From NCBI RefSeq assembly GCF_009363715.1, contig NZ_CP045404.1, positions 3,626,001 through 3,690,000 of the forward strand: a stretch of DNA of 64,000 bases, written 5' to 3'. The position numbers and the translations under genes were made by a program. The notes beneath the pieces are model-generated. The model made no database searches. It was not told the DNA's origin and saw only the letters and a program-made list of their open reading frames with translations. Of the stretch, positions 1 through 64,000 are shown one piece after another. This DNA comes from Roseovarius sp. THAF9. Its GTDB lineage: Bacteria > Pseudomonadota > Alphaproteobacteria > Rhodobacterales > Rhodobacteraceae. Positions within the stretch are counted from its first letter, which is position 1; every line of letters begins with the position of its first letter.

Positions 1-3000
1 GCACCTGCCGCATCTCGGCGATGTAATCGCGCGCGGCCTCCTCGATGGTGAAATGCGGCTCCTCGTCGCCATAGAGCCCCCGCGCCTGAAGGCCATAGAA
101 AGGACGGTCATTGCCCAGCAGATGCGCCAGATGCCGCAGGTTCAGGACATTGCCGAACATCCCGGCCACCAAGAAGAAGGGCGTGCGCGGCCCACCTTCG
201 CCGGAATGCATGGGCACAAGATGGGTAAACCGCCGTTCCGGCCGCGCGGCGGACCCGCTATCGTCCTTTCCGTCAGACTGCGCATCGTCCCCGGTGTCAG
301 ACACACCCCGTTCTGCGATCAGGCCAGCGACCTTGCGGATGGTCGGGGCCTCGAACAGCACGGAAATGGGGAAATCGACATTCCAGGTTTTGCGGATCTG
401 CGCGAACAGCCGCACCGCGATAAGCGAGTGACCGCCCAGGTCAAAGAAGCTGTCCTCGGCGCCAATAGTGTCCACGCCCAGAAGTTCGGCCCAGAAGCCC
501 GCGAGCGTGGTTTCGATGGCGCCCTCCGGTTCCACGAACTCACTGTCGAGCTGTGGCCGCTCGAATGTCTGACCGCCGCTCTTCTGCGTGTCTTCGGCCT
601 GTCCCGCCTGCTGGATCAGGGACGGCAGGTCCATGGACGAGAGGATGACCGTAGGCGCCTTGTCCAAGGCAAGTGCGCGCAGGAACAGGTCGCCCCCTTC
701 TTCGGCGCGGATACCCTGCGTCAGGTTGTGACGGAGCTGTTCCTCGGCGGGCGACAGTGGCGCGATTGTCTCCTCACCGGCCTTGGTGGCGCTCTGATCC
801 GAGGCGGCGAAACCGACAGAGGTCTCCATCCGCCGAATAGAGAAGCCATGGATATCGACGCAGACCTCGCCATCGGGCGTTGCCAGCGTCACATCGAAGG
901 TCGCGATATCGCCCTCCGCCCTGTTGTCACCGGCGTTTCGCACCCAACTGACGATGCGTTCGGGCAGGTCGCGGAAAACCTTGACCGACCGATACGACAC
1001 CGGCACCCAGAGATAGGCCTCGGGATCATACCCTTCGATCAGTTCCATCGCCCAGCCGGTCGCGAGGTCCAGCATCGCCGGATGCAGCCGGTACCCGGCC
1101 CGCGTATCGCCGCGGGCAACCTCGGGCAAGGCCAGTTCTGCAAGCCCCTCGCCATTGCCAAGAGCGGTCGACTGGATCACGCCCCAGCGTGGCCCAAAGC
1201 GCAGATGGGTTTCCTGCGCACTTCTGAGCGAGCCGCCCTTCGCCGCGCGCACCGGTGTGGCGCAGCGTGCGGCGATCCCGGCAATGTCCAGAGGACCGGG
1301 CCTGCGCATCGGCAAGATCGAAATCTGTGCCTGCGCGTTCACTTCCCGCGCGTCCTCGGCACCGCTTTCGACCACAAGCTCATAGCCCGTGTCGGTTCTG
1401 GGAAGGCGCAGGTAAACCGGTCTCGTCTCACCCGCGCCCACCGCCAGCGGGCGCATGAAATACAAATCGCGGATTTCGAACGCGGCGGTTTCCCCTTGCC
1501 CTGCCAGAGCCTCCGCGGCCAATTCCAGGTAGCCAGTGCCGGGCAGCACAGCATGGCCCGCGCCGGTTCGGTGATCGTTCAGGATCCAACGATCCTTGGC
1601 GACGTACTCGGCGGTAAAGACGCGGTTGCCCACGGCGTCGAATGTCTTTTTGTCCAGAAGTGGCAGGCCGGCGGGAAGCACGGGTGCGTCCTTGCCGGCG
1701 CCGGTGCGCAAGGCCATGGCATCGGCGGCCATGCCGGTATCCGCCCAGATCCCCCATCCGATCGCGAGCACACGCGTCTTGTCGCCGGCGCGCGACCGGG
1801 CGTAAGCGTTGAGATACTCGTTCGCCGCCACGTAATCCACCTGCCCCGTTGGCGCGGTGGCGGTGGAGCTGGACGAAAACAGAACCAGCCAGTCCACGTC
1901 TCCATCCGGAAAGACGTCCTCGAGAACGCGCGTGCCGTGCAGTTTGGGGGCAAAGACATTCTCGATCTCGGTCATCGACTTGGTCTGGATCAGACCGTCC
2001 TCGACGACGCCGGCAGCATGGATGATACCGTGCACCGGCCCCATAGTCTGCTCGATCTCGGCACGGGCGTCGCGCAGATCCTCGACATTCGAGACATCTC
2101 CGGCGAGGCAGATAACCTCGCCGCCCGCGTCTTCGAGCGCCTTCACCGCGCGGATGTGGCGCGCCAGAGGATCGCCCGGCGCGGTATTCTCCAGCACTTG
2201 GTCCCAACTGTCCTTTGGCGGCAGGCCGCTGCGTGACATCAACACGATGCGCGCGCTAGCAACCTCGACCAGCCGCCGCGCAAGGGTCAGGCCGATACCG
2301 CCGACACCACCGGTGATCAGAACAACGCCCTTCTCCTTGAGGCGCGGCACTCCGGCCTCCGGGTCGTCCAGAGGCTTGGGCCGCCACACCATTTCATAGC
2401 GCTTCTGCCCGCGCACGGCCGCCTCCAACGCCGCCGGCGGCGACAGGATCTCTTCCAGCACGGGGATCGTGAAGGACGACAGGTCGGGCATGGCCCGACC
2501 CTTCGCCTGCGGCAGGTCTAGATCGAGCGACGAGACCGTCATCTGCGGAAACTCCCGCCCGATCACCCGACCCGGCCCCGCGAGCGTCGCCTTCTCCGGA
2601 AAGAGCAGCGCCTCGTCGCGGACTTGCACCGCCCCGGAACTCAGGACAGTCACATGCAAGGAATGACTCCAGCCTTCGTCGCCGATGGCTTGGGCCAGGA
2701 ACAGCAGGCTGAAAAAGCCCTGCTCCAGGTTTCGGTGGAAAAAGCTCGATCCCGGTCGATGACTTTCCCGCGTGGTCGCCAGCCAACCGTGAACGACACG
2801 GTCGGGCAGAAACTCGCGGTCCATCAGATCGCCGATCAGCGCGTCATAGCTCTCGCGGCCGCGTTCAGGCGACAGGATATAGCCTGCTTCTCCGTCCCGC
2901 GCAAAAGTGTCACCTGCACGGACCGTTATCACCTCGTGGCCCGCTGAGCGCAGACGCTCCGTCACGCCATCGCAAAGGCCCCCGTCATCTTCGAAAATAA

Positions 3001-5836
3001 GCCAGCGCTGCGGCGAAAGATTGGAAAGATCCCCGGTCACATCGGTTTCGCAGGCGGCATAGGCTGGACGCCAGGCCGGGGCCCAGCCCCAGTTCTCGGG
3101 CGTTTCGTCGCGCATGAGCCACTTGCTGTCTACCTCGCTTTCGACCTTTCCCGGTTCGATGAAATAATGCGACCGGCGGAAGGCATAGGTCGGCAAGGGC
3201 AAGCGGACACGTCGCGCCTCGCCCCAGTACTGTGCCCAGTCGATCTCTCCGCCAAGGGCCCAGACACGCCCCAGCATCGCAAGGAAATACGCGTCATCCG
3301 GCGTCTCGTCCTGTGGGTGCCGCAAAGTGCCTATAACCTGGTTGGCCTCGATTTCCGGGTGCTGACCGGCCAGAGAAGACAACGCCTTGCCCGGGCCTAC
3401 CTCGATGAAGATCCGATTTTTCGCGGCCAGCGTACTCATGCAATCGGCGAAAAGGACCGTGCCGCGCAAATGATTGACCCAGTAATCGGGATCGGTCGCC
3501 TGTTCGGGCGAAATTATCTCGCCGGTTCGATTTGAGGCAAAGGGAATCTGCGGCGGCTTGAGGTCGATCGACTTCAGATAGGTCCTGAAATCCTCAAGAA
3601 TGGGATCTAGCATGCGGGAATGAGCCGCGATATCTATCTGTATCCGTTGGAAGTCGATGTCACGCCGCTTAAGGTCTTGTTCAAGCTTTTCGAGAGCGGC
3701 TTTTGGCCCGGTGGCCACTGAAAGCGACGGTGCATTTACTGCCCCCAGATCAAGGTCATCCCCCAGAAGCGGTTTCAAATCTTCCGCTGCGAGCGCCACT
3801 GAAAGCATGCCACCGGCGGGCACCGTGTCAAACAAGCGCCCACGTAGATGTACAAGCCCGATACAGTCTTCGAAGGACATCACGCCGGCGACACAAGCCG
3901 CGGTGTTCTCACCCATCGAATGCCCGACAAGCGCGGCAGGTTTGACACCCCAACTCATCCACAGCTGAGCCAGCGCATACTCGCAGATCATGATCAGCGG
4001 CAGCTGAACCGACGGTTTCTGCAGCTTGGCATCGGCATCGTCTTCTGCGCCTTCTTCCGGCAACCATAAGGCACGGATGTCAAAGTCGAGCTTGGGATCA
4101 AGGATCTCGAGCCCGCGATCCATCCATTCGGCGAACACCGGTTCGGTCTCATAAAGATCGCGTGCCATTCCGGCATATTGCGAGCCGCCGCCCGGGAACA
4201 TGAATACCGTGTCCGGCCGGTCGAGGGCAACGTGATTGAAGACCTCGCGCGGATCGTTGGCGTCCAGCTTGGCGGCCGCTTCCTCGTGGGTTTCGGCAAC
4301 CACAACGCGACGGTTCTCGAAAGCGTGGCGGCCTTCCTTGAGCGTCCAGGCGACGTCTGCCAGATCCCCGTCGGTATGTTCGCGCAGATGGGCTGCCAGG
4401 TTCTGCGCATTGCCATCGAGGGCTGCCTTTGAACGTGCCGACAGCAGCAGCATCTGGAACGGCCAGTCCGACGGCTCGGACGCCGCGCGTTCCGGCGCCT
4501 CTTCGAGCACGGCATGGGCATTGGTGCCGCCAACGCCAAGCGAGTTGACGGCCGCACGGCGCGGCCCACTGTGGCTCACCCAGTCCGACAATTGGTCGTT
4601 GACGCGGAACGGAGAGTTCTCGAAGTCTATCGCCGGGTTCGGCTTTTCATAATTCAGCGATGGCGGGATCTGGCGGTGGTGAAGCGCCAGGGAGGTCTTG
4701 ATGAGGCTCGCGACCCCGGCAGCGGTGTCCAGATGGCCGATATTCGTCTTGACCGACCCCAGTTTGCAAAAGCCTGTCTCGGAAGTGGTTTCCTGAAATG
4801 CCTGGGTCATCGCGGCCACTTCGATCGGATCGCCCAGATACGTCCCCGTGCCGTGGCACTCAACATAGTCAATCGTGTCGGCGGTGACACCGGACATCAC
4901 ATGCGCCTCGGCCATCGCCTCGGCCTGCCCCTCTACCGATGGAGCGAGATAACCCGCCTTGGATGCGCCATCGTTGTTGATCGCCGAGCCCTTGAGCACC
5001 GCCCAGATGTGGTCTCCGTCCCGGATGGCATCTTCCATTCGACGCAGAACTACGGCCCCCGCCCCGGAGCCGAACACGGTGCCCTGAGCGCGATGGTCGA
5101 ACGCGTGGCAATGGCCGTCGGGCGAAAGAACCTCACCTTCCTTGTAGATGTAGCCACGGTTTTGCGGCAACTCGATCGTCGAGCCACCGGCGATTGCCAT
5201 ATCGCAATCCCCGTTGAGCAGCGCTTGCACCGCATAATGCGTCGCCACCAAAGAGGTCGAACAAGCGGTCTGAACGTTCACGCTGGGGCCGGTCAGGTCA
5301 AAGATATGGCTGACGCGGGTTGCAAGGAAATCCTTGTCGTTACCGGTATGGCGCAAAAGAAACAGGCCAACATCATCGACGAGATCACGGTTGGTGCAGA
5401 CGTTGAAATAGAAATAGCTGCCCATACCGCAGCCGGCATAGACTCCGATGGGCCCTGTGGTGCCCGACGGGGGATGACCGGCATTCTCAAGCGCCTCCCA
5501 AGCGACTTCCAGAAACTGCCTGTGCTGAGGGTCCATGATCGCCGCTTCCTTGGGCGAGAGCCCAAAGAATTCGGCATCGAACTCGGCGAAACCCTCCAAA
5601 GGCCCGGCTGCGGGCACGTAATCAGGGCGATCCAGCATATGCGGCGCCTCGCCCGACGCGATCAGTTCCTCTCGCGTGAATCTGCGGATCGACTCGATGC
5701 CATCACGCAGATTCCGCCAGTATGTCTCGATTCCGTCGGCTCCGGGCAGATGCGCGGCCATCCCGACAATCGCGATATCCGTCGCGGTTGAGTCCGCGCT
5801 CTGAGACTCGGCGTTCTGCGTGATCAAATCATTCAT
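1..5836 (-). CDS. Type I modular polyketide synthase (KS-AT-KR-DH-ACP-TE), 3' end outside window
   Basis: A single open frame of 1945 visible residues builds a polyketide or fatty-acid-like chain in the cytoplasm. Visible domains: ketosynthase with TACSTS (Cys192), HGTGT (His328) and NIGH (His368); acyltransferase with GHSMG (Ser640) and an AAHS motif where HAFH or YASH is usual; a structural then catalytic ketoreductase (TGGVGGIG from residue 1175, Tyr1335); a dehydratase (His1422, Asp1590); an acyl carrier protein (GGHSL, Ser1804); and the start of a thioesterase with FFLVAGMFGNVLNLRHLA near residue 1860. The frame leaves the window before the thioesterase nucleophile. No enoylreductase was seen, so the predicted product of one cycle is an enoyl chain. 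The ATG at 5836 follows an AGGGTGA ribosome site. The gene points away from the polysaccharide genes and is separated from them by IS debris. Domain identity is certain; substrate and product are not. Confidence 0.95.
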   Translation of the reverse strand, partial: MNDLITQNAESQSADSTATDIAIVGMAAHLPGADGIETYWRNLRDGIESIRRFTREELIASGEAPHMLDRPDYVPAAGPLEGFAEFDAEFFGLSPKEAAIMDPQHRQFLEVAWEALENAGHPPSGTTGPIGVYAGCGMGSYFYFNVCTNRDLVDDVGLFLLRHTGNDKDFLATRVSHIFDLTGPSVNVQTACSTSLVATHYAVQALLNGDCDMAIAGGSTIELPQNRGYIYKEGEVLSPDGHCHAFDHRAQGTVFGSGAGAVVLRRMEDAIRDGDHIWAVLKGSAINNDGASKAGYLAPSVEGQAEAMAEAHVMSGVTADTIDYVECHGTGTYLGDPIEVAAMTQAFQETTSETGFCKLGSVKTNIGHLDTAAGVASLIKTSLALHHRQIPPSLNYEKPNPAIDFENSPFRVNDQLSDWVSHSGPRRAAVNSLGVGGTNAHAVLEEAPERAASEPSDWPFQMLLLSARSKAALDGNAQNLAAHLREHTDGDLADVAWTLKEGRHAFENRRVVVAETHEEAAAKLDANDPREVFNHVALDRPDTVFMFPGGGSQYAGMARDLYETEPVFAEWMDRGLEILDPKLDFDIRALWLPEEGAEDDADAKLQKPSVQLPLIMICEYALAQLWMSWGVKPAALVGHSMGENTAACVAGVMSFEDCIGLVHLRGRLFDTVPAGGMLSVALAAEDLKPLLGDDLDLGAVNAPSLSVATGPKAALEKLEQDLKRRDIDFQRIQIDIAAHSRMLDPILEDFRTYLKSIDLKPPQIPFASNRTGEIISPEQATDPDYWVNHLRGTVLFADCMSTLAAKNRIFIEVGPGKALSSLAGQHPEIEANQVIGTLRHPQDETPDDAYFLAMLGRVWALGGEIDWAQYWGEARRVRLPLPTYAFRRSHYFIEPGKVESEVDSKWLMRDETPENWGWAPAWRPAYAACETDVTGDLSNLSPQRWLIFEDDGGLCDGVTERLRSAGHEVITVRAGDTFARDGEAGYILSPERGRESYDALIGDLMDREFLPDRVVHGWLATTRESHRPGSSFFHRNLEQGFFSLLFLAQAIGDEGWSHSLHVTVLSSGAVQVRDEALLFPEKATLAGPGRVIGREFPQMTVSSLDLDLPQAKGRAMPDLSSFTIPVLEEILSPPAALEAAVRGQKRYEMVWRPKPLDDPEAGVPRLKEKGVVLITGGVGGIGLTLARRLVEVASARIVLMSRSGLPPKDSWDQVLENTAPGDPLARHIRAVKALEDAGGEVICLAGDVSNVEDLRDARAEIEQTMGPVHGIIHAAGVVEDGLIQTKSMTEIENVFAPKLHGTRVLEDVFPDGDVDWLVLFSSSSTATAPTGQVDYVAANEYLNAYARSRAGDKTRVLAIGWGIWADTGMAADAMALRTGAGKDAPVLPAGLPLLDKKTFDAVGNRVFTAEYVAKDRWILNDHRTGAGHAVLPGTGYLELAAEALAGQGETAAFEIRDLYFMRPLAVGAGETRPVYLRLPRTDTGYELVVESGAEDAREVNAQAQISILPMRRPGPLDIAGIAARCATPVRAAKGGSLRSAQETHLRFGPRWGVIQSTALGNGEGLAELALPEVARGDTRAGYRLHPAMLDLATGWAMELIEGYDPEAYLWVPVSYRSVKVFRDLPERIVSWVRNAGDNRAEGDIATFDVTLATPDGEVCVDIHGFSIRRMETSVGFAASDQSATKAGEETIAPLSPAEEQLRHNLTQGIRAEEGGDLFLRALALDKAPTVILSSMDLPSLIQQAGQAEDTQKSGGQTFERPQLDSEFVEPEGAIETTLAGFWAELLGVDTIGAEDSFFDLGGHSLIAVRLFAQIRKTWNVDFPISVLFEAPTIRKVAGLIAERGVSDTGDDAQSDGKDDSGSAARPERRFTHLVPMHSGEGGPRTPFFLVAGMFGNVLNLRHLAHLLGNDRPFYGLQARGLYGDEEPHFTIEEAARDYIAEMRQV

Positions 5837-6114
5837 AAAATCACCCTGTATATTACTAAACCTATCAAACCAGCGTCATACCACAAAATGCATTGAGTCA
5901 ATAATCTCTCCCCTATTTTGCGGCATCAAAGCCCGCGCTGTTCATGTCCCGGGCGCAATACCCGCAACGCGGTTCTATTTTCGCTTATACAGAAAATCGC
6001 CTGCGCGGCGAATCACGGGAATCAGCTGATTCTGCCCTCTAATCTGTCAGTGCTCGTTTTCCGAGCTTGCTTATTTTTGGCGTGTGAGGTTGCCTTTGTT
6101 CTCTTCTGTAATCC
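5837..6114. other. Non-coding leader upstream of the PKS gene
   Basis: About 280 bases, AT-richer than the flanking genes, between the PKS start and the end of an IS remnant. It presumably carries the PKS promoter on the minus strand, but I could not single out a convincing -35/-10 pair. I see no gene here. Confidence 0.4.
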
Positions 6115-6545
6115 GTCAGCGCCTACCGGACAGGTTTATGGGTTTGAGCAACGGAGGATTTCTGGTTCATCGAAGCCATTATGGAGCGAAGATGCACAAA
6201 GCATCCGGAACATCGGAAGACACGGCTGACAAGCTGGTCAGGGGCATCAAACGGAAGACCCGCAAACACTACTCGGCTGAGGAGAAGACCAGGATCGTCC
6301 TGGCTGGCCTGCGTGGCTAGGAGAGCATTTCCGCTCTGTGTCGCCGCGAGCAGATTGCCGAGAGCCTGTATTATTCCTGGTCCAAGGAGTTCCTGGAAGT
6401 CGGGAAGTCCCTGCTTTCGGGCGACACTGCGCGCCAGGCGACGACACCCGGGGAAAACAGCTGCGGTCAGAATCGGCCGTTCTGAAAGAGGTGGTTGCTA
6501 AGCTGAAGCTTGAGAATCGGCTGCTCCAAAAAGTACGATCGGGCG
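6115..6545 (+). pseudogene. Decayed IS3-family transposase OrfA with one IS end
   Basis: The frame starting with ATG at 6192 reads as the N-terminus of an IS3-type OrfA (KRKTRKHYSAEEKTRIVLAG, a helix-turn-helix segment). It is stopped by TAG at 6318. The same frame then continues with OrfA-like sequence (SISALCRREQIAESLYYSWS, KEFLEVGKSLLSGDTARQAT) to a TGA near 6485, after which LKEVVAKLKLENRLLQK appears in a shifted frame. So there is at least one nonsense change and one frameshift, and no OrfB follows. The bases from 6115 to about 6175 match, at roughly 80 percent, a segment at 23995-24060 on the other strand, and are probably the terminal region of the same element. This is a dead insertion sequence, not a gene. 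Confidence 0.8.
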
Positions 6546-6599
6546 CGCTCTGCAGAATGCTACGCATTCGCCTTCCGGGTAATAGATTGGGAATACGGA

Positions 6600-6758
6600 G
6601 AATGAGATATGGCTGCAGAAATCGGCATGGTAAGTCCGGATCCCCGACAGATCCACAAACCGGTCGATGGAGCGCAGTAGCTGGCTATGCGGCACATGCT
6701 CCGCAAGCGAGAAATCGTAAAACAGCGCCGGCTGCCCCTCGTGCCGCGGCCCCATCAT
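6600..6758 (-). pseudogene. N-terminal fragment of an IS1182-like transposase
   Basis: On the minus strand the frame starting with two consecutive ATG codons at 6758 and 6755 encodes MMGPRHEGQPALFYDFSLAE followed by HVPHSQLLRSIDRFVDLS, the characteristic first 45 residues of IS1182-family (IS5-like) transposases. Family members are about 400 to 500 residues long. Here the similarity ends after about 50 residues, next to the IS3 remnant, and the rest of the transposase is missing. It is a truncated relic in the IS graveyard between the PKS gene and the polysaccharide genes. Confidence 0.75.
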
Positions 6759-6823
6759 CGGCCTTCCTCCCACCCCGTGCATGAATTGAATTGGCCAGAG
6801 GCCTCTCGTTCAAGAACAAGTTC

Positions 6824-7339
6824 TCAACGAGATACGCCCAACGCTTTCTTCGACAGAACGCGCGCGGGCACCCCCACGGCGGTCGCGCCGGCCGGCACAT
6901 CGCTCAGAACCACGGCGTTCGCGCCGATGACCGCGTGATCCCCGATCGTGACCGATCCGAGAATTTTCGCCCCCGGCCCAACATCGACATGCCCACCCAA
7001 CAGCGGCGCCCCGTTATCACCCCGATTCGTCCCGAGTGTAACCTGCTGGAAAAGAATGCAGTTCGGCCCGATTACGGTATCGGGATGAACCACGATCCCG
7101 TTTGGATGCAGCATGATCAAGCCGCCGCTAATCTGGGTTGTCAGCGGTAGATCCGCACCGGTCACCGCCGACCAGAACCTGTGCCGAAGCGCGACAAGTT
7201 TGCGTCTCGTTCGGGACAGGCGCCGGCCCTCCAGCGCCTGGTACTCCCGAATGCACTTCAGCAACCTGCAGGACGGGTCCCACCAGCGAGTCGGAGCTTC
7301 GCGGCTCCAATCGGCTTTGCTAGCTGATATGTCCTTCAC
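6824..7339 (-). CDS. Serine O-acetyltransferase-like hexapeptide acyltransferase
   Basis: About 171 residues. The C-terminal half is a left-handed beta-helix of hexapeptide repeats (HPNGIVVHPDTVIGPNCILF, then VTLGTNRGDNGAPLLGGHVD and AKILGSVTIGDHAVIGANAV), as in CysE and the short WcaB/EpsH-type sugar acetyltransferases. These enzymes move an acetyl group from acetyl-CoA to a hydroxyl. The protein lacks the long N-terminal domain of true CysE. With its place last in a minus-strand group with an outer-membrane barrel and an export protein, this favours acetylation of an exopolysaccharide precursor over cysteine synthesis. The start is uncertain: the GTG at 7339 is the first start that avoids the upstream gene, whose stop is at 7377; the longer frame to 7456 would overlap it. 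Fold certain, substrate inferred. Confidence 0.8.
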   Translation of the reverse strand: MKDISASKADWSREAPTRWWDPSCRLLKCIREYQALEGRRLSRTRRKLVALRHRFWSAVTGADLPLTTQISGGLIMLHPNGIVVHPDTVIGPNCILFQQVTLGTNRGDNGAPLLGGHVDVGPGAKILGSVTIGDHAVIGANAVVLSDVPAGATAVGVPARVLSKKALGVSR

Positions 7340-7376
7340 CGTGCCATTTCCAATCGGTACTGCAAACTGTGATGCC

Positions 7377-8783
7377 TCAGCGTAAAAGCTCGAAATCACG
7401 CTCCAGCGAGAAGAAAACGCCGTTCGACGTTCCCCGCCCGAGCGGCGCACCCTCATCGATAAACCGATGCTCCAGCCCTAGGCTCATATCCCAGTCTGCC
7501 GTCAAATTGCGCCGATAGGTAAGGTAGACACTCCCCTGTTCCTGACTCACCCCCGCAGGATCCGGACCGTCCACCGCGATATCGGCGTAGGCCACATCAA
7601 ACGAGAGGCTTGAGAGCGCCGTAAGATCAACTTCGTAGCCTGCGTCCATCCGGGTCGTGATGGTGGCGTCGCTCACGATATCACTGATCGCGACATCGCG
7701 CGACAAAGCCACGTCGAAGCGACTGCGCGGCCACTCCGTCATGTATGCGATCCGGCCAATGGGCAGCGGATCGAACGTATCGCCCTGCGCCACCCCGAGG
7801 CTGATATCCAGCGATCCCGTCGGAAGTTCCAGCCGCCGTCCGACCTCGAATTCGTTCTGTCTGCCAAGCTGCGTCAGGATCGTGGAGGCGTCGATCGACA
7901 GTTCTCCGTTCGGCATCTCCCGGGTGTAGCCGACGCCCCCCACAAGACCACTTGTCGAGCTTCTGGCGACAGGTGCGAGCAGCCGTTCGGTGATCTCCGT
8001 GTGGCCGACTTCCAGAGAGAAGACCGACACGGGCGACGTATCGTATTCCAGGCCGAGAGTAATGTCGCGGGTGTCCCGTTCCGTGTCACGGATGTCTTCC
8101 GCCTCGAAGCGCTCTTCCTCGAACGAAAGCGTCGCACGGGCGACAGGCGAAAAGCGGAAAATGAATCCGAGCTGCGCCCGATCTGTGCGGTTCTCAAACA
8201 AAAGAGGATCGGTCGTGTCGCTGTAATCCAGCCTTCTGCTATCCGCCTCGACAAAAAAACCCAAAGGCGCTTCAACTCCGGTTTCAAACCGAAATCCACC
8301 AACGATCTCTTCTCTCGTGCCGCGGCCTCGGAAGAAATCCGCTACCCCCAGGCTGCTTTGCGACAACGGGTCCGAAAAGGCCAGGTCGAGTTTCGAGTAG
8401 TTCGCGAACAGAGCCAGTTGGCTGTTGCCGTTGTCTCGCTCATATCTCACGTTCAGGCGCGGGTCACTCAGGCGGGCCTCGCGGCCGACCAGAGGATCGT
8501 CAAGCAGCCGCAGGACCGACTCCGCCGACAGCGAGAAGCTGTCGATATCCGTTTCGGTGTCCAGTCCAAAGGACAATCGCGTGTCCGAGGCATAGGTGGT
8601 GCCCGCAGAGCTTGGGGCCAGGATCAGGTTGTCGCGTGCATAAAACGTCTGGCTGACACCGAACGTGATCAAACGGCCAGGCTCGCCATCCTGGCCGCTG
8701 GCCGGCAGGACGCCCGCGCCCAACAGGCACAAGGCGCTGCACGCCAGTCTAGGCGCGGGCGCGGATATTCTGGCCCATCTCAT
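7377..8783 (-). CDS. Outer-membrane beta-barrel protein of exopolysaccharide locus
   Basis: About 468 residues. A signal peptide (LACSALCLLGAGVLPASGQ) is followed by alternating beta-strand sequence with many aromatic girdle residues, ending with an aromatic-hydrophobic C-terminal strand (FFSLERDFELLR). This resembles the barrel proteins that sit beside OPX, chain-length and kinase genes in exosortase-type EPS loci, here without any exosortase in view. It is probably part of the outer-membrane path for polysaccharide. The ATG at 8783 lies 13 bases after the stop of the OPX gene; the longer start at 8834 would overlap that gene. The two genes almost certainly form one transcript. Barrel nature is seen; the role in export is inferred from position. 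Confidence 0.75.
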   Translation of the reverse strand: MRWARISAPAPRLACSALCLLGAGVLPASGQDGEPGRLITFGVSQTFYARDNLILAPSSAGTTYASDTRLSFGLDTETDIDSFSLSAESVLRLLDDPLVGREARLSDPRLNVRYERDNGNSQLALFANYSKLDLAFSDPLSQSSLGVADFFRGRGTREEIVGGFRFETGVEAPLGFFVEADSRRLDYSDTTDPLLFENRTDRAQLGFIFRFSPVARATLSFEEERFEAEDIRDTERDTRDITLGLEYDTSPVSVFSLEVGHTEITERLLAPVARSSTSGLVGGVGYTREMPNGELSIDASTILTQLGRQNEFEVGRRLELPTGSLDISLGVAQGDTFDPLPIGRIAYMTEWPRSRFDVALSRDVAISDIVSDATITTRMDAGYEVDLTALSSLSFDVAYADIAVDGPDPAGVSQEQGSVYLTYRRNLTADWDMSLGLEHRFIDEGAPLGRGTSNGVFFSLERDFELLR

Positions 8784-8796
8784 CCTGAGGCGTCTG

Positions 8797-9414
8797 CTAT
8801 TCAAACAGTCTGCGTTGCGGTGCTTCGACCACATCGCCCGGCGCCAGCCGCGTACCGCCGCTTATGCCCGTCGCACTGCCGGCCGGCGTCCGGGAATTGA
8901 ACCGGTACGTGTTGACGCGGCCAGTGTGCCGGTCGGTCCTGTGCAGTTCGATGCGCTTGTCGGCGGCAAATCGGCTCAGACCGCCGGCTTCGGCCAGGAA
9001 TTGCAACAGGGTCGTGCCCGGTTTGACCTCGATGCGCCCTGGCTCCTCGAACTCGCCGATGGCGTAGACATCCATGAGGTTGCTCGTTTCCTCGATCTCG
9101 GCCAGCTCGTCGATCGCCACATAGACAGTGGGCGCCGAGGCGAAGTTGGGAGTGAGCGCCGTGGTCAGATTGCGCCGGACTTGTTCGACCGTGCGTCCGG
9201 CAGCCCTGATCGCGCCCACCATGGGAAAGTTGATACTGCCATCCGGCAGGACCAGCAAACGACGGTTCAAGCTCGAGTCCTCAAGCACATCGACCTGCAG
9301 AATGTCCCCCGACCGAATGACATAATTTTGCGCCGATGCTGTCAGGGCGGAGGCCAGAAGCAGCCCGAGGCCCAGGACGAGCGCCGCAAACCGATTTCCA
9401 ATGCTATTGCGCAT
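8797..9414 (-). CDS. Polysaccharide export protein (OPX/Wza family)
   Basis: 205 residues: a signal peptide ending ASALTASAQ, then a Poly_export domain starting YVIRSGDILQVDVLEDSSLN with the usual PDGSINFPMVGAI strand, followed by an SLBB domain (DVYAIGEFEEPGRIEVKPGT, then LLQFLAEAGGLSRFA). OPX proteins form the periplasmic and outer-membrane channel for exported polysaccharide. Unlike E. coli Wza there is no lipobox cysteine at the cleavage site, and the protein is short, lacking the C-terminal membrane helix region. That fits the short OPX class, which needs a separate outer-membrane barrel; the next gene encodes one. It is divergent from the ATPase/Wzz/kinase genes. Confidence 0.9.
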   Translation of the reverse strand: MRNSIGNRFAALVLGLGLLLASALTASAQNYVIRSGDILQVDVLEDSSLNRRLLVLPDGSINFPMVGAIRAAGRTVEQVRRNLTTALTPNFASAPTVYVAIDELAEIEETSNLMDVYAIGEFEEPGRIEVKPGTTLLQFLAEAGGLSRFAADKRIELHRTDRHTGRVNTYRFNSRTPAGSATGISGGTRLAPGDVVEAPQRRLFE

Positions 9415-9477
9415 GAATACACCTGTTGTTTGTTATGCAAGTCCTGCCTGCAAGCAGATCGTTGCTTTGGAGGGACT

Positions 9478-9675
9478 ATGACAAATCCGACGCGCCATGT
9501 GTATGAAAATCGCTACAAAACATGGTCACTGCGGCAGATTTACCGATTGGTCGAAACAATGCGCGTCCCTCAGGACACAGAAGTGTACCGGTTTCTTGAT
9601 AATGTGGCAGATTCGTGCTGCACTTTCGCCTCCGTGTCCCTATGCAAGGTTCGGGGTGCGCAAGGAGAGCGGTGA
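9478..9675 (+). CDS. Small hypothetical protein at head of the EPS chain-length operon
   Basis: A 65-residue frame from an ATG preceded by a strong GGAGGG ribosome site five bases away. The product (MTNPTRHVYENRYKTWSLRQ, ending KVRGAQGER) has a basic first half and two adjacent cysteines. I recognise no family. It ends 73 bases before the ATPase gene on the same strand and starts 63 bases from the divergent OPX gene. It may be a real small protein or a translated leader of the operon. The ribosome site is the main argument for it; codon use is less biased than in the neighbours. Confidence 0.45.
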   Translation: MTNPTRHVYENRYKTWSLRQIYRLVETMRVPQDTEVYRFLDNVADSCCTFASVSLCKVRGAQGER

Positions 9676-9748
9676 GTGGGTCGGAGCCGGCTCGGGTGCT
9701 CAGGGCCTTTACGTCGCACGACCGCTACAGGGGAAACTTGGACGCAAA

Positions 9749-10603
9749 ATGTCGGCAGACCAGCTTTACGAGTCCTTTTTCGGGTTAACGGAACGGCCGT
9801 TCTCGCTCGTGCCGGATCCCGAATACATGTACTGGACGCCGGAACACAAGCGCGCCTATTCGATCCTTGAATTCGGGATCATGTCCCGAGCGCCGATCAC
9901 TCTCATCACGGGCGAGGTGGGGGCCGGGAAGACCACGCTGCTTCAGAAGCTCCTGTCGGATATTGATGATAACGTCACCATCGGTCTGATCTCTAACGCG
10001 CAGGGCGGACGTGGCGAACTCGTTCAGTGGATCTTGAACGCATTGGACATAAACGTCGACCCCGCGGCGGCCTACGTTCAGTCTTTCCGGGTTTTGCAGG
10101 ATTTTCTTCTGTCGGAATACGCAGCCGGATCGCGGGTCGTTCTGATTATCGACGAGGCCCAGAACCTGTCCGCAGAAGGGCTGGAGGAGTTGCGAATGTT
10201 GACTAACATCAACTCCAACAAGGATGTTCTGATCCAGCTGATCCTTGTCGGCCAACCGGAACTGCGAGATATGGTTAACGCGCCGAACATGAAACAACTG
10301 GTTCAGAGAATTTCGGCGAACTTCCATCTGTCGCGCATGTCCCGCGAGACCGTTTCGCAGTATATCTCGCATCGTCTCCGCACGGCTGGTGGAACGGGAA
10401 ACGAATTCACACGCGAGGCCTGCGATCATATATTCAAGGAAACCGACGGTGTTCCCCGATTGGTTAACCAGCTTTGCGATCTGGCGTTGCTCTACGCCTG
10501 GAGCGCGGAGGAAAACACCGTTGAAAACCGGACGATTCAGGCAATCATCGACGATAATGTGTTTATGAACCGCGCGGCAGATACCGAAGAGGACGGATCC
10601 TGA
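9749..10603 (+). CDS. ExeA/GspA-like AAA ATPase of polysaccharide locus
   Basis: 284 residues from the ATG at 9749. It opens with YESFFGLTERPFSLVPDPEY, typical of ExeA-like ATPases, followed by Walker A GEVGAGKTT (Lys61), Walker B VVLIIDEAQNL, a sensor segment LVGQPELRD and an arginine-rich C-terminal helical part. Proteins of this family occur in exosortase-type EPS loci directly before the chain-length determinant gene, as here: its TGA is immediately followed by the ATG of the next gene. The probable role is ATP-dependent control or assembly of the envelope-spanning polysaccharide complex. The longer frame back to 9497 is rejected because it reads through unrelated sequence and the small leader ORF. 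Confidence 0.88.
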   Translation: MSADQLYESFFGLTERPFSLVPDPEYMYWTPEHKRAYSILEFGIMSRAPITLITGEVGAGKTTLLQKLLSDIDDNVTIGLISNAQGGRGELVQWILNALDINVDPAAAYVQSFRVLQDFLLSEYAAGSRVVLIIDEAQNLSAEGLEELRMLTNINSNKDVLIQLILVGQPELRDMVNAPNMKQLVQRISANFHLSRMSRETVSQYISHRLRTAGGTGNEFTREACDHIFKETDGVPRLVNQLCDLALLYAWSAEENTVENRTIQAIIDDNVFMNRAADTEEDGS

Positions 10604-12157
10604 ATGGAAGACCTGCGCTATTATCTTGCCGTTTTCAAAAGGCGCCTGCCCTATTTTCTTATCGTGTCGACCTTGGTGTCAGCGATATCTGTCGTCGTGG
10701 CCTATACCCTGCCTCCGGTCTACGAAAGCCGGATGGTCCTGCTGGTCGAGGCCCCGAAGATTCCCGAGGACTTGGCAAGCTCGACCGTCCAGACACCCGC
10801 GTTTGAGCAGTTGCAGCTCTTGCAACAGCGCGTGTTCACACGAAACAACCTACTGACCATCGCGCGCGAGCACAACGCGCTACCGGAAATGTCCGAAATG
10901 TCCCCGGACGAAATCATTGGCCGAATGCGAGATCGCACAGGGATACAGACCAGCAACCGTTTCGCGCAGGAAGTTCCACTTATGACCGTCAGCTTCGAAG
11001 CGCCCGTCGCGATCACGACGGCGGCGGTGCTGAACGCGTACCTGGACCTCATCCTGCAGCAGGATACAGAGTTCCGGCGTGGACGGTCCACCGAAACGCT
11101 GGAGTTTTTCCAGCAGGAGCTGGAACGTCTGGGAGCCGAGATTGATCGGCAAGGGGCTCGTATCCTTGAATTCAAGCAGGCCAACACCGATGCCCTGCCC
11201 GATAGTCTGGATTTCCGGATGGACCAGCAGTCCGACCTTCAGGACCAGTTGGCTGAGATCGACCGCGAGATAAACGGTTTCCGCAGCCAGCGGTCCCGGC
11301 TGGTGCAGCTCTATGAACTGACCGGCGGGGTCGAAGACGCCACCACGCCGGTCCAGAGCGCCGAAGAACGGGCGCTTGAAGAGGCAAAGACCGAGCTGCA
11401 GAACGCGCTTGCGATCTATGCGCCCGATAACCCTCGGGTAAAGCTTCTCGAGACCCGTATCAAGAACCTGAAGGCGGCCGTCGACGCCTCTGCCGATATT
11501 TCCAATGAAACGCGCGAGCCGGTTTCGGAAGAAGACCTGCCGCCTGTGCTGCGGGTGCAACTTGATGAAGTCGACGCAAGCATAGATGCGCTCCAAGCCC
11601 AAAAGGAGCGAATTCAGGAACGCATCGACGCGCTGACGACCACGATCGAGAGAACGCCAGAAGTGGCAATCGTTCTCGAAGAGATGAATCGCAAGTACGA
11701 GACCATTCAGGATCAATACGAGCGGGCCGAAGAGCGCCTCTCGGCAGCGCAGATCGGCGATCAGATCGAAACCCGCTCCCGCGGTCAGAGGATCACGGTA
11801 ATCGAACAGCCCACGGTCCCGGACAGGCCCACCAAACCGAGCCGCAAGAAACTGGCGGTAGCGGGCAGCGGACTGGGGATGCTGGCCGGCATCGCGCTTA
11901 TCGTACTCCTGGAATTCATCAACAATACGGCCCGTCGGCCCGAGGACATCATCAAGCGCTTCGGGGTCACACCGATCTCGACAATTCCTTATATCCAGAC
12001 CAAGGGGCAGCGGATTTGGCGACGCGCGCGGCAACTTCTGGTTCTTCTGCTTATTGTGGTCGGGATTCCCGCCGCGCTCTATGCGATCCACATCTACTAC
12101 CTGCCGCTTGATCTTCTCGCCGAGAAGGTCATGGAAAAACTGGGCATACGGCTATGA
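10604..12157 (+). CDS. Wzz/GumC-like polysaccharide chain-length determinant (PCP)
   Basis: 517 residues. An N-terminal Wzz domain has the first membrane helix (LPYFLIVSTLVSAISVVVAY), then a long periplasmic region predicted to be coiled coil (heptad-like stretches near residues 165-215 and 290-390), a second membrane helix (VAGSGLGMLAGIALIVLLEF), a cytoplasmic PEDIIKRFGVTPISTIPY segment, and a third hydrophobic helix near residue 480. Such proteins set polymer length and couple to the OPX channel. The kinase part found in Wzc is absent and is supplied by the next gene, a split arrangement. The gene abuts the ATPase stop codon, so the two are translationally coupled. Confidence 0.9.
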   Translation: MEDLRYYLAVFKRRLPYFLIVSTLVSAISVVVAYTLPPVYESRMVLLVEAPKIPEDLASSTVQTPAFEQLQLLQQRVFTRNNLLTIAREHNALPEMSEMSPDEIIGRMRDRTGIQTSNRFAQEVPLMTVSFEAPVAITTAAVLNAYLDLILQQDTEFRRGRSTETLEFFQQELERLGAEIDRQGARILEFKQANTDALPDSLDFRMDQQSDLQDQLAEIDREINGFRSQRSRLVQLYELTGGVEDATTPVQSAEERALEEAKTELQNALAIYAPDNPRVKLLETRIKNLKAAVDASADISNETREPVSEEDLPPVLRVQLDEVDASIDALQAQKERIQERIDALTTTIERTPEVAIVLEEMNRKYETIQDQYERAEERLSAAQIGDQIETRSRGQRITVIEQPTVPDRPTKPSRKKLAVAGSGLGMLAGIALIVLLEFINNTARRPEDIIKRFGVTPISTIPYIQTKGQRIWRRARQLLVLLLIVVGIPAALYAIHIYYLPLDLLAEKVMEKLGIRL

Positions 12158-12160
12158 CAT

Positions 12161-12194
12161 GCCTTTGCCCCCTTGCCCGCCTTTGCCCCCTTGC
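12161..12194. repeat. Two-copy 18-base tandem repeat in the gap before the kinase gene
   Basis: The 16-base unit GCCTTTGCCCCCTTGC at 12161-12176 is repeated exactly at 12179-12194, giving a period of 18 bases. It fills most of the 55-base space between the chain-length gene and the kinase gene. There is no complementary partner nearby, so it is not a terminator hairpin. It may be a slippage product. Confidence 0.8.
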
Positions 12195-12212
12195 TCGTGA
12201 CGAGGACCTCTG

Positions 12213-13052
12213 ATGGAACGTCTCCAAGCCGCAATTGAGAAGGCCCGCGCACAGCGCGACAAGACCGAAACCGGCGCTCCGAGGTTTCGAAAAAAGCCGG
12301 CGGCGCCCCCAAAAACCGGACAAAGCGACACCGACCGACCCGAGTGGGAGGCCCTTGAGGCGCTGCAGATCGACCGCAAGTGGTTATTGCGCAACAGGGT
12401 GACGACATACGAACACGACGCCGAAAGCGCACCATTCGATCTTCTGCGCACCCGGATGCTCCAGCAGGCGCATGACAACGGATGGCGGCGCATCGGCCTC
12501 GTGTCGCCTCATGCCGGCTGCGGCAAGTCCACCGTCACAGTGAACCTCGCATTCAGCCTCGCGAGACACAGGGATATCTATTCGCTGGTGCTGGATTTCG
12601 ACCTACGCCGCAAAGGTATGACGAATGTGCTTGGCCAGTTTCCATCTCTTGGCACGGCTGACGCGTTGCGGCGAGAGGCCGATTTCTCCGATGTGGCGCG
12701 TCGTTTCGGACCCAATGTGGCCTTCGGCCTCAACAGCGAGCGACGGGTTCAGGACCCGTCCGAAATCCTGCAAAGCAGCATGACGGCCGAGTTTCTCGAA
12801 AAGATCGAAACCAAGTACCAGCCGGATATTGTTCTATTCGATCTCCCGCCGATCATGGACAGCGACGACAACTTTGGTTTTCTTAAAAACGTGGATTGCG
12901 CTCTAATCGTCATAGCAGCGGAAAAAACGCCGATGTCCCAGATCGACGTCGCAGAGCGCCACGTGGCCGAACTCACGAACGTGATGGGACTGGTACTCAA
13001 CAAGTGCCGCTACCCATCGAAAACCCAGGGTCACGTTTACGGCAAATACTGA
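12213..13052 (+). CDS. CpsD/CapB-type bacterial tyrosine kinase
   Basis: 279 residues, a ParA-like P-loop kinase of the BY-kinase family: Walker A SPHAGCGKST (Lys105), Walker A' LVLDFDLRRKG, Walker B IVLFDLPPIMDSDDN. The family autophosphorylates a C-terminal tyrosine cluster and so cycles the chain-length protein between assembly states. Here the C-terminus has only a short cluster (CRYPSKTQGHVYGKY, three tyrosines). The N-terminal 50 residues are charged and proline-rich and probably link it to the Wzz-like partner. It is the last gene of the ATPase-Wzz-kinase group. Function follows family and position. Confidence 0.88.
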   Translation: MERLQAAIEKARAQRDKTETGAPRFRKKPAAPPKTGQSDTDRPEWEALEALQIDRKWLLRNRVTTYEHDAESAPFDLLRTRMLQQAHDNGWRRIGLVSPHAGCGKSTVTVNLAFSLARHRDIYSLVLDFDLRRKGMTNVLGQFPSLGTADALRREADFSDVARRFGPNVAFGLNSERRVQDPSEILQSSMTAEFLEKIETKYQPDIVLFDLPPIMDSDDNFGFLKNVDCALIVIAAEKTPMSQIDVAERHVAELTNVMGLVLNKCRYPSKTQGHVYGKY

Positions 13053-13377
13053 CAATGGCCTGCCTCCGCGAGATAGCGGTTCGAATCGCGGTCCTGATTT
13101 GGCCTACTAGGTGCGCTGACTGCGTCATCTCGCGGAAATTGATGTCCAGAGATTTCTATGACGATCCGGCAAAAAGGCACGGCTTCGCCGAAAAAAAACG
13201 GATATCGGCGGATTTCCATCGCGTGCGGCGGTTGCCGCCACATTGGCCGCATTTTTGACACACATTAAGCTTAGTTTTCGCGTGACATGTTTACCGGTGT
13301 GCACTAACTCGCCTTTAAGGTTTGTTAAGGATTAGTACGTAATCTACGCCCAGTAGAGGCGCTCAACCGGAGACGTA
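13053..13377. other. Intergenic region, no gene seen
   Basis: 325 bases after the kinase gene. The last 100 bases are AT-rich and lead to a GGAGA ribosome site before the next small gene, so a promoter probably lies there. No hairpin with a T run was found after the kinase stop. Confidence 0.4.
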
Positions 13378-13638
13378 ATGACCTTAGGATACATCATCAT
13401 CGGCATCGTTTCGGGGCTCGTGGCGTCGGCTTTTGCACTCTTTAGCGGCGAGTCAATTCCCGCAGCCTTCGGAATTTACGTCGGTGTCGGTATCCTGATG
13501 ACCTTGATAGGCCCGCTATTGATGATTTTGCGCGAAATAATCAGAAAACGTATTACCCATGCGTCATCTTCACGCATTGCACAATCTCCTGCTTGGTCGG
13601 TTCACCGCGTATCAGCGAGCACGACGAAGCGTCGCTAA
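13378..13638 (+). CDS. Small membrane protein, unknown function
   Basis: 86 residues from an ATG with GGAGA six bases upstream. There are two hydrophobic segments (IIIGIVSGLVASAFALFSG and FGIYVGVGILMTLIGPLLMI), then a basic cytoplasmic tail of about 30 residues rich in Ser, Arg and Lys. I recognise no family. It stands alone between the kinase gene and a convergent acyltransferase gene. The tail reads like non-coding sequence, so the natural stop may have been lost. It may be a small accessory protein of the EPS machinery, but nothing in it proves that. Confidence 0.5.
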   Translation: MTLGYIIIGIVSGLVASAFALFSGESIPAAFGIYVGVGILMTLIGPLLMILREIIRKRITHASSSRIAQSPAWSVHRVSASTTKRR

Positions 13639-14001
13639 GCGAGAAACTCGGGCACACTGACCGATCCCCTCGCACGCCAATCCATCACCCACCGCAGGTC
13701 GAACGCACTGGGGCTTTCGCTGGTGCCCATGTCCCGCGCCGGATGCGCCCGCCAAATCTCCCACGAAACCTACCGCTTCGTGATGTAGCGTTTGCTCAAT
13801 CATTGGAAGTAGCAACGGATACGACGGAAAGTGGAGGGTTTTTACAGTCGCGACAATCACTCCGCGCGCATTCAAGCCTCGTCGGCCTCACCAGGCGAGG
13901 GTCTCACCAAAGGTCAGAAAAGGACCAAGCTCTCGACAAAGATATCTAAAGCGTCCGACTGGAGAAGGTCAGCGAGCGGAGCCAAGACTTATCGATCGGC
14001 C
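13639..14001. other. Intergenic region between convergent genes
   Basis: 360 bases between the small membrane protein and the end of the acyltransferase gene. Several short frames exist on both strands, but none has a ribosome site or recognisable similarity. It may be decayed coding sequence. No clear bidirectional terminator was found. Confidence 0.35.
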
Positions 14002-16002
14002 CTACAGATCACCTGCCGCATCGAAAACCGGCTTAAAGCTGTTGCTGAGTGCGATCGCACCGGTATTCGTGACGTGGTTGTTGTCGAAATAGAAAATCTC
14101 TGAACCCTGCAACGCGCTACACTTGTCTCCGGAACAGAGCCGCGGCCAGATGTCGATGATCGGAACGCCGAGGTCCGCCAAGATTGCATCGACCGACGCA
14201 TTGCGTTCTTTCAGCTCCCTCCGACTCGTCGTCGCAATGGTGTTTGTCACATCCCGCAACGTCATTTGCCCGTAGACCAGAGCGCGCGCCATTTCCCTCG
14301 CCCCGAAATCAAAGATTTCGGGAGCCTGCCGCAGAACGAACGTCTCAGCACCGGCATCCGACAGGCGCTGTATCGTTTCCCCAAAAGCCTGCACAAGCAA
14401 CTCTGGCGCGGTTTCGCCGGAAATGCGCGCACCGGGCGCAGGTGACAGGCTGATCCGGTTTTGCGCATCGGCCCCGATGCCGCGGCCATCGGCGTAGTAG
14501 GTCCACCGAGCCAGAAGGAGCGCTGCATCAATCGATCCGGGCAGCTTGCTCAGAACCTCATCCATGGCTTGATTGCTCTGCGTACACGCGGCGTCCTCAA
14601 AGGCGGTGGCCGCCTTTTCGGTCTTGCTCAGGCCGAGAAGCGGCGGGCATCCCGCGCGCCAGATCAAAATACCCGGCACGTCCTCCTGAAACGCAAGATG
14701 TTCAAGACCCTCCTTGAAGGCCCGCGCGTGGCTGTCTCCCCAGATCAGCACCCGGGGGGCTCCCTCCGGACCGATCGGGCAGATCTCGATGCCGGAAAAG
14801 GCGCCCTCGCTCGGCGTGTGACATCGGCTCCAGTCCTGTAGGAAATCCCGTGTGGCGAGGATAGCAGGGCGTTCAGTGGGGCCAAAACGCTCGATAAGTC
14901 CGTCTTTTGAATAGAGCACGAACCCGACGCCCAGCACCACTGCCGACGCTGCCAGATACCCCGAAAAAAGAGGTATTGCACGGATGCTGCTACGCCGGAC
15001 CGGGTTTTCCACCAATTTCAGAGACAGCCAGGCAACCGCAACGGAGATGGCAATCAGCACAACAGACATCCCAAGGCCCAGAGCATCACCGGTGTAATAC
15101 TTCGCCAGGGTCACGATCGGCCAGTGCCACAAATAAAGGGAATAAGAGATCGCCCCGAAGAACAGAAACACCGGTGTCGTCAGGACACGGTTCACCGGAT
15201 TGGCCTGCTTGCCGTTCGCAATCATCAGGACGGTGCCTGCAACCGGCAACAGCGCCAGCGCTCCAGGAAAGGCGTCTCCCGGTTCCAGCATCAAGACAGC
15301 CAACAGGATCAGCGCGAGGCCAGCCCAGCTGACCCAGGCACCGATCTCCCATTTGAACCCGCTCTCGCGCCCATAGATGGCCAAAAGCACGCCCGCCAGA
15401 AGCTCCCACGCCCGAAAAGGAAACAAGTAGAAGGCTGTCGTAGCGGATGTTTCTGTGACTACGATACAGGCCGCAAGGGAAACAAGACCGATCGTCGACA
15501 GTACCCATGGCAAGGCTGTCCGGGCCCGCGCCAGAAGCAAGAGAAAGAGAGGCAGGAAGAGGTAAAACTGCTCTTCGACGGCGAGTGACCAGGTATGCAG
15601 GAGTACCCGTTCTTCGCCCAGCACGTCGAAATAACCGGCGCTCCGCCAGAACAGGACGTTGGACAGGTAAACCGTGGCCGCGATCAATTCCTTGCCGAAT
15701 TCGCGGAACTCGAAGGGCAGCAGAATAAACCAAGCGGCGATAAAGCTTGCGAATGCCATCACGTAGTAGGCGGGCGCAAGCCTGCGGACACGACGCAGGA
15801 AAAACCGCCCCAATCGAATACGACCGGTCTCGCGAAGCTCGTCCCACAGGATTCCACCGATCAGAAACCCCGAGATTACGAAAAAGACATCCACCCCGAC
15901 GAAACCGCCTTGGAGACCTGCAAGATTGAAGTGAAAAAGTACGACCGGAATGATCGCAATCGCGCGCAATCCGTCTATCTCGGCCCGATATCCGTGAATC
16001 AT
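14002..16002 (-). CDS. OafA-type membrane acyltransferase with C-terminal SGNH domain
   Basis: 666 residues from the ATG at 16002. The N-terminal half is an acyltransferase-3 domain with about ten membrane helices: YRAEIDGLRAIAIIPVVLFH, GGFVGVDVFFVISGFLIGGI, and HTWSLAVEEQFYLFLPLFLL, all family hallmarks. The C-terminal third is a periplasmic SGNH domain with VLIWGDSHARAF (block I Ser) and FYFDNNHVTNTGA (block V Asp-x-x-His). Proteins of this build O-acetylate surface polysaccharides: the membrane part passes an acyl group across the membrane and the SGNH part places it on the glycan. It is convergent with the kinase group. Family firm; acceptor inferred to be the local exopolysaccharide. Confidence 0.9.
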   Translation of the reverse strand: MIHGYRAEIDGLRAIAIIPVVLFHFNLAGLQGGFVGVDVFFVISGFLIGGILWDELRETGRIRLGRFFLRRVRRLAPAYYVMAFASFIAAWFILLPFEFREFGKELIAATVYLSNVLFWRSAGYFDVLGEERVLLHTWSLAVEEQFYLFLPLFLLLLARARTALPWVLSTIGLVSLAACIVVTETSATTAFYLFPFRAWELLAGVLLAIYGRESGFKWEIGAWVSWAGLALILLAVLMLEPGDAFPGALALLPVAGTVLMIANGKQANPVNRVLTTPVFLFFGAISYSLYLWHWPIVTLAKYYTGDALGLGMSVVLIAISVAVAWLSLKLVENPVRRSSIRAIPLFSGYLAASAVVLGVGFVLYSKDGLIERFGPTERPAILATRDFLQDWSRCHTPSEGAFSGIEICPIGPEGAPRVLIWGDSHARAFKEGLEHLAFQEDVPGILIWRAGCPPLLGLSKTEKAATAFEDAACTQSNQAMDEVLSKLPGSIDAALLLARWTYYADGRGIGADAQNRISLSPAPGARISGETAPELLVQAFGETIQRLSDAGAETFVLRQAPEIFDFGAREMARALVYGQMTLRDVTNTIATTSRRELKERNASVDAILADLGVPIIDIWPRLCSGDKCSALQGSEIFYFDNNHVTNTGAIALSNSFKPVFDAAGDL

Positions 16003-16331
16003 GAACTTATCAATCGATCCAAGACAACCTTCGTTGCGGCAGCGCTTTGCAAACACAAAGACAATTCCGGCCCGTATTATCTGAGCTTTATCACCACTCG
16101 TTTCAGCAGGCTAACTTTTTTGGCGCCTATCCGCAGCCGATGTGCAGACAAGACACAGTCGCAAACGCGTTCTGGAAATCCCGTCTGCAATGGACCGAAC
16201 AGGCACCTTGAGAAATCTATTGCGAGTCACCTTGTCCGGACTTGGGCCAGTTCCGTTCAGTTCATTTGAGTGAGGGCTGACAATCCCTCGGGTTTGCCCA
16301 CCTCTCTGTGAAAGTCATCAAGCGTTGATCG
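16003..16331. other. Intergenic region, no gene seen
   Basis: 330 bases between the start of the acyltransferase gene and the end of the small transporter gene, both on the minus strand. It should hold the acyltransferase promoter. I see no convincing gene, hairpin or RNA. Confidence 0.35.
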
Positions 16332-16700
16332 TTAGTGGCCGAATGCCATCACCAGAAGGCCCGCCACGATCAGAGATAGACCGACAACTCTTGCTATTGT
16401 TAGCGTTTCACCAAGAAACAGCACAGCAGACGCGGCCACCATGACGAAGCTCATCGCGACAAAAGGATAGGCGAGCGACAGATCGATCCGCTTGAGCGCA
16501 AACAACCAAAGCACTGTGCCCACCCCATAGGCTGCCAGCCCGGCAAGCACACCTGGCGACGTCAAGAGACTGACGGCCTTTAACAGGGTCGAGGCGCCTT
16601 CGGCGAAATGCGCCTGCCCGACACCCGCTTTGAAAAGGGTCTGGCCAAGCGCCGACAGCGAAACACTGGCGAAAATAAGCGTAAAGGCGGCGATCGTCAT
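16332..16700 (-). CDS. Small EmrE/ArnE-like (EamA superfamily) transporter
   Basis: 122 residues in four membrane helices, with the ALGQTLFKAG and RIDLSLAYPFVAMSFVMVAA signatures of the small multidrug resistance/ArnE-ArnF type. In lipopolysaccharide systems such proteins flip polyprenyl-phosphate-linked sugars across the inner membrane. Its ATG overlaps the stop of the HAD-UbiA gene by four bases, so the two are translationally coupled. Flipping of the lipid-linked sugar made by the UbiA-like partner is therefore a good hypothesis; drug efflux is the less likely alternative. Confidence 0.8.
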   Translation of the reverse strand: MTIAAFTLIFASVSLSALGQTLFKAGVGQAHFAEGASTLLKAVSLLTSPGVLAGLAAYGVGTVLWLFALKRIDLSLAYPFVAMSFVMVAASAVLFLGETLTIARVVGLSLIVAGLLVMAFGH

Positions 16701-18187
16701 TGCAGTATAGGCTCCAAGGATACGTAGCGGGCGAGAATGACCAGCAAAAGCATCAGGCCGAGAGAGATACGGCTGATCTTGTCCTTGAAGGCAAAGAGAA
16801 CCGGATCGTCATGCACCTTACCGCGACTGGCCCACATCCAAATACGATATGTCCAAAACATGAGCAGAGGAATGATCAGCCACAGCAAGTCCTTTCCGGA
16901 ATAGGTCAGACGGACGTCCGGGTGCATGAGGTATTGAGATAGCGTCAGCAGGCTGAGCGCCGCCGTGGTGATTCCAAAACTCTGAACCACCGACAGTTCC
17001 TCGCGCCAGTAGTTCCGGCTGGGAAGCTTTTCGGCATCCTTCATTTTGAACAGTTCGATGTAACGTTTCAAATAGGCGAGACTGACGAAGAAGAAAAAAG
17101 AAAAGGTCAGCAGCCAAGGGCTGATCAGGATTCCGGTCGCCAGACCGCCCGCGACCACGCGAACCGTAAAGAGCAGACCCAGCACGATCACATCGATGGT
17201 CGAAAGCGACTTGAGCACAAAGGTATAGGTCATCGTCATCACAAGGTAGGAGAGCAACCCCATACCGAACCCAAAGCCTATCCCCCAGAATCCTGCCAAA
17301 AGCGCGCCACCGATCAGCGCCACGGCCACCTTGACGCCGGTCAGGGGCGTCACTACGCCAGCTGCAAACGGACGGTTGCGTTTGCGCGGATGCTGCCGAT
17401 CGGCCTCTATATCAAAGAGATCGTTGATCAGATAGGTGCCGGATGTCAGAGCCGAAAACACAACGAAAGCGGCACAGGCCAGGGCCACGGTTTTCAGATC
17501 GCCATAGGCATGGGCAAAGAGAACCGGGATGAAGACCAAAACGTTCTTCACCCATTGATGCGGCCGCATCGCCTTGATCAGGCCGCGCCGCGTATCAGGC
17601 TTGTCCTGCACAAGGACTGTCAGGGCATCGCCCGCCTGTTTCGACGCGTCATATGCCTTACCCGTCGGATTGACAAAGCCGCGTCCCGCAGCCGCCTGCC
17701 AGATCGGCAAATCGGCGTCGCTGTCGCCCAGATATTCAAAAGGCGCATCGCCGCAATCGCGCTTGATGGCCGCGAGTTTAACCTTGCCTTTCTGGTTCGC
17801 ACCGGGCTCAGTGGCAATCACCGCGTCAAAAACACCGAGGTGATCGGCCACGGCGTGCGCAACCTTGGCATCCGCGGCCGTGGCCAGAACGACGCGCCGT
17901 CCCTCGGCCCGGGCCTCGGCGAGATAGTCGACAACTTCCGCATTGTAGGGCAGACGCGCGGCATCCAGCAGCGCATGGTCGGCAGAGACGCGCTTGATTT
18001 GCGTTACATCACGGTTCATCGCGGCACGAAGAAGTGCTCTGATGCCGTCCGGTTTCCTCAGGGTTGCAATAAGCATTTCCTGTGCCGCATCAGACCGGAT
18101 GAGCGTTCCGTCGAGATCTACATAAAGAGGCATGGCAGCCGGGCTTTTAGCCTGCTTTGTCGGCAAAGCGTGGTCCTGGGCAGACAT
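16697..18187 (-). CDS. HAD phosphatase - UbiA prenyltransferase fusion (DPPR synthase-like)
   Basis: 496 residues. The N-terminal 200 residues are a HAD domain (PLYVDLDGTLIRSD with Asp24 and Asp26; YLGDSDADLPIW as the metal-binding end). The rest is a UbiA membrane prenyltransferase with about nine helices, the first Asp-rich motif NDLFDIEADRQHPRKRNRP and a second, YTFVLKSLSTIDV. The first motif matches decaprenyl-phosphate phosphoribosyltransferases (Rv3806c type), which join phosphoribose to polyprenyl phosphate; a HAD enzyme then removes the 5-phosphate. The fusion would do both steps and feed lipid-linked pentose to a membrane glycosyltransferase such as the divergent GT39 gene. The ATG at 18187 has GGAG six bases upstream and is preferred to the longer start at 18247. 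Fusion seen; substrate inferred. Confidence 0.88.
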   Translation of the reverse strand: MSAQDHALPTKQAKSPAAMPLYVDLDGTLIRSDAAQEMLIATLRKPDGIRALLRAAMNRDVTQIKRVSADHALLDAARLPYNAEVVDYLAEARAEGRRVVLATAADAKVAHAVADHLGVFDAVIATEPGANQKGKVKLAAIKRDCGDAPFEYLGDSDADLPIWQAAAGRGFVNPTGKAYDASKQAGDALTVLVQDKPDTRRGLIKAMRPHQWVKNVLVFIPVLFAHAYGDLKTVALACAAFVVFSALTSGTYLINDLFDIEADRQHPRKRNRPFAAGVVTPLTGVKVAVALIGGALLAGFWGIGFGFGMGLLSYLVMTMTYTFVLKSLSTIDVIVLGLLFTVRVVAGGLATGILISPWLLTFSFFFFVSLAYLKRYIELFKMKDAEKLPSRNYWREELSVVQSFGITTAALSLLTLSQYLMHPDVRLTYSGKDLLWLIIPLLMFWTYRIWMWASRGKVHDDPVLFAFKDKISRISLGLMLLLVILARYVSLEPILQ

Positions 18188-18301
18188 GTTCATCTCCATC
18201 CCAAGAGCGCAAGGCATCTGCTGTGAACACCTGGGTATTGTGACCATTCTCGCGTGCGGCTATCAATAAAAGGCAATTTTGCTCTCGAATTCAGATTTCA
18301 A

Positions 18302-20047
18302 ATGCGTTTCTTGCTTAAACACAAACCTGCGATCCTCCTAACTATTTTCCCGTGCGCGGCACTTTTTTTGCTTGCTTTTGTCCTTCGTGCACTGGGCGTC
18401 GACTATGGCTATTTCCATGGCGACGAGAGGATCTCGGATGCCGCCAAGGTGCTGACGGGGGATCTGATTCCGGGACAGCACTTCTACCCGCCGTTCATAA
18501 ACTACGTGAACGGAATCGCTTTTGGAGCCCTCTTTGCCGTCGGCCTTCCTTTCGGGTGGTGGGATGGCGTCGGATCCTTTCGTGCGCAGTACTTCGACGA
18601 TCCTACGGTATTCTACGTCACCGCCAGGCTGGTCACGGCGGCTTTCGGTGCGCTTTTGGCACCGATCTTCTACCTCTGCGCGCGCCGAATCGGTCTGGCC
18701 CCGGGTACCTCGCTGATCACAGGGTTGCTGGCGGCGCTTTTTCCGCTGGCGGTCTACCAGTCTCATATCGCAAAGGGCGATGTTGCGATGGCGACGTTTA
18801 TCGTGGCAGCCATCGCCGCGACGCTGGCGCGCGTCGGCACAGACCGTCCGTTCCGCTGGGACGCGCTCTTCGGTCTTGCTGTGGTACTGGCCCTAAGCTT
18901 CAAGCATTCCGCCGTGTTCGTGCTTGCGCCGCTTGCTCTCGGACACCTGCTCATCTTGGGCTTTCGCGAGGGCGCGCGTGCCGCCGGGCTGGCTTTCTTG
19001 CGAGGTATCATCGTGGTGTTGATCCTCTGGCCAATCCTAAACATCGGCACCATTTTGGACTTCAAAACCTTCCTCGAGTACCAGCAAATTCAGTCGGTTA
19101 TGTCCATTCGTGGCAACGATGGACCGTTGAGCGGTGTCGCAACCCTGGCCGCACGACTGCCTCATCTCGTGCTTGGGCTAACCCCGGTCTTTGGTCTTGT
19201 CGCCTTGGTGTTTCCCGTTTGTCTGCTCGCACCGATAATTGCGCGGCGATTCAAGCCACACCTGCTAATGATCTGGCTCGCCTTGATGATCGGCACGCTC
19301 AGCACGGCGGTTCTGGTTGGTCCGCGACAGCCCGAGCACCTCTGGATCGGCAACTTCGCTGGGTTCCTCCTTTTGGCCGGGCTGGGTCTGGCCGGGTTGC
19401 TTTCCGGCGTGCGATCCGGCCTTCGCCCTGTGGTCACGGTTCTGATCATCGCGGGGGTCGGTCTTGCGACCTTGGGTGCCGCACGTCCGATCATGCAGGC
19501 CATCGCAGACCCGGTCTATCTTGAGACTGATGACATTCTGCGCGACCGGTATGTCGGTACACGGGTGCTCAGCATGGTCGAAACGGACATACCGATCAAG
19601 GAGGCTGCCCGCGATATGCAGATCGCTCGCTGGGAGCGACTGGCCGAGAAGTACCAAGTGACATTACCTGACATGGCCGAGGAACGGTTGCAAAAGACTG
19701 AGGCGCCTGACGCTCAGTTCATCTTTCCCATGCCAGTTGCGATGTACGGGCTAGAGCACGTCGATGAGGACGCCGAAGACTACACCGTTCAAGCCCATGC
19801 CTGGCCCTTGCAGTCACAGGAATGGCAGTTGGACTACTGGCTGAAACAAGGGTTTACCGTGGTGATCCTCAAGGATCTCGACTACATGCGCAACGAGGTC
19901 TCCTCGCAGCTCATCCGTGCCTTTGCAGAAGAACTGGTCGGGCGCTGCACGATCGTCGACAGTATCGAGCCGAGAAAGCCACTTTTTCTCGAACGAGAGA
20001 TCAGCGTCTTCGAATGTGCCGAGGCAGACGATAATGCGAGTGGCTGA
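18302..20047 (+). CDS. GT39/ArnT-like membrane glycosyltransferase
   Basis: About 581 residues with roughly 11 membrane helices. After the first helix comes GVDYGYFHGDERISD, which has the Asp-Glu pair in the first periplasmic loop typical of PMT/ArnT-type (GT39/GT83) enzymes. These use polyprenyl-phosphate sugars as donors on the outer face of the inner membrane. A soluble C-terminal region of about 170 residues follows. Divergent from the HAD-UbiA gene, which could make its donor. The start is unsure: the ATG at 18302 precedes the first helix and is preferred over the GTG at 18254. The stop lies against an IS3 relic, but the reading frame seems complete. Confidence 0.78.
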   Translation: MRFLLKHKPAILLTIFPCAALFLLAFVLRALGVDYGYFHGDERISDAAKVLTGDLIPGQHFYPPFINYVNGIAFGALFAVGLPFGWWDGVGSFRAQYFDDPTVFYVTARLVTAAFGALLAPIFYLCARRIGLAPGTSLITGLLAALFPLAVYQSHIAKGDVAMATFIVAAIAATLARVGTDRPFRWDALFGLAVVLALSFKHSAVFVLAPLALGHLLILGFREGARAAGLAFLRGIIVVLILWPILNIGTILDFKTFLEYQQIQSVMSIRGNDGPLSGVATLAARLPHLVLGLTPVFGLVALVFPVCLLAPIIARRFKPHLLMIWLALMIGTLSTAVLVGPRQPEHLWIGNFAGFLLLAGLGLAGLLSGVRSGLRPVVTVLIIAGVGLATLGAARPIMQAIADPVYLETDDILRDRYVGTRVLSMVETDIPIKEAARDMQIARWERLAEKYQVTLPDMAEERLQKTEAPDAQFIFPMPVAMYGLEHVDEDAEDYTVQAHAWPLQSQEWQLDYWLKQGFTVVILKDLDYMRNEVSSQLIRAFAEELVGRCTIVDSIEPRKPLFLEREISVFECAEADDNASG

Positions 20048-20106
20048 CGCTTTGCGCGACGGCTTTGGGTCGCTGAAAGACACGCCCTTGTACACGGCAT
20101 GAATGT

Positions 20107-20700
20107 GAGAAATTTCTCGATCCCGCCAAAGCGGGTGGCGTCGGCCAAGTGCCGTATTGACGCCTGCGACGACGTGAGATGCTTCTGAGTGTTTGGTGGC
20201 GATACGGTCGGTCAGCGCATCACCGGCAATCTGCCGGGCACAGCGTGGTCGGCTGTTATAGGCATAGAAACCGCTGCGGGACGCCCCCGGCGTGCGCGAC
20301 ATCAACTGGATCAAATACGCGGCTTGGGTCGCGGTCAAGAACTTGAAGACCTCCGCGATGTCACATCGTTTTGTGCAAACCACGCCGCAGCCTTTGACAA
20401 GATATCTCGTTCTTGGCGCAGCTGCTTCACCTCGCGCCGCAACTGACGCGACCCTTCCAGCTCAGCGCCTGTCAGGCGGTCATCACGTTCACCATCCTCA
20501 GCTTCCGCCTGCTTGGCCCAGTCATGAATCGTGCCAGCGCAGGGTTCGTACTCCGCGCCAGGCATTCAACACTGCGCTCAGCTCGCGCTAGTGCAACCAA
20601 TTGCTCCCTAAATCCCGTCGGGTGCGGATTCCTCGTTCTCGGTATGAAAAACACACTCCCTCATCAGGGAAAAAGTGTCCACGAAACCGGGGGAACTCCA
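20107..20700 (-). pseudogene. Degenerate IS3-family insertion sequence (OrfA and OrfB remnants)
   Basis: On the minus strand, RTRNPHPTGFREQLVALARA followed after a frame change by EYEPCAGTIHDWAKQAEAED and LRREVKQLRQERDILSKAAA gives an IS3 OrfA broken by a frameshift. It is followed by OrfB-like sequence (VFKFLTATQAAYLIQ, SRSGFYAYNSRPRCARQIAG, DALTDRIATKH) that decays after about 90 residues, before any DDE residue. The right end at 20675-20700 (GTGTCCACGAAACCGGGGGA and following) looks like an IS3 terminal repeat. No partner end was found at the left, where the element meets the glycosyltransferase gene. This is a relic. Confidence 0.8.
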
Positions 20701-20708
20701 TAACTGCA

Positions 20709-23201
20709 TCACCATCTTCCGCTAAACACAGCGAAGAGGCCGAACCTTTGCAGAGCGAGGCAAGCAAGGACCGGAACGGCGATACCTGCGCCCAGCCCCG
20801 CGACTATGTGTATGCCCAGATCCTCCACACCGGCAGAGTAGAGCGCGCGCCGGGTCGCCGAGGTTGCAAAGACGTGCCAGAGATAAATGTAGAATGTATA
20901 GGGTGCTATGCGTTTGACAAACGGCAGGTACGCCGAAACGAGCAGGCAGAGGAACACAAGCGGCAGGCCAATCAGAAAACCCGCGGGATGTGGCATCAGC
21001 AGGACGCCCCCGGTCCGGTCGAACACCAGATAGGCGAAGACTATGCCTGCGAGCGACGTGGCGCCGATCACGATCAGGGTAAGCCCGGGCCGCTGCGCCA
21101 AGGTCGCGATCTTGTCGCTCAGCAGGATGCCCAAGGCATAGAATGGACCCAACACCAGGATGCCGTTAATCGACAGGATATTGGTCCCGAAAAGCCACGG
21201 CATCGCGATTGGCAACACCACGAGCGCAGAAAGTGCGATAAACCGCAGACGCTCCGGAAGCCGCATCGCGGCATAGACAACAACCACGAGGAGGATCAGG
21301 GTCTGGATGAACCAGAAATGCTCGTAGGGGTACAGGAATACATCGGCCAGTCCGGGAGGATGCGCGCCGGAACTGCGGCCGATTGCACTGACCAGACCCG
21401 CGAATGCCAGCATGCTCAGCACCGTGGGCACGATGAGCGTCTTGAACGTTGACTGGGCGAAGTTAGCTGGCCGCATTGCGGCTGTTCCCAGAAGGGCGAA
21501 GGACCAGCCGGAGACAAAGGCGAAGAGTGGCATCTTGAAATAGTTGGCGAACTCGTTGAAGAGCCGCATCGGATGATCACCCGGCAGGTGCAATCCGCTC
21601 TCGGGCGTGTCACCGATCACATGCGCCAACACGACAAGAAACGCGCATGCGGCGCGCGCGGCCATCTGGTCGAATTTCAGAGACCAGCCGTCAGAGCCTG
21701 CGGCCTGCGCAAGCTCACGAACTGTCGCTGTATGCCAATCGCCTGGATCGTGGCCAAGACTTTGTTCCAGAGCGAGGCTCAACTCGACATAGTCGAGGGA
21801 CGTCCCGCCAACCGACTCCAGTGTCGTGTCCGGCGTAATCTTCGCGCGGGGAAACTGCCGCTCGAACAACGCGATGACGGTGTCCAGACGAGTTGCCGCG
21901 CGGACGCGGGCAGGGGGCATGTCTGATGCAGGAGCATTGTCTTCCGACGCGGCCATGAGCGTCTCGCGCAAAGCTTTACGGCGAACCTTGTTGGTTTGGG
22001 TGCGGGGGATGTGGTCGATCTCGCTGACCTGCACCGCGCCTTTCAGCGCGGGATGGATGTCTGTCAGAACTGTTTCGGCGATCTCTTTCAGTGTCTCCAA
22101 CTCGAGTCCCGCATCCGGTTCGGTTGCGACCAGAACCTTTTCGCCTCGCAACGGATCGGAAAAAGGTGTGACCGCGACGCGGGTCGGGTCAGGAACAACG
22201 GCATGCAGCTTCTGCTCAATTGCTTCCGACGAGACTTTGACGCCAGACACATTGATCACGTCATCGGCACGTCCCAGAAACCACAACTGGCCATCCCGGA
22301 ATTCGCCAAGATCGTTTGACTGATACCACCCGTCCATATCCGTCAAATCGCGCTGTTCGCCTTGTTCCAAGGCATAAGAGGCCACGTGGGGTCCGCGGAT
22401 CCGGATGCGGCCATCCGGCGCCAGCGCGAGCTCTACCTCGCCGTAGGCATGACCAACGCCGCCGAGAGCCTCGCCTGTCGTCTCGGACACGATCTGAAAC
22501 GTGGTGCGCGATGCCTCGGTCATGCCGTAATGCATGACAATGCGAGCATTCGGGAAGATCTCGCAAAGGGCCGCCTTTTCTTCCGGCGCCATGTACTGAC
22601 TGCCAATTTCGATCCAGCGCAACCGCGCGCCGCATTGATCGAAGAGTTCCGGGTTGCGCAGGACGAGGCGCAGCAGGGTTGGAACCGCAGACAGCGCATT
22701 GACCTTCCCATCCCTCAGCATCGCTGCGAAGTCGGTCAGGCTGAAACCCTTTTCTGGGATGTAGGCCGCTCCGCCCGCGCGACACACGGCGCGGCAGCGA
22801 CCAAAACCGAAAGAGTAGTAGACCGGGACACCGATATACTCGCGGATGGTTTCATCAACTTCCATTACGTCGTTCAGTCGGCTGACGGTATCCGACAAAG
22901 CCCGATGAGAGATTGCGATGCCCTTGGGCGTGCCTTCTGTCCCGGACGTAAAGGTGATCTGCGCTATACTGTCAGGCGGGTACTCACCAAAAGATCGCTG
23001 CAGCCAGCCACCGCCCGACCGGGGTGACTCAACCGAGGTCAAACTGATCTGCGGCGGCATCTGAAGTGCGGGATCGTTGATCGGAACGACGATCGCCCCT
23101 GAATCGTAGAGATCAAAGATCGTCTCGACGTAGGCCGGCGCATTGACAGCCTTGACACCAACATAGGGTCGCGCGGTCTCTTGGTATGCTTTGACGGTCA
23201 A
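20709..23201 (-). CDS. Adenylation-ACP-acyltransferase-3 tripartite fusion
   Basis: 830 residues in three parts. Residues 1-415 are an adenylate-forming domain: QITFTSGTEGTPKG (A3), YGMTEAS (A5), RADDVINVSGVKVS (A8) and the TNKVRRKA lysine 405 (A10); the N-terminus is shorter than in full enzymes. Residues 435-500 are an acyl carrier domain with ESVGGTSLDYVEL, Ser468 being the phosphopantetheine site. From about residue 505 follows an acyltransferase-3 membrane domain (RAACAFLVVLAHVIG with His527, about ten helices). The layout implies activation of a carboxylic acid, loading onto the carrier, and transfer by the membrane domain to an acceptor, reminiscent of DltA-DltC-DltB in one chain. With a PKS and EPS genes nearby, acylation of the polysaccharide is the leading guess. 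The start is TTG at 23201 with an AGAGGG site, so the N-terminus is uncertain. Confidence 0.88.
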   Translation of the reverse strand: MTVKAYQETARPYVGVKAVNAPAYVETIFDLYDSGAIVVPINDPALQMPPQISLTSVESPRSGGGWLQRSFGEYPPDSIAQITFTSGTEGTPKGIAISHRALSDTVSRLNDVMEVDETIREYIGVPVYYSFGFGRCRAVCRAGGAAYIPEKGFSLTDFAAMLRDGKVNALSAVPTLLRLVLRNPELFDQCGARLRWIEIGSQYMAPEEKAALCEIFPNARIVMHYGMTEASRTTFQIVSETTGEALGGVGHAYGEVELALAPDGRIRIRGPHVASYALEQGEQRDLTDMDGWYQSNDLGEFRDGQLWFLGRADDVINVSGVKVSSEAIEQKLHAVVPDPTRVAVTPFSDPLRGEKVLVATEPDAGLELETLKEIAETVLTDIHPALKGAVQVSEIDHIPRTQTNKVRRKALRETLMAASEDNAPASDMPPARVRAATRLDTVIALFERQFPRAKITPDTTLESVGGTSLDYVELSLALEQSLGHDPGDWHTATVRELAQAAGSDGWSLKFDQMAARAACAFLVVLAHVIGDTPESGLHLPGDHPMRLFNEFANYFKMPLFAFVSGWSFALLGTAAMRPANFAQSTFKTLIVPTVLSMLAFAGLVSAIGRSSGAHPPGLADVFLYPYEHFWFIQTLILLVVVVYAAMRLPERLRFIALSALVVLPIAMPWLFGTNILSINGILVLGPFYALGILLSDKIATLAQRPGLTLIVIGATSLAGIVFAYLVFDRTGGVLLMPHPAGFLIGLPLVFLCLLVSAYLPFVKRIAPYTFYIYLWHVFATSATRRALYSAGVEDLGIHIVAGLGAGIAVPVLACLALQRFGLFAVFSGRW

Positions 23202-23980
23202 AGGTCCCTCTGAAATTCTCTTGGATGCCCTAATCGGTGAAATTCTGCGCGCACCGCGTCAACGGTTCTTGTGCGTGGAACGAAAAGCTCCTGAAAAACC
23301 AGAACTGACACCTAAAAAATAACACTATAAAAATAGGCTTGTCACAAATACCAAGACTCCTGTTTCTCGAATTGAAAAGCCCTTCGAGCGCAAACCTGCC
23401 TTCTTGTGGCAGCACTGACAACTTATTTTTGTTCCACGACTGCGAGTATTTTCGAGCCCAACTCGGACTCGGACCGACAAAGGCGAAGAACTTTTCGCAG
23501 TGTCGCGACTAATGAAGGCGAGGTGATCTCGAATGAGGTTACCAGATCGAGCCTCGGCGCCACGTGTCAGGACCTTTCCCGAAAACTGTCGCCACGGAGG
23601 TTTGCGCCAGCGCGCATCATTGTGGGCATCGTTTCGAGTCTATGGGGTTTCCGGTTCGTCGCATTCACTCACGTTTCGCAATGCCACTCTCAAAGCTGAA
23701 AGCTCCAGCTTCACCGAATTGGCGCACGGAGTTTTATCGGCTTGTTTGAGGCGCTCGGCGACGTCTGCGACTTGTTCACACCCTAGGAGTGCTAGAACTA
23801 CTTTCGCCAGGTCGGATACGCTACAACGTGAAATGGAACCGCTTTAGAAGACATGAAAACAAGCGGATCCCATCGATGCCAGATGCAAGAAAGCTCCACA
23901 AAAGGCCGGATAGATTGACGCATCCAATGCTGTAGGTGCCGTCGCCCCGAAAACACCTTGTGCAGGGGGCGTCCATAGCT
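23202..23980. other. Long intergenic region, no recognisable gene
   Basis: About 780 bases. The first 200 bases upstream of the fusion gene are AT-rich and probably hold its promoter. A 65-codon minus-strand frame near 23640-23850 has protein-like composition but no acceptable start codon and no known relative. The remainder runs into an IS end at 23995-24060. Confidence 0.35.
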
Positions 23981-23994
23981 CCACTCCTTTGAAG

Positions 23995-24060
23995 CCGCGA
24001 TGCGCCTGAAAGCCTCCGTTGCTCAAACCGCTGAATCTGCCCGGTGGGCGCTGACGTCAG
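23995..24060 (-). repeat. IS end matching the one at 6115-6180
   Basis: Read on the minus strand, GTCAGCGCC-ACCGG-CAG followed by GGTTTGAGCAACGGAGG and TTTC-GG--CATCG matches 6115-6180 at about 80 percent. It is probably the terminal region of the same IS family, left without its transposase. Confidence 0.65.
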
Positions 24061-24086
24061 ACAAGGTAGCTGACGTCAGACAAGGT
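24050..24086. repeat. Two-copy 19-base tandem repeat containing TGACGTCA
   Basis: GCTGACGTCAGACAAGGT at 24050-24067 recurs exactly at 24069-24086. Each copy holds the perfect palindrome TGACGTCA inside CTGACGTCAG. It lies just after the stop codon of the RTX gene and overlaps the edge of the IS end. Confidence 0.85.
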
Positions 24087-24097
24087 GAAGGGTCCGA

Positions 24098-27000
24098 TCA
24101 GAAGATGAAGTCGCTGGCATCCAGGTCGCTGAGGGACACGTTGTTGAGGATGATCAGGTTGCCGTTTCCGGTATCGATTTCAACATTGGCGCCCGCTTGC
24201 GTGGCCGCGCCGCTTGTGGTCGAACCCAAGTTCAGATCCGCCAGCGACGTGATCGAGGTGACCGCCTGAAGGTCGATCTTTTCCAGAGCGTTGAGTGCGT
24301 CGAAATCGCCCACCGTGTCCACACCGTGGCCGTCCTGGAAGACGAAGGTGTCGGCGTTGAAATCCCCGAACATCAGGTCGTTGCCCGCGCCGCCGTCGAT
24401 CGTGTCAAAGCCGGCATTCGCGCCGATGCGATCGTCGCCGCCGCCGGCCTCGATCAGGTCATCGCCGGTCTGGCCGAAGAAGGTGGTACTGTCATCGCCA
24501 CCGCGCATCGTATCGTTGCCCGAGCCGCCGAACTGGCCGCCGAAGCCTTCGTAGTCTTCCAGCAGATCGTCCCCGGCGCCGCCGAACAGCCGGTCAAAGC
24601 CGGCTTCGCCGTTCAGCGTGTCGTTGCCGTCTTCGCCGTAAATGTTGTCGGCCTGGGCGCCGCCATGGATCTCGTCATCGCCGGTGCCGCCCTGCAGCAG
24701 GTCAAAGCCGTCGCCGCCAAAGATCGTGTCGTTGCCAGCGCCGCCTTCGACACCGTCCACCGACGCGCCGAAGTTGAAGCCTGCGTCGATCCAGTCGTCG
24801 CCGTCCCCGCCAAAGAGACGGTCCGAGCCCAACCCGCCAAGCAGCGTGTCGTTGCCTGCGTCACCATGGATCTGGTCTGCGCCGTCGCCGCCATCAAGGT
24901 GGTCCTGGTCGTTGCCACCGCTCAGGAAGTCGGCCTGATTTTCGCCAAAAAGCGTATCGTTGCCGTCGCCGCCGAAAATCGAGTCGAACCCGGTGCCGCC
25001 CAGCAGGCTGTCGTTGCCGCCATTGCCGTTGAGCGTATCATTGCCGCCTTCCCCCTGCAGAACCTCGTCGGCGTCATTGCCGTTGAGCGTATCATTGCCG
25101 CCGTCACCCTGCAGAACGCCGGTGCCTGCGCCGCCGTCGATTCCCATCTCGTTGCCGATCGCCGTGACGATGTCAGCGTAATTCGCGCGCACCAGCGGGT
25201 GCACATCCGCAGGGATGTTGTAATCAGCCGGTGGCAGCGAACCGAACGTGTCGACATACGTCACCAGGCTCGCCAGGAAGTATTTCGTCGGCGTTCCGTG
25301 CGGGGCGTCATCCTCGTAGAGGTCAGTGGGCGACAGCTGGTTGAGGGGACTTTGGGTAAGCAGCGTGGACAGAACCGTTGCGACCGGGATCATCTTGATC
25401 TCGACATCCGGCCGGGCCGCCTGCAACGCGCTCATATACTCTGTGTACCAGTCGTTATACTCGCCCAGGTTATAGGCGTAATAGTCTGCGAGCTCCTGCG
25501 CGGAAGGCGGAAAAGATCCGGAAACGAATGGGCCCATGTCTGCCCAGCCCTGATAGATCAGGATCTCGACTCCCGGTTCGGCCGCGGTCACGTAGTCGAT
25601 TATATCGAGCGTGGATTGCACGGGCGAGCCGTTACCATCCCAGTAGGACTCGGTCGGCCCGCGCCACTGGACATAGTTCAGAGGATTGATCTGGACGGAC
25701 GTGAAATCCGCGTCCGCAAAGCTGATGTCGCTGTCCGGGCTCCAGGCGCTGGTCACGCCGTCGAAAGTCCAGTTGGCCTCAGGGCCAGAATTCTCGAAGT
25801 CGCGAAGGAAACTATACATACCCGACATCGCGTAGGTATTGCCATCTTGCGCGGCAAGACGCGCGAGCCAATAGGGGGTCGAGGTCAGGTCCGTGCCTTG
25901 ACCCCATTCGTGGTTCACCAAGCTGTTGCCAACCACGTAACTGCGCACATCCGAAACTGGCGTCGGAGCAGGTTCTACCGGTGTCAAATCCTCTCTCACG
26001 TTCACCGTCACGCTGGCAGTGGATTCGGCGCCGCTCGGGTCGGCGATGGTATAGGTAAACGTATCAGTCCCGGTAAAACCATCATCGGGGGTGTATCGGA
26101 CCTGACCATTATCAATAAGAACCTGTCCGTTAGCGGCTGCTCCAACGCTGTCAATGACAAGTGCGTCGCCATCGGGATCGCTGTCGTCGGCAAGAACGTC
26201 GATCAGAACGGTGTTGCCTTCAACCACCGCGGCAGCATCGTCCCGTGCCGCAGGAGCACCATTGGCCGGCGGTTCCACGGGATCGACGGGATCGACTGGG
26301 TCCACGGGATCCACAGGGTCGACAGGGTCGACAGGATTTCCCGGCGCGTTGAGCATCTGGTCGAGCGACAGGACGTCGCCGTTCTCAAACACGAACTCCT
26401 CGATATTGATTACGTATTTCTGACCACTGAATCCGGAAATGATATATCCGTCGCCCGACGCCGTGATGGCATAGTTCTCGGGCGCGCCGCGCAGCAGCAA
26501 TGTATCTTGACCGTCTCCGCCGTTGACGCCGTCATCGCCGTCTCCGACCATGAACCCATCGTCGCCTGCGCCGCCGGCAAGGAAGTCTTCCGCATCCGTA
26601 CCCACGATGATGTCGTCACCAGATGTACCGGTTTCCGTGACACCCTGAAGATAGGCCGGGTTTGCGCTGGCGCCCCACCAAGTCGAGGCGTTTTCCATTT
26701 GGTCGAAAATGTAGTCCGCTCGCGGATTGGTGTCGTTGAGACTGTCGAGAAGCCCCCAGGAGCCCCATTGCGATGCCGGCTCTACGTCAACGAACTGCAT
26801 GAAGGCGCCGTCTGAGACCTCGGTCCATCCATCCCACAACTGTTGATAAAGCGCCGCCATCTCCGGCCCGCGCACGTAGTCTGTGAAGAACTGGGTCAGG
26901 GTCTCGATCTGAGCTTGTGAAAGGCCGCTTACAGCAAAACTGTGATGCACATGCTGGCCGCCTTCATATGCGACGAGCCCCATTCCGTAATTCTCTGCGA

Positions 27001-28288
27001 TCGATTCCATCTCGCGCAGCGAAGAGATCACGTTGGGAATTGACGTATCCCTGAGATAGGCGGTAAGCCACTCGTTTGCGTCGATATTGGGATCCTGGAT
27101 CGCATTGATCAATTGTGTACGCGTCGAGTCGTCGACCACGACACCGACACCAAAATAGGTCGTGGCGGCAAGTTCCTCGAAAACGGTTGCCGGGTCGATG
27201 AAGCCTGCCGGATCATTCGCCTGCCAGCCTGAACCGGACAGGATCTGATCCGCCAACCAAGGGTTGTCTTGCTGTGCACCAAGCACGTTTACAAGCGTCG
27301 GCGCGTCGGAGTTTTCCGCAAACACGTCTTCCCAGATCCGACCGACCTCGGTCGCGCGCATGATATGATAATTCTGATAGCCGAGATAGGATGTGTCGCC
27401 CCACTCCGCCGCAGCCTGATCGCGCAGCCATCCGGCCTGCTCGAAGGCCCAATTCCATGTTTCGTTCGAATACTCGACTCTCGCTGTAAGGTCCGGATCG
27501 AGATTGTCCCGTACGTATTCGGCAAATCGACGCACATAATCGTCATCGGCCATGTGCGGAATGTTGAACCACGGATCAACACCGGCCTCGTTCGCAAGTC
27601 GAACCATGACTTCAACGGGAGCATCACCGGACCATGTGTAGTTGTTCAGTGCGGTCTGATCGTCCCAAGTCACCCTGTGGGAATTGTTCGTTTCCATCCA
27701 GTCCATGAATCGGAATTCACGCGAGTCAGCAAAAAGAGCCAGCCAGTCCGGGTTGAACATCGCGCCAGCTTCGAAGAGCTCAAGATGTTCTTCGCGGACA
27801 ATCGAGATGTCGCGGATATAGTCGCCGGTGTTGTTCGGATCTGTTTCAAGGATATCCATCAACAGCGTGCCGCCGTTGAAATCGAACGTGATCTGGCCGT
27901 TTTCCTGGCTGATCACGTTGGCACCGCTAATATTGATGGTGCCTTCGCCCTCATACTGAAGAACGTAGGTGCCGCCTGCGTCATCGGCCATCGCTCCGCT
28001 CATATCCCAAGCGGACCCGATCCGGTCGAGTTCGTCAGGAATGGCGGTGGGCCAGCCGTTCTCGTCCAGGTAGCCCCCTGCCTCGAGGTCGCTTTCCCCC
28101 CAGCCGCCCCAGCGGCCTGGCTCATGGCCGATCCACGTCCGCATCACTTTGGTGATATCCAAGAACGGCATCTGTCCCGAAAAATCGGAGATACTGGACA
28201 GACCGAAAGAAACGGCCGGATCGTCGTTACCTTGTGCCGACATGTCCGTGGCAAAAAGGTTGTTGATCGTCGCTTGCGAGATCGCCAT
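24098..28288 (-). CDS. Secreted RTX protein with glycosidase-like and SGNH-like modules
   Basis: 1396 residues, no N-terminal signal peptide. Residues about 40-550 resemble a clan GH-A barrel: VEYSNETWNW gives an Asn-Glu pair (Glu276, candidate acid/base) and GLVAYEGGQH a candidate nucleophile (Glu442). Next come a short RTX block (GTSGDDIIVGTDAEDFLAGG), a PVD-repeat linker near residue 655, a cadherin-like domain, an SGNH-like domain (about 785-1045; YVVGNSLVNH and EDDAPHGTP), a long run of GGxGxDxLx calcium-binding repeats (about 1055-1300) and a C-terminus ending DLDASDFIF, typical of type I secretion substrates. Probable extracellular, calcium-dependent enzyme that cleaves and deacylates a glycan. 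The nearby free-standing paralogue of the SGNH module supports a role on the local EPS. No secretion genes are in view. Confidence 0.88.
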   Translation of the reverse strand: MAISQATINNLFATDMSAQGNDDPAVSFGLSSISDFSGQMPFLDITKVMRTWIGHEPGRWGGWGESDLEAGGYLDENGWPTAIPDELDRIGSAWDMSGAMADDAGGTYVLQYEGEGTINISGANVISQENGQITFDFNGGTLLMDILETDPNNTGDYIRDISIVREEHLELFEAGAMFNPDWLALFADSREFRFMDWMETNNSHRVTWDDQTALNNYTWSGDAPVEVMVRLANEAGVDPWFNIPHMADDDYVRRFAEYVRDNLDPDLTARVEYSNETWNWAFEQAGWLRDQAAAEWGDTSYLGYQNYHIMRATEVGRIWEDVFAENSDAPTLVNVLGAQQDNPWLADQILSGSGWQANDPAGFIDPATVFEELAATTYFGVGVVVDDSTRTQLINAIQDPNIDANEWLTAYLRDTSIPNVISSLREMESIAENYGMGLVAYEGGQHVHHSFAVSGLSQAQIETLTQFFTDYVRGPEMAALYQQLWDGWTEVSDGAFMQFVDVEPASQWGSWGLLDSLNDTNPRADYIFDQMENASTWWGASANPAYLQGVTETGTSGDDIIVGTDAEDFLAGGAGDDGFMVGDGDDGVNGGDGQDTLLLRGAPENYAITASGDGYIISGFSGQKYVINIEEFVFENGDVLSLDQMLNAPGNPVDPVDPVDPVDPVDPVDPVEPPANGAPAARDDAAAVVEGNTVLIDVLADDSDPDGDALVIDSVGAAANGQVLIDNGQVRYTPDDGFTGTDTFTYTIADPSGAESTASVTVNVREDLTPVEPAPTPVSDVRSYVVGNSLVNHEWGQGTDLTSTPYWLARLAAQDGNTYAMSGMYSFLRDFENSGPEANWTFDGVTSAWSPDSDISFADADFTSVQINPLNYVQWRGPTESYWDGNGSPVQSTLDIIDYVTAAEPGVEILIYQGWADMGPFVSGSFPPSAQELADYYAYNLGEYNDWYTEYMSALQAARPDVEIKMIPVATVLSTLLTQSPLNQLSPTDLYEDDAPHGTPTKYFLASLVTYVDTFGSLPPADYNIPADVHPLVRANYADIVTAIGNEMGIDGGAGTGVLQGDGGNDTLNGNDADEVLQGEGGNDTLNGNGGNDSLLGGTGFDSIFGGDGNDTLFGENQADFLSGGNDQDHLDGGDGADQIHGDAGNDTLLGGLGSDRLFGGDGDDWIDAGFNFGASVDGVEGGAGNDTIFGGDGFDLLQGGTGDDEIHGGAQADNIYGEDGNDTLNGEAGFDRLFGGAGDDLLEDYEGFGGQFGGSGNDTMRGGDDSTTFFGQTGDDLIEAGGGDDRIGANAGFDTIDGGAGNDLMFGDFNADTFVFQDGHGVDTVGDFDALNALEKIDLQAVTSITSLADLNLGSTTSGAATQAGANVEIDTGNGNLIILNNVSLSDLDASDFIF

Positions 28289-29037
28289 GTTTAAAGTCCT
28301 TCACGTATTCGGTTGCCGGGCAAATACCCGGTTTCTTTTGTGCTTTTTGGGCGAAGGTGTGGTAAAATTCGGCACCTCTGCCCGGTTTCCGCCGCATTTA
28401 CACATGTACATAGAGGGTAAGGAGGCGCCGTTCAGAGACGCAGGCGCACCAGTCCCGTGCGCCGGAAATCGCGTTAAGCGACCAGCGTACCCCACACTGT
28501 TTACGAACTGTGAACGTTACTGCTTATCCACGTTTATTGATCACGAGTGGTTATCGAACTGCTATATGAAAATAAAACTAACGTGAATCGGTCTCCGCTC
28601 GAGCGGCGTGAAATCGCTCAATTGCCGTTGCGCCGGAGGCACAAACTTGCCTCTTGATCGCGTGGCTTTGCATGACGACGTGTTACGGAATTTGCGTGCT
28701 GCGGCGGTCACTGAACCCCAGCCCGGAGTCCTGGCACACGTTAGGACTTTGGGAAGTAACGCTATTCATCGGAGCGATGTCGCGAAAGACACGTTCCCGC
28801 CGGACGCCTGATGCGTGTCCGCCGCCAGGAACTGCGTTCATAATGCCGCGCACGGACAGATACAGCTGAAAACAGCCGGATGTCCAAAAATTCATCGATT
28901 GATTCTGTTTTGCAAAGCTTCCGGCAAAGCCCGCCACACTGGACACGCCGAAAGTTCGAGTTCAATCGACCGGTTTCGTGACGTGACAAACACCTCGAAA
29001 GCCTGATTCTCGGTGCCGGGTACGCGGCGACGTTGCT
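28289..29037. other. Long intergenic region, no recognisable gene
   Basis: About 750 bases between the start of the RTX gene and the end of the oxygenase gene, both on the minus strand. The half next to the RTX gene is AT-richer and should carry its promoter. Short frames near 28600-29000 have no ribosome sites and no familiar sequence. It may be decayed DNA. Confidence 0.35.
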
Positions 29038-29871
29038 TCAGAAACCGAAGCGCTGCAGACGATGGCCTATTTTGCGGTGGATGAACGGTGGCAAAACATC
29101 CTGAAGCCACTCTCGGCGCGCGATGACCCGATCGGGTTGGTCGGCGGTTCCAGGACGGGGTTTAAACAAGGTTGTGTGTCCCTTGCGCGTACTGTCCCAA
29201 GTCGCGGTATAGTAATAAAGCGCGATCGACATGCGGGCCTCGCCGTTGGGGTGGTTGACCGTTTCGGGATTGCCATGCCAACTGTCGGAACTGGTGTTGA
29301 AGCAGCACATGCGATTGAAAACCGGAACGAAGCCTTCGACCTTTTCCGTCATGTCCTTGTTCCAGATCTCGAACGAGCCGCCGTACTCTTCTTTCCAGTT
29401 CTTGTTCAGATAGATCAGGATATTCAGCCGCCGCTCCAAATTCATGAGCTTGTGGTGATTGAAGTCCGCGTGAATATCAAGATGCCCACCATTTGCGACG
29501 CGGTGGATCCCGCCGCCCATGAAATACGGATCGGGAATAAGTCCGCGGATGCCCGTCAGCTCCTCGAGAAACGCAAGGACCGGGCGGGAGTTGAGCGCAT
29601 AGAAGAGCGCGCGGGTGTAGGGTGGAAGGCGCTCGGGCTGATAGCTTGTCTTGAGCTTCTCCTGCGCCCTATCAAAGCTGGTTTCCGCGTCGGGTAGTTG
29701 CGACATCTCTTCGAGCACGCGGTCGAGTATTTCAGGCGGCAGGAAATCGTCGAACCCACCATATGGGTAGGGTTCTCTGTTTTGATAGATTTCAGCATGC
29801 GGCTTCGCCGCATTCCGCGCGGCATCGGTTGATATCAAAAGGGTTTCGGGATCGAGATTAAGAATTGCCAT
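29038..29871 (-). CDS. 2-oxoglutarate/Fe(II)-dependent oxygenase (prolyl-4-hydroxylase-like)
   Basis: 277 residues from the ATG at 29871, which has GGAG nine bases upstream (cleaner than the longer start at 29940). A jelly-roll oxygenase with the facial triad visible: HADF (His134, Asp136) and SWHGNP (His199), plus the 2-oxoglutarate-binding arginine in RMSIALYYYT (Arg213). Such enzymes hydroxylate amino acids, lipids or small molecules, using O2 and 2-oxoglutarate. It is divergent from the Wzy-like gene and has no operon partner. In this context it might hydroxylate a sugar substituent or a lipid precursor, but the substrate cannot be read from the sequence. Confidence 0.85.
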   Translation of the reverse strand: MAILNLDPETLLISTDAARNAAKPHAEIYQNREPYPYGGFDDFLPPEILDRVLEEMSQLPDAETSFDRAQEKLKTSYQPERLPPYTRALFYALNSRPVLAFLEELTGIRGLIPDPYFMGGGIHRVANGGHLDIHADFNHHKLMNLERRLNILIYLNKNWKEEYGGSFEIWNKDMTEKVEGFVPVFNRMCCFNTSSDSWHGNPETVNHPNGEARMSIALYYYTATWDSTRKGHTTLFKPRPGTADQPDRVIARREWLQDVLPPFIHRKIGHRLQRFGF

Positions 29872-30277
29872 ATCGTAATGCTCCGCTTTTAACGGACAGT
29901 CTCCAAAAAGAATACTAACCAGTTCCGAAGGGTTGCCCAAACGTTCTATTTTTTCAAGTAGTTTCTATGTATTCGCGTCCGCCATTCGATGGTTCTCGCA
30001 TCCGTCGCATGGCCGGGTCCTTACAGTCATATTCTGCGGCGCGAGATCGGCGAAAGACTTGATATTCCAACTTATGTCAGAGCTCGGCCTCATGCCGGTC
30101 AAGCCAGGGATAAAAAGGGCCGCGCACGGGAGGCGCCCCCCACCGGAAAACAGCGTGTTTCCAGAACGAGTGCGAATTTCACCTGCTTCGCCCCAATTGC
30201 GCAAGCTGCTTAGTTGTGTCGTACCGAAAACTCTCGCAGAATGATCGGACGCTTTCGAGAGGCCGCTGAACGACCGA
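29872..30277. other. Divergent promoter region
   Basis: About 400 bases between the oxygenase gene (minus) and the polymerase gene (plus); it must drive both. A 108-codon minus-strand frame inside it has no recognisable relative and no ribosome site. No operator repeat stood out. Confidence 0.4.
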
Positions 30278-31768
30278 ATGCCGAACCTCACCGCCTATAT
30301 TGTTCTTTTTACCTTTCCTTTAGTGGTGGTGATCTTGTTCAAGCGTATGCCCCTCCAGCACGCGCTGGTTTGGTCTATTGTCGCGGGCTATCTCTTGCTG
30401 CCGTTGCGAGCTGGGTTTGATTTGCCCGTACTTCCGCCTGTCGACAAGACGCTGATCCCAGCAGGCTGCGCCGGCTTGATGTGCCTTATCGCGTCGCGCT
30501 CTGACCCCCATCCCTTCAAGATCGCGCGCGGGCAGAGCATCTTCTGGGGACTCATTGCGTTGCTCACGGTCGGCCCGGTCATCACCGCCCTGCAAAACGG
30601 ACAGCCGATCATCATAGGCGCCACGTACCTGCCGGCCATTCGGCCCTATGACGCGGCTTCAATGGTTCTCAGTATGCTGGTCATGATTCTGCCTTTTCTA
30701 CTGGGCCGCCGCTACTTGGGCACGGAAGAGGGCCAGTGGATCCTGCTTCGGGTTTTGGTGCTCTCAATTCTCGCCTATTCGCCGCTGATCCTGTTCGAGT
30801 CTCGCATGAGTCCGCAGCTCAATCAGATGATCTACGGATTTTTCCCCCATATTTTCGAGATGCATGTCCGGGGAAACGGGTTCAGACCTCTGGTGTTCCT
30901 CAATCATGGCCTCTGGCTCGCGATCGCCGTAGCAACCGCCTTCGTGTCGTGCCTCGCGATGGTGCGGCTTAGTCCGGACGGCAAGATGCGCGCGAGATGG
31001 ATGATGGCTGCCTTTTATCTCTTTTTCGTCCTGCTTTTGTGCCGCTCGCTCGGACCGCTCAGCCTGAGTCTCCTGGCCGCCCCGCTCGTCCTTCTGTTGA
31101 GCCCCCGCCTACAAGGGCTCGTTGCCGCCGTCCTCGCCGCGACGGTGCTGCTCTATCCAATCCTGCGCGGGTCCGATCTCGTGCCGACAGAACAGGTCTA
31201 CCAGATCGCTGAGTCGATCAACGAAGAACGCGCGGCCTCGTTGCAGTACCGCCTCGACAACGAGGACCTGCTTCTCGAGAAAGCAGAGCAGAAACCTCTG
31301 GGAGGCTGGGGCAGCTGGGGTCGAAACTTCGTTTACAACCAAGAGGGACAGAACATCTCCACGACGGACGGCTACTGGATTATCGTTATTGGTGTTTATG
31401 GCTGGATCGGGTATCTCGCACAATTCGGCTTGCTGACCTTACCGATGATATTACTCGGCTTGGCCCGCATCCGGCTGAGCCTCGGTCTCGCCTCCTCTTG
31501 CCTTGGCGTCGTCATGTCGATCAACCTGATCGACCAGATTCCCAATGCGACGGTCAGTCCGATCGTCTGGCTGATCGCCGGTTCCATGATGGGGCTGTAT
31601 CAGACAGCTCCGCTGCGGGGTACCACCACAGAGCAGGCTCCCGAGTCCGCGCCGAACACGGATCCAGCGCCACCGCCAGAGCTTGCATACCGCCGAGAGT
31701 TCACAAAAGCATCCCGGCGACACGTTTCATCATCGAACAAGACCACACGCTTCGAAAATCGGGATTAA
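30278..31768 (+). CDS. Wzy/O-antigen-ligase-like membrane polymerase
   Basis: 496 residues with about 11 membrane helices and a large periplasmic loop before the last helices (residues about 300-365, including EKPLGGWGSWGRNFVYN-type sequence). The loop and the following GYWIIVIGVYGWIGYLAQFG helix are typical of O-antigen polymerases and ligases (Wzy_C). It would join lipid-linked repeat units in the periplasm. The C-terminal 60 residues are polar, rich in Pro, Thr and Ser, and look unstructured. Its presence implies a Wzx/Wzy-dependent route, matching the OPX, Wzz-like and kinase genes; a Wzx flippase was not found in the window. Confidence 0.8.
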   Translation: MPNLTAYIVLFTFPLVVVILFKRMPLQHALVWSIVAGYLLLPLRAGFDLPVLPPVDKTLIPAGCAGLMCLIASRSDPHPFKIARGQSIFWGLIALLTVGPVITALQNGQPIIIGATYLPAIRPYDAASMVLSMLVMILPFLLGRRYLGTEEGQWILLRVLVLSILAYSPLILFESRMSPQLNQMIYGFFPHIFEMHVRGNGFRPLVFLNHGLWLAIAVATAFVSCLAMVRLSPDGKMRARWMMAAFYLFFVLLLCRSLGPLSLSLLAAPLVLLLSPRLQGLVAAVLAATVLLYPILRGSDLVPTEQVYQIAESINEERAASLQYRLDNEDLLLEKAEQKPLGGWGSWGRNFVYNQEGQNISTTDGYWIIVIGVYGWIGYLAQFGLLTLPMILLGLARIRLSLGLASSCLGVVMSINLIDQIPNATVSPIVWLIAGSMMGLYQTAPLRGTTTEQAPESAPNTDPAPPPELAYRREFTKASRRHVSSSNKTTRFENRD

Positions 31769-31888
31769 CATGACTTTCATGCACAGCTTCTGCTGCAGAG
31801 CGTGATCGGCACAATCAAGACCTTCAGCCGTCGGTCAGAACGCTCTTCGTCATCGTGTCTACGCCACGACGCGCGGCGGCTCGGCAGC

Positions 31889-32848
31889 TCAGCCTCCAAG
31901 GGCCGCGACTATTTCGGCATAGTTTGACCGTACAAGTGGATGCACGCTTGGCGGCACGGCAAAATCCGTGGGAGGCAGCTTGCCATAGGTGCCGACATAG
32001 GTCACGAGGCTCGCGAGGAAGTATTTTGTCGGCGTTCCGTGTGGGGCGTCATCCTCATAGAGGTCGGTTGGCGACAACTGGTTGAGCGGGCTTTGGGTCA
32101 GCAAGGTGGACAGGGCCGATGAGACCGGAATCAACCGGATATCGACATCCGGCCGGGCGGCTTGCAGTTCGCGAACATACTCGAGATACCATTCATGGTA
32201 TTCGCCGAGATTGTAGGCATGATACTTGGCGAACGCCCTTGGCGACGGTGGAAAGTCGCCCGAAACGAACGGCCCCATATCCGCCCAGCCCTCGTAGATC
32301 AGCACCTCGATCCCCGGTTCCGCCGCCGTCACAACGTCGATCACCTCAAGAGTAGCGCCAACTGGCGTTCCGTTGTCGTCCCAGTAGGGCTCGGTCGGTC
32401 CGCGCCACTGAACATAGTTGAGCGGGTTGATCTGGACCGAGGTGAAATCCGCATCGCCAAAGCTGACCCCGCCATCAGAATTCCAGGCACTGGTCACGCC
32501 GTTGAAGGACCAGGTTGATTCCGGCCCCTTATCTTTGAATTCGCGGAGCAATGTGTAGGTGCCGGCCATCGCATAGGTGTTGCCATCCTGCCGGGCAAGC
32601 CGCGCGAGCCAGTAGGGCACCGAGGTCAGGTCCGAACCCCGGCCCGCCTCATGGTTCACCAAGCTGTTGCCGATTATGAAGCTGCGCACATGCGTCTTTG
32701 GCGTGGTATTGCCCGACAGCAGGTTGGCCAACACGACATCGCTTGAGCGCGCGCCGTTCTCCGCCGTAAGGGGTAAACGATCCGTAAAATACCCGGCCCC
32801 CAGAACGGAGGTTGCGACCGCAATCACTAGCAAAAGAACGACTTTCAT
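31889..32848 (-). CDS. Exported SGNH-like protein, paralogue of the module in the RTX protein
   Basis: 319 residues from the ATG at 32848 (AGAGGA site nine bases upstream). An N-terminal signal or anchor helix (MKVVLLLVIAVATSVLGAGY) precedes one domain with FIIGNSLVNH near the start and YEDDAPHGTPTKYFLASLVT near the end. These fit SGNH hydrolase block I (nucleophile Ser after Gly-Asn) and block V (Asp-x-x-His). Over about 265 residues it is closely similar to residues 785-1045 of the RTX protein, including a stretch of more than 30 identical residues around the Asp-x-x-His motif. A probable carbohydrate esterase or acyltransferase in the periplasm or outside the cell. Convergent with the Wzy-like gene. 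Confidence 0.8.
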   Translation of the reverse strand: MKVVLLLVIAVATSVLGAGYFTDRLPLTAENGARSSDVVLANLLSGNTTPKTHVRSFIIGNSLVNHEAGRGSDLTSVPYWLARLARQDGNTYAMAGTYTLLREFKDKGPESTWSFNGVTSAWNSDGGVSFGDADFTSVQINPLNYVQWRGPTEPYWDDNGTPVGATLEVIDVVTAAEPGIEVLIYEGWADMGPFVSGDFPPSPRAFAKYHAYNLGEYHEWYLEYVRELQAARPDVDIRLIPVSSALSTLLTQSPLNQLSPTDLYEDDAPHGTPTKYFLASLVTYVGTYGKLPPTDFAVPPSVHPLVRSNYAEIVAALGG

Positions 32849-33600
32849 CGGATTGGTCCTCTTCGGTATTGTGGCGCCCACGCAATTGCACCATGAATGG
32901 CGCAGAGAAAAAGGTATACTGCGCAGATTGGGTCTGTCCACTTTGACTTCTCCCGGCGGCATAGCGCCAACAACCTTCCAACCGCGTGCAGAAGCCCGGT
33001 CCAGATCACTCTTTATAGCCCCCGGCTCTACGGCGCCGCTTCGGCCTGAAGCCGGGTGCCATCAAAGGGTGTGGTCTGCCATAGAAGGCTGAAATGTGAA
33101 TCGGCGACTTATCACAGTAGTTTGCAGAGCCCGGCGTCGCCAGAACAGTGTTATCAAAGAGTTCCACCGGCAGCAGGCCATTATGAAAGGGTTGAAGTCC
33201 AATTTCTTGAACGAAAGACTAGCGCTCTTGTGCTAGGCGCGCATGTAGGGTTTATTTAGCTCGACGTATAGCTGATATTCACCGAGCTATCATCTGGTTC
33301 TCTAATCTCTGTTGCGACTACCCAATATAGGTTTTGCCGTGGCTTTGTGACCCGCGAAGCTAACACCAATTTTTTGGTACTGCTGTATTACCAAAGCCGA
33401 CTTTGACAAAACTGCAGCCAAATGGTGCTTCCTCCGCATAGCGGACAGTACCAACCTCCCTAGCGAATGACGGCTATTCGCCCACCCGGCAAAAAGTGAG
33501 AACACGATCAGAGACCAATGCATACTTGGCGGAACTATTGGAGGGTCGAAAAAACATATACTATATTTGCTTATAAAATCTGTGTTCTAAATCAAATATC
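32849..33600. other. AT-rich intergenic region next to tRNA-Arg
   Basis: About 750 bases, the most AT-rich stretch in the window by eye, between the SGNH-like gene and the 3' end of the tRNA gene. Short frames on both strands lack ribosome sites and known relatives. This is where an island attachment site would be expected, but I found no copy of the tRNA 3' end. Confidence 0.4.
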
Positions 33601-33677
33601 TGGCGACCCCGGCAGGATTCGAACCTGCAACCTGCCCCTTAGGAGGGGGCTGCTCTATCCAGTTGAGCCACAGGGCC
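33601..33677 (-). tRNA. tRNA-Arg (anticodon CCT)
   Basis: A 77-base cloverleaf on the minus strand: acceptor GGCCCTG paired with CGGGGTC (two G-U pairs), D arm GCTC/GAGC, anticodon stem GCCCC/GGGGC around loop CTCCTAA (anticodon CCT), T arm GCAGG-TTCGAAT-CCTGC, discriminator G and an encoded CCA end. It reads rare AGG codons. Its 3' end faces the accessory region, the usual side for integrating elements. Confidence 0.95.
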
Positions 33678-33826
33678 GCTGGGGCTTTCCTAGCCCAATC
33701 GTGGGCGCGTGTCACGATGGCGCTGACACACTCTTGCCGTGCACCGGCGCCACGGCCACCGGCTGGCAGAGCTAGGCCACGGCGGAGCGGGCACAGGCGT
33801 TCAGGCATCTTGCCAGCGCGCGCGCT

Positions 33827-34369
33827 GTGCGGTCCACGGCGGTCGGGGAAGGTGCCGTCGCGACCGGAGAGCGGTCTCTGTTGTTCGGCAACTTTGCAAC
33901 GGCGACGGCCATCAACGAAAACCAGTTCGCTCTCGGCAATCCGCAAAACACCTACGCGTCGCCCGGCATCAACTTGGCTGACAGCACAGCGGCTCAAGGC
34001 CCCGTTGTGGACTGCCCGACGACGGACGCGGCGGGCAATCTCGCGGTCGACACCTCCGCGCTGCCGACGGCGGCACTGACCAGCGCGGTACAGGCCAACG
34101 CAGGATCGATTGCCGCCAAATCCAGGGAGATTGCGTCGAACGCGCGTGGCATCTCAAGCAACAAGGAAGGTATCGCGACGGCGATGGCCCTCGATACGCC
34201 TTACGTGTCCAGCGGCCGGACCTTCGCATTGTCGACTGGCGTCGGCGCGTTCGAGGGCAAGACCGCTTTCGCGCTTAACATGGTCTGCCGCGCGAGCGAC
34301 ACCGCGCAGTTCGAGGCCGGTCTCGCCCACGGCTTTGAAGGAACCAGACCGGTGGCCGTGTCGGGGTGA
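33827..34369 (+). pseudogene. Truncated YadA-type trimeric autotransporter fragment
   Basis: 180 codons. The sequence SLLFGNFATATAINENQFAL resembles a YadA-like head repeat, the middle (SIAAKSREIASNARGISSNK) a coiled-coil stalk, and the end (TPYVSSGRTFALSTGVGAFE, then GKTAFALN) the C-terminal membrane-anchor barrel. Full proteins have a long signal peptide, many head repeats and a four-strand anchor of about 70 residues. Here the N-terminus, signal and most repeats are absent, no good ribosome site precedes the frame, and the anchor ends abnormally (TRPVAVSG). Best read as the decayed 3' end of an adhesin gene next to the tRNA. Confidence 0.6.
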
Positions 34370-34370
34370 C

Positions 34371-34775
34371 ATGGTCTTGGTCATGGTAACACGTCTGGCA
34401 TTGAAAAGAACATCACAACGCATCGTTGCGGCCCTTTTCGCCCTCGCGCTCATAACCGGGGATGCGGCAGCTCAGGAGATGGTAGAGCGCAGCTTCGCCG
34501 TCGCGCTGATCCGGGACATCATGACGACCGTGAACCACGACAACTGGACAGGCAACGATACGGTGCTGAGAGATTATGCCCCGCCCGAGTTTTCCGCCAT
34601 AAAAGATCCAACCCGGCTTGCCGGGCTTTTCACGCCGGTGCGCGAGGCTGGTCTCGACATGCTGCCGGTCCTTGTGACCGAGCCCGAAATCCTCAGGGCC
34701 CAGATATCCGCCGGGGGTCAGCGAAGGTCGGCGTTGAGTCATGCTCGATACTTCGGTGGAGGCTTTCGATCCTAA
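34371..34775 (+). pseudogene. Exported hypothetical protein, probably truncated
   Basis: 134 codons from an ATG directly behind the stop of the YadA-like fragment (an alternative ATG is at 34383). A signal peptide (IVAALFALALITGDAAAQ) is followed by a small alpha/beta-like domain containing NDTVLRDYAPPEFSAIKDPT and VREAGLDMLPVLVTEPEILR. I recall similar proteins encoded after surface adhesin genes in Rhodobacterales, in which the domain goes on for about 40 further residues. Here the sequence turns into low-quality SALSHARYFGGGFRS, suggesting a frameshift near 34715. Function unknown; perhaps a periplasmic helper of the adhesin. Confidence 0.5.
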
Positions 34776-34837
34776 CTCGCCCCCTGCCCCGCACGCGGAT
34801 GAGGCAGACCCAGACCCGACGCCGGATGCATAGTAAG

Positions 34838-34851
34838 CCCTGCTTGCAGGG
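34838..34851. promoter_or_regulatory. Perfect palindrome upstream of the LacI-family gene
   Basis: CCCTGCTTGCAGGG, 53 bases before the regulator start. LacI-family proteins bind such 14-base palindromes and often control themselves, so it may be an operator. The centre lacks the common CG step, and no second copy was found near the dehydrogenase gene. Confidence 0.3.
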
Positions 34852-34904
34852 GTAACGCCGGTTCGGCTAGGATCGCCCGACCCCTGACAGGAACGCCCCG
34901 TGCA

Positions 34905-35933
34905 ATGACATCACACGACACCCGCCCCCTGACCCTGCGCGACGTCTCCGAGGCTTCGGGCGTGTCGGAAATGACGGTCAGCCGCGTTCTGCGCAACCGC
35001 GGCGACGTGTCGGACGCCACACGCAAGCGCGTGCTGGAGGCGGCGCGCGCCCTTGGCTACGTCCCCAACAAAATCGCCGGCGCGCTGGCCAGCCAGCGGG
35101 TCAACCTCGTCGCGGTCGTCATCCCCTCGATGTCCAACATGGTTTTTCCCGATGTCATGACAGGCATCTCCGAGGCGCTCGACGAGACCGAGCTTCAGCC
35201 CGTTGTCGGCGTCACCGGCTACCGGCCGGAGAAAGAAGAGAAAGTCCTCTACGAAATGCTCTCCTGGCGCCCCTCGGGCGTGATCATCGCAGGGATGGAG
35301 CATTCCGACGCGGCGCGCGCCATGCTCCGCGCCTCGGGCATCCCGGTGGTCGAGATCATGGATGTGGACGGCACCGCGATCGACTCGGTGGTCGGCATAT
35401 CGCACCGCCGTGCCGGGTCGCAGATGGCACAGGCGATCATCAAGGCCGGGTACCGGCGCATCGCCTTTCTCGGCACCAAGATGCCGCTCGACCACCGCGC
35501 CCGCAAGCGCTTCGAGGGCTTCACCGAAACCCTCGCAAAGGCCGGGATCGAAATCGAGGACCGCGAATTCTACTCCGGTGGGTCGGCCCTGAAGAAGGGC
35601 CGCGAGATGACCCGCGACGTGCTGGCCCGCAGCCCGGACCTCGACTTCATCTACTATTCCAACGACCTGATCGGCGCGGGCGGCCTGCTCTATCTGACCG
35701 AGCAGGGCATCGACATTCCCGGCCAGATGGGCCTTGCCGGTTTCAACGGCGTCGACCTGATCAAGGGCCTGCCGCGCGAACTGGCGACGATGGAGTCCTG
35801 CCGGCAGGAAATCGGCCGCCGCGCCGCCGAACTCATTGTCGCCCGCGCCTCCGGCACAGATAGCCCGGGCGTACCGTCGCGGATCGTGCTGGAGCCGACG
35901 CTCACTTACGGCGATACCCTGCGCCGCCATTAG
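34905..35933 (+). CDS. LacI-family transcriptional regulator (GntR-like)
   Basis: 342 residues. An N-terminal helix-turn-helix (LTLRDVSEASGVSEMTVSRV) and hinge helix (VPNKIAGALASQRVNLVAVV) are followed by a periplasmic-binding-protein-like effector domain. The pattern SNMVFPDVMTGISEALDE is closest to gluconate-type GntR repressors of the LacI family. It is followed 90 bases later on the same strand by a beta-hydroxyacid dehydrogenase gene, a likely regulatory target given the shared sugar-acid theme. The ATG at 34905 gives the standard N-terminus for the family. Family certain; effector inferred. Confidence 0.92.
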   Translation: MTSHDTRPLTLRDVSEASGVSEMTVSRVLRNRGDVSDATRKRVLEAARALGYVPNKIAGALASQRVNLVAVVIPSMSNMVFPDVMTGISEALDETELQPVVGVTGYRPEKEEKVLYEMLSWRPSGVIIAGMEHSDAARAMLRASGIPVVEIMDVDGTAIDSVVGISHRRAGSQMAQAIIKAGYRRIAFLGTKMPLDHRARKRFEGFTETLAKAGIEIEDREFYSGGSALKKGREMTRDVLARSPDLDFIYYSNDLIGAGGLLYLTEQGIDIPGQMGLAGFNGVDLIKGLPRELATMESCRQEIGRRAAELIVARASGTDSPGVPSRIVLEPTLTYGDTLRRH

Positions 35934-36023
35934 GGCGCTCCCCGCCCTTGCCCTGTCGCGGACAGGCCAGACCCCGCCCTGTTCGCCCCCCACCATACTT
36001 GGAAAGCAATGGGGGCATTAACC

Positions 36024-36977
36024 ATGAAAACCGGCTTTATCGGGCTCGGCAATGTCGGCGGCAAGCTCGCGGGCTCGCTCCTGCGCAACGGCGTCGACCT
36101 GACCGTGCATGACCTCGACCCCGACCTCGTTGCCGGCTTCACCGCGCGTGGCGCACAGGCCGCCGAAAGCCCGGCGCAGATGATGCAAGACTGCGATGCC
36201 GTCATCACCTGCCTGCCCTCGCCCGCCGCCTCGGACGCGGTGCTGCGCCAGATGCTGCCCCATATGGGCCCCGGCAAGATCTGGATGGAGATGTCCACCA
36301 CGGACGAGGCCGAGGTCAAACGTCTCGGCAGCCAGGTCATCGCCGCGGGCGGCGCGGCCGTCGACTGCCCCGTCTCGGGCGGCTGCCACCGGGCCGATAC
36401 CGGCAATATCTCGATCTTCGCGGGGTGCGACCGCGCCACGTTCGACCGCATCCTGCCACTGCTGAAAACCATGGGCCGCCGCATTCTGCATACCGGCGAT
36501 CTGGGCAGCGCGTCGGTGCTGAAGGTCATGACCAATTACCTGGCCACCGCCAACCTTCTGACCTTGTGCGAGGCGCTGGTGACCATGAAAGGCGCCGGCA
36601 TGGACCTTGCCACCACGTATCAGGCCATCGCCATCAGCTCCGGCACCTCCTTCGTGCACGAAACCGAAAGCCAGGTCATCCTTAACGGGTCCCGCGACAT
36701 CAACTTCACCATGGATCTCGTGAAAAAGGATATCGGCCTGTTTCAGGCGATTGCCGACCGTGCCGGTGTGCCGCTGGAAATCTCGCCCTTGATGATCTCT
36801 ATCCTCGAGGACGGCATCCGCCGCTACGGATTGCGGGCGCAGTCCGATGACATTATCCGCCGGCTGGAAGAGGCCACGGGCCTCGACATCACCGCGCCAG
36901 GCTTCCCCGCCGAAATGGTCGATGACGAACCCGAAGAAACTGGCTACGAAGTGTATGCCCCCGGCCGGATCAGCTAA
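36024..36977 (+). CDS. NAD(P)-dependent beta-hydroxyacid dehydrogenase
   Basis: 317 residues from the ATG at 36024. The Rossmann motif KTGFIGLGNVGGKLAGSLL, the substrate loop VDCPVSGGCHRADTG and the catalytic-lysine segment GSASVLKVMTNYLATAN place it in the 3-hydroxyisobutyrate / tartronate semialdehyde reductase family. A second conserved segment is INFTMDLVKKDIGLFQAIAD. It would oxidise a beta-hydroxyacid or reduce its semialdehyde, using NAD(P) in the cytoplasm. The LacI-type regulator just upstream points to an inducible sugar-acid pathway, but no transporter or kinase is adjacent. An ATG 15 bases upstream is possible. Substrate not determined. Confidence 0.88.
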   Translation: MKTGFIGLGNVGGKLAGSLLRNGVDLTVHDLDPDLVAGFTARGAQAAESPAQMMQDCDAVITCLPSPAASDAVLRQMLPHMGPGKIWMEMSTTDEAEVKRLGSQVIAAGGAAVDCPVSGGCHRADTGNISIFAGCDRATFDRILPLLKTMGRRILHTGDLGSASVLKVMTNYLATANLLTLCEALVTMKGAGMDLATTYQAIAISSGTSFVHETESQVILNGSRDINFTMDLVKKDIGLFQAIADRAGVPLEISPLMISILEDGIRRYGLRAQSDDIIRRLEEATGLDITAPGFPAEMVDDEPEETGYEVYAPGRIS

Positions 36978-37105
36978 CGCAAGAACACGTCTGGAGACCG
37001 AGAATTAATCGGATCTTAACGTTTGTTTGACACAGCCGTGCCAAGGATAGAGCCGGCGACCTGTTAACCATGGCGCGCGGTTTGAATTGAAGAATCGTCC
37101 CGGCC

Positions 37106-38143
37106 GTGGCTTTTTCGACCGGGGGTTTTCGTGGGTCTTTTGCAATGCTTTTCCTTGCTGGTCTGATCGGTATGGTGGCCGTTAGCACCGCAGCCATGTG
37201 GGGGTTCGAAGAGCTCTCCACGGAAAATGCGCGCGACGAGGTCACCACGCCCGGCGACACAGAACAGCCCGAAATGACGACCAACAGCAGCGCACTGCTC
37301 GACATCGCCACCGGACCCGAGGATGCGGCAGACGACCCCGAGGGCGACGACTACGGCGTCTCGCGCGGCACCACCGTAGCAGACACTCTCTCGGGCACAT
37401 CGATCAACGAATTTCTCGACGGCCTCGACGACGACGACACGATTCTGGCAGGCGACGGCGACGATGTCGCAAACGGCGGTGACGGGAATGACGCCGTTTC
37501 GGGCGACCGCGGCGACGACACCCTGCATGGCGGGGCCGGGAATGACACGGTCTCAGGCGGTGACGGAAACGACAGCGTCCTTGGCCACGACGGTGATGAC
37601 TTGCTTGACGGCGAGGATGGCGACGACAGTCTTCTGGGCGGCGAAGGCGACGACACCCTGTCGGGCGGCGCCGGAAATGATGCGCTGCACGGCTATCTCG
37701 ACGACGACACGCTCGACGGCGGCGCCGGGTCCGATACGCTCTTCGGCGGCGACGGCAACGATCAGCTCAGCGGCATCGCGCCCGGAGGCACCCCGCCCGA
37801 AGACGACCAGGATTACCTGAACGGCGGCGCCGGCGACGACCGGATCTCGCTTGGCGCGGGCGATATCGCCACCGGCGGCAACGGCGCCGACAGCTTTATC
37901 CTCCGTGACTGGCTCGATGCCCAGCACCAGGGCCAGATCGTTGATTTCAATACTTCCGAGGACAATCTCGTGCTGCTTTACGACGACACCGGCGATGCCG
38001 CTCCGGATGTCTCGATCGAAGGTGGTACGGATGTGCCCGGCCTGCATCGCATCCTCCTGGACGGAGAGGTGGTGGCCGAGGTGACCAGCGACGCCGCCCT
38101 GACGCTGGCGCATATCACCCTGATCCCACAGACCGAGGGCTGA
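37106..38143 (+). CDS. Membrane-anchored RTX (hemolysin-type calcium-binding) repeat protein
   Basis: 345 residues from a GTG at 37106, or 332 from the ATG at 37145 in the same frame. An N-terminal hydrophobic helix ([20 protein letters not shown]) is followed by an acidic linker and about 15 nonapeptide repeats of the GGxGxDxLx type (residues about 110-270). A C-terminal beta domain ([15 protein letters not shown], then [16 protein letters not shown]) resembles those after RTX blocks in Rhodobacterales proteins. The helix suggests Sec export or inner-membrane anchoring rather than type I secretion. Calcium binding is expected. Function unknown; it stands alone before rpsO. Confidence 0.75.
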
Positions 38144-38177
38144 TCCGCACTCCCAGGGCCGCCCACGCAAATCCCCC

Positions 38178-38206
38178 TTTCCAAACGGACAAGAATCTCC
38201 TATACG
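38178..38206 (+). promoter_or_regulatory. Predicted sigma-70 promoter of rpsO
   Basis: -35 TTTCCA at 38178-38183 and -10 TATACG at 38201-38206, with exactly 17 bases between. The transcript would start near 38213 and include the inverted repeat CTGCCG/CGGCAG at 38214-38231, a possible regulatory hairpin in the rpsO leader. Confidence 0.5.
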
Positions 38207-38302
38207 CCCGCATCTGCCGCTGAAACGGCAGGTATCTCCACAGGACCTTGCTGGACGACATCCCGGCTCGTGCCCTTCACCCCTCAACCAAAGGAGACCC
38301 CG

Positions 38303-38572
38303 ATGTCGATCACTGTCGAAGAAAAAGCCAAGGTGCTGAAAGAATTCGCGACCAAGGAAGGCGACACCGGCTCGCCCGAGGTTCAGGTCGCGATCCTCAC
38401 CTCGCGCATCACAACCCTGACCGAGCACTTCAAGACCCACAAGAAGGACAACCACGGACGCCGTGGCCTTCTGAAGATGGTCGCCCAGCGCCGCAAGCTG
38501 CTGGACTACCTCAAGGGCAAGGACGAAGGCCGCTATCAGGACCTGATCAAGCGTCTCGGCATCCGCCGCTAA
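38303..38572 (+). CDS. rpsO: 30S ribosomal protein S15
   Basis: 89 residues, the standard length, ending LIKRLGIRR. It carries the conserved [20 protein letters not shown] and [20 protein letters not shown] segments that bind 16S rRNA. S15 nucleates the central domain of the small subunit. The ATG at 38303 follows AAAGGAGA. A monocistronic gene with its own predicted promoter and terminator; truB and pnp, its common neighbours, are not next to it on the left side. Confidence 0.98.
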
Positions 38573-38601
38573 ACGCACCGATCACCCGGACTTCACGACG
38601 A

Positions 38602-38629
38602 ATGCCCGCTCCGCCGAGCGGGCATTTTT
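38602..38629 (+). terminator. Rho-independent terminator of rpsO
   Basis: ATGCCCGCTC and GAGCGGGCAT pair around a short CGCC loop, followed by a T run, 30 bases after the rpsO stop. The hairpin could also work for the minus-strand GGDEF gene ending at 38653. Confidence 0.9.
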
Positions 38630-38652
38630 CGTCTGAACCCTCCCTTGTCCTG

Positions 38653-39612
38653 TCAGGCCTCGATCCGGGGAGGCGCTGAACGCGCGTCTGGCCAGTCACA
38701 GACCCGCAACCGCGCCTTTTCGGCGTACATCCGCATATCCGCACAGGCCATCAACGCCTCGAAGTCGCCACCATCCTCGGGGGCGACGGCCACCCCGACG
38801 GAAACGCCGACTGCCACCTGCTCCCCTTCGCCAAGGGGAAAACGCTCCGCGCAGGACCGCACCACCGCATCCGCGCCGACCGCCGCTTCGGCCCGTCCGA
38901 CCGCGGGCAGCCAAGCCGCAAACTCGTCCCCGCCGATGCGTCCACAGATCCCGTTCGCCTGGAACACGTCGCGCAACCGCAGCGCGGCCTGCTGCAACAC
39001 GCAGTCCCCCGCGCGGTGGCCCAGCCGGTCGTTCACGGCCTTGAAATCATCCAGGTCGCAGAAAAGCAGTGCGCCGGGCCCGCTGCGCAGACCGTTGCGC
39101 ACCGCCTCTTCAAAGGCGCGCCGGTTCAGCAGGTCGGTCACCGGATCGATCCGACCCAGCTCGCGCAGCCTTCGCGCCTCGCGGCGCAGGTCCTCCTCCC
39201 GCCGCTTGCTGAGTTGAAGCGCACCATCCCGCGTCTTCACAAGCTCGCTCGCTTTCAGGATCTTGCCGACCATCACCGCGTTCTGATCCTCCAGCATAAG
39301 GATAAGCCGATTCTGCGCCGGACACATGCCGTCCAGCCGTTTCAGCTTGAACACGCCCGTCGCATGTCCGTCGCGGCAGAGTCGCAGAAACGACGCGCCC
39401 GTGGTCCGCACCACGCGCCTGAGTTCTGCCAGCACCTGCCCGCGCGAAGCGGCGGCCAGATCGACAATCCCGCCGGGCCGCCCCGTCGCGTAGCGCGCCC
39501 GCGCCGGCCGATTGTCGAGCAGGATGGTCCCGGTCGCGTCGACGACCATCGCCGCCTGTGACAGCGCGTCCAGCGCGATCCCCACACCTGCCAGCCTTGG
39601 ATCGGTCGTCAT
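38653..39612 (-). CDS. Diguanylate cyclase (GGDEF domain) with N-terminal PAS-like region
   Basis: 319 residues. The first 100 residues look PAS-like (MVVDATGTILLDNRPARARY), then comes a coiled-coil linker (LSKRREEDLRREARRLREL) and a complete GGDEF domain: DPVTDLLNRRAF, FCDLDDFKAVNDRLGHRAGD, the active-site loop RIGGDEF and the ending ADMRMYAEKARL. It should make cyclic di-GMP. The usual RxxD product-inhibition site before GGDEF is not present. Its ATG overlaps the stop of the upstream gene by four bases, so it is coupled to that putative sensor. An isolated two-gene signalling unit between rpsO and the ATP synthase operon. Confidence 0.92.
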   Translation of the reverse strand: MTTDPRLAGVGIALDALSQAAMVVDATGTILLDNRPARARYATGRPGGIVDLAAASRGQVLAELRRVVRTTGASFLRLCRDGHATGVFKLKRLDGMCPAQNRLILMLEDQNAVMVGKILKASELVKTRDGALQLSKRREEDLRREARRLRELGRIDPVTDLLNRRAFEEAVRNGLRSGPGALLFCDLDDFKAVNDRLGHRAGDCVLQQAALRLRDVFQANGICGRIGGDEFAAWLPAVGRAEAAVGADAVVRSCAERFPLGEGEQVAVGVSVGVAVAPEDGGDFEALMACADMRMYAEKARLRVCDWPDARSAPPRIEA

Positions 39613-40169
39613 CTGAAGAACTCGACCCCGTCACCTTCCCGGTCATCGACCAATCGGACCCGCACGCGACAGCGGTCATGCGCCATCGCCAGCGATTCCT
39701 CGATCTTCACGCTGGCATACCCGTTGCGATCCGCCACCACGCGGCCGAAGACCATGGTCGTCATCATGCAAAGCGAGCTGCGCCCGAAGACCTGCGCGCC
39801 GAACGGACACCGCCCGTTGGTCAGGACGATCTCGCCGTCGTCGCAGGACTCGATCTCGAATGTCCCGCCCAGCCTTGCTTTCAAATCCACCAGGATCCGC
39901 GCCAGAGCCTCGGGGTCTTGCGACAGGTCACCGCCCGCCGCGCAGGCGTATTTCTGGCTGATGTCCTCGCCCATCTGGTCCCCGACCACACCGACAAAGG
40001 CCGATGCATCCTCCAGCCCGATTGTATTTTCCAGCGTTCCGGCCAATGTCGCACTGATCGTGTTGAAAAACCCGCAAGGTTCAAGGGCGAGTGCGGGCGC
40101 AGACCCGTCATCCGCCGTCACTCGCACTGGCCCGTCCGCCGCGTCCACCCGCGCCAGACCGTCTTCCAT
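39609..40169 (-). CDS. Small putative sensor with methanogen-output-like domain
   Basis: 186 residues from the ATG at 40169 (GGAG eight bases upstream; a TTG at 40187 is an alternative). The C-terminal half carries a cysteine-bearing pattern, TNGRCPFGAQVFGRSSLCMM, and later DRCRVRVRL, which I recognise as that of methanogen output domain 1 proteins. The N-terminal half is helical, with two further Cys residues. Conserved cysteines suggest metal, haem or redox sensing. It is translationally coupled to the diguanylate cyclase, so it may set cyclic di-GMP output. The domain name comes from memory of the motif; the function is inference. Confidence 0.6.
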   Translation of the reverse strand: MEDGLARVDAADGPVRVTADDGSAPALALEPCGFFNTISATLAGTLENTIGLEDASAFVGVVGDQMGEDISQKYACAAGGDLSQDPEALARILVDLKARLGGTFEIESCDDGEIVLTNGRCPFGAQVFGRSSLCMMTTMVFGRVVADRNGYASVKIEESLAMAHDRCRVRVRLVDDREGDGVEFFR

Positions 40170-40269
40170 ACCGTTTACTCCGTCCAAATCCCTGCTCCTT
40201 AAGACACGTTAAGATGCAGAGAAGAGGGTCTTTCTTAAGATCCGGTAAATCGAACTGAGGCCTATGCAG

Positions 40270-40303
40270 AAAAACAAGACCCGGCACCTTTCGGCACCGG
40301 GTC
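40270..40303 (-). terminator. Rho-independent terminator of the F0 operon
   Basis: On the minus strand GACCCGGTGCC and GGTGCCGGGTC pair (two G-U pairs) around a GAAA tetraloop, followed by TTGTTTTT. It lies 28 bases after the stop of atpF. Confidence 0.9.
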
Positions 40304-40330
40304 CTTGTCATTTTCGGATTTGCAGAGGCG

Positions 40331-40891
40331 TCAGTGCAGCTTGGCCTCGACCTCGCCAATCGACTGATCGATCAGCTTGCTGTTGTCTTCCTCGGTCATA
40401 TTCTTGGCGACCACGTCCTTGGCGGCGGCCACGGCCACGGCAATCGCCTGGTCGCGGACGTCCTTCACGGCGCTGGCCTCGGCCGAGGCGATCTGCTCCT
40501 CGGCGGCCTTGATCCGGCGCTTGATGGACACTTCCAGATCCTTCTTGGCCTGCTCGGCGGCTTCGGCGGCTTCGGTCTTGGCATGGGCCACGATCCGGTC
40601 GGCCTGGTCCTGCACTTCCTTCTGCTTGCGCTCATAGCTCGCAAGCAAGGTCTGTGCCTCCTCGCGCAGCGCGCGCGCCTCGTCCAGCTCCGACTTGATG
40701 CCGTCGGCCCGCTTGTCCAGCATCTCGCCGATCTTGCCGGGCACCTTCAGGTAGACCAGCAGCGCGATGAACAGGATGAAGGCCAGCATCACCACGAAGT
40801 TGGTGTTGCCCAGCGACAAGAAAGGCCCGGTAGCGGCCAGCGCGGGGCTGGCAGCAACCATGGCAGTCAGGGTTGCGATCAACTGTTTCAT
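40331..40891 (-). CDS. atpF: F0F1 ATP synthase subunit b
   Basis: 186 residues. A cleavable-looking or first hydrophobic segment (MKQLIATLTAMVAASPALA) precedes the membrane helix NFVVMLAFILFIALLVYLKV, then a long charged helix of heptads that forms the peripheral stalk. This is the last gene of the F0 operon, and photosynthetic-type alphaproteobacteria pair b with a divergent b' as here. The ATG at 40891 is preferred; a GTG nine bases upstream overlaps the b' stop. The stalk holds the F1 head against rotation; the F1 genes are elsewhere. Confidence 0.95.
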   Translation of the reverse strand: MKQLIATLTAMVAASPALAATGPFLSLGNTNFVVMLAFILFIALLVYLKVPGKIGEMLDKRADGIKSELDEARALREEAQTLLASYERKQKEVQDQADRIVAHAKTEAAEAAEQAKKDLEVSIKRRIKAAEEQIASAEASAVKDVRDQAIAVAVAAAKDVVAKNMTEEDNSKLIDQSIGEVEAKLH

Positions 40892-40896
40892 GGCGC

Positions 40897-41448
40897 TCAC
40901 CCTTTCAGCCGCGAATTGACGGCCGACGTGACGGTCCGCGCATCGGCCTTGACGCCCATGGCGGCGACAAGCTCCTTGGCGGTGTCCTTGGCCACTTCCT
41001 TGACGCTCTCCATGGCGGAGGCGCGGATTTCCGCGATGGCCTTTTCGCCCTCGGCGGTCTTCGCCGCGATCTCGGCATCGGCCTTCTTGGTGGCCTCTTC
41101 CAGCTCCGCGTTCATCTCCGCCTTGGCCTCGGCAATGATCTCCTGCGCCTGCGCGCGGGCATCGGCGAGGGCCTTGTTATAGGCGTCTTCGGCGTCAGAG
41201 GCCTTTTCCTTCAGGTCTTCCGCCGCGGCCAGGTCGTTGGTGATCGTCCCCTGACGCTCGGCCAGCACCGCCGCGATCCGCGGCAGCGCGATGCGCGACA
41301 GGATGAAAAAGATCACGATCAGCGCGATGACCAGCCAAAAGATCTGGTTGCCCATCCAGTCCGGGCAAAGCTGGGGAAGGCCGATTGCTCCACCGCCTGC
41401 GTCGACGCAAGCGCTGGCAGCACCTTCTCCTAGGGTATCGGTCGCCAT
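40897..41448 (-). CDS. atpF': F0F1 ATP synthase subunit b'
   Basis: 183 residues. After about 30 residues ([20 protein letters not shown]) comes one membrane helix ([20 protein letters not shown]), then an Ala/Glu/Lys-rich coiled coil ([20 protein letters not shown]). The second stalk subunit, forming a heterodimer with b. The N-terminal [17 protein letters not shown] sequence is typical of b' in Rhodobacterales. It lies between subunit c, with a 207-base gap, and subunit b, with which it is almost contiguous. Confidence 0.95.
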
Positions 41449-41655
41449 CTGCGTTCTCCTTGTTGCGCCTGCCCCCTTGTATCAGGTTTGCCGGCCAATG
41501 TCCGGCACCGGGGCTGCGCAAGGCTCAATGTTCGTGTCGTGGTGCCAGGCCCGCTATACGGACGCGGCAAAAGGCCGGTCGGGCTTTCCTTGCGGACGCC
41601 GGGGGACAGGCACAAAGCCCCTCGCCCCGGTCCGTAAGGATCACATCCGTCTGGC

Positions 41656-41892
41656 TTAGACGGCGAACATCAGCAGAAGCGCGACGAGGAACGAGAAGAT
41701 CCCCAGTGCTTCCGCGAACGCGATACCGATGAACATGGTCGCGGTCTGGCCACCGGCGGCCGAGGGGTTGCGCAGGGCACCGGCCAGGTAGTTGCCGACC
41801 ACGTTGCCCACACCGACGGCCGCGCCGCCCATGCCGACAGACGCAAGGCCCGCGCCGATGAATTGACCCATTTGTGCGATATCGCCTTCCAT
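41656..41892 (-). CDS. atpE: F0F1 ATP synthase subunit c
   Basis: 78 residues, two membrane helices joined by the polar loop RNP (41-43). The ion-binding carboxylate is Glu61 in [12 protein letters not shown]. The glycine-rich first helix ([20 protein letters not shown]) suits a tight c-ring. The ATG at 41892 follows AAGGAGAAAAGAC; the longer frame to 41973 reads back through the intergenic repeat. No second ion-ligand signature for sodium (Gln in helix 1) is seen, so protons are the likely coupling ion. Confidence 0.97.
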
Positions 41893-41957
41893 GTCTTTTC
41901 TCCTTACGATGGAATTCAGTGATCTGTTGTTGGTTGCAGGCGCCGGAAACCGCCGCC

Positions 41958-41979
41958 GTAGGGTGGGTGACAACCCACG
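41958..41979. repeat. GTAGGGTGGG dispersed palindromic repeat
   Basis: GTAGGGTGGGTGACAACCCAC forms a six-base stem GTGGGT/ACCCAC with a GACA loop between atpB and atpE. A second member lies at 49266-49290. This core is a widespread intergenic repeat in proteobacteria. Confidence 0.7.
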
Positions 41980-41986
41980 CTATCTC

Positions 41987-42766
41987 CTAATGATGCGGGT
42001 GCAGCGCGTCCTTCAGGTACACGCAGGTCAGGATTGTGAATACGTAAGCCTGGATGAACGACACCAGCACCTCCAGCCCGTAGACCGCCGTGATCGCCAG
42101 GATCGACAGCGGCGTCACCACAAGGCCCACCCCGGTCGAGATCAGCACCAGCGGCGCGAAGGCGGCAAACACCTTCATCACGGCGTGGCCCGCCATCATG
42201 TTGCCGGCAAGACGGATCGAGTGGCTGACCGGGCGGACGAAGTAGGAAATGACCTCGATCAGCGCCAGGATCGGCCGCAGCACCAGCGGCGCTGAGCTGA
42301 TCCAGAAAAGGCTCAGGAAGCTCGCGCCGTTCTTGACGAAGCCCAGCACGGTCACGCCGATGAACACCATCATCGCCATCACGGCGGTCACGCCGATATG
42401 GCTGGTCGATGTGAACGATCCCGGGATCAGGCCAAGGAAGTTGGCGAAGACGATGAACATGAACAGCGTCATGATATAGGGGAAGTACGGCAGCGCGTCC
42501 TTGCCCGCCACGTCCTCGACCATCTTGCGGATGAATCCATAGGCCAACTCGGCGACCGACTGGATGCGGCCCGGAATCACCGACCTTGCGGACGTGCCCA
42601 GCACCATCAGCGCGAACACGGCCAGGCAGGTCAACGCCATCCACAGCGTGACGTTGGTGATCGTGAACAGGCCCACCGGGCCGTCGCCCGCCAGCGGCTT
42701 GATGATGAACTGATCCATCGGGTGGAATACCAGCCCTTCGCTTTCGCCATGCGCTTCAGTGGCCAT
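41987..42766 (-). CDS. atpB: F0F1 ATP synthase subunit a
   Basis: 259 residues with five to six membrane helices. The essential arginine is Arg185 in [16 protein letters not shown], facing the c-ring glutamate. The N-terminal [12 protein letters not shown] and C-terminal [20 protein letters not shown] are typical of the alphaproteobacterial protein. It forms the two proton half-channels. Its start overlaps the end of atpI by 11 bases, so the two are coupled. Confidence 0.97.
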
Positions 42767-43118
42767 CTGTCATCCTCTTCTCGTCACCCTCTCGGGCTCG
42801 CTCTGCGTCCAGCGTTTCCGCCGCATTCTTCAGCTGGATCTCGTTGGCGCTGCGCATCATCGTCTTGATGCCCGCCGCAAGGCCCAGCAATGTAAACAGC
42901 ACAAGGAAGATCGGGATTGTCCCGAACAGGTAATCCAACCCGTACCCCATGCCAAAGCCGATCCCCAGACCAGCCACAAGCTCGATCACCATCCGCCAGG
43001 CCAGCTGCGCCTGGGAATAGTGGTTCTCCATGTGGGGCGTCGGCGCATCCACGCCTTTCAGCGCGTTGATCCTGTCTTCAAGCCGCTTCAGCCGCTCGTG
43101 TCGGTCAGGATCATCCAC
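42756..43118 (-). CDS. atpI: AtpI, ATP synthase assembly factor
   Basis: 120 residues with a soluble N-terminus ([15 protein letters not shown]) and two membrane helices ([20 protein letters not shown] and [20 protein letters not shown]), the AtpI/Gene1 pattern. It helps assemble the c-ring and possibly imports Mg. First gene of the operon; the promoter should lie in the 234 bases upstream on the minus strand, though no clear consensus was seen. Confidence 0.92.
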
Positions 43119-43352
43119 GTTTGCCCCTCCGGAACCGTTGCGCTGTTGCTATGCCGCACCCGGCTCCGAGTCAAGCTCGCGGCGACCCTCATCAACCCAT
43201 TGATAAAGCTATGATTTACCGATCTGCGCCGCTGCGCCGCAGCCCCTATCGCGCCCCGCAAACCGGATTCCGCATATTCAACCAAGCGGTTGAGATTGTG
43301 CGCACCGCCCCGTTTTCACTGTTCCTCAAATACTCAAACTCCGCCGCCGGCC

Positions 43353-43889
43353 CTAAAGCTCCAGCCAAGCCAGGTCGGCGCCCCACTCTTCCAGTAGCGC
43401 AACCAGATCGGCAGGCCGGATCGCCACCGTCCGGTCATTGACCAGCGGATGCGCATGGACGAACCCCGCGTCCCGCACCGCCGCGTCCATCCACAGCTGC
43501 ACGCCAGCCCCGGCCCCGTTGACCATCGCCAGCGGGCTGACCGCGCCGGGCCGCACGCCCAGGAACTCCATCAACCGCTCCGCCGAGCCGAAGGACAACC
43601 CCGCAACGCCCATCTGCGCACCCAGCGCCTTCAGATCCACCTCCCGGTCCTGTTCCAGCACCACAAGGTGGTTCCGCTTTTTGCGATCCCGCAGGTAGAA
43701 ATTCTTGATGTCGATCCGCCCGTCGCCTGCCGGAACGGCCCCGCCCTGCACCGTCTTGGCGTCCTCGACCGTGCGCAGGGGGATATGCTCGTAAAACTCG
43801 AAATCGAGGCCCGCCGCGCGCATCCGCGCCAGCAGGTCATCGGAACTCACGGGCAAGCTGTCCTGAAAGGCGGAAGAGGCATCGACCAT
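43353..43889 (-). CDS. ProXp/PrdX-type aminoacyl-tRNA deacylase (YbaK-like)
   Basis: 178 residues of a single YbaK/INS fold: FYEHIPLRTVEDAKTVQG, then NFYLRDRKKRNHLVVLEQDR, with the catalytic-type Lys in KNFYLRD and the GXXXP loop GAVSPLAM. These free-standing domains hydrolyse mischarged Ala-tRNA-Pro or related errors in trans. The ATG at 43889 is favoured over the TTG at 43895. It lies 30 bases upstream of the end of the next minus-strand gene and is independent of the ATP operon. Exact tRNA specificity is not readable. Confidence 0.85.
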   Translation of the reverse strand: MVDASSAFQDSLPVSSDDLLARMRAAGLDFEFYEHIPLRTVEDAKTVQGGAVPAGDGRIDIKNFYLRDRKKRNHLVVLEQDREVDLKALGAQMGVAGLSFGSAERLMEFLGVRPGAVSPLAMVNGAGAGVQLWMDAAVRDAGFVHAHPLVNDRTVAIRPADLVALLEEWGADLAWLEL

Positions 43890-43919
43890 ATCCAAGGGTT
43901 CCTTGACCGGGAAAGGCGG

Positions 43920-45218
43920 CTATTCCGCCGGGTCGTCCTTCTCGAAGAACGACTTCAGCCTGTCAATAGCCCCCGGCTTCTCCTCCGTCGGCTCTTCAGG
44001 CGCTTCGGACACGTCATCCTCTCGCAAAATCCCGCCTTCCATCACGCCAGCCAGCACCGTGTCCCAAAAAAGATCGATGTCTCCCTCCCGCAATCGCGCC
44101 ATCTCCTCGGCATCCAGCTGCAACTGGTACCGGAACTCCGCGTTCCCGCCCTGCAGCGCCACCAGCTTGCCCAGGCCACCGGCCAGCATACGTTCGGTGC
44201 GCGCCGCGCCTTCGGGCACGCTCACCGTCATGTCCCGCGCCGCCAGCCGCCAGTTCATGTCGACGAAATCCTCAGACAGGCTCCAGCGGTCCTCGACCAT
44301 CACCGTCGCCCGGCCCTCGTCGATCCATGTCAGCGGCGCGCGTGGCACCAGCCGCTTCAGCTGTGCCGCGTCCACGTCCTCGAAGGCCCAGCGCGTCTCG
44401 CGCCCCTGCTCGGTGATCTCGCGCGTCTCCACCAACAGCGGCTGGCCCGCCACCTCGGCCTTCAGGTTCGACCGGAACAGCAAGTCGAACAACGCCAGCC
44501 CGCTCCGGAACGGCGCCACCTCTCCGGTCTCGATCGCTAGCGCGTAGGGCTCTTTCCCGCGTGGCCGGATCTCGACGTCGACACCTTCGACCGCCAGCCT
44601 GTCGGCCCTGAACGCCCGGCGCGGTTTGGGAAGGCGGCCGTCCTCGCCCGCCGCCTCCTCCTTGGGACGCGGCGGGATGACATACCCTTCCACCCCCGCG
44701 ACCTGCCCCAGCTCCAGCCGCGGCGTGTCGCCCAAGAGGCTCCACAGGTCCACATCCGCCTCCGCCCGCGCCACGCGCAGATCGAAGGCTAGCCCGGTCT
44801 CGTGCGCCCGCGCCATCTCCAGCCCTTCCAGCACGACGTGCCCTCCCAGAAGCGATCCGCTGGCCCCGGCATAGCTCACGCTCATCCCCGCCTTCTCGCT
44901 CGCGATCTCGATCACCGTTCGCAGGATCGGCTGGAAAAACACGTATGTCGCCACGACCCCCAGCACGCCCAGCACCGCGCTGCCGCCGGCCACCCAATGC
45001 ACCACCTTGCGCGGGATCAAAGGCTTGCGTGGCGGCGAGGATTTGCCCCTGGCCGAGGCACGCCGCGCCCGCCGGGCCTGGACCCATTCCGCGAACACCC
45101 CGCCGAACAGCAGAAAGATGCCTTCGATCACCGCCCCCACGACGGCGCCCAATATGGCGATCACCGGCGCCATGCACGCCAGGATGATCTCCGCAAAGAT
45201 AAGAACCAGCGCTTCCAT
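43920..45218 (-). CDS. Conserved hypothetical inner-membrane protein with large periplasmic domain
   Basis: 432 residues. Two hydrophobic segments (residues 4-40, rich in Ile, Ala and Val) are followed by an Arg-rich cytoplasmic loop (WVQARRARRASARGKSSPPR), a third membrane helix near residues 77-97 (VAGGSAVLGVLGVVATYVFF) and a periplasmic domain of about 290 residues with beta-rich, AsmA-like periodicity (GGHVVLEGLEMARAHE). An acidic, proline-rich tail ends it. No enzymatic motif was found. A distant link to AsmA/TamB-type lipid-transport proteins is possible but not proven. Confidence 0.65.
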   Translation of the reverse strand: MEALVLIFAEIILACMAPVIAILGAVVGAVIEGIFLLFGGVFAEWVQARRARRASARGKSSPPRKPLIPRKVVHWVAGGSAVLGVLGVVATYVFFQPILRTVIEIASEKAGMSVSYAGASGSLLGGHVVLEGLEMARAHETGLAFDLRVARAEADVDLWSLLGDTPRLELGQVAGVEGYVIPPRPKEEAAGEDGRLPKPRRAFRADRLAVEGVDVEIRPRGKEPYALAIETGEVAPFRSGLALFDLLFRSNLKAEVAGQPLLVETREITEQGRETRWAFEDVDAAQLKRLVPRAPLTWIDEGRATVMVEDRWSLSEDFVDMNWRLAARDMTVSVPEGAARTERMLAGGLGKLVALQGGNAEFRYQLQLDAEEMARLREGDIDLFWDTVLAGVMEGGILREDDVSEAPEEPTEEKPGAIDRLKSFFEKDDPAE

Positions 45219-45370
45219 CGCGAAATCCCCTAAAGCAATGGCCGAAGTCTATCCCTGCCCGACGCACCCTGCCAACGCCTTACACGTCCATGACGTCAGC
45301 TGGCCTCGCGCGGTGGCGGTCCTGCATCAGCACCAGTGCCGCCAGGTCCGGCCCGACGCGCTGCACTATA

Positions 45371-45399
45371 TTGACTCGCCCCCCGCAAAAGCCTATCAG
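45371..45399 (+). promoter_or_regulatory. Predicted sigma-70 promoter of ffh
   Basis: -35 TTGACT at 45371-45376 and -10 TATCAG at 45394-45399 with a 17-base spacer. The leader to the ffh start would be about 175 bases and would include the direct repeat. Confidence 0.5.
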
Positions 45400-45480
45400 C
45401 CGCCCAACATCACGGAAGACAGCGCTCTTCCGGTCCCTTGGGCGCGGCCCGGGATCGCCCCCCACCAGCGAGTGTCGCCC

Positions 45481-45528
45481 GTGGGGGCGCTTCTCGTTTG
45501 AATGCCGTGGGGGCGTTTATCGTTTGAA
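45481..45528. repeat. Imperfect 22-base direct repeat in the ffh leader
   Basis: GTGGGGGCGCTTCTCGTTTG plus AA at 45481-45502 recurs at 45507-45528 with 20 of 22 bases identical. Period 26 bases. Confidence 0.8.
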
Positions 45529-45582
45529 CCGTCATCCCTATGTTGGGACGGCATGACAGAAACCGGCGAAGGAGGCCGAGGC

Positions 45583-47088
45583 ATGTTTGAAAATCTTTCC
45601 GAACGTCTCTCCGGCGTCTTCGACCGGCTGACGAAACAAGGTTCGCTCAGCGAAGAGGACGTCAAGACCGCCCTGCGCGAGGTCCGCGTGGCCCTGCTCG
45701 AGGCCGACGTCTCGCTGCCCGTCGCCCGCGACTTCGTCAAACGCGTGCAGGAGCAGGCCACCGGCCAGGCCGTCACCCGCTCCGTCACGCCCGGCCAGCA
45801 GGTCGTCAAGATCGTGCACGACGCGCTGGTCGACACGCTCACCGGCTCCGAGGACCCCGGCGCGCTTAAAATCGACAACCCGCCTGCCCCGATCCTCATG
45901 GTCGGCCTGCAAGGCTCCGGCAAGACCACCACCACCGCCAAGCTCGCCAAGCGCCTCAAGGACCGCGATGGCAAGCGCGTGCTCATGGCCTCGCTCGACG
46001 TCAACCGCCCCGCGGCCATGGAACAGCTCGAAATCCTCGGCCGCCAGATCGGCGTCGACACCCTGCCCATCGTCAAGGGCGAGGACCCCGTCACCATCGC
46101 AAAGCGCGCCAAGACGCAGGCGGGTCTGGGTGGCTACGACATCTACATGCTCGACACCGCCGGTCGCCTGCATATCGACCAGGAACTGATCGCCCAGGCG
46201 GCGGCAGTTCGCGACGTCGCCAACCCGCGCGAAACGCTTCTGGTGGTCGACGGCCTGACGGGCCAGGACGCCGTCAACGTCGCCACCGAATTCGACGACA
46301 AGATCGGCGTCTCCGGCGTCGTGCTTACCCGGATGGACGGCGACGGCCGCGGCGGTGCGGCCCTTTCGATGCGCGCGGTCACCGGCAAACCCATCCGCTT
46401 CGTCGGCCTGGGTGAAAAGATGGACGCCATCGAGACCTTCGAGCCCGAGCGCATCGCGGGCCGCATCCTCGGCATGGGCGACATCGTCTCCCTCGTCGAG
46501 AAGGCGCAGGAAACCATCGAGGCCGAACAGGCCGAAAAGATGATGCGCCGCTTCCAGAAGGGGCAGTTCAACATGAACGACCTCAAGATGCAGCTTGAAC
46601 AGATGCAGAAGATGGGCGGCATGGAAGGTGTGATGGGCATGATGCCCGGCATGGGCAAGATGGCCAAGCAGATGGAAGGTGCTGGCATCGACGACAAGGT
46701 CATCGCCCACCAGATCGCGCTGGTCAATTCCATGACCAAGAAAGAACGCGCCAACCCCAAGCTCCTGCAGGCCAGCCGCAAGAAACGCATCGCGCAGGGC
46801 GCGGGGCTGGAAGTCTCCGAGCTCAACAAGCTTCTGAAAATGCAGCGCCAGATGGGCGACATGATGAAGAAGATGGGCAAGGGCGGCATGCTGAAACAGG
46901 CCATGAAAGGCATGTTCGGCAAAGGCGGCCCCTCGCCCGAGGACATGGCCCAGGGCATGGACCCAAAGGCGCTCGAAAAAGCCGCCAAGCAAATGGGCAA
47001 AGGCATGCCCGGCGGCGGTTTTCCCGGCATGGGCGGCGGCGGTTCGCAACTGCCCCCCGGCCTCTCCGGCTTCGGGAAGAAGAAGTAA
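45583..47088 (+). CDS. ffh: Signal recognition particle protein Ffh
   Basis: 501 residues. The N domain (MFENLSERLSGVFDRLTKQG) is followed by the GTPase G domain with GLQGSGKTTTTAKLA (G1), DTAGRLHID (G3) and TRMDGDGRGGAALSM (G4; Arg-Met replace the usual Lys-Leu), and a methionine-rich M domain (residues about 330-460) that binds 4.5S RNA and signal sequences. A Gly/Met-rich tail ends GFGKKK. It targets nascent membrane proteins to FtsY and SecYEG. The ATG at 45583 follows GAAGGAGG. Confidence 0.98.
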   Translation: MFENLSERLSGVFDRLTKQGSLSEEDVKTALREVRVALLEADVSLPVARDFVKRVQEQATGQAVTRSVTPGQQVVKIVHDALVDTLTGSEDPGALKIDNPPAPILMVGLQGSGKTTTTAKLAKRLKDRDGKRVLMASLDVNRPAAMEQLEILGRQIGVDTLPIVKGEDPVTIAKRAKTQAGLGGYDIYMLDTAGRLHIDQELIAQAAAVRDVANPRETLLVVDGLTGQDAVNVATEFDDKIGVSGVVLTRMDGDGRGGAALSMRAVTGKPIRFVGLGEKMDAIETFEPERIAGRILGMGDIVSLVEKAQETIEAEQAEKMMRRFQKGQFNMNDLKMQLEQMQKMGGMEGVMGMMPGMGKMAKQMEGAGIDDKVIAHQIALVNSMTKKERANPKLLQASRKKRIAQGAGLEVSELNKLLKMQRQMGDMMKKMGKGGMLKQAMKGMFGKGGPSPEDMAQGMDPKALEKAAKQMGKGMPGGGFPGMGGGGSQLPPGLSGFGKKK

Positions 47089-47232
47089 CCGCATGGCTTT
47101 TTCTTGCCCCAAATACTCAATCCGGCCCTTGCCGCCCACGCCCCGGCCCGCCCCGGCGCGTCACGGCGCAGCCCTTTGTATGAAAGCCGCGCGGCAGCGC
47201 GTCCTTTTGGCCAGACCCACGGCAGGTGCCGC

Positions 47233-47802
47233 ATGACCCTCCGCCTCGACATCCCCCGGATCGAGACCGACCGCCTCGTCCTGCGCGGCCCGGAAGCCAG
47301 CGATTTCGAACCGCTGGCCGGGTTCCTGCTGGACCGCGACCGCTCCTGGGGGTTCGGCACGGAAAAAAACATGTCGCGCGCCTGGCGCTGGTTTGCCATG
47401 TCCATCGGCCACTGGGCGCTGCACGGCTTCGGCTATTTCACCATGGAATGGAAGGAAACCGGCCAGCCCTGCGGAATCACCGGCATCTGGGCGCCCGAGG
47501 GCTGGCCCGAACCGGAACTTGGCTGGGTCGTCTATGAAGGGTTCGAGGGCCGCGGCATCGCCTTCGAGGGCGCCGAACGCGCCCGCCGCTGGGCCTATCA
47601 GGACCTTGGCCTGACCACGCTGACGTCCAACATCGTGCCCGGCAACACGCGTTCCATCGCGCTGGCCGAACGCCTCGGCGCGCAGTACGAGAAGACCTAC
47701 CAGAATGTCGAGATGGGCGAGGATTACCTCTACCGTCATCCCGGCCCGTCCGAACTGGGGCTCGATTGCGACGCCGACGGTTCCCCCGAGGCCTACGCAT
47801 GA
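47233..47802 (+). CDS. GNAT family N-acetyltransferase (first of three)
   Basis: 189 residues, RimJ/RimL-like: IETDRLVLRGPEASDFEPLA at the start, PELGWVVYEGFEGRGIAFEG as the acetyl-CoA-binding A motif region, and NTRSIALAERLGAQYEKTYQ as motif B. It transfers acetyl from acetyl-CoA to an amine, perhaps a protein N-terminus. Its TGA overlaps the ATG of the second copy. It lies 145 bases behind ffh. Acceptor unknown. Confidence 0.85.
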   Translation: MTLRLDIPRIETDRLVLRGPEASDFEPLAGFLLDRDRSWGFGTEKNMSRAWRWFAMSIGHWALHGFGYFTMEWKETGQPCGITGIWAPEGWPEPELGWVVYEGFEGRGIAFEGAERARRWAYQDLGLTTLTSNIVPGNTRSIALAERLGAQYEKTYQNVEMGEDYLYRHPGPSELGLDCDADGSPEAYA

Positions 47803-48341
47803 AAATCACCGTCGACATCCCCGTGCTGCAGACCGAGGACCTGATCCTGCGCGGCTATGACGAGACCGATTTCGAGGCCTTCGCCGCCTTCGGCACGTCC
47901 GACCGTGCGTCCTTCGTCGGCGGCCCGCACACCCGCTGGGACAGCTGGCGCGCCTTCATGGCCGCCATCGGCCACTGGGCCCTGCGCGGCTACGGCATGT
48001 GGATGATCGAACACCGAGAATCCCGCGTGATCGCGGGCCGCGTCGGCATGATCCTGAACGACGGCTGGGACGAGCCGGAACTCGGCTGGCATATCTACGA
48101 CGGGTTCGAGGGCAAGGGGTATGCCTACCAAGCCGCGCTTGCCGCCCGCGAACACGCCGCACGCTATTTCGGCCTCGACGGCGTCATCTCATATATCGAC
48201 GCCACCAACGCCCGTTCTATACGCCTCGCAGACCGCCTCGGCGCGCAGCACGAACGCGACGGCACCCTTCTGGGCAAACCCTGCCAGGTCTGGCGCCACC
48301 CACGCGTGGCCCATCCCTCAATACACCCGGCGGAGGCCTGA
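47799..48341 (+). CDS. GNAT family N-acetyltransferase (second of three)
   Basis: 180 residues, same build as its neighbours: LQTEDLILRGYDETDFEAFA, HWALRGYGMWMIEHRES, PELGWHIYDGFEGKGYAYQA and NARSIRLADRLGAQHERDG. The ATG at 47799 overlaps the previous stop (ATGA), showing translational coupling. It is more similar to the third copy than to the first in the GYGMWMI and ISYIDATNARSIRLA segments, consistent with stepwise tandem duplication. Acceptor unknown. Confidence 0.85.
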   Translation: MKITVDIPVLQTEDLILRGYDETDFEAFAAFGTSDRASFVGGPHTRWDSWRAFMAAIGHWALRGYGMWMIEHRESRVIAGRVGMILNDGWDEPELGWHIYDGFEGKGYAYQAALAAREHAARYFGLDGVISYIDATNARSIRLADRLGAQHERDGTLLGKPCQVWRHPRVAHPSIHPAEA

Positions 48342-48342
48342 G

Positions 48343-48945
48343 ATGGGACATCGCGACATCCCCATGCTGGAAACCCAGCGCCTCGTGCTCCGCGGCCCCG
48401 CGTCCGAGGACTATCCCGATTTCAAGGCCACCTTCGCCTCCTACCGGTCCCGCTTTATGGGCGGCCCGCTCAACCCCTACGAGGCGTGGATGCTCTACGC
48501 CGCCGAGATCGGCCACTGGGAAATCCGCGGCTACGGGATGTGGATGATCCACCTGCGCGACACCGGCGAGACCGTGGGCATGGCCGGCGGCTGGTTCCCC
48601 GCCAAGTGGCCGGAGCGCGAAATCGCGTGGATCATCTGGCCCGAAAAGGCCGGCAAGGGCTACGCGCTCGAAGCCACGCACAAGGTGCGCGATCACTTCT
48701 ATGCGCAGGGTTGGGACGGCGCGGTCAGTTATATCGACCCCAAGAACCTCGACTCCATCCGCCTCGCCGAACGGCTGGGCTGCACCAAGGACCACGAGGC
48801 GCCCAGCATCGACGGCTCCGACGCGGTCTACCGTCACCCGTCGCCCGAAACGCTCAAATCCGGCCAGATCCGCGACGGGATCGAACTGGAAATCGGCCAT
48901 TACAGCGACCCGCTCTTCAAACCGAAGGGGATGCCCATTGACTGA
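48343..48945 (+). CDS. GNAT family N-acetyltransferase (third of three)
   Basis: 200 residues: LETQRLVLRGPASEDYPDFK, HWEIRGYGMWMIHLRDTGE, EIAWIIWPEKAGKGYALEAT and NLDSIRLAERLGCTKDHEA. The A-motif region differs from the other two (IIWPEKAGKGYA), so specificity has probably diverged. The ATG at 48343 is one base after the previous stop, with GGAGG upstream. It ends in an overlap with the chorismate mutase start. Confidence 0.85.
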   Translation: MGHRDIPMLETQRLVLRGPASEDYPDFKATFASYRSRFMGGPLNPYEAWMLYAAEIGHWEIRGYGMWMIHLRDTGETVGMAGGWFPAKWPEREIAWIIWPEKAGKGYALEATHKVRDHFYAQGWDGAVSYIDPKNLDSIRLAERLGCTKDHEAPSIDGSDAVYRHPSPETLKSGQIRDGIELEIGHYSDPLFKPKGMPID

Positions 48946-49237
48946 CGCAACCACCTCCCGCGCCGCGGCCCTTCTGAAGGAGCATCGCGAAAGCATCGAC
49001 CGTCTCGATGCAATCCTTGTCTACACCTTGGGCGAGCGCTTCAAACACACCCAGGCCGTGGGTGCGCTCAAGGCCGAACACGACCTTCCCCCGTCCGATC
49101 CCGCCCGCGAGGCGGCCCAGATCGCACGGCTCGAAGACCTGGCGCACCGCGCCGACCTCGACCCGGAATTCGCCAAGAAATTCCTCAACTTCATCATCGC
49201 TGAAGTCATTCAGCACCACAAGCAACACCAGACCTGA
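48938..49237 (+). CDS. Chorismate mutase, AroQ class
   Basis: 99 residues, all alpha: [40 protein letters not shown] and the C-terminal helix [20 protein letters not shown]. This is the AroQ fold in which residues from each helix line the active site that converts chorismate to prephenate for Phe and Tyr. The start is TTG at 48938, eight bases inside the upstream gene, with AAGGGG in front; no ATG is available before the conserved region. Coupled to the GNAT genes and followed by rpsP. Confidence 0.88.
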
Positions 49238-49265
49238 CGCGGGATCCTCCCGCCAGACCAACCCG

Positions 49266-49290
49266 TAGGGTGGGGTTTCACCCCACTACA
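49266..49290. repeat. GTAGGGTGGG dispersed palindromic repeat, second copy
   Basis: GTAGGGTGGGGTTTCACCCC ending ACTAC, with a seven-base stem GTGGGGT/ACCCCAC around TTC. It lies 28 bases before the rpsP start, within its leader. Same core as 41958-41979. Confidence 0.75.
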
Positions 49291-49317
49291 GCAACGCCAT
49301 TCAAAAGGAGAACACCA

Positions 49318-49734
49318 ATGGCCATGAAAATCCGCCTTGCCCGTGGTGGCAGCAAGAAACGCCCTCACTACTCGATCGTCGCCGCCGACAGCCGCATGCC
49401 GCGCGACGGCCGCTTCATCGAGAAGCTGGGCACCTACAACCCGCTCCTGCCCAAGGACAGCGAAGACCGCGTCAAGATGAACATGGAGCGCGTTCAGCAC
49501 TGGCTGGACCACGGCGCACAACCCTCCGACCGCGTCTCGCGCTTCCTCGAAGCCGCCGGCGTGCTGGAAAAGAAAGAGCGCGCCAACATGAAAAAGGCCG
49601 AGCCGGGCAAGAAAGCCCAGGAACGGGCCGAAGAGAAAGCCGCCAAGGCCGCCGAAGCGGCAGAAGCCGCCAACGCTCCGGCCGAGGAAGCCCCGGCCGA
49701 AGAGGCCGCCGCGGAAGAAACCGGCGAAAGCTGA
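49318..49734 (+). CDS. rpsP: 30S ribosomal protein S16
   Basis: 138 residues. The core S16 sequence [39 protein letters not shown] and [19 protein letters not shown] is complete by about residue 85. An Ala/Glu-rich C-terminal extension of about 45 residues follows, common in alphaproteobacteria. The ATG at 49318 follows AGGAGAACACC. First gene of the rpsP-rimM-trmD cluster. Confidence 0.98.
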
Positions 49735-49765
49735 TCCGCCCGCCGCTTTCGGCGACAAGAAAACC

Positions 49766-49799
49766 GTGCCGCCACCGCGCCCGTCGCCCGGGGCGGCAC
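49766..49799. other. Inverted repeat between rpsP and the rimM group
   Basis: GTGCCGCC at 49766-49773 and GGCGGCAC at 49792-49799 can form a perfect eight-base stem with an 18-base loop. No T run follows, so it looks like an attenuator or RNA-processing hairpin that lowers expression of the downstream genes relative to S16. Confidence 0.55.
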
Positions 49800-49828
49800 G
49801 CACCGCTTTCGCTTTCGGGACATCCGCA

Positions 49829-49978
49829 ATGTTCGGCCTGATCCGCCTTTTCGTTCTCAGTTCCCTGACCTTCGTCGCGGGCGTCTTCTTTGAACGCCAC
49901 AACGTGTCCGAGGCCTGCACGGCGCAGGGTGGCCTGCCCACCGACGGGCTTTGCCTGGTCACGGGGGGCCAGCAATGA
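49829..49978 (+). CDS. Small single-pass membrane protein, unknown function
   Basis: 49 residues: one membrane helix ([20 protein letters not shown]) and a short tail with two cysteines spaced as [16 protein letters not shown] recall similar small proteins next to other Rhodobacterales genes, so it is probably genuine. Its TGA overlaps the rimM ATG (ATGA), which implies translational coupling. No known function. Confidence 0.65.
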
Positions 49979-50481
49979 CCGACCGCATTTGCATAGGCGC
50001 CATCGCCGGCGCATTCGGCGTCCGGGGCGATTTGCGGCTGAAATCCTTCACCGCCACGCCCGAGGATATCGCCACCTACGGCCCCGTCACATCCGAGGAC
50101 GGCAGCCAGAGCTTCACGATCACCCTCACCGGCCAGACCACCAAGGGGGCCCTGATCGCCCGCCTCTCCGGCGTCGCCACCAAGGAACAGGCCGAAGCCC
50201 TGCGCGGCCTGCGCCTGTTCGTGGACCGCGCCCGCCTGCCCAACTTGCCGGACGACGAATACTACCACGCCGACCTCATCGGGCTCGAGGTCTTCGACAC
50301 CGGCGGCACCTCGCTGGGCCGGGTCAAGTCGGTCCTGAACCACGGCGCATCGGACATCCTTGAAATCCACGGGCCGGGGCTCAAGTCCACCGTCCTGCTG
50401 CCCTTCACGCTCGAGGCCGTGCCCACCGTCGATCTCGCCTCAGGCCGCATCATCGCCGATCCGCCCGAGGGGCTCTTCTGA
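49975..50481 (+). CDS. rimM: Ribosome maturation factor RimM
   Basis: 168 residues: an N-terminal RimM barrel ([20 protein letters not shown]) and a C-terminal PRC-barrel-like domain ([20 protein letters not shown] and [19 protein letters not shown]). It binds S19 and helps fold the head of the 30S subunit. It lies between rpsP and trmD, the conserved order, with two extra genes inserted. Confidence 0.95.
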
Positions 50482-50483
50482 GC

Positions 50484-51299
50484 ATGCCGCGAATCCTGCT
50501 GCATCCGGGCTTTCACAAGACCGGCACGTCCTCCCTGCAACGCGGCGCGGCGGAAGTGCAGCGCACCCTGCGTCCCCACCTGCGCCTGATCTTCACCCAT
50601 GACCTCATCGACGCCACGCGCATGGCCAAACGTTTCTCGGCCTACCGGGAACAGGCCGACCTGCGCCGCTTTGCCGAAGCCTTCACTGCCGCGATCCGTG
50701 ACACCGATGCGGACGAGCCCCGCGCGCTGATGATCACCTCCGAGGATCTCTGCGGCTACATCCCCGGCAATCACGGCGTCACAACCTACGCCGCCGCGGC
50801 ACCCCTGATGAACGTCGCCACCGCCGTGCTCGCCGCTCATTTCGGTCCCGAAGCCCCGATTGGCGTGCTGTTCACCACGCGCGCGCCCCGCGACTGGCAG
50901 CGCAGCGTCTGGTGGCAGAACCTGCGCGCCCTGCGCCTGACCGAGGATTTCGAGACCTACCGCACCCACCTGTCCAGCGCCGCCGACCTCGACACCATCG
51001 TCGACAGCGTCGACGAACGTGTCAGTCAGCGCGCGACCGTGCTCGACGCGCCGATCGAAGAGTGCGGCACCGATCCGCTCGGCCCGCTCGGCGTGGCGCT
51101 CGACCATCTCGGCGTCCCCCGCGACGGCCTCGCGCCGCTGCCCGCCCATAACGTCCAGCCCGAGGGTGCGGCCGAGGAGCTACTGGCGCTCAACCGCTCC
51201 GCACTGTCCGACGCCGAGCTGGCCGAGGCCAAGCGCGACGTGCTCAAACGCTACCGCGCCGCCGGCGCCACGCGCCAGACCCGGGCCACGCCCGCTTGA
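50484..51299 (+). CDS. Sulfotransferase-like P-loop protein
   Basis: 271 residues. The N-terminal HPGFHKTGTSSLQRGAAEVQ matches the 5'-phosphosulfate-binding loop of sulfotransferases (HxGxxKTGTTS form). A second segment, IGVLFTTRAPRDWQRSVWW, resembles the 3'-phosphate-binding region with its Arg and Ser. It would move a sulfuryl group from PAPS to a hydroxyl or amine, or be a related nucleotide-binding protein. It starts two bases after the rimM stop, so it is cotranscribed with ribosome and tRNA maturation genes, which is unusual for a sulfotransferase. Substrate unknown. Confidence 0.7.
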   Translation: MPRILLHPGFHKTGTSSLQRGAAEVQRTLRPHLRLIFTHDLIDATRMAKRFSAYREQADLRRFAEAFTAAIRDTDADEPRALMITSEDLCGYIPGNHGVTTYAAAAPLMNVATAVLAAHFGPEAPIGVLFTTRAPRDWQRSVWWQNLRALRLTEDFETYRTHLSSAADLDTIVDSVDERVSQRATVLDAPIEECGTDPLGPLGVALDHLGVPRDGLAPLPAHNVQPEGAAEELLALNRSALSDAELAEAKRDVLKRYRAAGATRQTRATPA

Positions 51300-51330
51300 C
51301 GCCGCCCGGGTTTGCACCGCACATAGCCCC

Positions 51331-52131
51331 ATGTCCGACCCCGCCTCGAAATCCCACGGCCGCAAGTCGATCACCGCGTCGCTGAAACCGCGCAGCCTGA
51401 TGAACGGCCCCGAACGCCTCGCCCGCGCCTGGTCGGCGCAGATCATCACCCTGCTGCCCGACGCCTTTCCGGGCATTCTCGGGCACAGCCTGACCGGCAA
51501 GGCGCTGAAGGACGGTCTCTGGCAACTCGACACGATCGACCTGCGCGTTTTCGGTGAGGGCAAGCACCGCAATGTCGACGACACCCCCGCCGGCGGCGGT
51601 GCCGGCATGGTGCTGCGGGCCGACGTGATGGGCCGCGCCCTCGACCACGCCCTGCCCAAGGCGCCCAAAGGTGCGCCGCTGGTCTATCTCAGCCCGCGCG
51701 GCACGCCCTTTACCCAAGGCATGGCCCGCGACTGGGCCACCCGGCCCGGCGTGACCATGATCTGCGGCCGGTTTGAGGGCCTCGACCAGCGGGTCATCGA
51801 CCACTACGACATTCAAGAGGTCTCGCTCGGCGATTTCGTCCTCACCGGCGGCGATATCGCGGCGCAGGCCATGATCGACGCCACAGTGCGCCTACTGCCC
51901 GGCGTGCTGGGCAACGAAAGCTCGACGGAAGAGGAAAGCTTCTCCGACGGCCTTCTGGAACATCCGCACTACACCCGCCCCGCCGAATGGCAGGGGCGCA
52001 AGATCCCCGACGTGCTGATGTCCGGCCACCACGGCGAGATCGCCAAGTGGCGCAAGGCCAAGTCCGAGGAGTTGACGCGGGAAAGACGACCCGACCTCTG
52101 GTCGGCACTGACATTGAGCGAAGACCCGTAA
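51331..52131 (+). CDS. trmD: tRNA (guanine-N1)-methyltransferase TrmD
   Basis: 266 residues. After an alphaproteobacterial N-terminal extension of about 30 residues, AQIITLLPDAFPGILGHSLT begins the SPOUT fold. The knot region has PLVYLSPRGTPFTQGMARDW and MICGRFEGLDQRVIDHYDIQ, then EVSLGDFVLTGGDIAAQAMI, which binds AdoMet. It methylates G37 of tRNAs to prevent frameshifting. An ATG at 51400 is a possible shorter start. Follows the sulfotransferase-like gene by 31 bases. Confidence 0.97.
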   Translation: MSDPASKSHGRKSITASLKPRSLMNGPERLARAWSAQIITLLPDAFPGILGHSLTGKALKDGLWQLDTIDLRVFGEGKHRNVDDTPAGGGAGMVLRADVMGRALDHALPKAPKGAPLVYLSPRGTPFTQGMARDWATRPGVTMICGRFEGLDQRVIDHYDIQEVSLGDFVLTGGDIAAQAMIDATVRLLPGVLGNESSTEEESFSDGLLEHPHYTRPAEWQGRKIPDVLMSGHHGEIAKWRKAKSEELTRERRPDLWSALTLSEDP

Positions 52132-52184
52132 TCCGATACGCTCTTTTTCTACAGTGATACGTTTACGAGCGGTTGAGGATGCGC

Positions 52185-52391
52185 ATGACGGCAAATCAGG
52201 TTTTTATGATCCTCGCTCCGATTGCGTTGCTCTGCCTTGTCGCGATCTATGCGTTCCTGCTTCGCCGCAGGCATCAGATACTCGCGTCGGAAAAACAATC
52301 GCACAAAGCGCACGCGCCGTCCGCCGGATACAACGCTTACGATATCGCCCGAAGCAAAGGCATGGGACAGGCCGACGGCGGCGACGGCTGA
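52185..52391 (+). CDS. Small single-pass membrane protein, unknown function
   Basis: 68 residues: membrane helix VFMILAPIALLCLVAIYAFL, then RRRHQ and a polar tail. The ATG at 52185 has GAGG six bases upstream; earlier in-frame starts at 52173 and 52179 are less well placed. The tail ends in DGGDG. I recognise no family. It lies between trmD and the predicted rplS promoter. Confidence 0.5.
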   Translation: MTANQVFMILAPIALLCLVAIYAFLLRRRHQILASEKQSHKAHAPSAGYNAYDIARSKGMGQADGGDG

Positions 52392-52701
52392 CGCTGGATG
52401 CCATAAGACGTGGTGCCCGAAACGAACTGAACGACAGCGCTTCAAGTGACTTGATCGACAGCCCATTTACTCCTATACACCGCCCGTCCGGGGCTCTTTT
52501 GAGTCGTCCGGACCTGTTTGTTTGGCACATTGGGACGCTTTCTTCGGCACCCACCCCGCCCGGCAGACAGACCCGAGACAAAAGACATGACGACCTGACC
52601 TCCGGCGGGCACTTCCAAGTGGACCCGATAGAAGACCAGGAGCTCTCAAGGCCGCGCATCACCTTTGCGGACCAACCGCAAGCAACATAGGAGTGGATCA
52701 G
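52392..52701. other. Leader region of rplS
   Basis: 310 bases without a supported gene. It contains a strong predicted promoter at 52451-52479, giving rplS a leader of about 215 bases. Ribosomal protein leaders often carry regulatory RNA, but I could not define a conserved structure here. Confidence 0.45.
52451..52479 (+). promoter_or_regulatory. Predicted sigma-70 promoter of rplS-rpmE
   Basis: -35 TTGATC at 52451-52456 and -10 TATACA at 52474-52479 with a 17-base spacer, the best promoter match seen in the window. Confidence 0.6.
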
Positions 52702-53085
52702 ATGGACCTGATCGCTGAAATCGAGGCGGAACAAATCGCCGAACTGGGGAAAACCATCCCCGATTTCAAAGCCGGCGACACCGTGCGCGTCGGCTTCAAG
52801 GTGACCGAAGGCACCCGCAGCCGTGTTCAGAACTTCGAAGGCGTCTGCATCAGCCGCAAGAACGGCGAAGGCATCGCCGGCTCGTTCACCGTACGCAAGA
52901 TTTCCTTCGGTGAAGGCGTGGAACGGGTGTTCCCGCTCTACTCGACCAACATCGACAGCATCGCGGTTGTGCGCCGTGGCCGCGTCCGCCGCGCCAAGCT
53001 TTACTACCTGCGCCAGCGCCGCGGCAAGTCGGCCCGTATCGCAGAAGACACCACCTACAAGCCCAAGTCGGGCGCCAACGCGTAA
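52702..53085 (+). CDS. rplS: 50S ribosomal protein L19
   Basis: 127 residues: [60 protein letters not shown] and [18 protein letters not shown], the full L19 sequence at the 30S-50S interface. The ATG at 52702 has AGGAG nine bases upstream; the GTG nine bases earlier is less likely. Twelve bases separate it from rpmE. Confidence 0.98.
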
Positions 53086-53097
53086 GGAGCGGACCAG

Positions 53098-53319
53098 ATG
53101 AAAAAAGATCTGCACCCCGATTATCACTTCATCGACGTGAAGATGACCGACGGCACCGTCGTCCAGATGCGCTCGACCTGGGGCAGCGAAGGCGACACCC
53201 TGTCGCTCGACGTCGATCCCTCCGTCCACCCCGCCTGGACCGGCGGCGGCACTCGCCTGATGGATTCCGGCGGCCGCGTGTCGAAGTTCAAGAACAAGTA
53301 CGCCGGCCTCGGCTTCTAA
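53098..53319 (+). CDS. rpmE: 50S ribosomal protein L31
   Basis: 73 residues, complete: [20 protein letters not shown], then [20 protein letters not shown] and [10 protein letters not shown]. The zinc-binding CxxC motif is absent, so this is the zinc-free form. The last gene of the rplS-rpmE transcript, with a terminator directly after it. Confidence 0.97.
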
Positions 53320-53342
53320 GCCACCCGTGTCCGCGACATCGA

Positions 53343-53371
53343 AACGCCGCTCCATCCGGGGCGGCGTTTTT
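53343..53371 (+). terminator. Rho-independent terminator of rplS-rpmE
   Basis: AACGCCGC and GCGGCGTT pair around a 9-10 base loop and run into TTTTT, 23 bases after the rpmE stop. Confidence 0.9.
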
Positions 53372-53516
53372 CGTTCCGGCCCCGGCATGGCGCAAATGCA
53401 ATATTTTCGCGCGATCGTCTCAAACCGGCTTCAACCGGACCTTCATACACCATAAAGTAGCGTCCAAACCTGCAAGGCAGTTCGCCGGATCACAAGCGGG
53501 ACACAAGGGCACGGGC

Positions 53517-54326
53517 ATGGCACATATCATCGTCGTCGGAAACGAAAAGGGCGGGGCGGGCAAATCCACCGTCTCGATGCATGTCGCCACGGCACTCGCC
53601 CGAATGGGCTTCAACGTCAGCGCGCTCGACCTCGACTTGCGGCAAAAGACCTTTGGCCGCTACGCCCACAACCGCAAGGCTTACCTCGAAAAAGCCGGGC
53701 TCGACCTGCCCGGCCCGCATTACCACGACCTGCCCGAGGTCGATCCCGACAAGCTTAAACCCGGCGAGAACGTCTATGACCGTCGTCTCTCGGCGGCCGT
53801 GGCGGAACTCGAACCCGACAGCGATTTCATCATCATCGACTGCCCCGGCTCGCACACACGGCTCAGCCAGGTGGCGCATTCGCTCGCCGACACCCTGATC
53901 ACGCCGCTGAACGACAGCTTCGTCGATTTCGACCTGCTCGCCCATGTCGACACCGACGGGCAGAAGATCCTCGGCCCCTCGGTCTATTCCGAGATGGTCT
54001 GGAACGCGCGGCAGCTGCGCGCGCAGGCGGGTCTGAAACCGATCGACTGGATCGTTGTGCGCAACCGGCTGGGCGCGCAGCAAATGGTGAACAAGGAAAA
54101 GATGGGGGCCGCGCTGGAAAACCTCGCCAAGCGCATCGGCTTTCGCACCGCGCCGGGCTTCAACGAGCGGGTCATCTTCCGCGAGCTTTTCCCACGCGGC
54201 CTGACCCTCTTGGACCTCAAGGATATCGGCGTGAAGGGGCTCAACATCTCCAACGTCGCCGCGCGTCAGGAACTGCGCGATCTGGTCAAGGCCCTGAACC
54301 TGCCCGCCGTGACCGTCGATTTCTGA
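53517..54326 (+). CDS. mipZ: MipZ-type division-site ATPase
   Basis: 269 residues, ParA/MinD superfamily: deviant Walker A VGNEKGGAGKSTVSMHVATA, switch region SALDLDLRQKTFGRYAHNRK, Walker B DFIIIDCPGSHTRLSQVAHS. The C-terminal part (DLKDIGVKGLNISNVAARQE) is typical of MipZ. It forms gradients from ParB-bound poles and blocks FtsZ polymerisation there, so that the cell divides in the middle. The gene is confined to alphaproteobacteria, supporting the taxonomic call. Monocistronic; convergent with the cyclo-ligase gene. Confidence 0.92.
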   Translation: MAHIIVVGNEKGGAGKSTVSMHVATALARMGFNVSALDLDLRQKTFGRYAHNRKAYLEKAGLDLPGPHYHDLPEVDPDKLKPGENVYDRRLSAAVAELEPDSDFIIIDCPGSHTRLSQVAHSLADTLITPLNDSFVDFDLLAHVDTDGQKILGPSVYSEMVWNARQLRAQAGLKPIDWIVVRNRLGAQQMVNKEKMGAALENLAKRIGFRTAPGFNERVIFRELFPRGLTLLDLKDIGVKGLNISNVAARQELRDLVKALNLPAVTVDF

Positions 54327-54332
54327 CGGTGC

Positions 54333-54995
54333 TCAGCCGTCCCGGCGCACATGCGACCCGTCGCCCAGGATCACCTCATCCATCGGCACGTCCCAGGGCT
54401 GGGGAAAGATCGTCTGCACGGGGCAAAAATCATGCCCCACCCCGATCACCCTTGGCGGCGGCGTCAGCCCCGCCAGCGTCATGTCGTAATACCCGCCGCC
54501 ATTACCCAGTCTGTAACAACCGTCATCGACCCCTAGCAGCGGCACGATGAGGATATCGGGCGTGACCGCCTTCGCCTCGGCCGGGACGGGTATGTTCCAG
54601 ATGCCGCGCGTCATCTTCGCGCCGGGCCGCCAAAGATGAAACTCCACCGCACGGCCCGTTTCCACCACCACCGGCAGCGCCACCTGCGCTTCCGCCTCGC
54701 CGGCCCGGCCAAACCACGACCGCAGGTCCAGTTCCCCACGGATCGGCCAGTACCCGGCCACTGTCTTGCCCCCCACATCCCCCAGAACACGGTCGAGCGT
54801 CGCCATCACCGCCGCCGCCTGCCGGGCCAACTCGTCCTGCGACAGCTCTTTGCGCAGGGCATAAAGCCGGGCGCGATCGCTCTTGCGAAACTGCGCCACG
54901 TCGGCCCATGTCTGCGCATCCACGACATGGCCGCCCACCACGTCCTGTGCGAAACAGGGTGCCTCCCCACCCGTGTCATCCTCCGCGCCGGTCAT
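54333..54995 (-). CDS. 5-formyltetrahydrofolate cyclo-ligase
   Basis: 220 residues from the ATG at 54995, whose ATGA overlaps the stop of the transporter gene. Conserved segments: RKSDRARLYALRKELSQDEL, VAGYWPIRGELDLRSWF, VPLLGVDDGCYRLGNGGGYY with the P-loop-like GGGYYD, and a C-terminal VPMDEVIL. It converts 5-formyl-THF to 5,10-methenyl-THF with ATP. Longer starts up to 55256 read against the overlapping transporter gene and are rejected. 6S RNA, often linked to this gene, was not seen. Confidence 0.92.
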   Translation of the reverse strand: MTGAEDDTGGEAPCFAQDVVGGHVVDAQTWADVAQFRKSDRARLYALRKELSQDELARQAAAVMATLDRVLGDVGGKTVAGYWPIRGELDLRSWFGRAGEAEAQVALPVVVETGRAVEFHLWRPGAKMTRGIWNIPVPAEAKAVTPDILIVPLLGVDDGCYRLGNGGGYYDMTLAGLTPPPRVIGVGHDFCPVQTIFPQPWDVPMDEVILGDGSHVRRDG

Positions 54996-55849
54996 CGCCG
55001 CCGCCTGAGCGCCACCATGTTCGACACCAGCAGCGCCCCGATCACCACGGCGCCCCCCACGATGGCCCAGCGCCCCGGGTCCTCGCCCACCACGGCCCAG
55101 ACCAGCAGCGGCGCCAGCACCGATTCCAGCAAGATCAGCAGCGACACCTCCGCCGAGCTGATATAGCGCGGCCCCAGCGTCAGAAAGCAGGTCGCGACCG
55201 CAATGAAACCCCCGTGCAGCGCAAACAAATGCCATTGCGCCGCGACCGGCACCCACGGTGACACGAAGGGCAGCACCACCAGCCCCGCGCCGATATAGGC
55301 CACCGGAATGGCCGGGATCATCGAGATGTCCTTCAACTGCCGCACTGCCGTCAGCGCGCCTGCGTAAGAGGCGCAGACGATCACGGCCCAGACGTCGCCT
55401 TTCCAGCTGGCAATCTCGTTCTCGCCCGAGCCATAGGCGATGATCGCCAGGCCCGCGAACACCCCCAGCATGGTCAGCACCATGCGCTTGCTGATCCCTT
55501 CACCCAGGAATACCTTGCCGAAAATGGCGGCAAAAACCGGCATCGAGGCAAAGATGAAGACCACGTTCGCCACGCTGGTCTGCGTCACCGCCAGCACGAA
55601 CCCCGGCGCGGTCGAGCCCATCAGCACGATGTAGATCACGCCCGGCCATCCGGTGCTGAGCGCGGCGCGGGTCGCGCCGCGCGGCATGAACGCCAGCACG
55701 CCCACCAAGATGAAGACCCCCGCGGTGATCCCGCGCCAGAAGGCCACGACCAGCGGCTCGGCCTCGATCAGCCGCACGAACAGGGAATCGGGAACCACGA
55801 ACAACACGCCCAGCGTGGTCAGCAGCAGCCCCTTGAGATGCGCATTCAT
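54992..55849 (-). CDS. EamA/DMT superfamily transporter
   Basis: 285 residues with ten membrane helices in two EamA repeats (VVAFWRGITAGVFILVGVLA in the first, FITLGPRYISS-type sequence with EVSLLILLESVLAPLLVWAV in the second). The family moves metabolites or drugs across the inner membrane. It is cotranscribed with the cyclo-ligase through a four-base overlap, which may be simple packing. Substrate unknown. Confidence 0.88.
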   Translation of the reverse strand: MNAHLKGLLLTTLGVLFVVPDSLFVRLIEAEPLVVAFWRGITAGVFILVGVLAFMPRGATRAALSTGWPGVIYIVLMGSTAPGFVLAVTQTSVANVVFIFASMPVFAAIFGKVFLGEGISKRMVLTMLGVFAGLAIIAYGSGENEIASWKGDVWAVIVCASYAGALTAVRQLKDISMIPAIPVAYIGAGLVVLPFVSPWVPVAAQWHLFALHGGFIAVATCFLTLGPRYISSAEVSLLILLESVLAPLLVWAVVGEDPGRWAIVGGAVVIGALLVSNMVALRRRR

Positions 55850-56018
55850 GCCGCGAAACTGCCCGGAATTTGATCAGAAAGTAAAGCCCGGCGCCGCGGA
55901 TTTCATCACGGCCCGGCAAAACGGCGTAGGGTCCCCCCATAGCCTGTTCCACCGAGCCGGTTCGCTATTGCGCCCCCTCAAGGCACGGTCCCTCCCGCAT
56001 GCGTCCCGTCTCCCCGTA

Positions 56019-58199
56019 CTACGCCGCGTTCTGGCCTTCCTGCGGCGGGCGCACGCCCTCGGGGCAGGCGGCGCTCACATGGTCTATCAGCGCCTGTTTC
56101 GACAGCGGCTTCGACAGGTAGTGATCTATCCCCGCCGACAGGATGTCGTCCTCATCGCCATCCATCGCGTGCGCCGTCATCGCCACGATGGGCACATGCA
56201 CGCCGCCATCCGCTTCGATCTCGCGAATGGCGCGGGTGGCCTCCTTGCCGTCCATCTCGGGCATCGAGATGTCCATGAACACGATATCGGGCGCGAAAGA
56301 CCGATAGAACGCCACCGCCTCCTCGCCGTTCACGGCGAATTTCAGGTCGATATCCAGCGCCTTGACCATCTTGGAAAAGACCAGCCGGTTGGTCTTGTTG
56401 TCCTCCGCCGCCAGCACGCGCATCACGCGGCTGGGCTCCTGGGGTCGCTCGGGCGCGGCCACGCCGCCCGCCAGCGCGCCCGACACCTGCGTCAGCGCGG
56501 CGAAAAGCTCGTTACGGGGGAAGGGTTTCTGCAGTACCGCGTCAACGTAAACCCGGCCCGGGTCCTGATCCACGCTGCCGGTGTTCCCGCTCAACAGCAG
56601 AACCGGCGCCGCGTGCCCGTCGCCTTTCAGTGCCTCGGCCAGTTCGATCCCGTCCATCTGCGGCATCACGTGGTCGGTTATGACAAGGCTGACATCTTCG
56701 CCCATCACCTCCAGCGCGCGCGCCCCGCTGTCGCAGCACACGACCTCGACCCCCAGCGCCGCGAACAGCCGCTCCAGGATCGCGCGGTTCAGCGCGTTCG
56801 TCTCGACGATCAGCACCTTGCGCAACCCATCGGGCACGCTGAAATCCTGTTCCGCATCCGGCTCGGCCAGCGGCAATTCCACGGCAAAGCCAAAGGTCGA
56901 GCCCTGACCCTCCACCGAGTCGACCCAAATCTCGCCGCCCATCAACTTCACTAGCTTTTCAGAGATCGCAAGGCCCAGCCCGGTGCCTTCGAACTTGCGA
57001 TTGCTCTCGTCATCCACCTGGTTGAACTCGCCGAAAATGTGCCGGACCTTGTCGTCGGGAATGCCGATCCCGCTGTCCTCTATCGTCACGTGCAGGCGTG
57101 CTGCGCCCTCGGTGCCGGCCTCCACGCCCACGACCCGCACCATGACATGCCCCTGCTCGGTAAACTTCACCGCGTTGCCCAGCAGGTTCGTCATGATCTG
57201 CCGCAACCGCCCCGGGTCGCCCACGAAACGCGTCGGCAAAAACAGGTCGTAATCCACCAGCAGGTCGATCCCCTTATCCCGCGCATTGGCCTGCATCAGC
57301 ATGATCAGCTCGTGAATGCAGCGTTCCAGGTCGAACGGCTCTTCATGCAGAACCAGCTTTTCCGCCTCGATCTTGGAGTAATCCAGCACATCGTTGATGA
57401 TGACGAGCAGCGCCTCGCCCGAATTCTTGATCGTGTTGGCGTAAAGCAGCTGTTCCTCGTCCAATTCGGTGTCTTTCAACAGCTCCGCCATCCCCACCAC
57501 GCCATTCATCGGCGTGCGGATCTCGTGGCTCATGTTGGCGAGGAAAGACGATTTCGCCCGGCTCGCCGTTTCCGCCTTGCGCCGCGCCTCTTTCAGCCGT
57601 TCCTCGTACCGGATCGTGTCGGTGATGTTCAGCGCCAGGCTCACCACGTCGCCGGTCTGCCCACGCTGGTCAATGAGCTTGATATAGGCCCCGTTCCACA
57701 GACGTATGATCTCCGGCTCGGGCGCCACGGTCTGCCAGCGATCCAGCATCCTCTCGCGCCACGCGGCGGGGTCGGCATCCCCGATATCGATGACACCCTC
57801 CTCGGTCACGCATTGCAGGATCTCGACGTAGCTGATGCCCGGCTTGACGTCCTCCAGCCCTTCGAAAACACCCAGCCAAGCGTGGTTGGCGGCGATCATC
57901 CGGCTGTCGGCGTCGAAAAAGGCAAACCCGTCCTGGATCGTCTGGATCGAATGCCACAAGCGCCGCTCGGCAATCGCCACCTTCTCGTTGGCCACGTTCA
58001 GGTCGGACTTCACCCGCGCGTTCTCGTCGCGCACGGTCTGCACCTCGGCGCGGGTCTCGTTAATTTCCTCGCTCAGCGCACGGGCGTGGCGGCCCAACTT
58101 GCGGTTCGCAGCCTGAAGCTCCGCCTGTTTCTGTTCCAGCAGACGTTCAGCGGCCAACCGGGCCCGCCGTTCCTCCGCCAGTTTGTTGGCAAGGCTCAT
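56019..58199 (-). CDS. Hybrid sensor histidine kinase with two receiver domains
   Basis: 726 residues, no membrane helices, so cytoplasmic. An N-terminal coiled coil (residues 1-75) is followed by a PAS domain (IQDGFAFFDADSRMIAANHA), HisKA with FLANMSHEIRTPMNGV (His225), and HATPase_c with MTNLLGNAVKFTEQGHVM and GTGLGLAISEKLVKLMGGEI. Two receiver domains follow: VITDHVMPQMDG (Asp509) and VFMDISMPEMDG (Asp643). The first receiver has ETNALNR where acidic residues are usual, so it may be weak; the second is canonical (AAEDNKTNR). Signal and output partner unknown. Monocistronic, divergent from the macroglobulin gene. Confidence 0.93.
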   Translation of the reverse strand: MSLANKLAEERRARLAAERLLEQKQAELQAANRKLGRHARALSEEINETRAEVQTVRDENARVKSDLNVANEKVAIAERRLWHSIQTIQDGFAFFDADSRMIAANHAWLGVFEGLEDVKPGISYVEILQCVTEEGVIDIGDADPAAWRERMLDRWQTVAPEPEIIRLWNGAYIKLIDQRGQTGDVVSLALNITDTIRYEERLKEARRKAETASRAKSSFLANMSHEIRTPMNGVVGMAELLKDTELDEEQLLYANTIKNSGEALLVIINDVLDYSKIEAEKLVLHEEPFDLERCIHELIMLMQANARDKGIDLLVDYDLFLPTRFVGDPGRLRQIMTNLLGNAVKFTEQGHVMVRVVGVEAGTEGAARLHVTIEDSGIGIPDDKVRHIFGEFNQVDDESNRKFEGTGLGLAISEKLVKLMGGEIWVDSVEGQGSTFGFAVELPLAEPDAEQDFSVPDGLRKVLIVETNALNRAILERLFAALGVEVVCCDSGARALEVMGEDVSLVITDHVMPQMDGIELAEALKGDGHAAPVLLLSGNTGSVDQDPGRVYVDAVLQKPFPRNELFAALTQVSGALAGGVAAPERPQEPSRVMRVLAAEDNKTNRLVFSKMVKALDIDLKFAVNGEEAVAFYRSFAPDIVFMDISMPEMDGKEATRAIREIEADGGVHVPIVAMTAHAMDGDEDDILSAGIDHYLSKPLSKQALIDHVSAACPEGVRPPQEGQNAA

Positions 58200-58353
58200 G
58201 CCCCAACCTCCGCCTTTGCCGGTGACTCTTGCGCCTCAACTTCCCTTATTATGATGAACAAGTGTTTAAATCCTGACCCGGATCAGCGGCGGGAATCGTT
58301 GTCTTGGCGCGGGGGCCGTGGCAGCATGTCGCCATTCGTTGAAGGAGGGTATT

Positions 58354-61300
58354 ATGCTCCAACGCTTTTTTGCCGCCGTTGTCCTCTGCCTTTCTACCGG
58401 CCTCGTCGCCCCTGACGCGCTGGCTCAGGATGCCGTCCCCGAGCGGCGCGAGGTGGTCACCAAGGACGTCGATTTCTTCGGCTCCGATCTCGACCCGCTC
58501 TTCGACACCACGCTTCAGGCCTGCCGCAACCTCTGCTTTTCCAACACGGCCTGCCGCGCCTATACCTTCAACAGCCGCTCCAATTCCTGTTTCCCCAAAA
58601 GCGCCCTGTCCGAGACCAAACCCTACGACGGCGCGATTTCCGCCGAGGTCTTCAACACTGACGCGCGCGTCCTCGCGGATGCGCCCGCCCGCGCCGCCGA
58701 TCTGGATTTCCTCAACCCCGACGATCTGAACCAGGCGCGAGCCCAAGCCACCGGCATCGGCGCGCGCCATCCCGGCGGCCAATGGGACGTGCCCGCCATG
58801 GTGAATGCCGCGCAGGACCGCATCGCGCAGCAGGATTACCTGAATGCCATGCGCTGGATGGGCGCCGCCGTGGCCCGTTCCGACGCCGCCGACCAATGGG
58901 CCGAGTACGCCCGCCTGTCGCTGCTGATCCCGACGCAGAACAACTCCGAGAAACGCAATTACGCAAACCGCGCCTTTCAGGCTGCGACCAATGCCTACCT
59001 GCGCGCACCCAGTGACCCGGCTCGCATCAACGCGCTTCTGCTCATGTCCCAGGCGCTCGAAACGATGGGCCGGGGTCAGGCCACCGTGCCCACCCTGCGC
59101 CTTGCCGAATCTATCCAACCGCGCGACGACGTGATGACCGCGCTCGATGCCGCCATCGCCAAGTACGGCTTTCGCATCACCGATCACCGCGCCGACAGCG
59201 ACAGCGCCCAGCCGCGCCTCTGCGCCGAATTCTCCGAGCCTTTGGTCGAGGCCGGCACCGATTACACGCCCTTCGTCCGCCTGCCCGATCCCGGCCTCGT
59301 GGTACAGCCAGACGGCAACCAGATCTGCATCGCCGGCGTCCAACACGGCGAACGCTACCGCGTCACCTTCCGCGAGGGGCTGCCCGCCGCCAGCGGCGAA
59401 ACCCTTCAGCGCGACACCGACATCACCCTTTACGTCCGCGACCGCTCTCCGCGTGTCAGCTTTCCGGGCCGGGCCTACATCCTGCCCAAGGCCGCCGACA
59501 CTGCCCTGCCGATCGAGACCGTCAATCTCGACGAGGTCGAGCTGCTCCTGCGCCGCGTCTCCGACCGCAACCTTCTGCGCACCATGCAGGAGGATTACTT
59601 TGGCCGCCCTCTCAGCCAGCACCAGGAGCGCCAATTCAACTCCGAAATCGCCGAGGAGGTCTGGACCGGCACCGGCGACGTGCAGAACACGCTCAATCGC
59701 AACATGACCACCCGCCTGCCGCTGGGCGAGGTGCTGGCCGACCAGCCTCCGGGCATCTACGCCCTGACCGCCAGCATCGAAGGCGCCGACAGCTATGACA
59801 ACCCCGGCGCCACGCAATGGTTCGTGCTGACCGACCTTGGCCTGACCACGCTTAAGGGCAATGACGGCCTGCATGTCTTCGTGCGCGGGCTGGCCGATGC
59901 ACAGGCGGAATCCGGCGTCGAACTCTCCCTGCTCTCGCGCTCCAACCGCGTGCTTGGAACGGCGACGACCGACGACCAGGGCCATGCCCTTTTCGCGCCC
60001 GGCCTGACCCGTGGCACCTCCGGCGCCGCCCCGGCGCTGTTGCTGGCCAAGGCGGGCGACGATGACATGGCCTTCCTGTCGCTCACCGATCCCGCCTTCG
60101 ACCTGTCGGATCGCGGCGTCGAGGGTCGCCGCCCCGCGCCCCCCAATCGACGTTTTCCTCGCCACCGACCGCGGCGCCTACCGCCCGGGCGAGGTGATCC
60201 ACGCCACAGCCCTTGCCCGTGACAACGTGGCCGAGGCGATCCCCGGCCTGCCTCTGACGGCCATCCTGCGCCGCCCCGACGGCGTGGAATATTCCCGCCA
60301 GCTTTCCGGCGATGACGATGCGGGCGGCCATGTCTTTACCCTGCCCGTCGGCACATCCGTCCCCACCGGCAGTTGGACACTCGACATCTTCTCGGACCCC
60401 GAGGAACAACCGCTGGTCAGCCGTACCCTGCTGGTCGAGGACTTCCTGCCCGAGCGCATCGACTTCGACCTTTCGCTGCCCGAGGGCCCCATCCGCCCCG
60501 GCGACACGCCGCCGCTCACAATCGACGCACGCTATCTCTTCGGCGCCCCCGGTGCCGGGCTGGTGGCCGACGGCAACGTGCGCCTCTCGGCGCGCACCAC
60601 GCTCGACGACTTCCCCGGCTACAATTTCGGCCGTCACGACGACCTGGTCGGCACGCGTGTAAGCTACCTGCCCGGCGGCAAGACCGGCGCGGATGGCCAG
60701 CTTCAGATCGCCGCCGAAATTCCCGAATTCGACGTCACCGACCGCCCGTTCGAGGCCGACATCACCGTCACCCTGCAAGAGGGTTCCGGCCGCCCGGTCG
60801 AACGCAGGCTCAATCGCATGCTCGCCCCCGCCGGCCCCATGATCGGGATCAAGCCGATGGCCGACGGCGTGGTGGCCGAGGGCAGCCAAGCCCGTTTCCA
60901 GATCATCGGCATCTCGCCCGACCTCACACCCGTCCCGATGGACGTGAAATGGACCGTCAACCGCGTCACCACGCGCTACCAATGGTACCAGGATTACGGC
61001 TCGTGGAAGTGGGAGCCTATAACGACACGCGAACAGGTCGCCACCGGCGATGCCGCGCTGGGGTCCGATCCCCTGACCGTCTCTGCCCCCGTCGAATGGG
61101 GCCACTATGAACTGGTCGTGGAACGCACCGGCGGCGACTACGTCTCGTCCTCCACCGATTTCTACGCCGGCTGGTACGCCCCCGCCGACGCCAGCGACAC
61201 GCCCGACACGCTGGATCTGTCACTGGACCAACCCGAATACACCCCCGGCGACACCGCCCAACTGCGCGTCGTGCCCCGCTATGCCGGCACCGCGCTGATC

Positions 61301-63796
61301 ACCGTCATGTCGGGCCACGTCATCGAACGCCAGGCGGTCGAGGTCACCGAGGGCGAGAACACCATCCCGCTTTCCGTGACCGAGGACTGGGGCGCGGGCG
61401 CCTATGTCACAGCCCAGGTCATCCGCCCGATGAACGTCAGCGCGGGCCAGAACCCGGCGCGCTCGCTCGGCCTCAGCTACGCCAAGATCGCCCCGGGCGA
61501 CAAGCAGCTGACCGTCTCCATAGACGCCCCCGACACCGCCGCCCCGCGCGGGCCGCTGGACATCACCGTCAACGTCGACGGGTTGGCGGATGGTCAGACC
61601 GGCTATGTCACCCTCGCCGCCGTCGACGTGGGCGTGCTCAACATCACCGGCTTCCAGTCGCCCGACCCGTCCGAGCACTACTTCGGCCAGCGCCGCCTCG
61701 GCGTGGAAATCCGCGACCTCTATGGCCGCCTCATCGACGGCATGAACGGCGCCGAGGGCCAGGTCCGCTCCGGCGGCGACGCGGGCAACCCCCTGTCCGG
61801 CACCCAGCCGCCCCCCACCGAGGACCTCGTCGCCTATTTCACCGGCCCGCTGGAAATCGGCCCCGATGGCACCGCGCTGGCCAGCTTCGACATGCCCGAC
61901 TTCAACGGCACCGTCCGCTTCATGGCCGTCGCGTGGTCCCCCACCGCCGTGGGCCAGGCCGAGGACGAGACCATCGTGCGCGACCCCGTCGTCGTCACCG
62001 CCTCCCTGCCGCGCTTTCTCGCCCCCGGCGACGAAAGCCGACTGCTGCTGGAAATCCAGCACACCGAAGGGCCCACGGGCCGCATGGGCCTCGACGTCTC
62101 CGGCACCGGCCTCACTTTGGGTGGCGCCATCCCCTCCGGCCTCGAACTGGGCGAACAGGAGAAAACCACGCTCTCCCTGCCTATCACGGCGGGCGACGTG
62201 GGCGACGCTTCCGTGCGCATCGCCCTCACCACGCCCGACGGCAAACACCTGACCAAGGACATGCCGCTGGGCATCCGCTCCAACGATCCGGTCATCGCCA
62301 CCACCCGCCGCTTCTCGCTCGGCGCGGGCGACAGCTTCACGCTGGGTGACGACGTCTTCGCAGACCTGCGCCCCGACACGGCCAGCGCCATCCTCGCCGC
62401 CGGGCCGCTTGCGAAACTCGACGCGCCCCGGCTTCTGGCCGCGCTCGACCGCTACCCCTACGGCTGCACCGAACAGGTGGTCAGCCGCGCCATGCCGCTG
62501 CTTTACTTCAACCAGGTCGCCGCCGCGATGGGCCTCGCCTCCGAGGCCGATGCGCAAAAGCGCATCGACCAATCCATCGCCCGCATCCTGACCCGGCAAT
62601 CCTCCGGCGGCAGCTTCGGCCTCTGGCGGGCAAGTTCCGGCGATTTCTGGCTCGACGCCTATGTGGCCGACTTCCTATCGCGCGCCAAATCCGAAGGCTT
62701 CGACGTCCCCGACACCGCGTACACCATGGCGATGGACAACCTGCGCAACCGCGTCAACTACGCCCCCGACTTCGACTCCGGCGGCGAAGACATCGCCTAC
62801 GCCCTCATGGTCCTCGCCCGCGAGGGGGCCGCCCGCATGGGCGACCTGCGCTACTACGCGGACGTCAAGGCCGAGGCCTTCGCCACGCCCCTGGCCCAGG
62901 CCCAGCTTGGCGCCGCCCTTGCCTTCTACGGCGACCAGACCCGCGCCGACCGCATGTTCGCCGCCGCGCAACAACGCATCAATCAGACCTCCGGCGACGA
63001 AGGCCAGGTCTGGCGTGCTGACTATGGCACCCGCCTGCGCGACCGCGCCGGCGTTCTGACCCTCGCGACCGAGGCGGGCAGCAATGCCGTCAACACCGAC
63101 GCTCTGGCCAGCGCCATCACCGCCGAAGGCCCGCACATGTCGACACAGGAACAGGCGTGGTCCCTTCTGGCCGCCCGCGCGCTTCTCAGCGACCCCTCCG
63201 TCTCGGGTCTCTCGCTTGGTGGCGAGCCGGTCTCGGGCCCCTTCGTGCGCAACATCTCCGCCACGTCGCTCACGCCGCAGACCCTCACCAACACCGGCGC
63301 GAACGCCACCGACATCACGCTCACCACCCTCGGCGTGCCTCTGACGCCGCCCGCGGCCGGCGGCTATGGCTATGCCATCGAACGCAGCTATTTCGACATG
63401 GACGGCACGCCCGTGGACTTGTCGACAGTGCCCACCGGCACCCGCCTCGTCACCGTCCTGACGGTCCGCCCCTTCGAGAAAGGCGAGGCGCGGCTCATCA
63501 TCGACGACCCTCTGCCCGCCGGGCTGGAGATAGACAACCCGAACCTGCTGCGCTCGGGCGACGTGAACGCGCTCGACTGGCTCGACCCGGCCAATGCCGA
63601 ACATTCAGAGTTCCGCGCCGACCGCTTCATTGCCGCCGTCGACTGGCGCTCGGACAAGGCCTTCCGCCTCGCCTATATCGTCCGCGCGATCAGCCCCGGC
63701 AGCTATCACCACCCGGCAGCCTCGATCGAGGACATGTACCGCCCGCAATACCGCGCCCGCTCGGCCACCGGGCGGATGACGGTCACGGCAGAATGA
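58354..63796 (+). pseudogene. Alpha-2-macroglobulin family protein, split by a one-base frameshift
   Basis: Two overlapping frames make one protein of about 1813 residues. The first (ATG 58354, GAAGGAGGG site) has a signal peptide ending APDALAQ without a lipobox, a PAN/Apple-like domain with spaced cysteines (CRNLCFSNTACRAYTFNSRS), and the first MG domains to about 60120. The second continues with PIDVFLATDRGAYRPGE, further MG domains, the thioester motif GCTEQ (Cys codon at 62465), and the alpha-alpha thioester domain to the receptor-like end. The shift lies in CCCCCC at 60139-60144: removing one C gives a seamless GRRPAPPIDVFLATDRG. The intact protein would trap proteases in the periplasm. 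Could be a sequencing or assembly error, phase variation or a true mutation. Stop overlaps the next start. Confidence 0.88.
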
Positions 63797-64000
63797 CGGG
63801 CAAGACCGTCGCCACGATCACTTGGCGCGCGCTCTATTGCGAGGGGCAGGACACCTGCCGCCTCGCCCGCGCCGATCACGGCTGGCTGCTGGTCGGCCAC
63901 GCCCGTTTTCACGACGATGACGGTTTCGCCGCGCTGGATTACGTCGTGCGCTGCTCTGAGGACTGGCAGACCCTCGACGCCGATATCGCCGGCACCCATG
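63793..64000 (+). CDS. Putative glycolipid-binding protein, 3' end outside window
   Basis: The first 69 residues are visible. The ATG overlaps the macroglobulin stop (ATGA). ATITWRALYCEGQDTCRLAR, DHGWLLVGHARFHDDDGFAA and LDYVVRCSEDWQTLDADIAG match, from memory, the beginning of the putative glycolipid-binding family (DUF1089-like, about 190 residues). Coupling to the macroglobulin gene suggests an envelope-related job. In many genomes pbpC follows the macroglobulin gene; here this gene comes between or instead. Only the N-terminus can be judged. Confidence 0.6.
   Translation, partial: MTGKTVATITWRALYCEGQDTCRLARADHGWLLVGHARFHDDDGFAALDYVVRCSEDWQTLDADIAGTH

Follow-up and report, generated by a model that had tools for sequence, protein, structure and literature searches.

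A type I polyketide synthase operon inherited with exopolysaccharide genes in Rhodobacteraceae, and a nearby acyltransferase fusion outside the conserved gene set

In Roseovarius sp. THAF9, a type I polyketide synthase (PKS) lies beside exopolysaccharide (EPS) export genes, which raises the question whether the PKS serves the EPS and whether its product is handed to a nearby acyltransferase fusion protein. In the window, i.e. the whole analysed stretch of 64,000 nucleotides, a preliminary description had noted a PKS with a terminal thioesterase (TE), an adenylation-carrier-acyltransferase fusion, an EPS export module and two further acyl or acetyl transferases, and all of these parts were recovered (Table 1).

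The PKS operon and its NRPS module

Pfam domains for KS, AT, KR, DH and ACP were found in the open frame running from 5836 to 2 on the minus strand, and no ER domain was detected in the PKS by the Pfam scan. The frame crosses the left window edge; in the flanking sequence of this genome, its last base lies 641 bases beyond window base 1. The C-terminal TE (PF00975, E 1.1e-19), with GFSGG, Asp and His motifs, starts inside the window and continues in the flank, where most of it lies. Catalytic residues of KS, AT, KR, DH, ACP and TE were conserved in an alignment of 80 PKS sequences, for which 15 of 94 loci had been dropped as having no single frame of >2000 aa holding the motifs. Because these motifs were also used in picking the 79 relatives, among which a few genomes are possibly present twice, the conservation counts for the KS Cys and the TE Ser are partly circular. 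The PKS is the first gene of a four-gene operon and is followed, beyond the window edge in the same-genome flank, by a GT2 glycosyltransferase, a one-module NRPS and a PPTase. The PKS and GT2 genes share 4 bases, and the gaps to the NRPS and the PPTase are 14 and 8 bases, respectively.

The NRPS comprises a formyltransferase, a half condensation domain, a glycine-type A domain with an inserted FMN monooxygenase (MOX) of the MupA/Atu3671 type, and a carrier whose catalytic residue was conserved in the alignment. The N-terminus matched Formyl_trans_N and is homologous to the formyltransferase domain of LgrA (residues 31-163, i-Evalue 9.1e-07). Its Asn/His/Asp residues (N92, H94 and D130) were invariant in all 77 aligned NRPS sequences, 9 of 85 loci having been dropped because none of their open frames longer than 1200 aa contained the whole motif. 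Structure prediction gave region 288-545 the fold of a partial condensation domain (pLDDT 92.8), and HHxxxD was found there in 0/77 sequences; a full condensation domain was therefore ruled out. A half condensation domain lacking this motif suggests that the NRPS is an initiation module and, together with the formyltransferase residues, places it by sequence among formylating initiation modules. The A-domain code, mapped by motif onto positions that we take to correspond to PheA numbering, read D, I, L, Q, G, M, W and K at positions 235, 236, 239, 278, 301, 322, 331 and 517 in 77/77 sequences and I at position 330 in 76/77; the window strain carries DILQMGMIWK. According to the available part of one report, four glycine-activating A domains with a MOX have the code DILQLGMIWK in common (PMC12283262). 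With its glycine-type code and MOX insert, the A domain is, as judged from its residues, of the glycine-MOX type.

EPS genes in the window and co-inheritance with the PKS

The export module scored below the NCBIfam cut-offs throughout, from the barrel-like protein to the kinase (Table 1). Beyond the window edge, Wzx, further glycosyltransferases and exosortase XrtD could be observed, the Wzx-like flippase lying at L007:4728-6095 in the flank. Wzx, chain-length protein, kinase and export protein thus occur together, as in a Wzx/Wzy-type EPS locus, the last three with scores below the NCBIfam equivalog cut-offs; a candidate Wzy polymerase in the window also scored below its cut-off (Table 1).

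Table 1. Features of the window; named loci are the best 80 of at least 557, family loci are 20 PKS places in 19 genomes
Feature	Position	Strand	Remarks
Type I PKS	1..5836	-	KS-AT-KR-DH-ACP-TE; first operon gene; 2158 aa total
Hexapeptide acetyltransferase, serine acetyltransferase-like	6824..7456	-	Below cut-offs; homologue in 11/80 named loci (best 80 of at least 557)
Outer-membrane barrel-like protein, EPS export module	7377..8834	-	Weak TIGR03016 match, below cut-off
Polysaccharide export protein	8797..9414	-	TIGR03027, below cut-off
XrtA-type EPS-associated ATPase	9497..10603	+	TIGR03015, below cut-off; match spans residues 90-353, so true start probably later; homologue near PKS in 6/80 named loci (best 80 of at least 557)
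Polysaccharide chain-length determinant	10604..12157	+	TIGR03007, below cut-off; homologues near PKS in 18/20 family loci
EPS-associated tyrosine autokinase	12213..13052	+	TIGR03018, below cut-off; homologues in 18/20 family loci
AT3-SGNH O-acyltransferase	14002..16056	-	Homologue in 7/80 named loci (best 80 of at least 557)
EamA/SMR-type small membrane protein	16332..16700	-	Possible lipid-sugar flippase (putative role)
HAD-UbiA fusion, polyprenyl-phosphate phosphoribosyltransferase-like	16697..18247	-	NF006088, above cut-off
PMT/GT39-like membrane glycosyltransferase	18254..20047	+	
A-T-AT3 fusion (short AMP ligase, carrier, acyltransferase 3)	20709..23201	-	830 aa
Secreted RTX protein	24098..28288	-	Weak resemblance of N-terminal ~630 aa to clan GH-A glycosidases; homologue of N-terminal part in 15/20 family EPS-PKS loci
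Wzy/O-antigen ligase-like polymerase, candidate	30278..31768	+	Wzy_C PF04932, E 5.2e-05, 23.5 bits vs cut-off 31.7; homologue in 11/20 family loci
Conserved protein, no assigned function	31889..32962	-	Homologue in 9/20 family loci

Co-inheritance was followed in 149 Rhodobacteraceae genomes, one per genus, in which the best two PKS and three NRPS candidates per genome were scored, so that further copies may be missed. PKS was present in 54 genomes, NRPS in 53 and both in 52, after 12 of 66 genomes with PKS identity <50% and second pieces of split genes had been dropped. In one dropped genome (G097), the operon is diverged or damaged and lies next to the same Wzx. PKS and one EPS Wzx flippase occurred together in 53 of the 149 genomes, with one genome carrying only the PKS and four only the Wzx; since all 149 belong to one family, p-values for such counts are inflated by shared ancestry. 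Among 55 PKS places, 44 lay <=20 kb from Wzx, and the median gap was 3.6 kb for the 46 with both on one contig. The remaining places had their only matching Wzx >1 Mb away (two), on another contig only (eight) or not at all (one). Other EPS genes still lay near the PKS in the two distant cases (G034 and G055), and a partial Wzx match adjoined the PKS at the place without Wzx (G062).

The neighbourhood agreed with this pattern. Up to ~20 kb on each side of 20 PKS places from 19 genomes, NRPS and GT4 were found at all 20, GT2 at 19, and Wzx, chain-length and kinase genes at 18 each. Twenty arbitrary 20-kb control stretches from nine of the same genomes, with half the bases per place, held none of these genes, Wzx, chain-length and kinase genes included. 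At 80 named NRPS loci (the best 80 of at least 557, overlapping the family set, e.g. G088/L094 and G062/L119), GT2 was found at 80, PKS at 79 and core EPS genes within 10 kb at 76. The EPS setting was kept in Hyphomicrobiales despite a different gene order, and in Hydrogenophaga. Co-occurrence, neighbourhood and empty controls together tie the PKS to the EPS, and the proposal that the PKS serves exopolysaccharide was thereby supported. Such an NRPS-PKS line is kept across many Rhodobacteraceae genera and also occurs in rhizobia and Hydrogenophaga. For the more distant NRPS homologues of G144, G450, G176 and Aliiroseovarius (41 to 45% identity), no clear EPS locus was seen, and domain layout alone does not, therefore, imply EPS.

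Distribution of the A-T-AT3 fusion

All three parts of the fusion were matched: AMP-binding (E 2.4e-26), whose Pfam match begins only at profile position 159, Acyl_transf_3 (E 4.5e-26) and PP-binding (E 0.0004), which scored 21.0 bits where the cut-off is 20.8. A broken gene was ruled out by two homologues of like length (817 and 828 aa), the one scanned also having a late AMP match (position 153). Fusion and NRPS alike scored far below the cut-off of TIGR03098, the exosortase A-associated AMP ligase model.

The preliminary description had further proposed that the acid released by the PKS is re-activated by the fusion and transferred to the exported glycan, and had suggested following both genes through related genomes. 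With the best six candidates scored per family genome, relatives of the fusion at >=40% identity were found in 4/149 genomes, one of which lacked the PKS; a 28% match in G092 and a second, 32% match in G024 were left out. The fusion was thus missing from 51/54 PKS-bearing genomes, and the 3/54 with both gave no significant association (Fisher p 0.14). Searches of 79 of the 80 named PKS-operon genomes (all except L143), with up to 19 candidates per genome and E up to 1e-60, gave no match in 76; the three matches were all Hydrogenophaga. Part of these searches included no known-positive genome, although the same query matches elsewhere. On this distribution, a conserved hand-over from PKS to fusion was rejected, so that of the proposed pathway the tie between PKS and EPS was supported and the step through the fusion was not. 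The pattern largely agrees with what the preliminary description had itself named as grounds for refuting the link. The fusion is outside the conserved gene set and is not the regular partner of the PKS operon.

Where the fusion did occur, its setting varied. In G024, where no PKS was matched, it lay in an EPS-like stretch, and in G086 fusion and PKS were on different contigs and no EPS setting was seen around the fusion. In Hydrogenophaga pseudoflava, an A-T-AT3 protein was found 3.2 kb from the PKS start by export genes resembling those of the window, with PKS, fusion and export genes all within ~12 kb; another Hydrogenophaga carried an A-T-AT3 protein on a contig equal in size to its PKS contig. 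An A-T protein without AT3 could also be observed ~22 kb from a PKS copy in G126. At least 1159 proteins matched the fusion (E up to 1e-60); the 120 listed included A-T proteins with and without AT3, under names from cyanobacteria, Sphingomonas and others, indicating that the family serves other settings too. Both the PKS and the fusion type occur preferentially in EPS loci, and this preference suffices to account for occasional proximity. Their recurrence beside similar export genes in H. pseudoflava indicates that the fusion may be an occasional accessory.

Possible roles of the PKS product and comparison with known systems

We hold with moderate confidence that the PKS operon is a working part of the Wzx/Wzy-type EPS locus and that the NRPS-PKS line makes a short acyl group for the EPS. 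Following domain logic, with the NRPS acting first and the PKS second, the PPTase would arm the carriers, and the NRPS would load glycine and then formylate it. The inserted FMN monooxygenase would oxidise the glycyl alpha-carbon. The PKS would elongate the formylglycine starter with malonyl units, their number likewise being read from the domains, and would then reduce and dehydrate the chain, and the TE would release or transfer the short acyl group. Gene context suggests that the product becomes a covalent part of the EPS, the acyl group being placed on the repeat unit or on a lipid-linked precursor prior to Wzx flipping; an acid freed by the TE would need a further enzyme for attachment to the sugar, and none was identified. 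Only tentatively do we propose that this dedicated line makes an acyl group primed with N-formyl-(hydroxy)glycine, and that this group becomes a covalent part of a secreted polysaccharide, as a natural-product substituent made from the polysaccharide's own locus. The fusion would be dispensable and, where present, would probably add a different acyl group via its own activation.

A hand-over of the PKS acid to the fusion appears very improbable. The domains are as claimed, 17 kb separate the PKS start from the fusion's far end, with export genes between, and the H. pseudoflava cluster is compact; the absence of the fusion from most PKS genomes, its occurrence apart from PKS or EPS genes and the breadth of its family all speak against this route. 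An anchoring or priming role in polysaccharide synthesis has been proposed for the capsule PKS RkpA, and the PKS could similarly supply a special acyl chain as anchor or primer for the polysaccharide, with NRPS and GT2 building a head group. We regard this as unlikely, since the PKS has no detected ER and ends in a TE, and Wzx/Wzy loci, to our knowledge, usually need no lipid anchor, although a single reducing PKS module could work iteratively. The type I PKS genes wcbR/rkpA do lie in capsular polysaccharide synthesis/export clusters of Rhizobiales and Burkholderia (PMC3908369), and the neighbourhood here is alike, including in Hyphomicrobiales and Hydrogenophaga; a glycine-formyl-MOX starter module is, however, not part of the description of RkpA/WcbR in the available portion of that source.

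A free secondary metabolite, as an ordinary small NRPS-PKS product (signal, antimicrobial or metallophore) whose genes would owe their place in an EPS island to regulation or horizontal transfer, also seems improbable, as the PKS and the EPS Wzx co-occur nearly one to one in the 149 genomes and the EPS setting survives changes in gene order. The TE and the NRPS relatives outside clear EPS loci would fit such a product. Candidates for a dedicated exporter could be observed in two annotated regions, namely, in Aminobacter, a TolC-family gene directly adjoining the PKS and, in Shinella, a type I secretion pair at a distance of 2.8 kb, whereas the annotated regions of Ruegeria and Paracoccus show an oligosaccharide flippase as the sole annotated exporter near the operon. 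Phaeobacter PKS/NRPS genes are listed only under secondary metabolism in the available parts of two accounts (PMC4062626, PMC3910554). If the operon does serve the EPS, this recurrent 'orphan' NRPS-PKS locus of marine roseobacters would be EPS machinery and not a secondary-metabolite cluster, which would fit the lack of a named product for such genes in those parts and would redirect genome mining. A single operon would then give direct experimental access to the chemistry of a polysaccharide common in marine biofilms.

A literature search combining EPS with these NRPS/PKS features found nothing on point, and the locus was compared with better-known systems. The initiation module of linear gramicidin synthetase LgrA (F-A-T) has a homologous N-terminal formyltransferase domain, but its module 1 uses valine, whereas the NRPS described here has a glycine-type code, an inserted monooxygenase and a half condensation domain between F and A. 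RkpA/WcbR of Sinorhizobium and Burkholderia is the nearest precedent, likewise a type I PKS in a polysaccharide synthesis/export cluster as far as the available part of PMC3908369 describes it; the likeness is one of gene setting, and here a TE, an F-A(Gly)-MOX-T NRPS, GT2 and PPTase belong to one operon in a Wzx/Wzy-type locus. In the available parts of two reports (PMC12283262, PMC10204066), the myxothiazol, melithiazol and solanimycin (SolF) systems likewise have a MupA/Atu3671-type monooxygenase within a glycine-type A domain, but hydroxylate a glycyl already joined to the upstream chain in antibiotic assembly lines, whereas here, within an EPS locus, the N-terminal formyltransferase and half condensation domain give the module the appearance of a starter. 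EPS clusters linked to the XrtA/PEP-CTERM and XrtD exosortases share ATPase, chain-length, kinase and export genes of the same type; the XrtA-type genes of the window fall below the curated cut-offs, and the nearby XrtD alone passes.

The PKS operon and its exopolysaccharide setting

The window corresponds to bases 3626001-3690000 of contig 1. The frame of the PKS exits the window and, with the flank added, encodes 2158 aa with KS, AT, KR, DH, ACP and TE domains; an ER domain was not detected in a domain scan of the full-length protein. Three further genes of the operon are listed in the table below. To the left of the PPTase gene, genes for a Wzx-like flippase, glycosyltransferases, sugar enzymes, a sugar-phosphate transferase and the exosortase XrtD could be observed; the XrtD match (TIGR04152, E 3.1e-184) exceeds its cut-off. 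All parts named in the preliminary description, i.e. the PKS, the export module, two acyl or acetyl transferases and the adenylation-carrier-acyltransferase 3 (A-T-AT3) fusion, were borne out by Pfam and NCBIfam.

Features of the operon, the window and related loci
Feature	Coordinates	Remarks
GT2 glycosyltransferase	contig 3624350-3625363	same strand as PKS; 4-base overlap with PKS
One-module NRPS, 1563 aa	contig 3619644-3624335	same strand as PKS; 14-base gap to GT2
PPTase	contig 3618955-3619635	same strand as PKS; 8-base gap to NRPS
HAD-UbiA phosphoribosyltransferase-like gene, EamA/SMR protein, PMT/GT39 transferase	window 16332-20047	adjacent
RTX protein	window 24098-28288	N-terminal ~630 aa kept in 15/20 EPS-PKS loci
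tRNA-Arg(cct)	window 33601-33677	close to G+C step at ~34 kb
ffh sRNA, RF01793	window 45444-45495	57.6 bits; ordinary RNA family match
Extra adenylation-domain protein, Paracoccus marcusii plasmid	L151 674-4552	
TolC-family gene, Aminobacter	L152 11825-13168	
Type I secretion pair, Shinella	L153 6803-10325	

Of 149 Rhodobacteraceae genomes, one per genus and including the window's own, 54 contained the PKS (at least 50% identity), 53 the NRPS (E up to 1e-250) and 57 a relative of the Wzx of this locus (E up to 1e-60). PKS and NRPS occurred together in 52 genomes, PKS and Wzx in 53 and NRPS and Wzx in 51 (Fisher p 1.7e-30 to 1.5e-36, inflated by shared ancestry). Wzx lay within 20 kb of 44 of the 55 PKS places, far off on the same contig in 2 and only on another contig in 8, and none was found at threshold in 1. 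In flanks of at most about 20 kb per side around 20 PKS places in 19 genomes, NRPS and GT4 genes were present at all 20, GT2 at 19, Wzx, chain-length and kinase genes at 18 each and PPTase at 14. The same 33 queries, applied to 20 arbitrary 20-kb stretches of nine of these genomes (about half as many bases per place), matched RTX in two stretches and OxEpi once, and the operon and core EPS genes were absent from them. The best 80 of at least 557 NRPS loci, all from named organisms and overlapping with the family set (e.g. genome G088 and locus L094 have contigs of equal length), carried GT2 in 80, PKS in 79 and PPTase in 71; the sole locus without PKS is an 8.7-kb contig. At least one core EPS gene was found within flanks of up to 10 kb in 76 of the 80; one of the remaining four is a 9.9-kb contig, and in another, Hydrogenophaga pseudoflava, export, chain-length and kinase genes lie slightly beyond the flank. 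By co-inheritance and neighbourhood, the PKS is very probably tied to EPS.

In Aminobacter and Shinella, the PKS gene is divergent from that of the NRPS with no GT2 between them, and flippase, export, O-antigen-ligase-type and glycosyltransferase genes are retained; the EPS setting outlasts the change of gene order. Operon genes also lie within EPS-type regions on Ruegeria and Paracoccus plasmids, with the Paracoccus PPTase about 9 kb away. On the P. marcusii plasmid, the EPS-type region with the operon genes also encodes an extra adenylation-domain protein, whose gene lies some 8 kb upstream of that of the PKS. In a phylum-wide draw of 398 genomes, the NRPS turned up in 15; ten belong to the same family and five to the same class, and the F-domain part is missing from one of the five matches. 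Around weaker NRPS homologues (41-45%) in G144, G450, G176 and Aliiroseovarius, three of which adjoin further NRPS/PKS modules, a clear EPS locus was not seen, indicating that the EPS association belongs to the present clade and not to the domain layout. Two genomes, G126 (contigs C6 and C47) and G132 (C72 and C142), showed two NRPS copies, each with Wzx on the same contig, and G126 likewise has two PKS copies. On contig C17 of G097 (L171), the PKS is diverged (40 to 43%) with one stop in the match, the NRPS matches are split and a full-length Wzx lies alongside; judged from its sequence, this operon is diverged or decaying.

Distribution of the A-T-AT3 fusion

At E up to 1e-60, the fusion family has at least 1159 members, some of which lack an AT3 match. 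Five of the 149 family genomes carry a member at this threshold and four at 40% identity or more, i.e. the window's own, G024, G086 and G126. In G024, which has no PKS match, the fusion (71% identity) has Wzy_C and AAA genes as neighbours on a contig of 8.2 kb. For that of G086 (49%), EPS neighbours were not found and the PKS is on a different contig; the G126 relative (41%) lacks an AT3 match, contains three carrier stretches and is encoded about 22 kb away from the second PKS copy. Genome searches, with three named genomes searched twice and counted once, detected the fusion in none of 76 named PKS-operon genomes outside Hydrogenophaga and in all three of Hydrogenophaga (36-41% identity). 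In these three, export, chain-length and kinase genes lie no more than about 13 kb from the fusion, which has an AT3 match in each, in one case below the Pfam cut-off. In H. pseudoflava, 3.2 kb separate the fusion from the start of the PKS; the fusion-bearing and PKS contigs are equally long in the second genome and unequal in the third. The fusion tracks EPS export modules and meets the PKS only sometimes. Since the two so rarely occur together, the route suggested at the outset, in which the fusion re-activates the acid released by the PKS, is highly improbable.

Predicted product and its possible fate

The NRPS begins with a formyltransferase and ends with a carrier; between them lie, in this order, a segment that matched nothing in Pfam and an adenylation domain interrupted by an FMN monooxygenase of the MupA/Atu3671 type (TIGR04020, E 1.6e-139). 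A match to the F domain of linear gramicidin synthetase covers residues 31-163, and N92, H94 and D130 were invariant in all 77 aligned sequences (our own and 76 of 85 loci). Residues 288-545, modelled from 41 sequences (pLDDT 92.8), gave listed PDB matches that were condensation domains or proteins containing one; as domain-only chains mostly have 410-460 residues, the model holds about half the fold, and HHxxxD was found in this part in none of the 77. On this sequence and model evidence the NRPS has the layout of a putative starter module. The adenylation code in the same alignment, with positions that we take via a motif to follow PheA numbering, is DILQMGMIWK; eight of ten positions were invariant, 330 was I in 76 of 77 and 299 was M, L, F or Y. 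According to PMC12283262, DILQLGMIWK is common to four glycine-activating domains with MOX, and in PMC10204066 the alpha-hydroxyglycine of solanimycin is ascribed to a MOX-type A domain, and hydroxylation followed by cleavage is described for myxothiazol and melithiazole. The starter is likely N-formylglycine, possibly alpha-hydroxylated.

The PKS alignment comprised our own sequence and 79 of 94 loci. Selection of these loci relied on the KS Cys and TE Ser motifs, which makes the counts of these two residues in part circular. The KS His pair, AT Ser, KR Ser/Tyr/Asn, DH His/Asp, ACP Ser and TE Asp/His were invariant in all 80. By domain logic, assembly would proceed from NRPS to PKS to TE, and a single extension with KR and DH action would give a formamido-butenoyl group; iteration of the PKS is also possible.

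Covalent acyl decoration of the EPS by the NRPS and then the PKS is the most likely mechanism, at about even probability. A lipid-anchor role has been proposed for RkpA, and by analogy the product might serve as a lipid anchor, which appears rather unlikely. PKSs of the RkpA type occur in capsule clusters, according to PMC3908369. Release as a free metabolite, for which the TolC-family gene directly adjoining the Aminobacter PKS and the type I secretion pair 2.8 kb off the Shinella PKS could be claimed, is similarly doubtful. Phaeobacter PKS/NRPS genes (Inhi_1972/_1974, Daep_00050/_00048) appear without a stated tie to EPS in the accessible text of PMC4062626 and PMC3910554; their numbers differ by two, which fits a PKS operon with one intervening gene and makes them candidates for the same operon. 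Searches of open-licence papers found no account of EPS combined with such an NRPS/PKS; a description elsewhere is possible.

Further features of the window

In 2-kb steps, G+C was 0.65 in the first 2 kb, 0.55-0.62 across 2-34 kb and 0.61-0.69 beyond; the tRNA-Arg(cct) close to the composition step may indicate where a transferred island ends. The HAD-UbiA, EamA/SMR and PMT/GT39 trio looks like a polyprenyl-phosphate pentose branch decorating sugars, and UbiA-HAD relatives also lie near the PKS operon in loci L072 and L083. The N-terminal model of the RTX protein (pLDDT 79.5) showed a weak likeness to clan GH-A-type glycosidases (best E 4.3e-07, TM by query 0.30), and the Glu residues of its SNE-W-N and YEGG motifs were invariant in 16 aligned sequences; the protein is perhaps a secreted glycanase acting on the EPS of the same locus.
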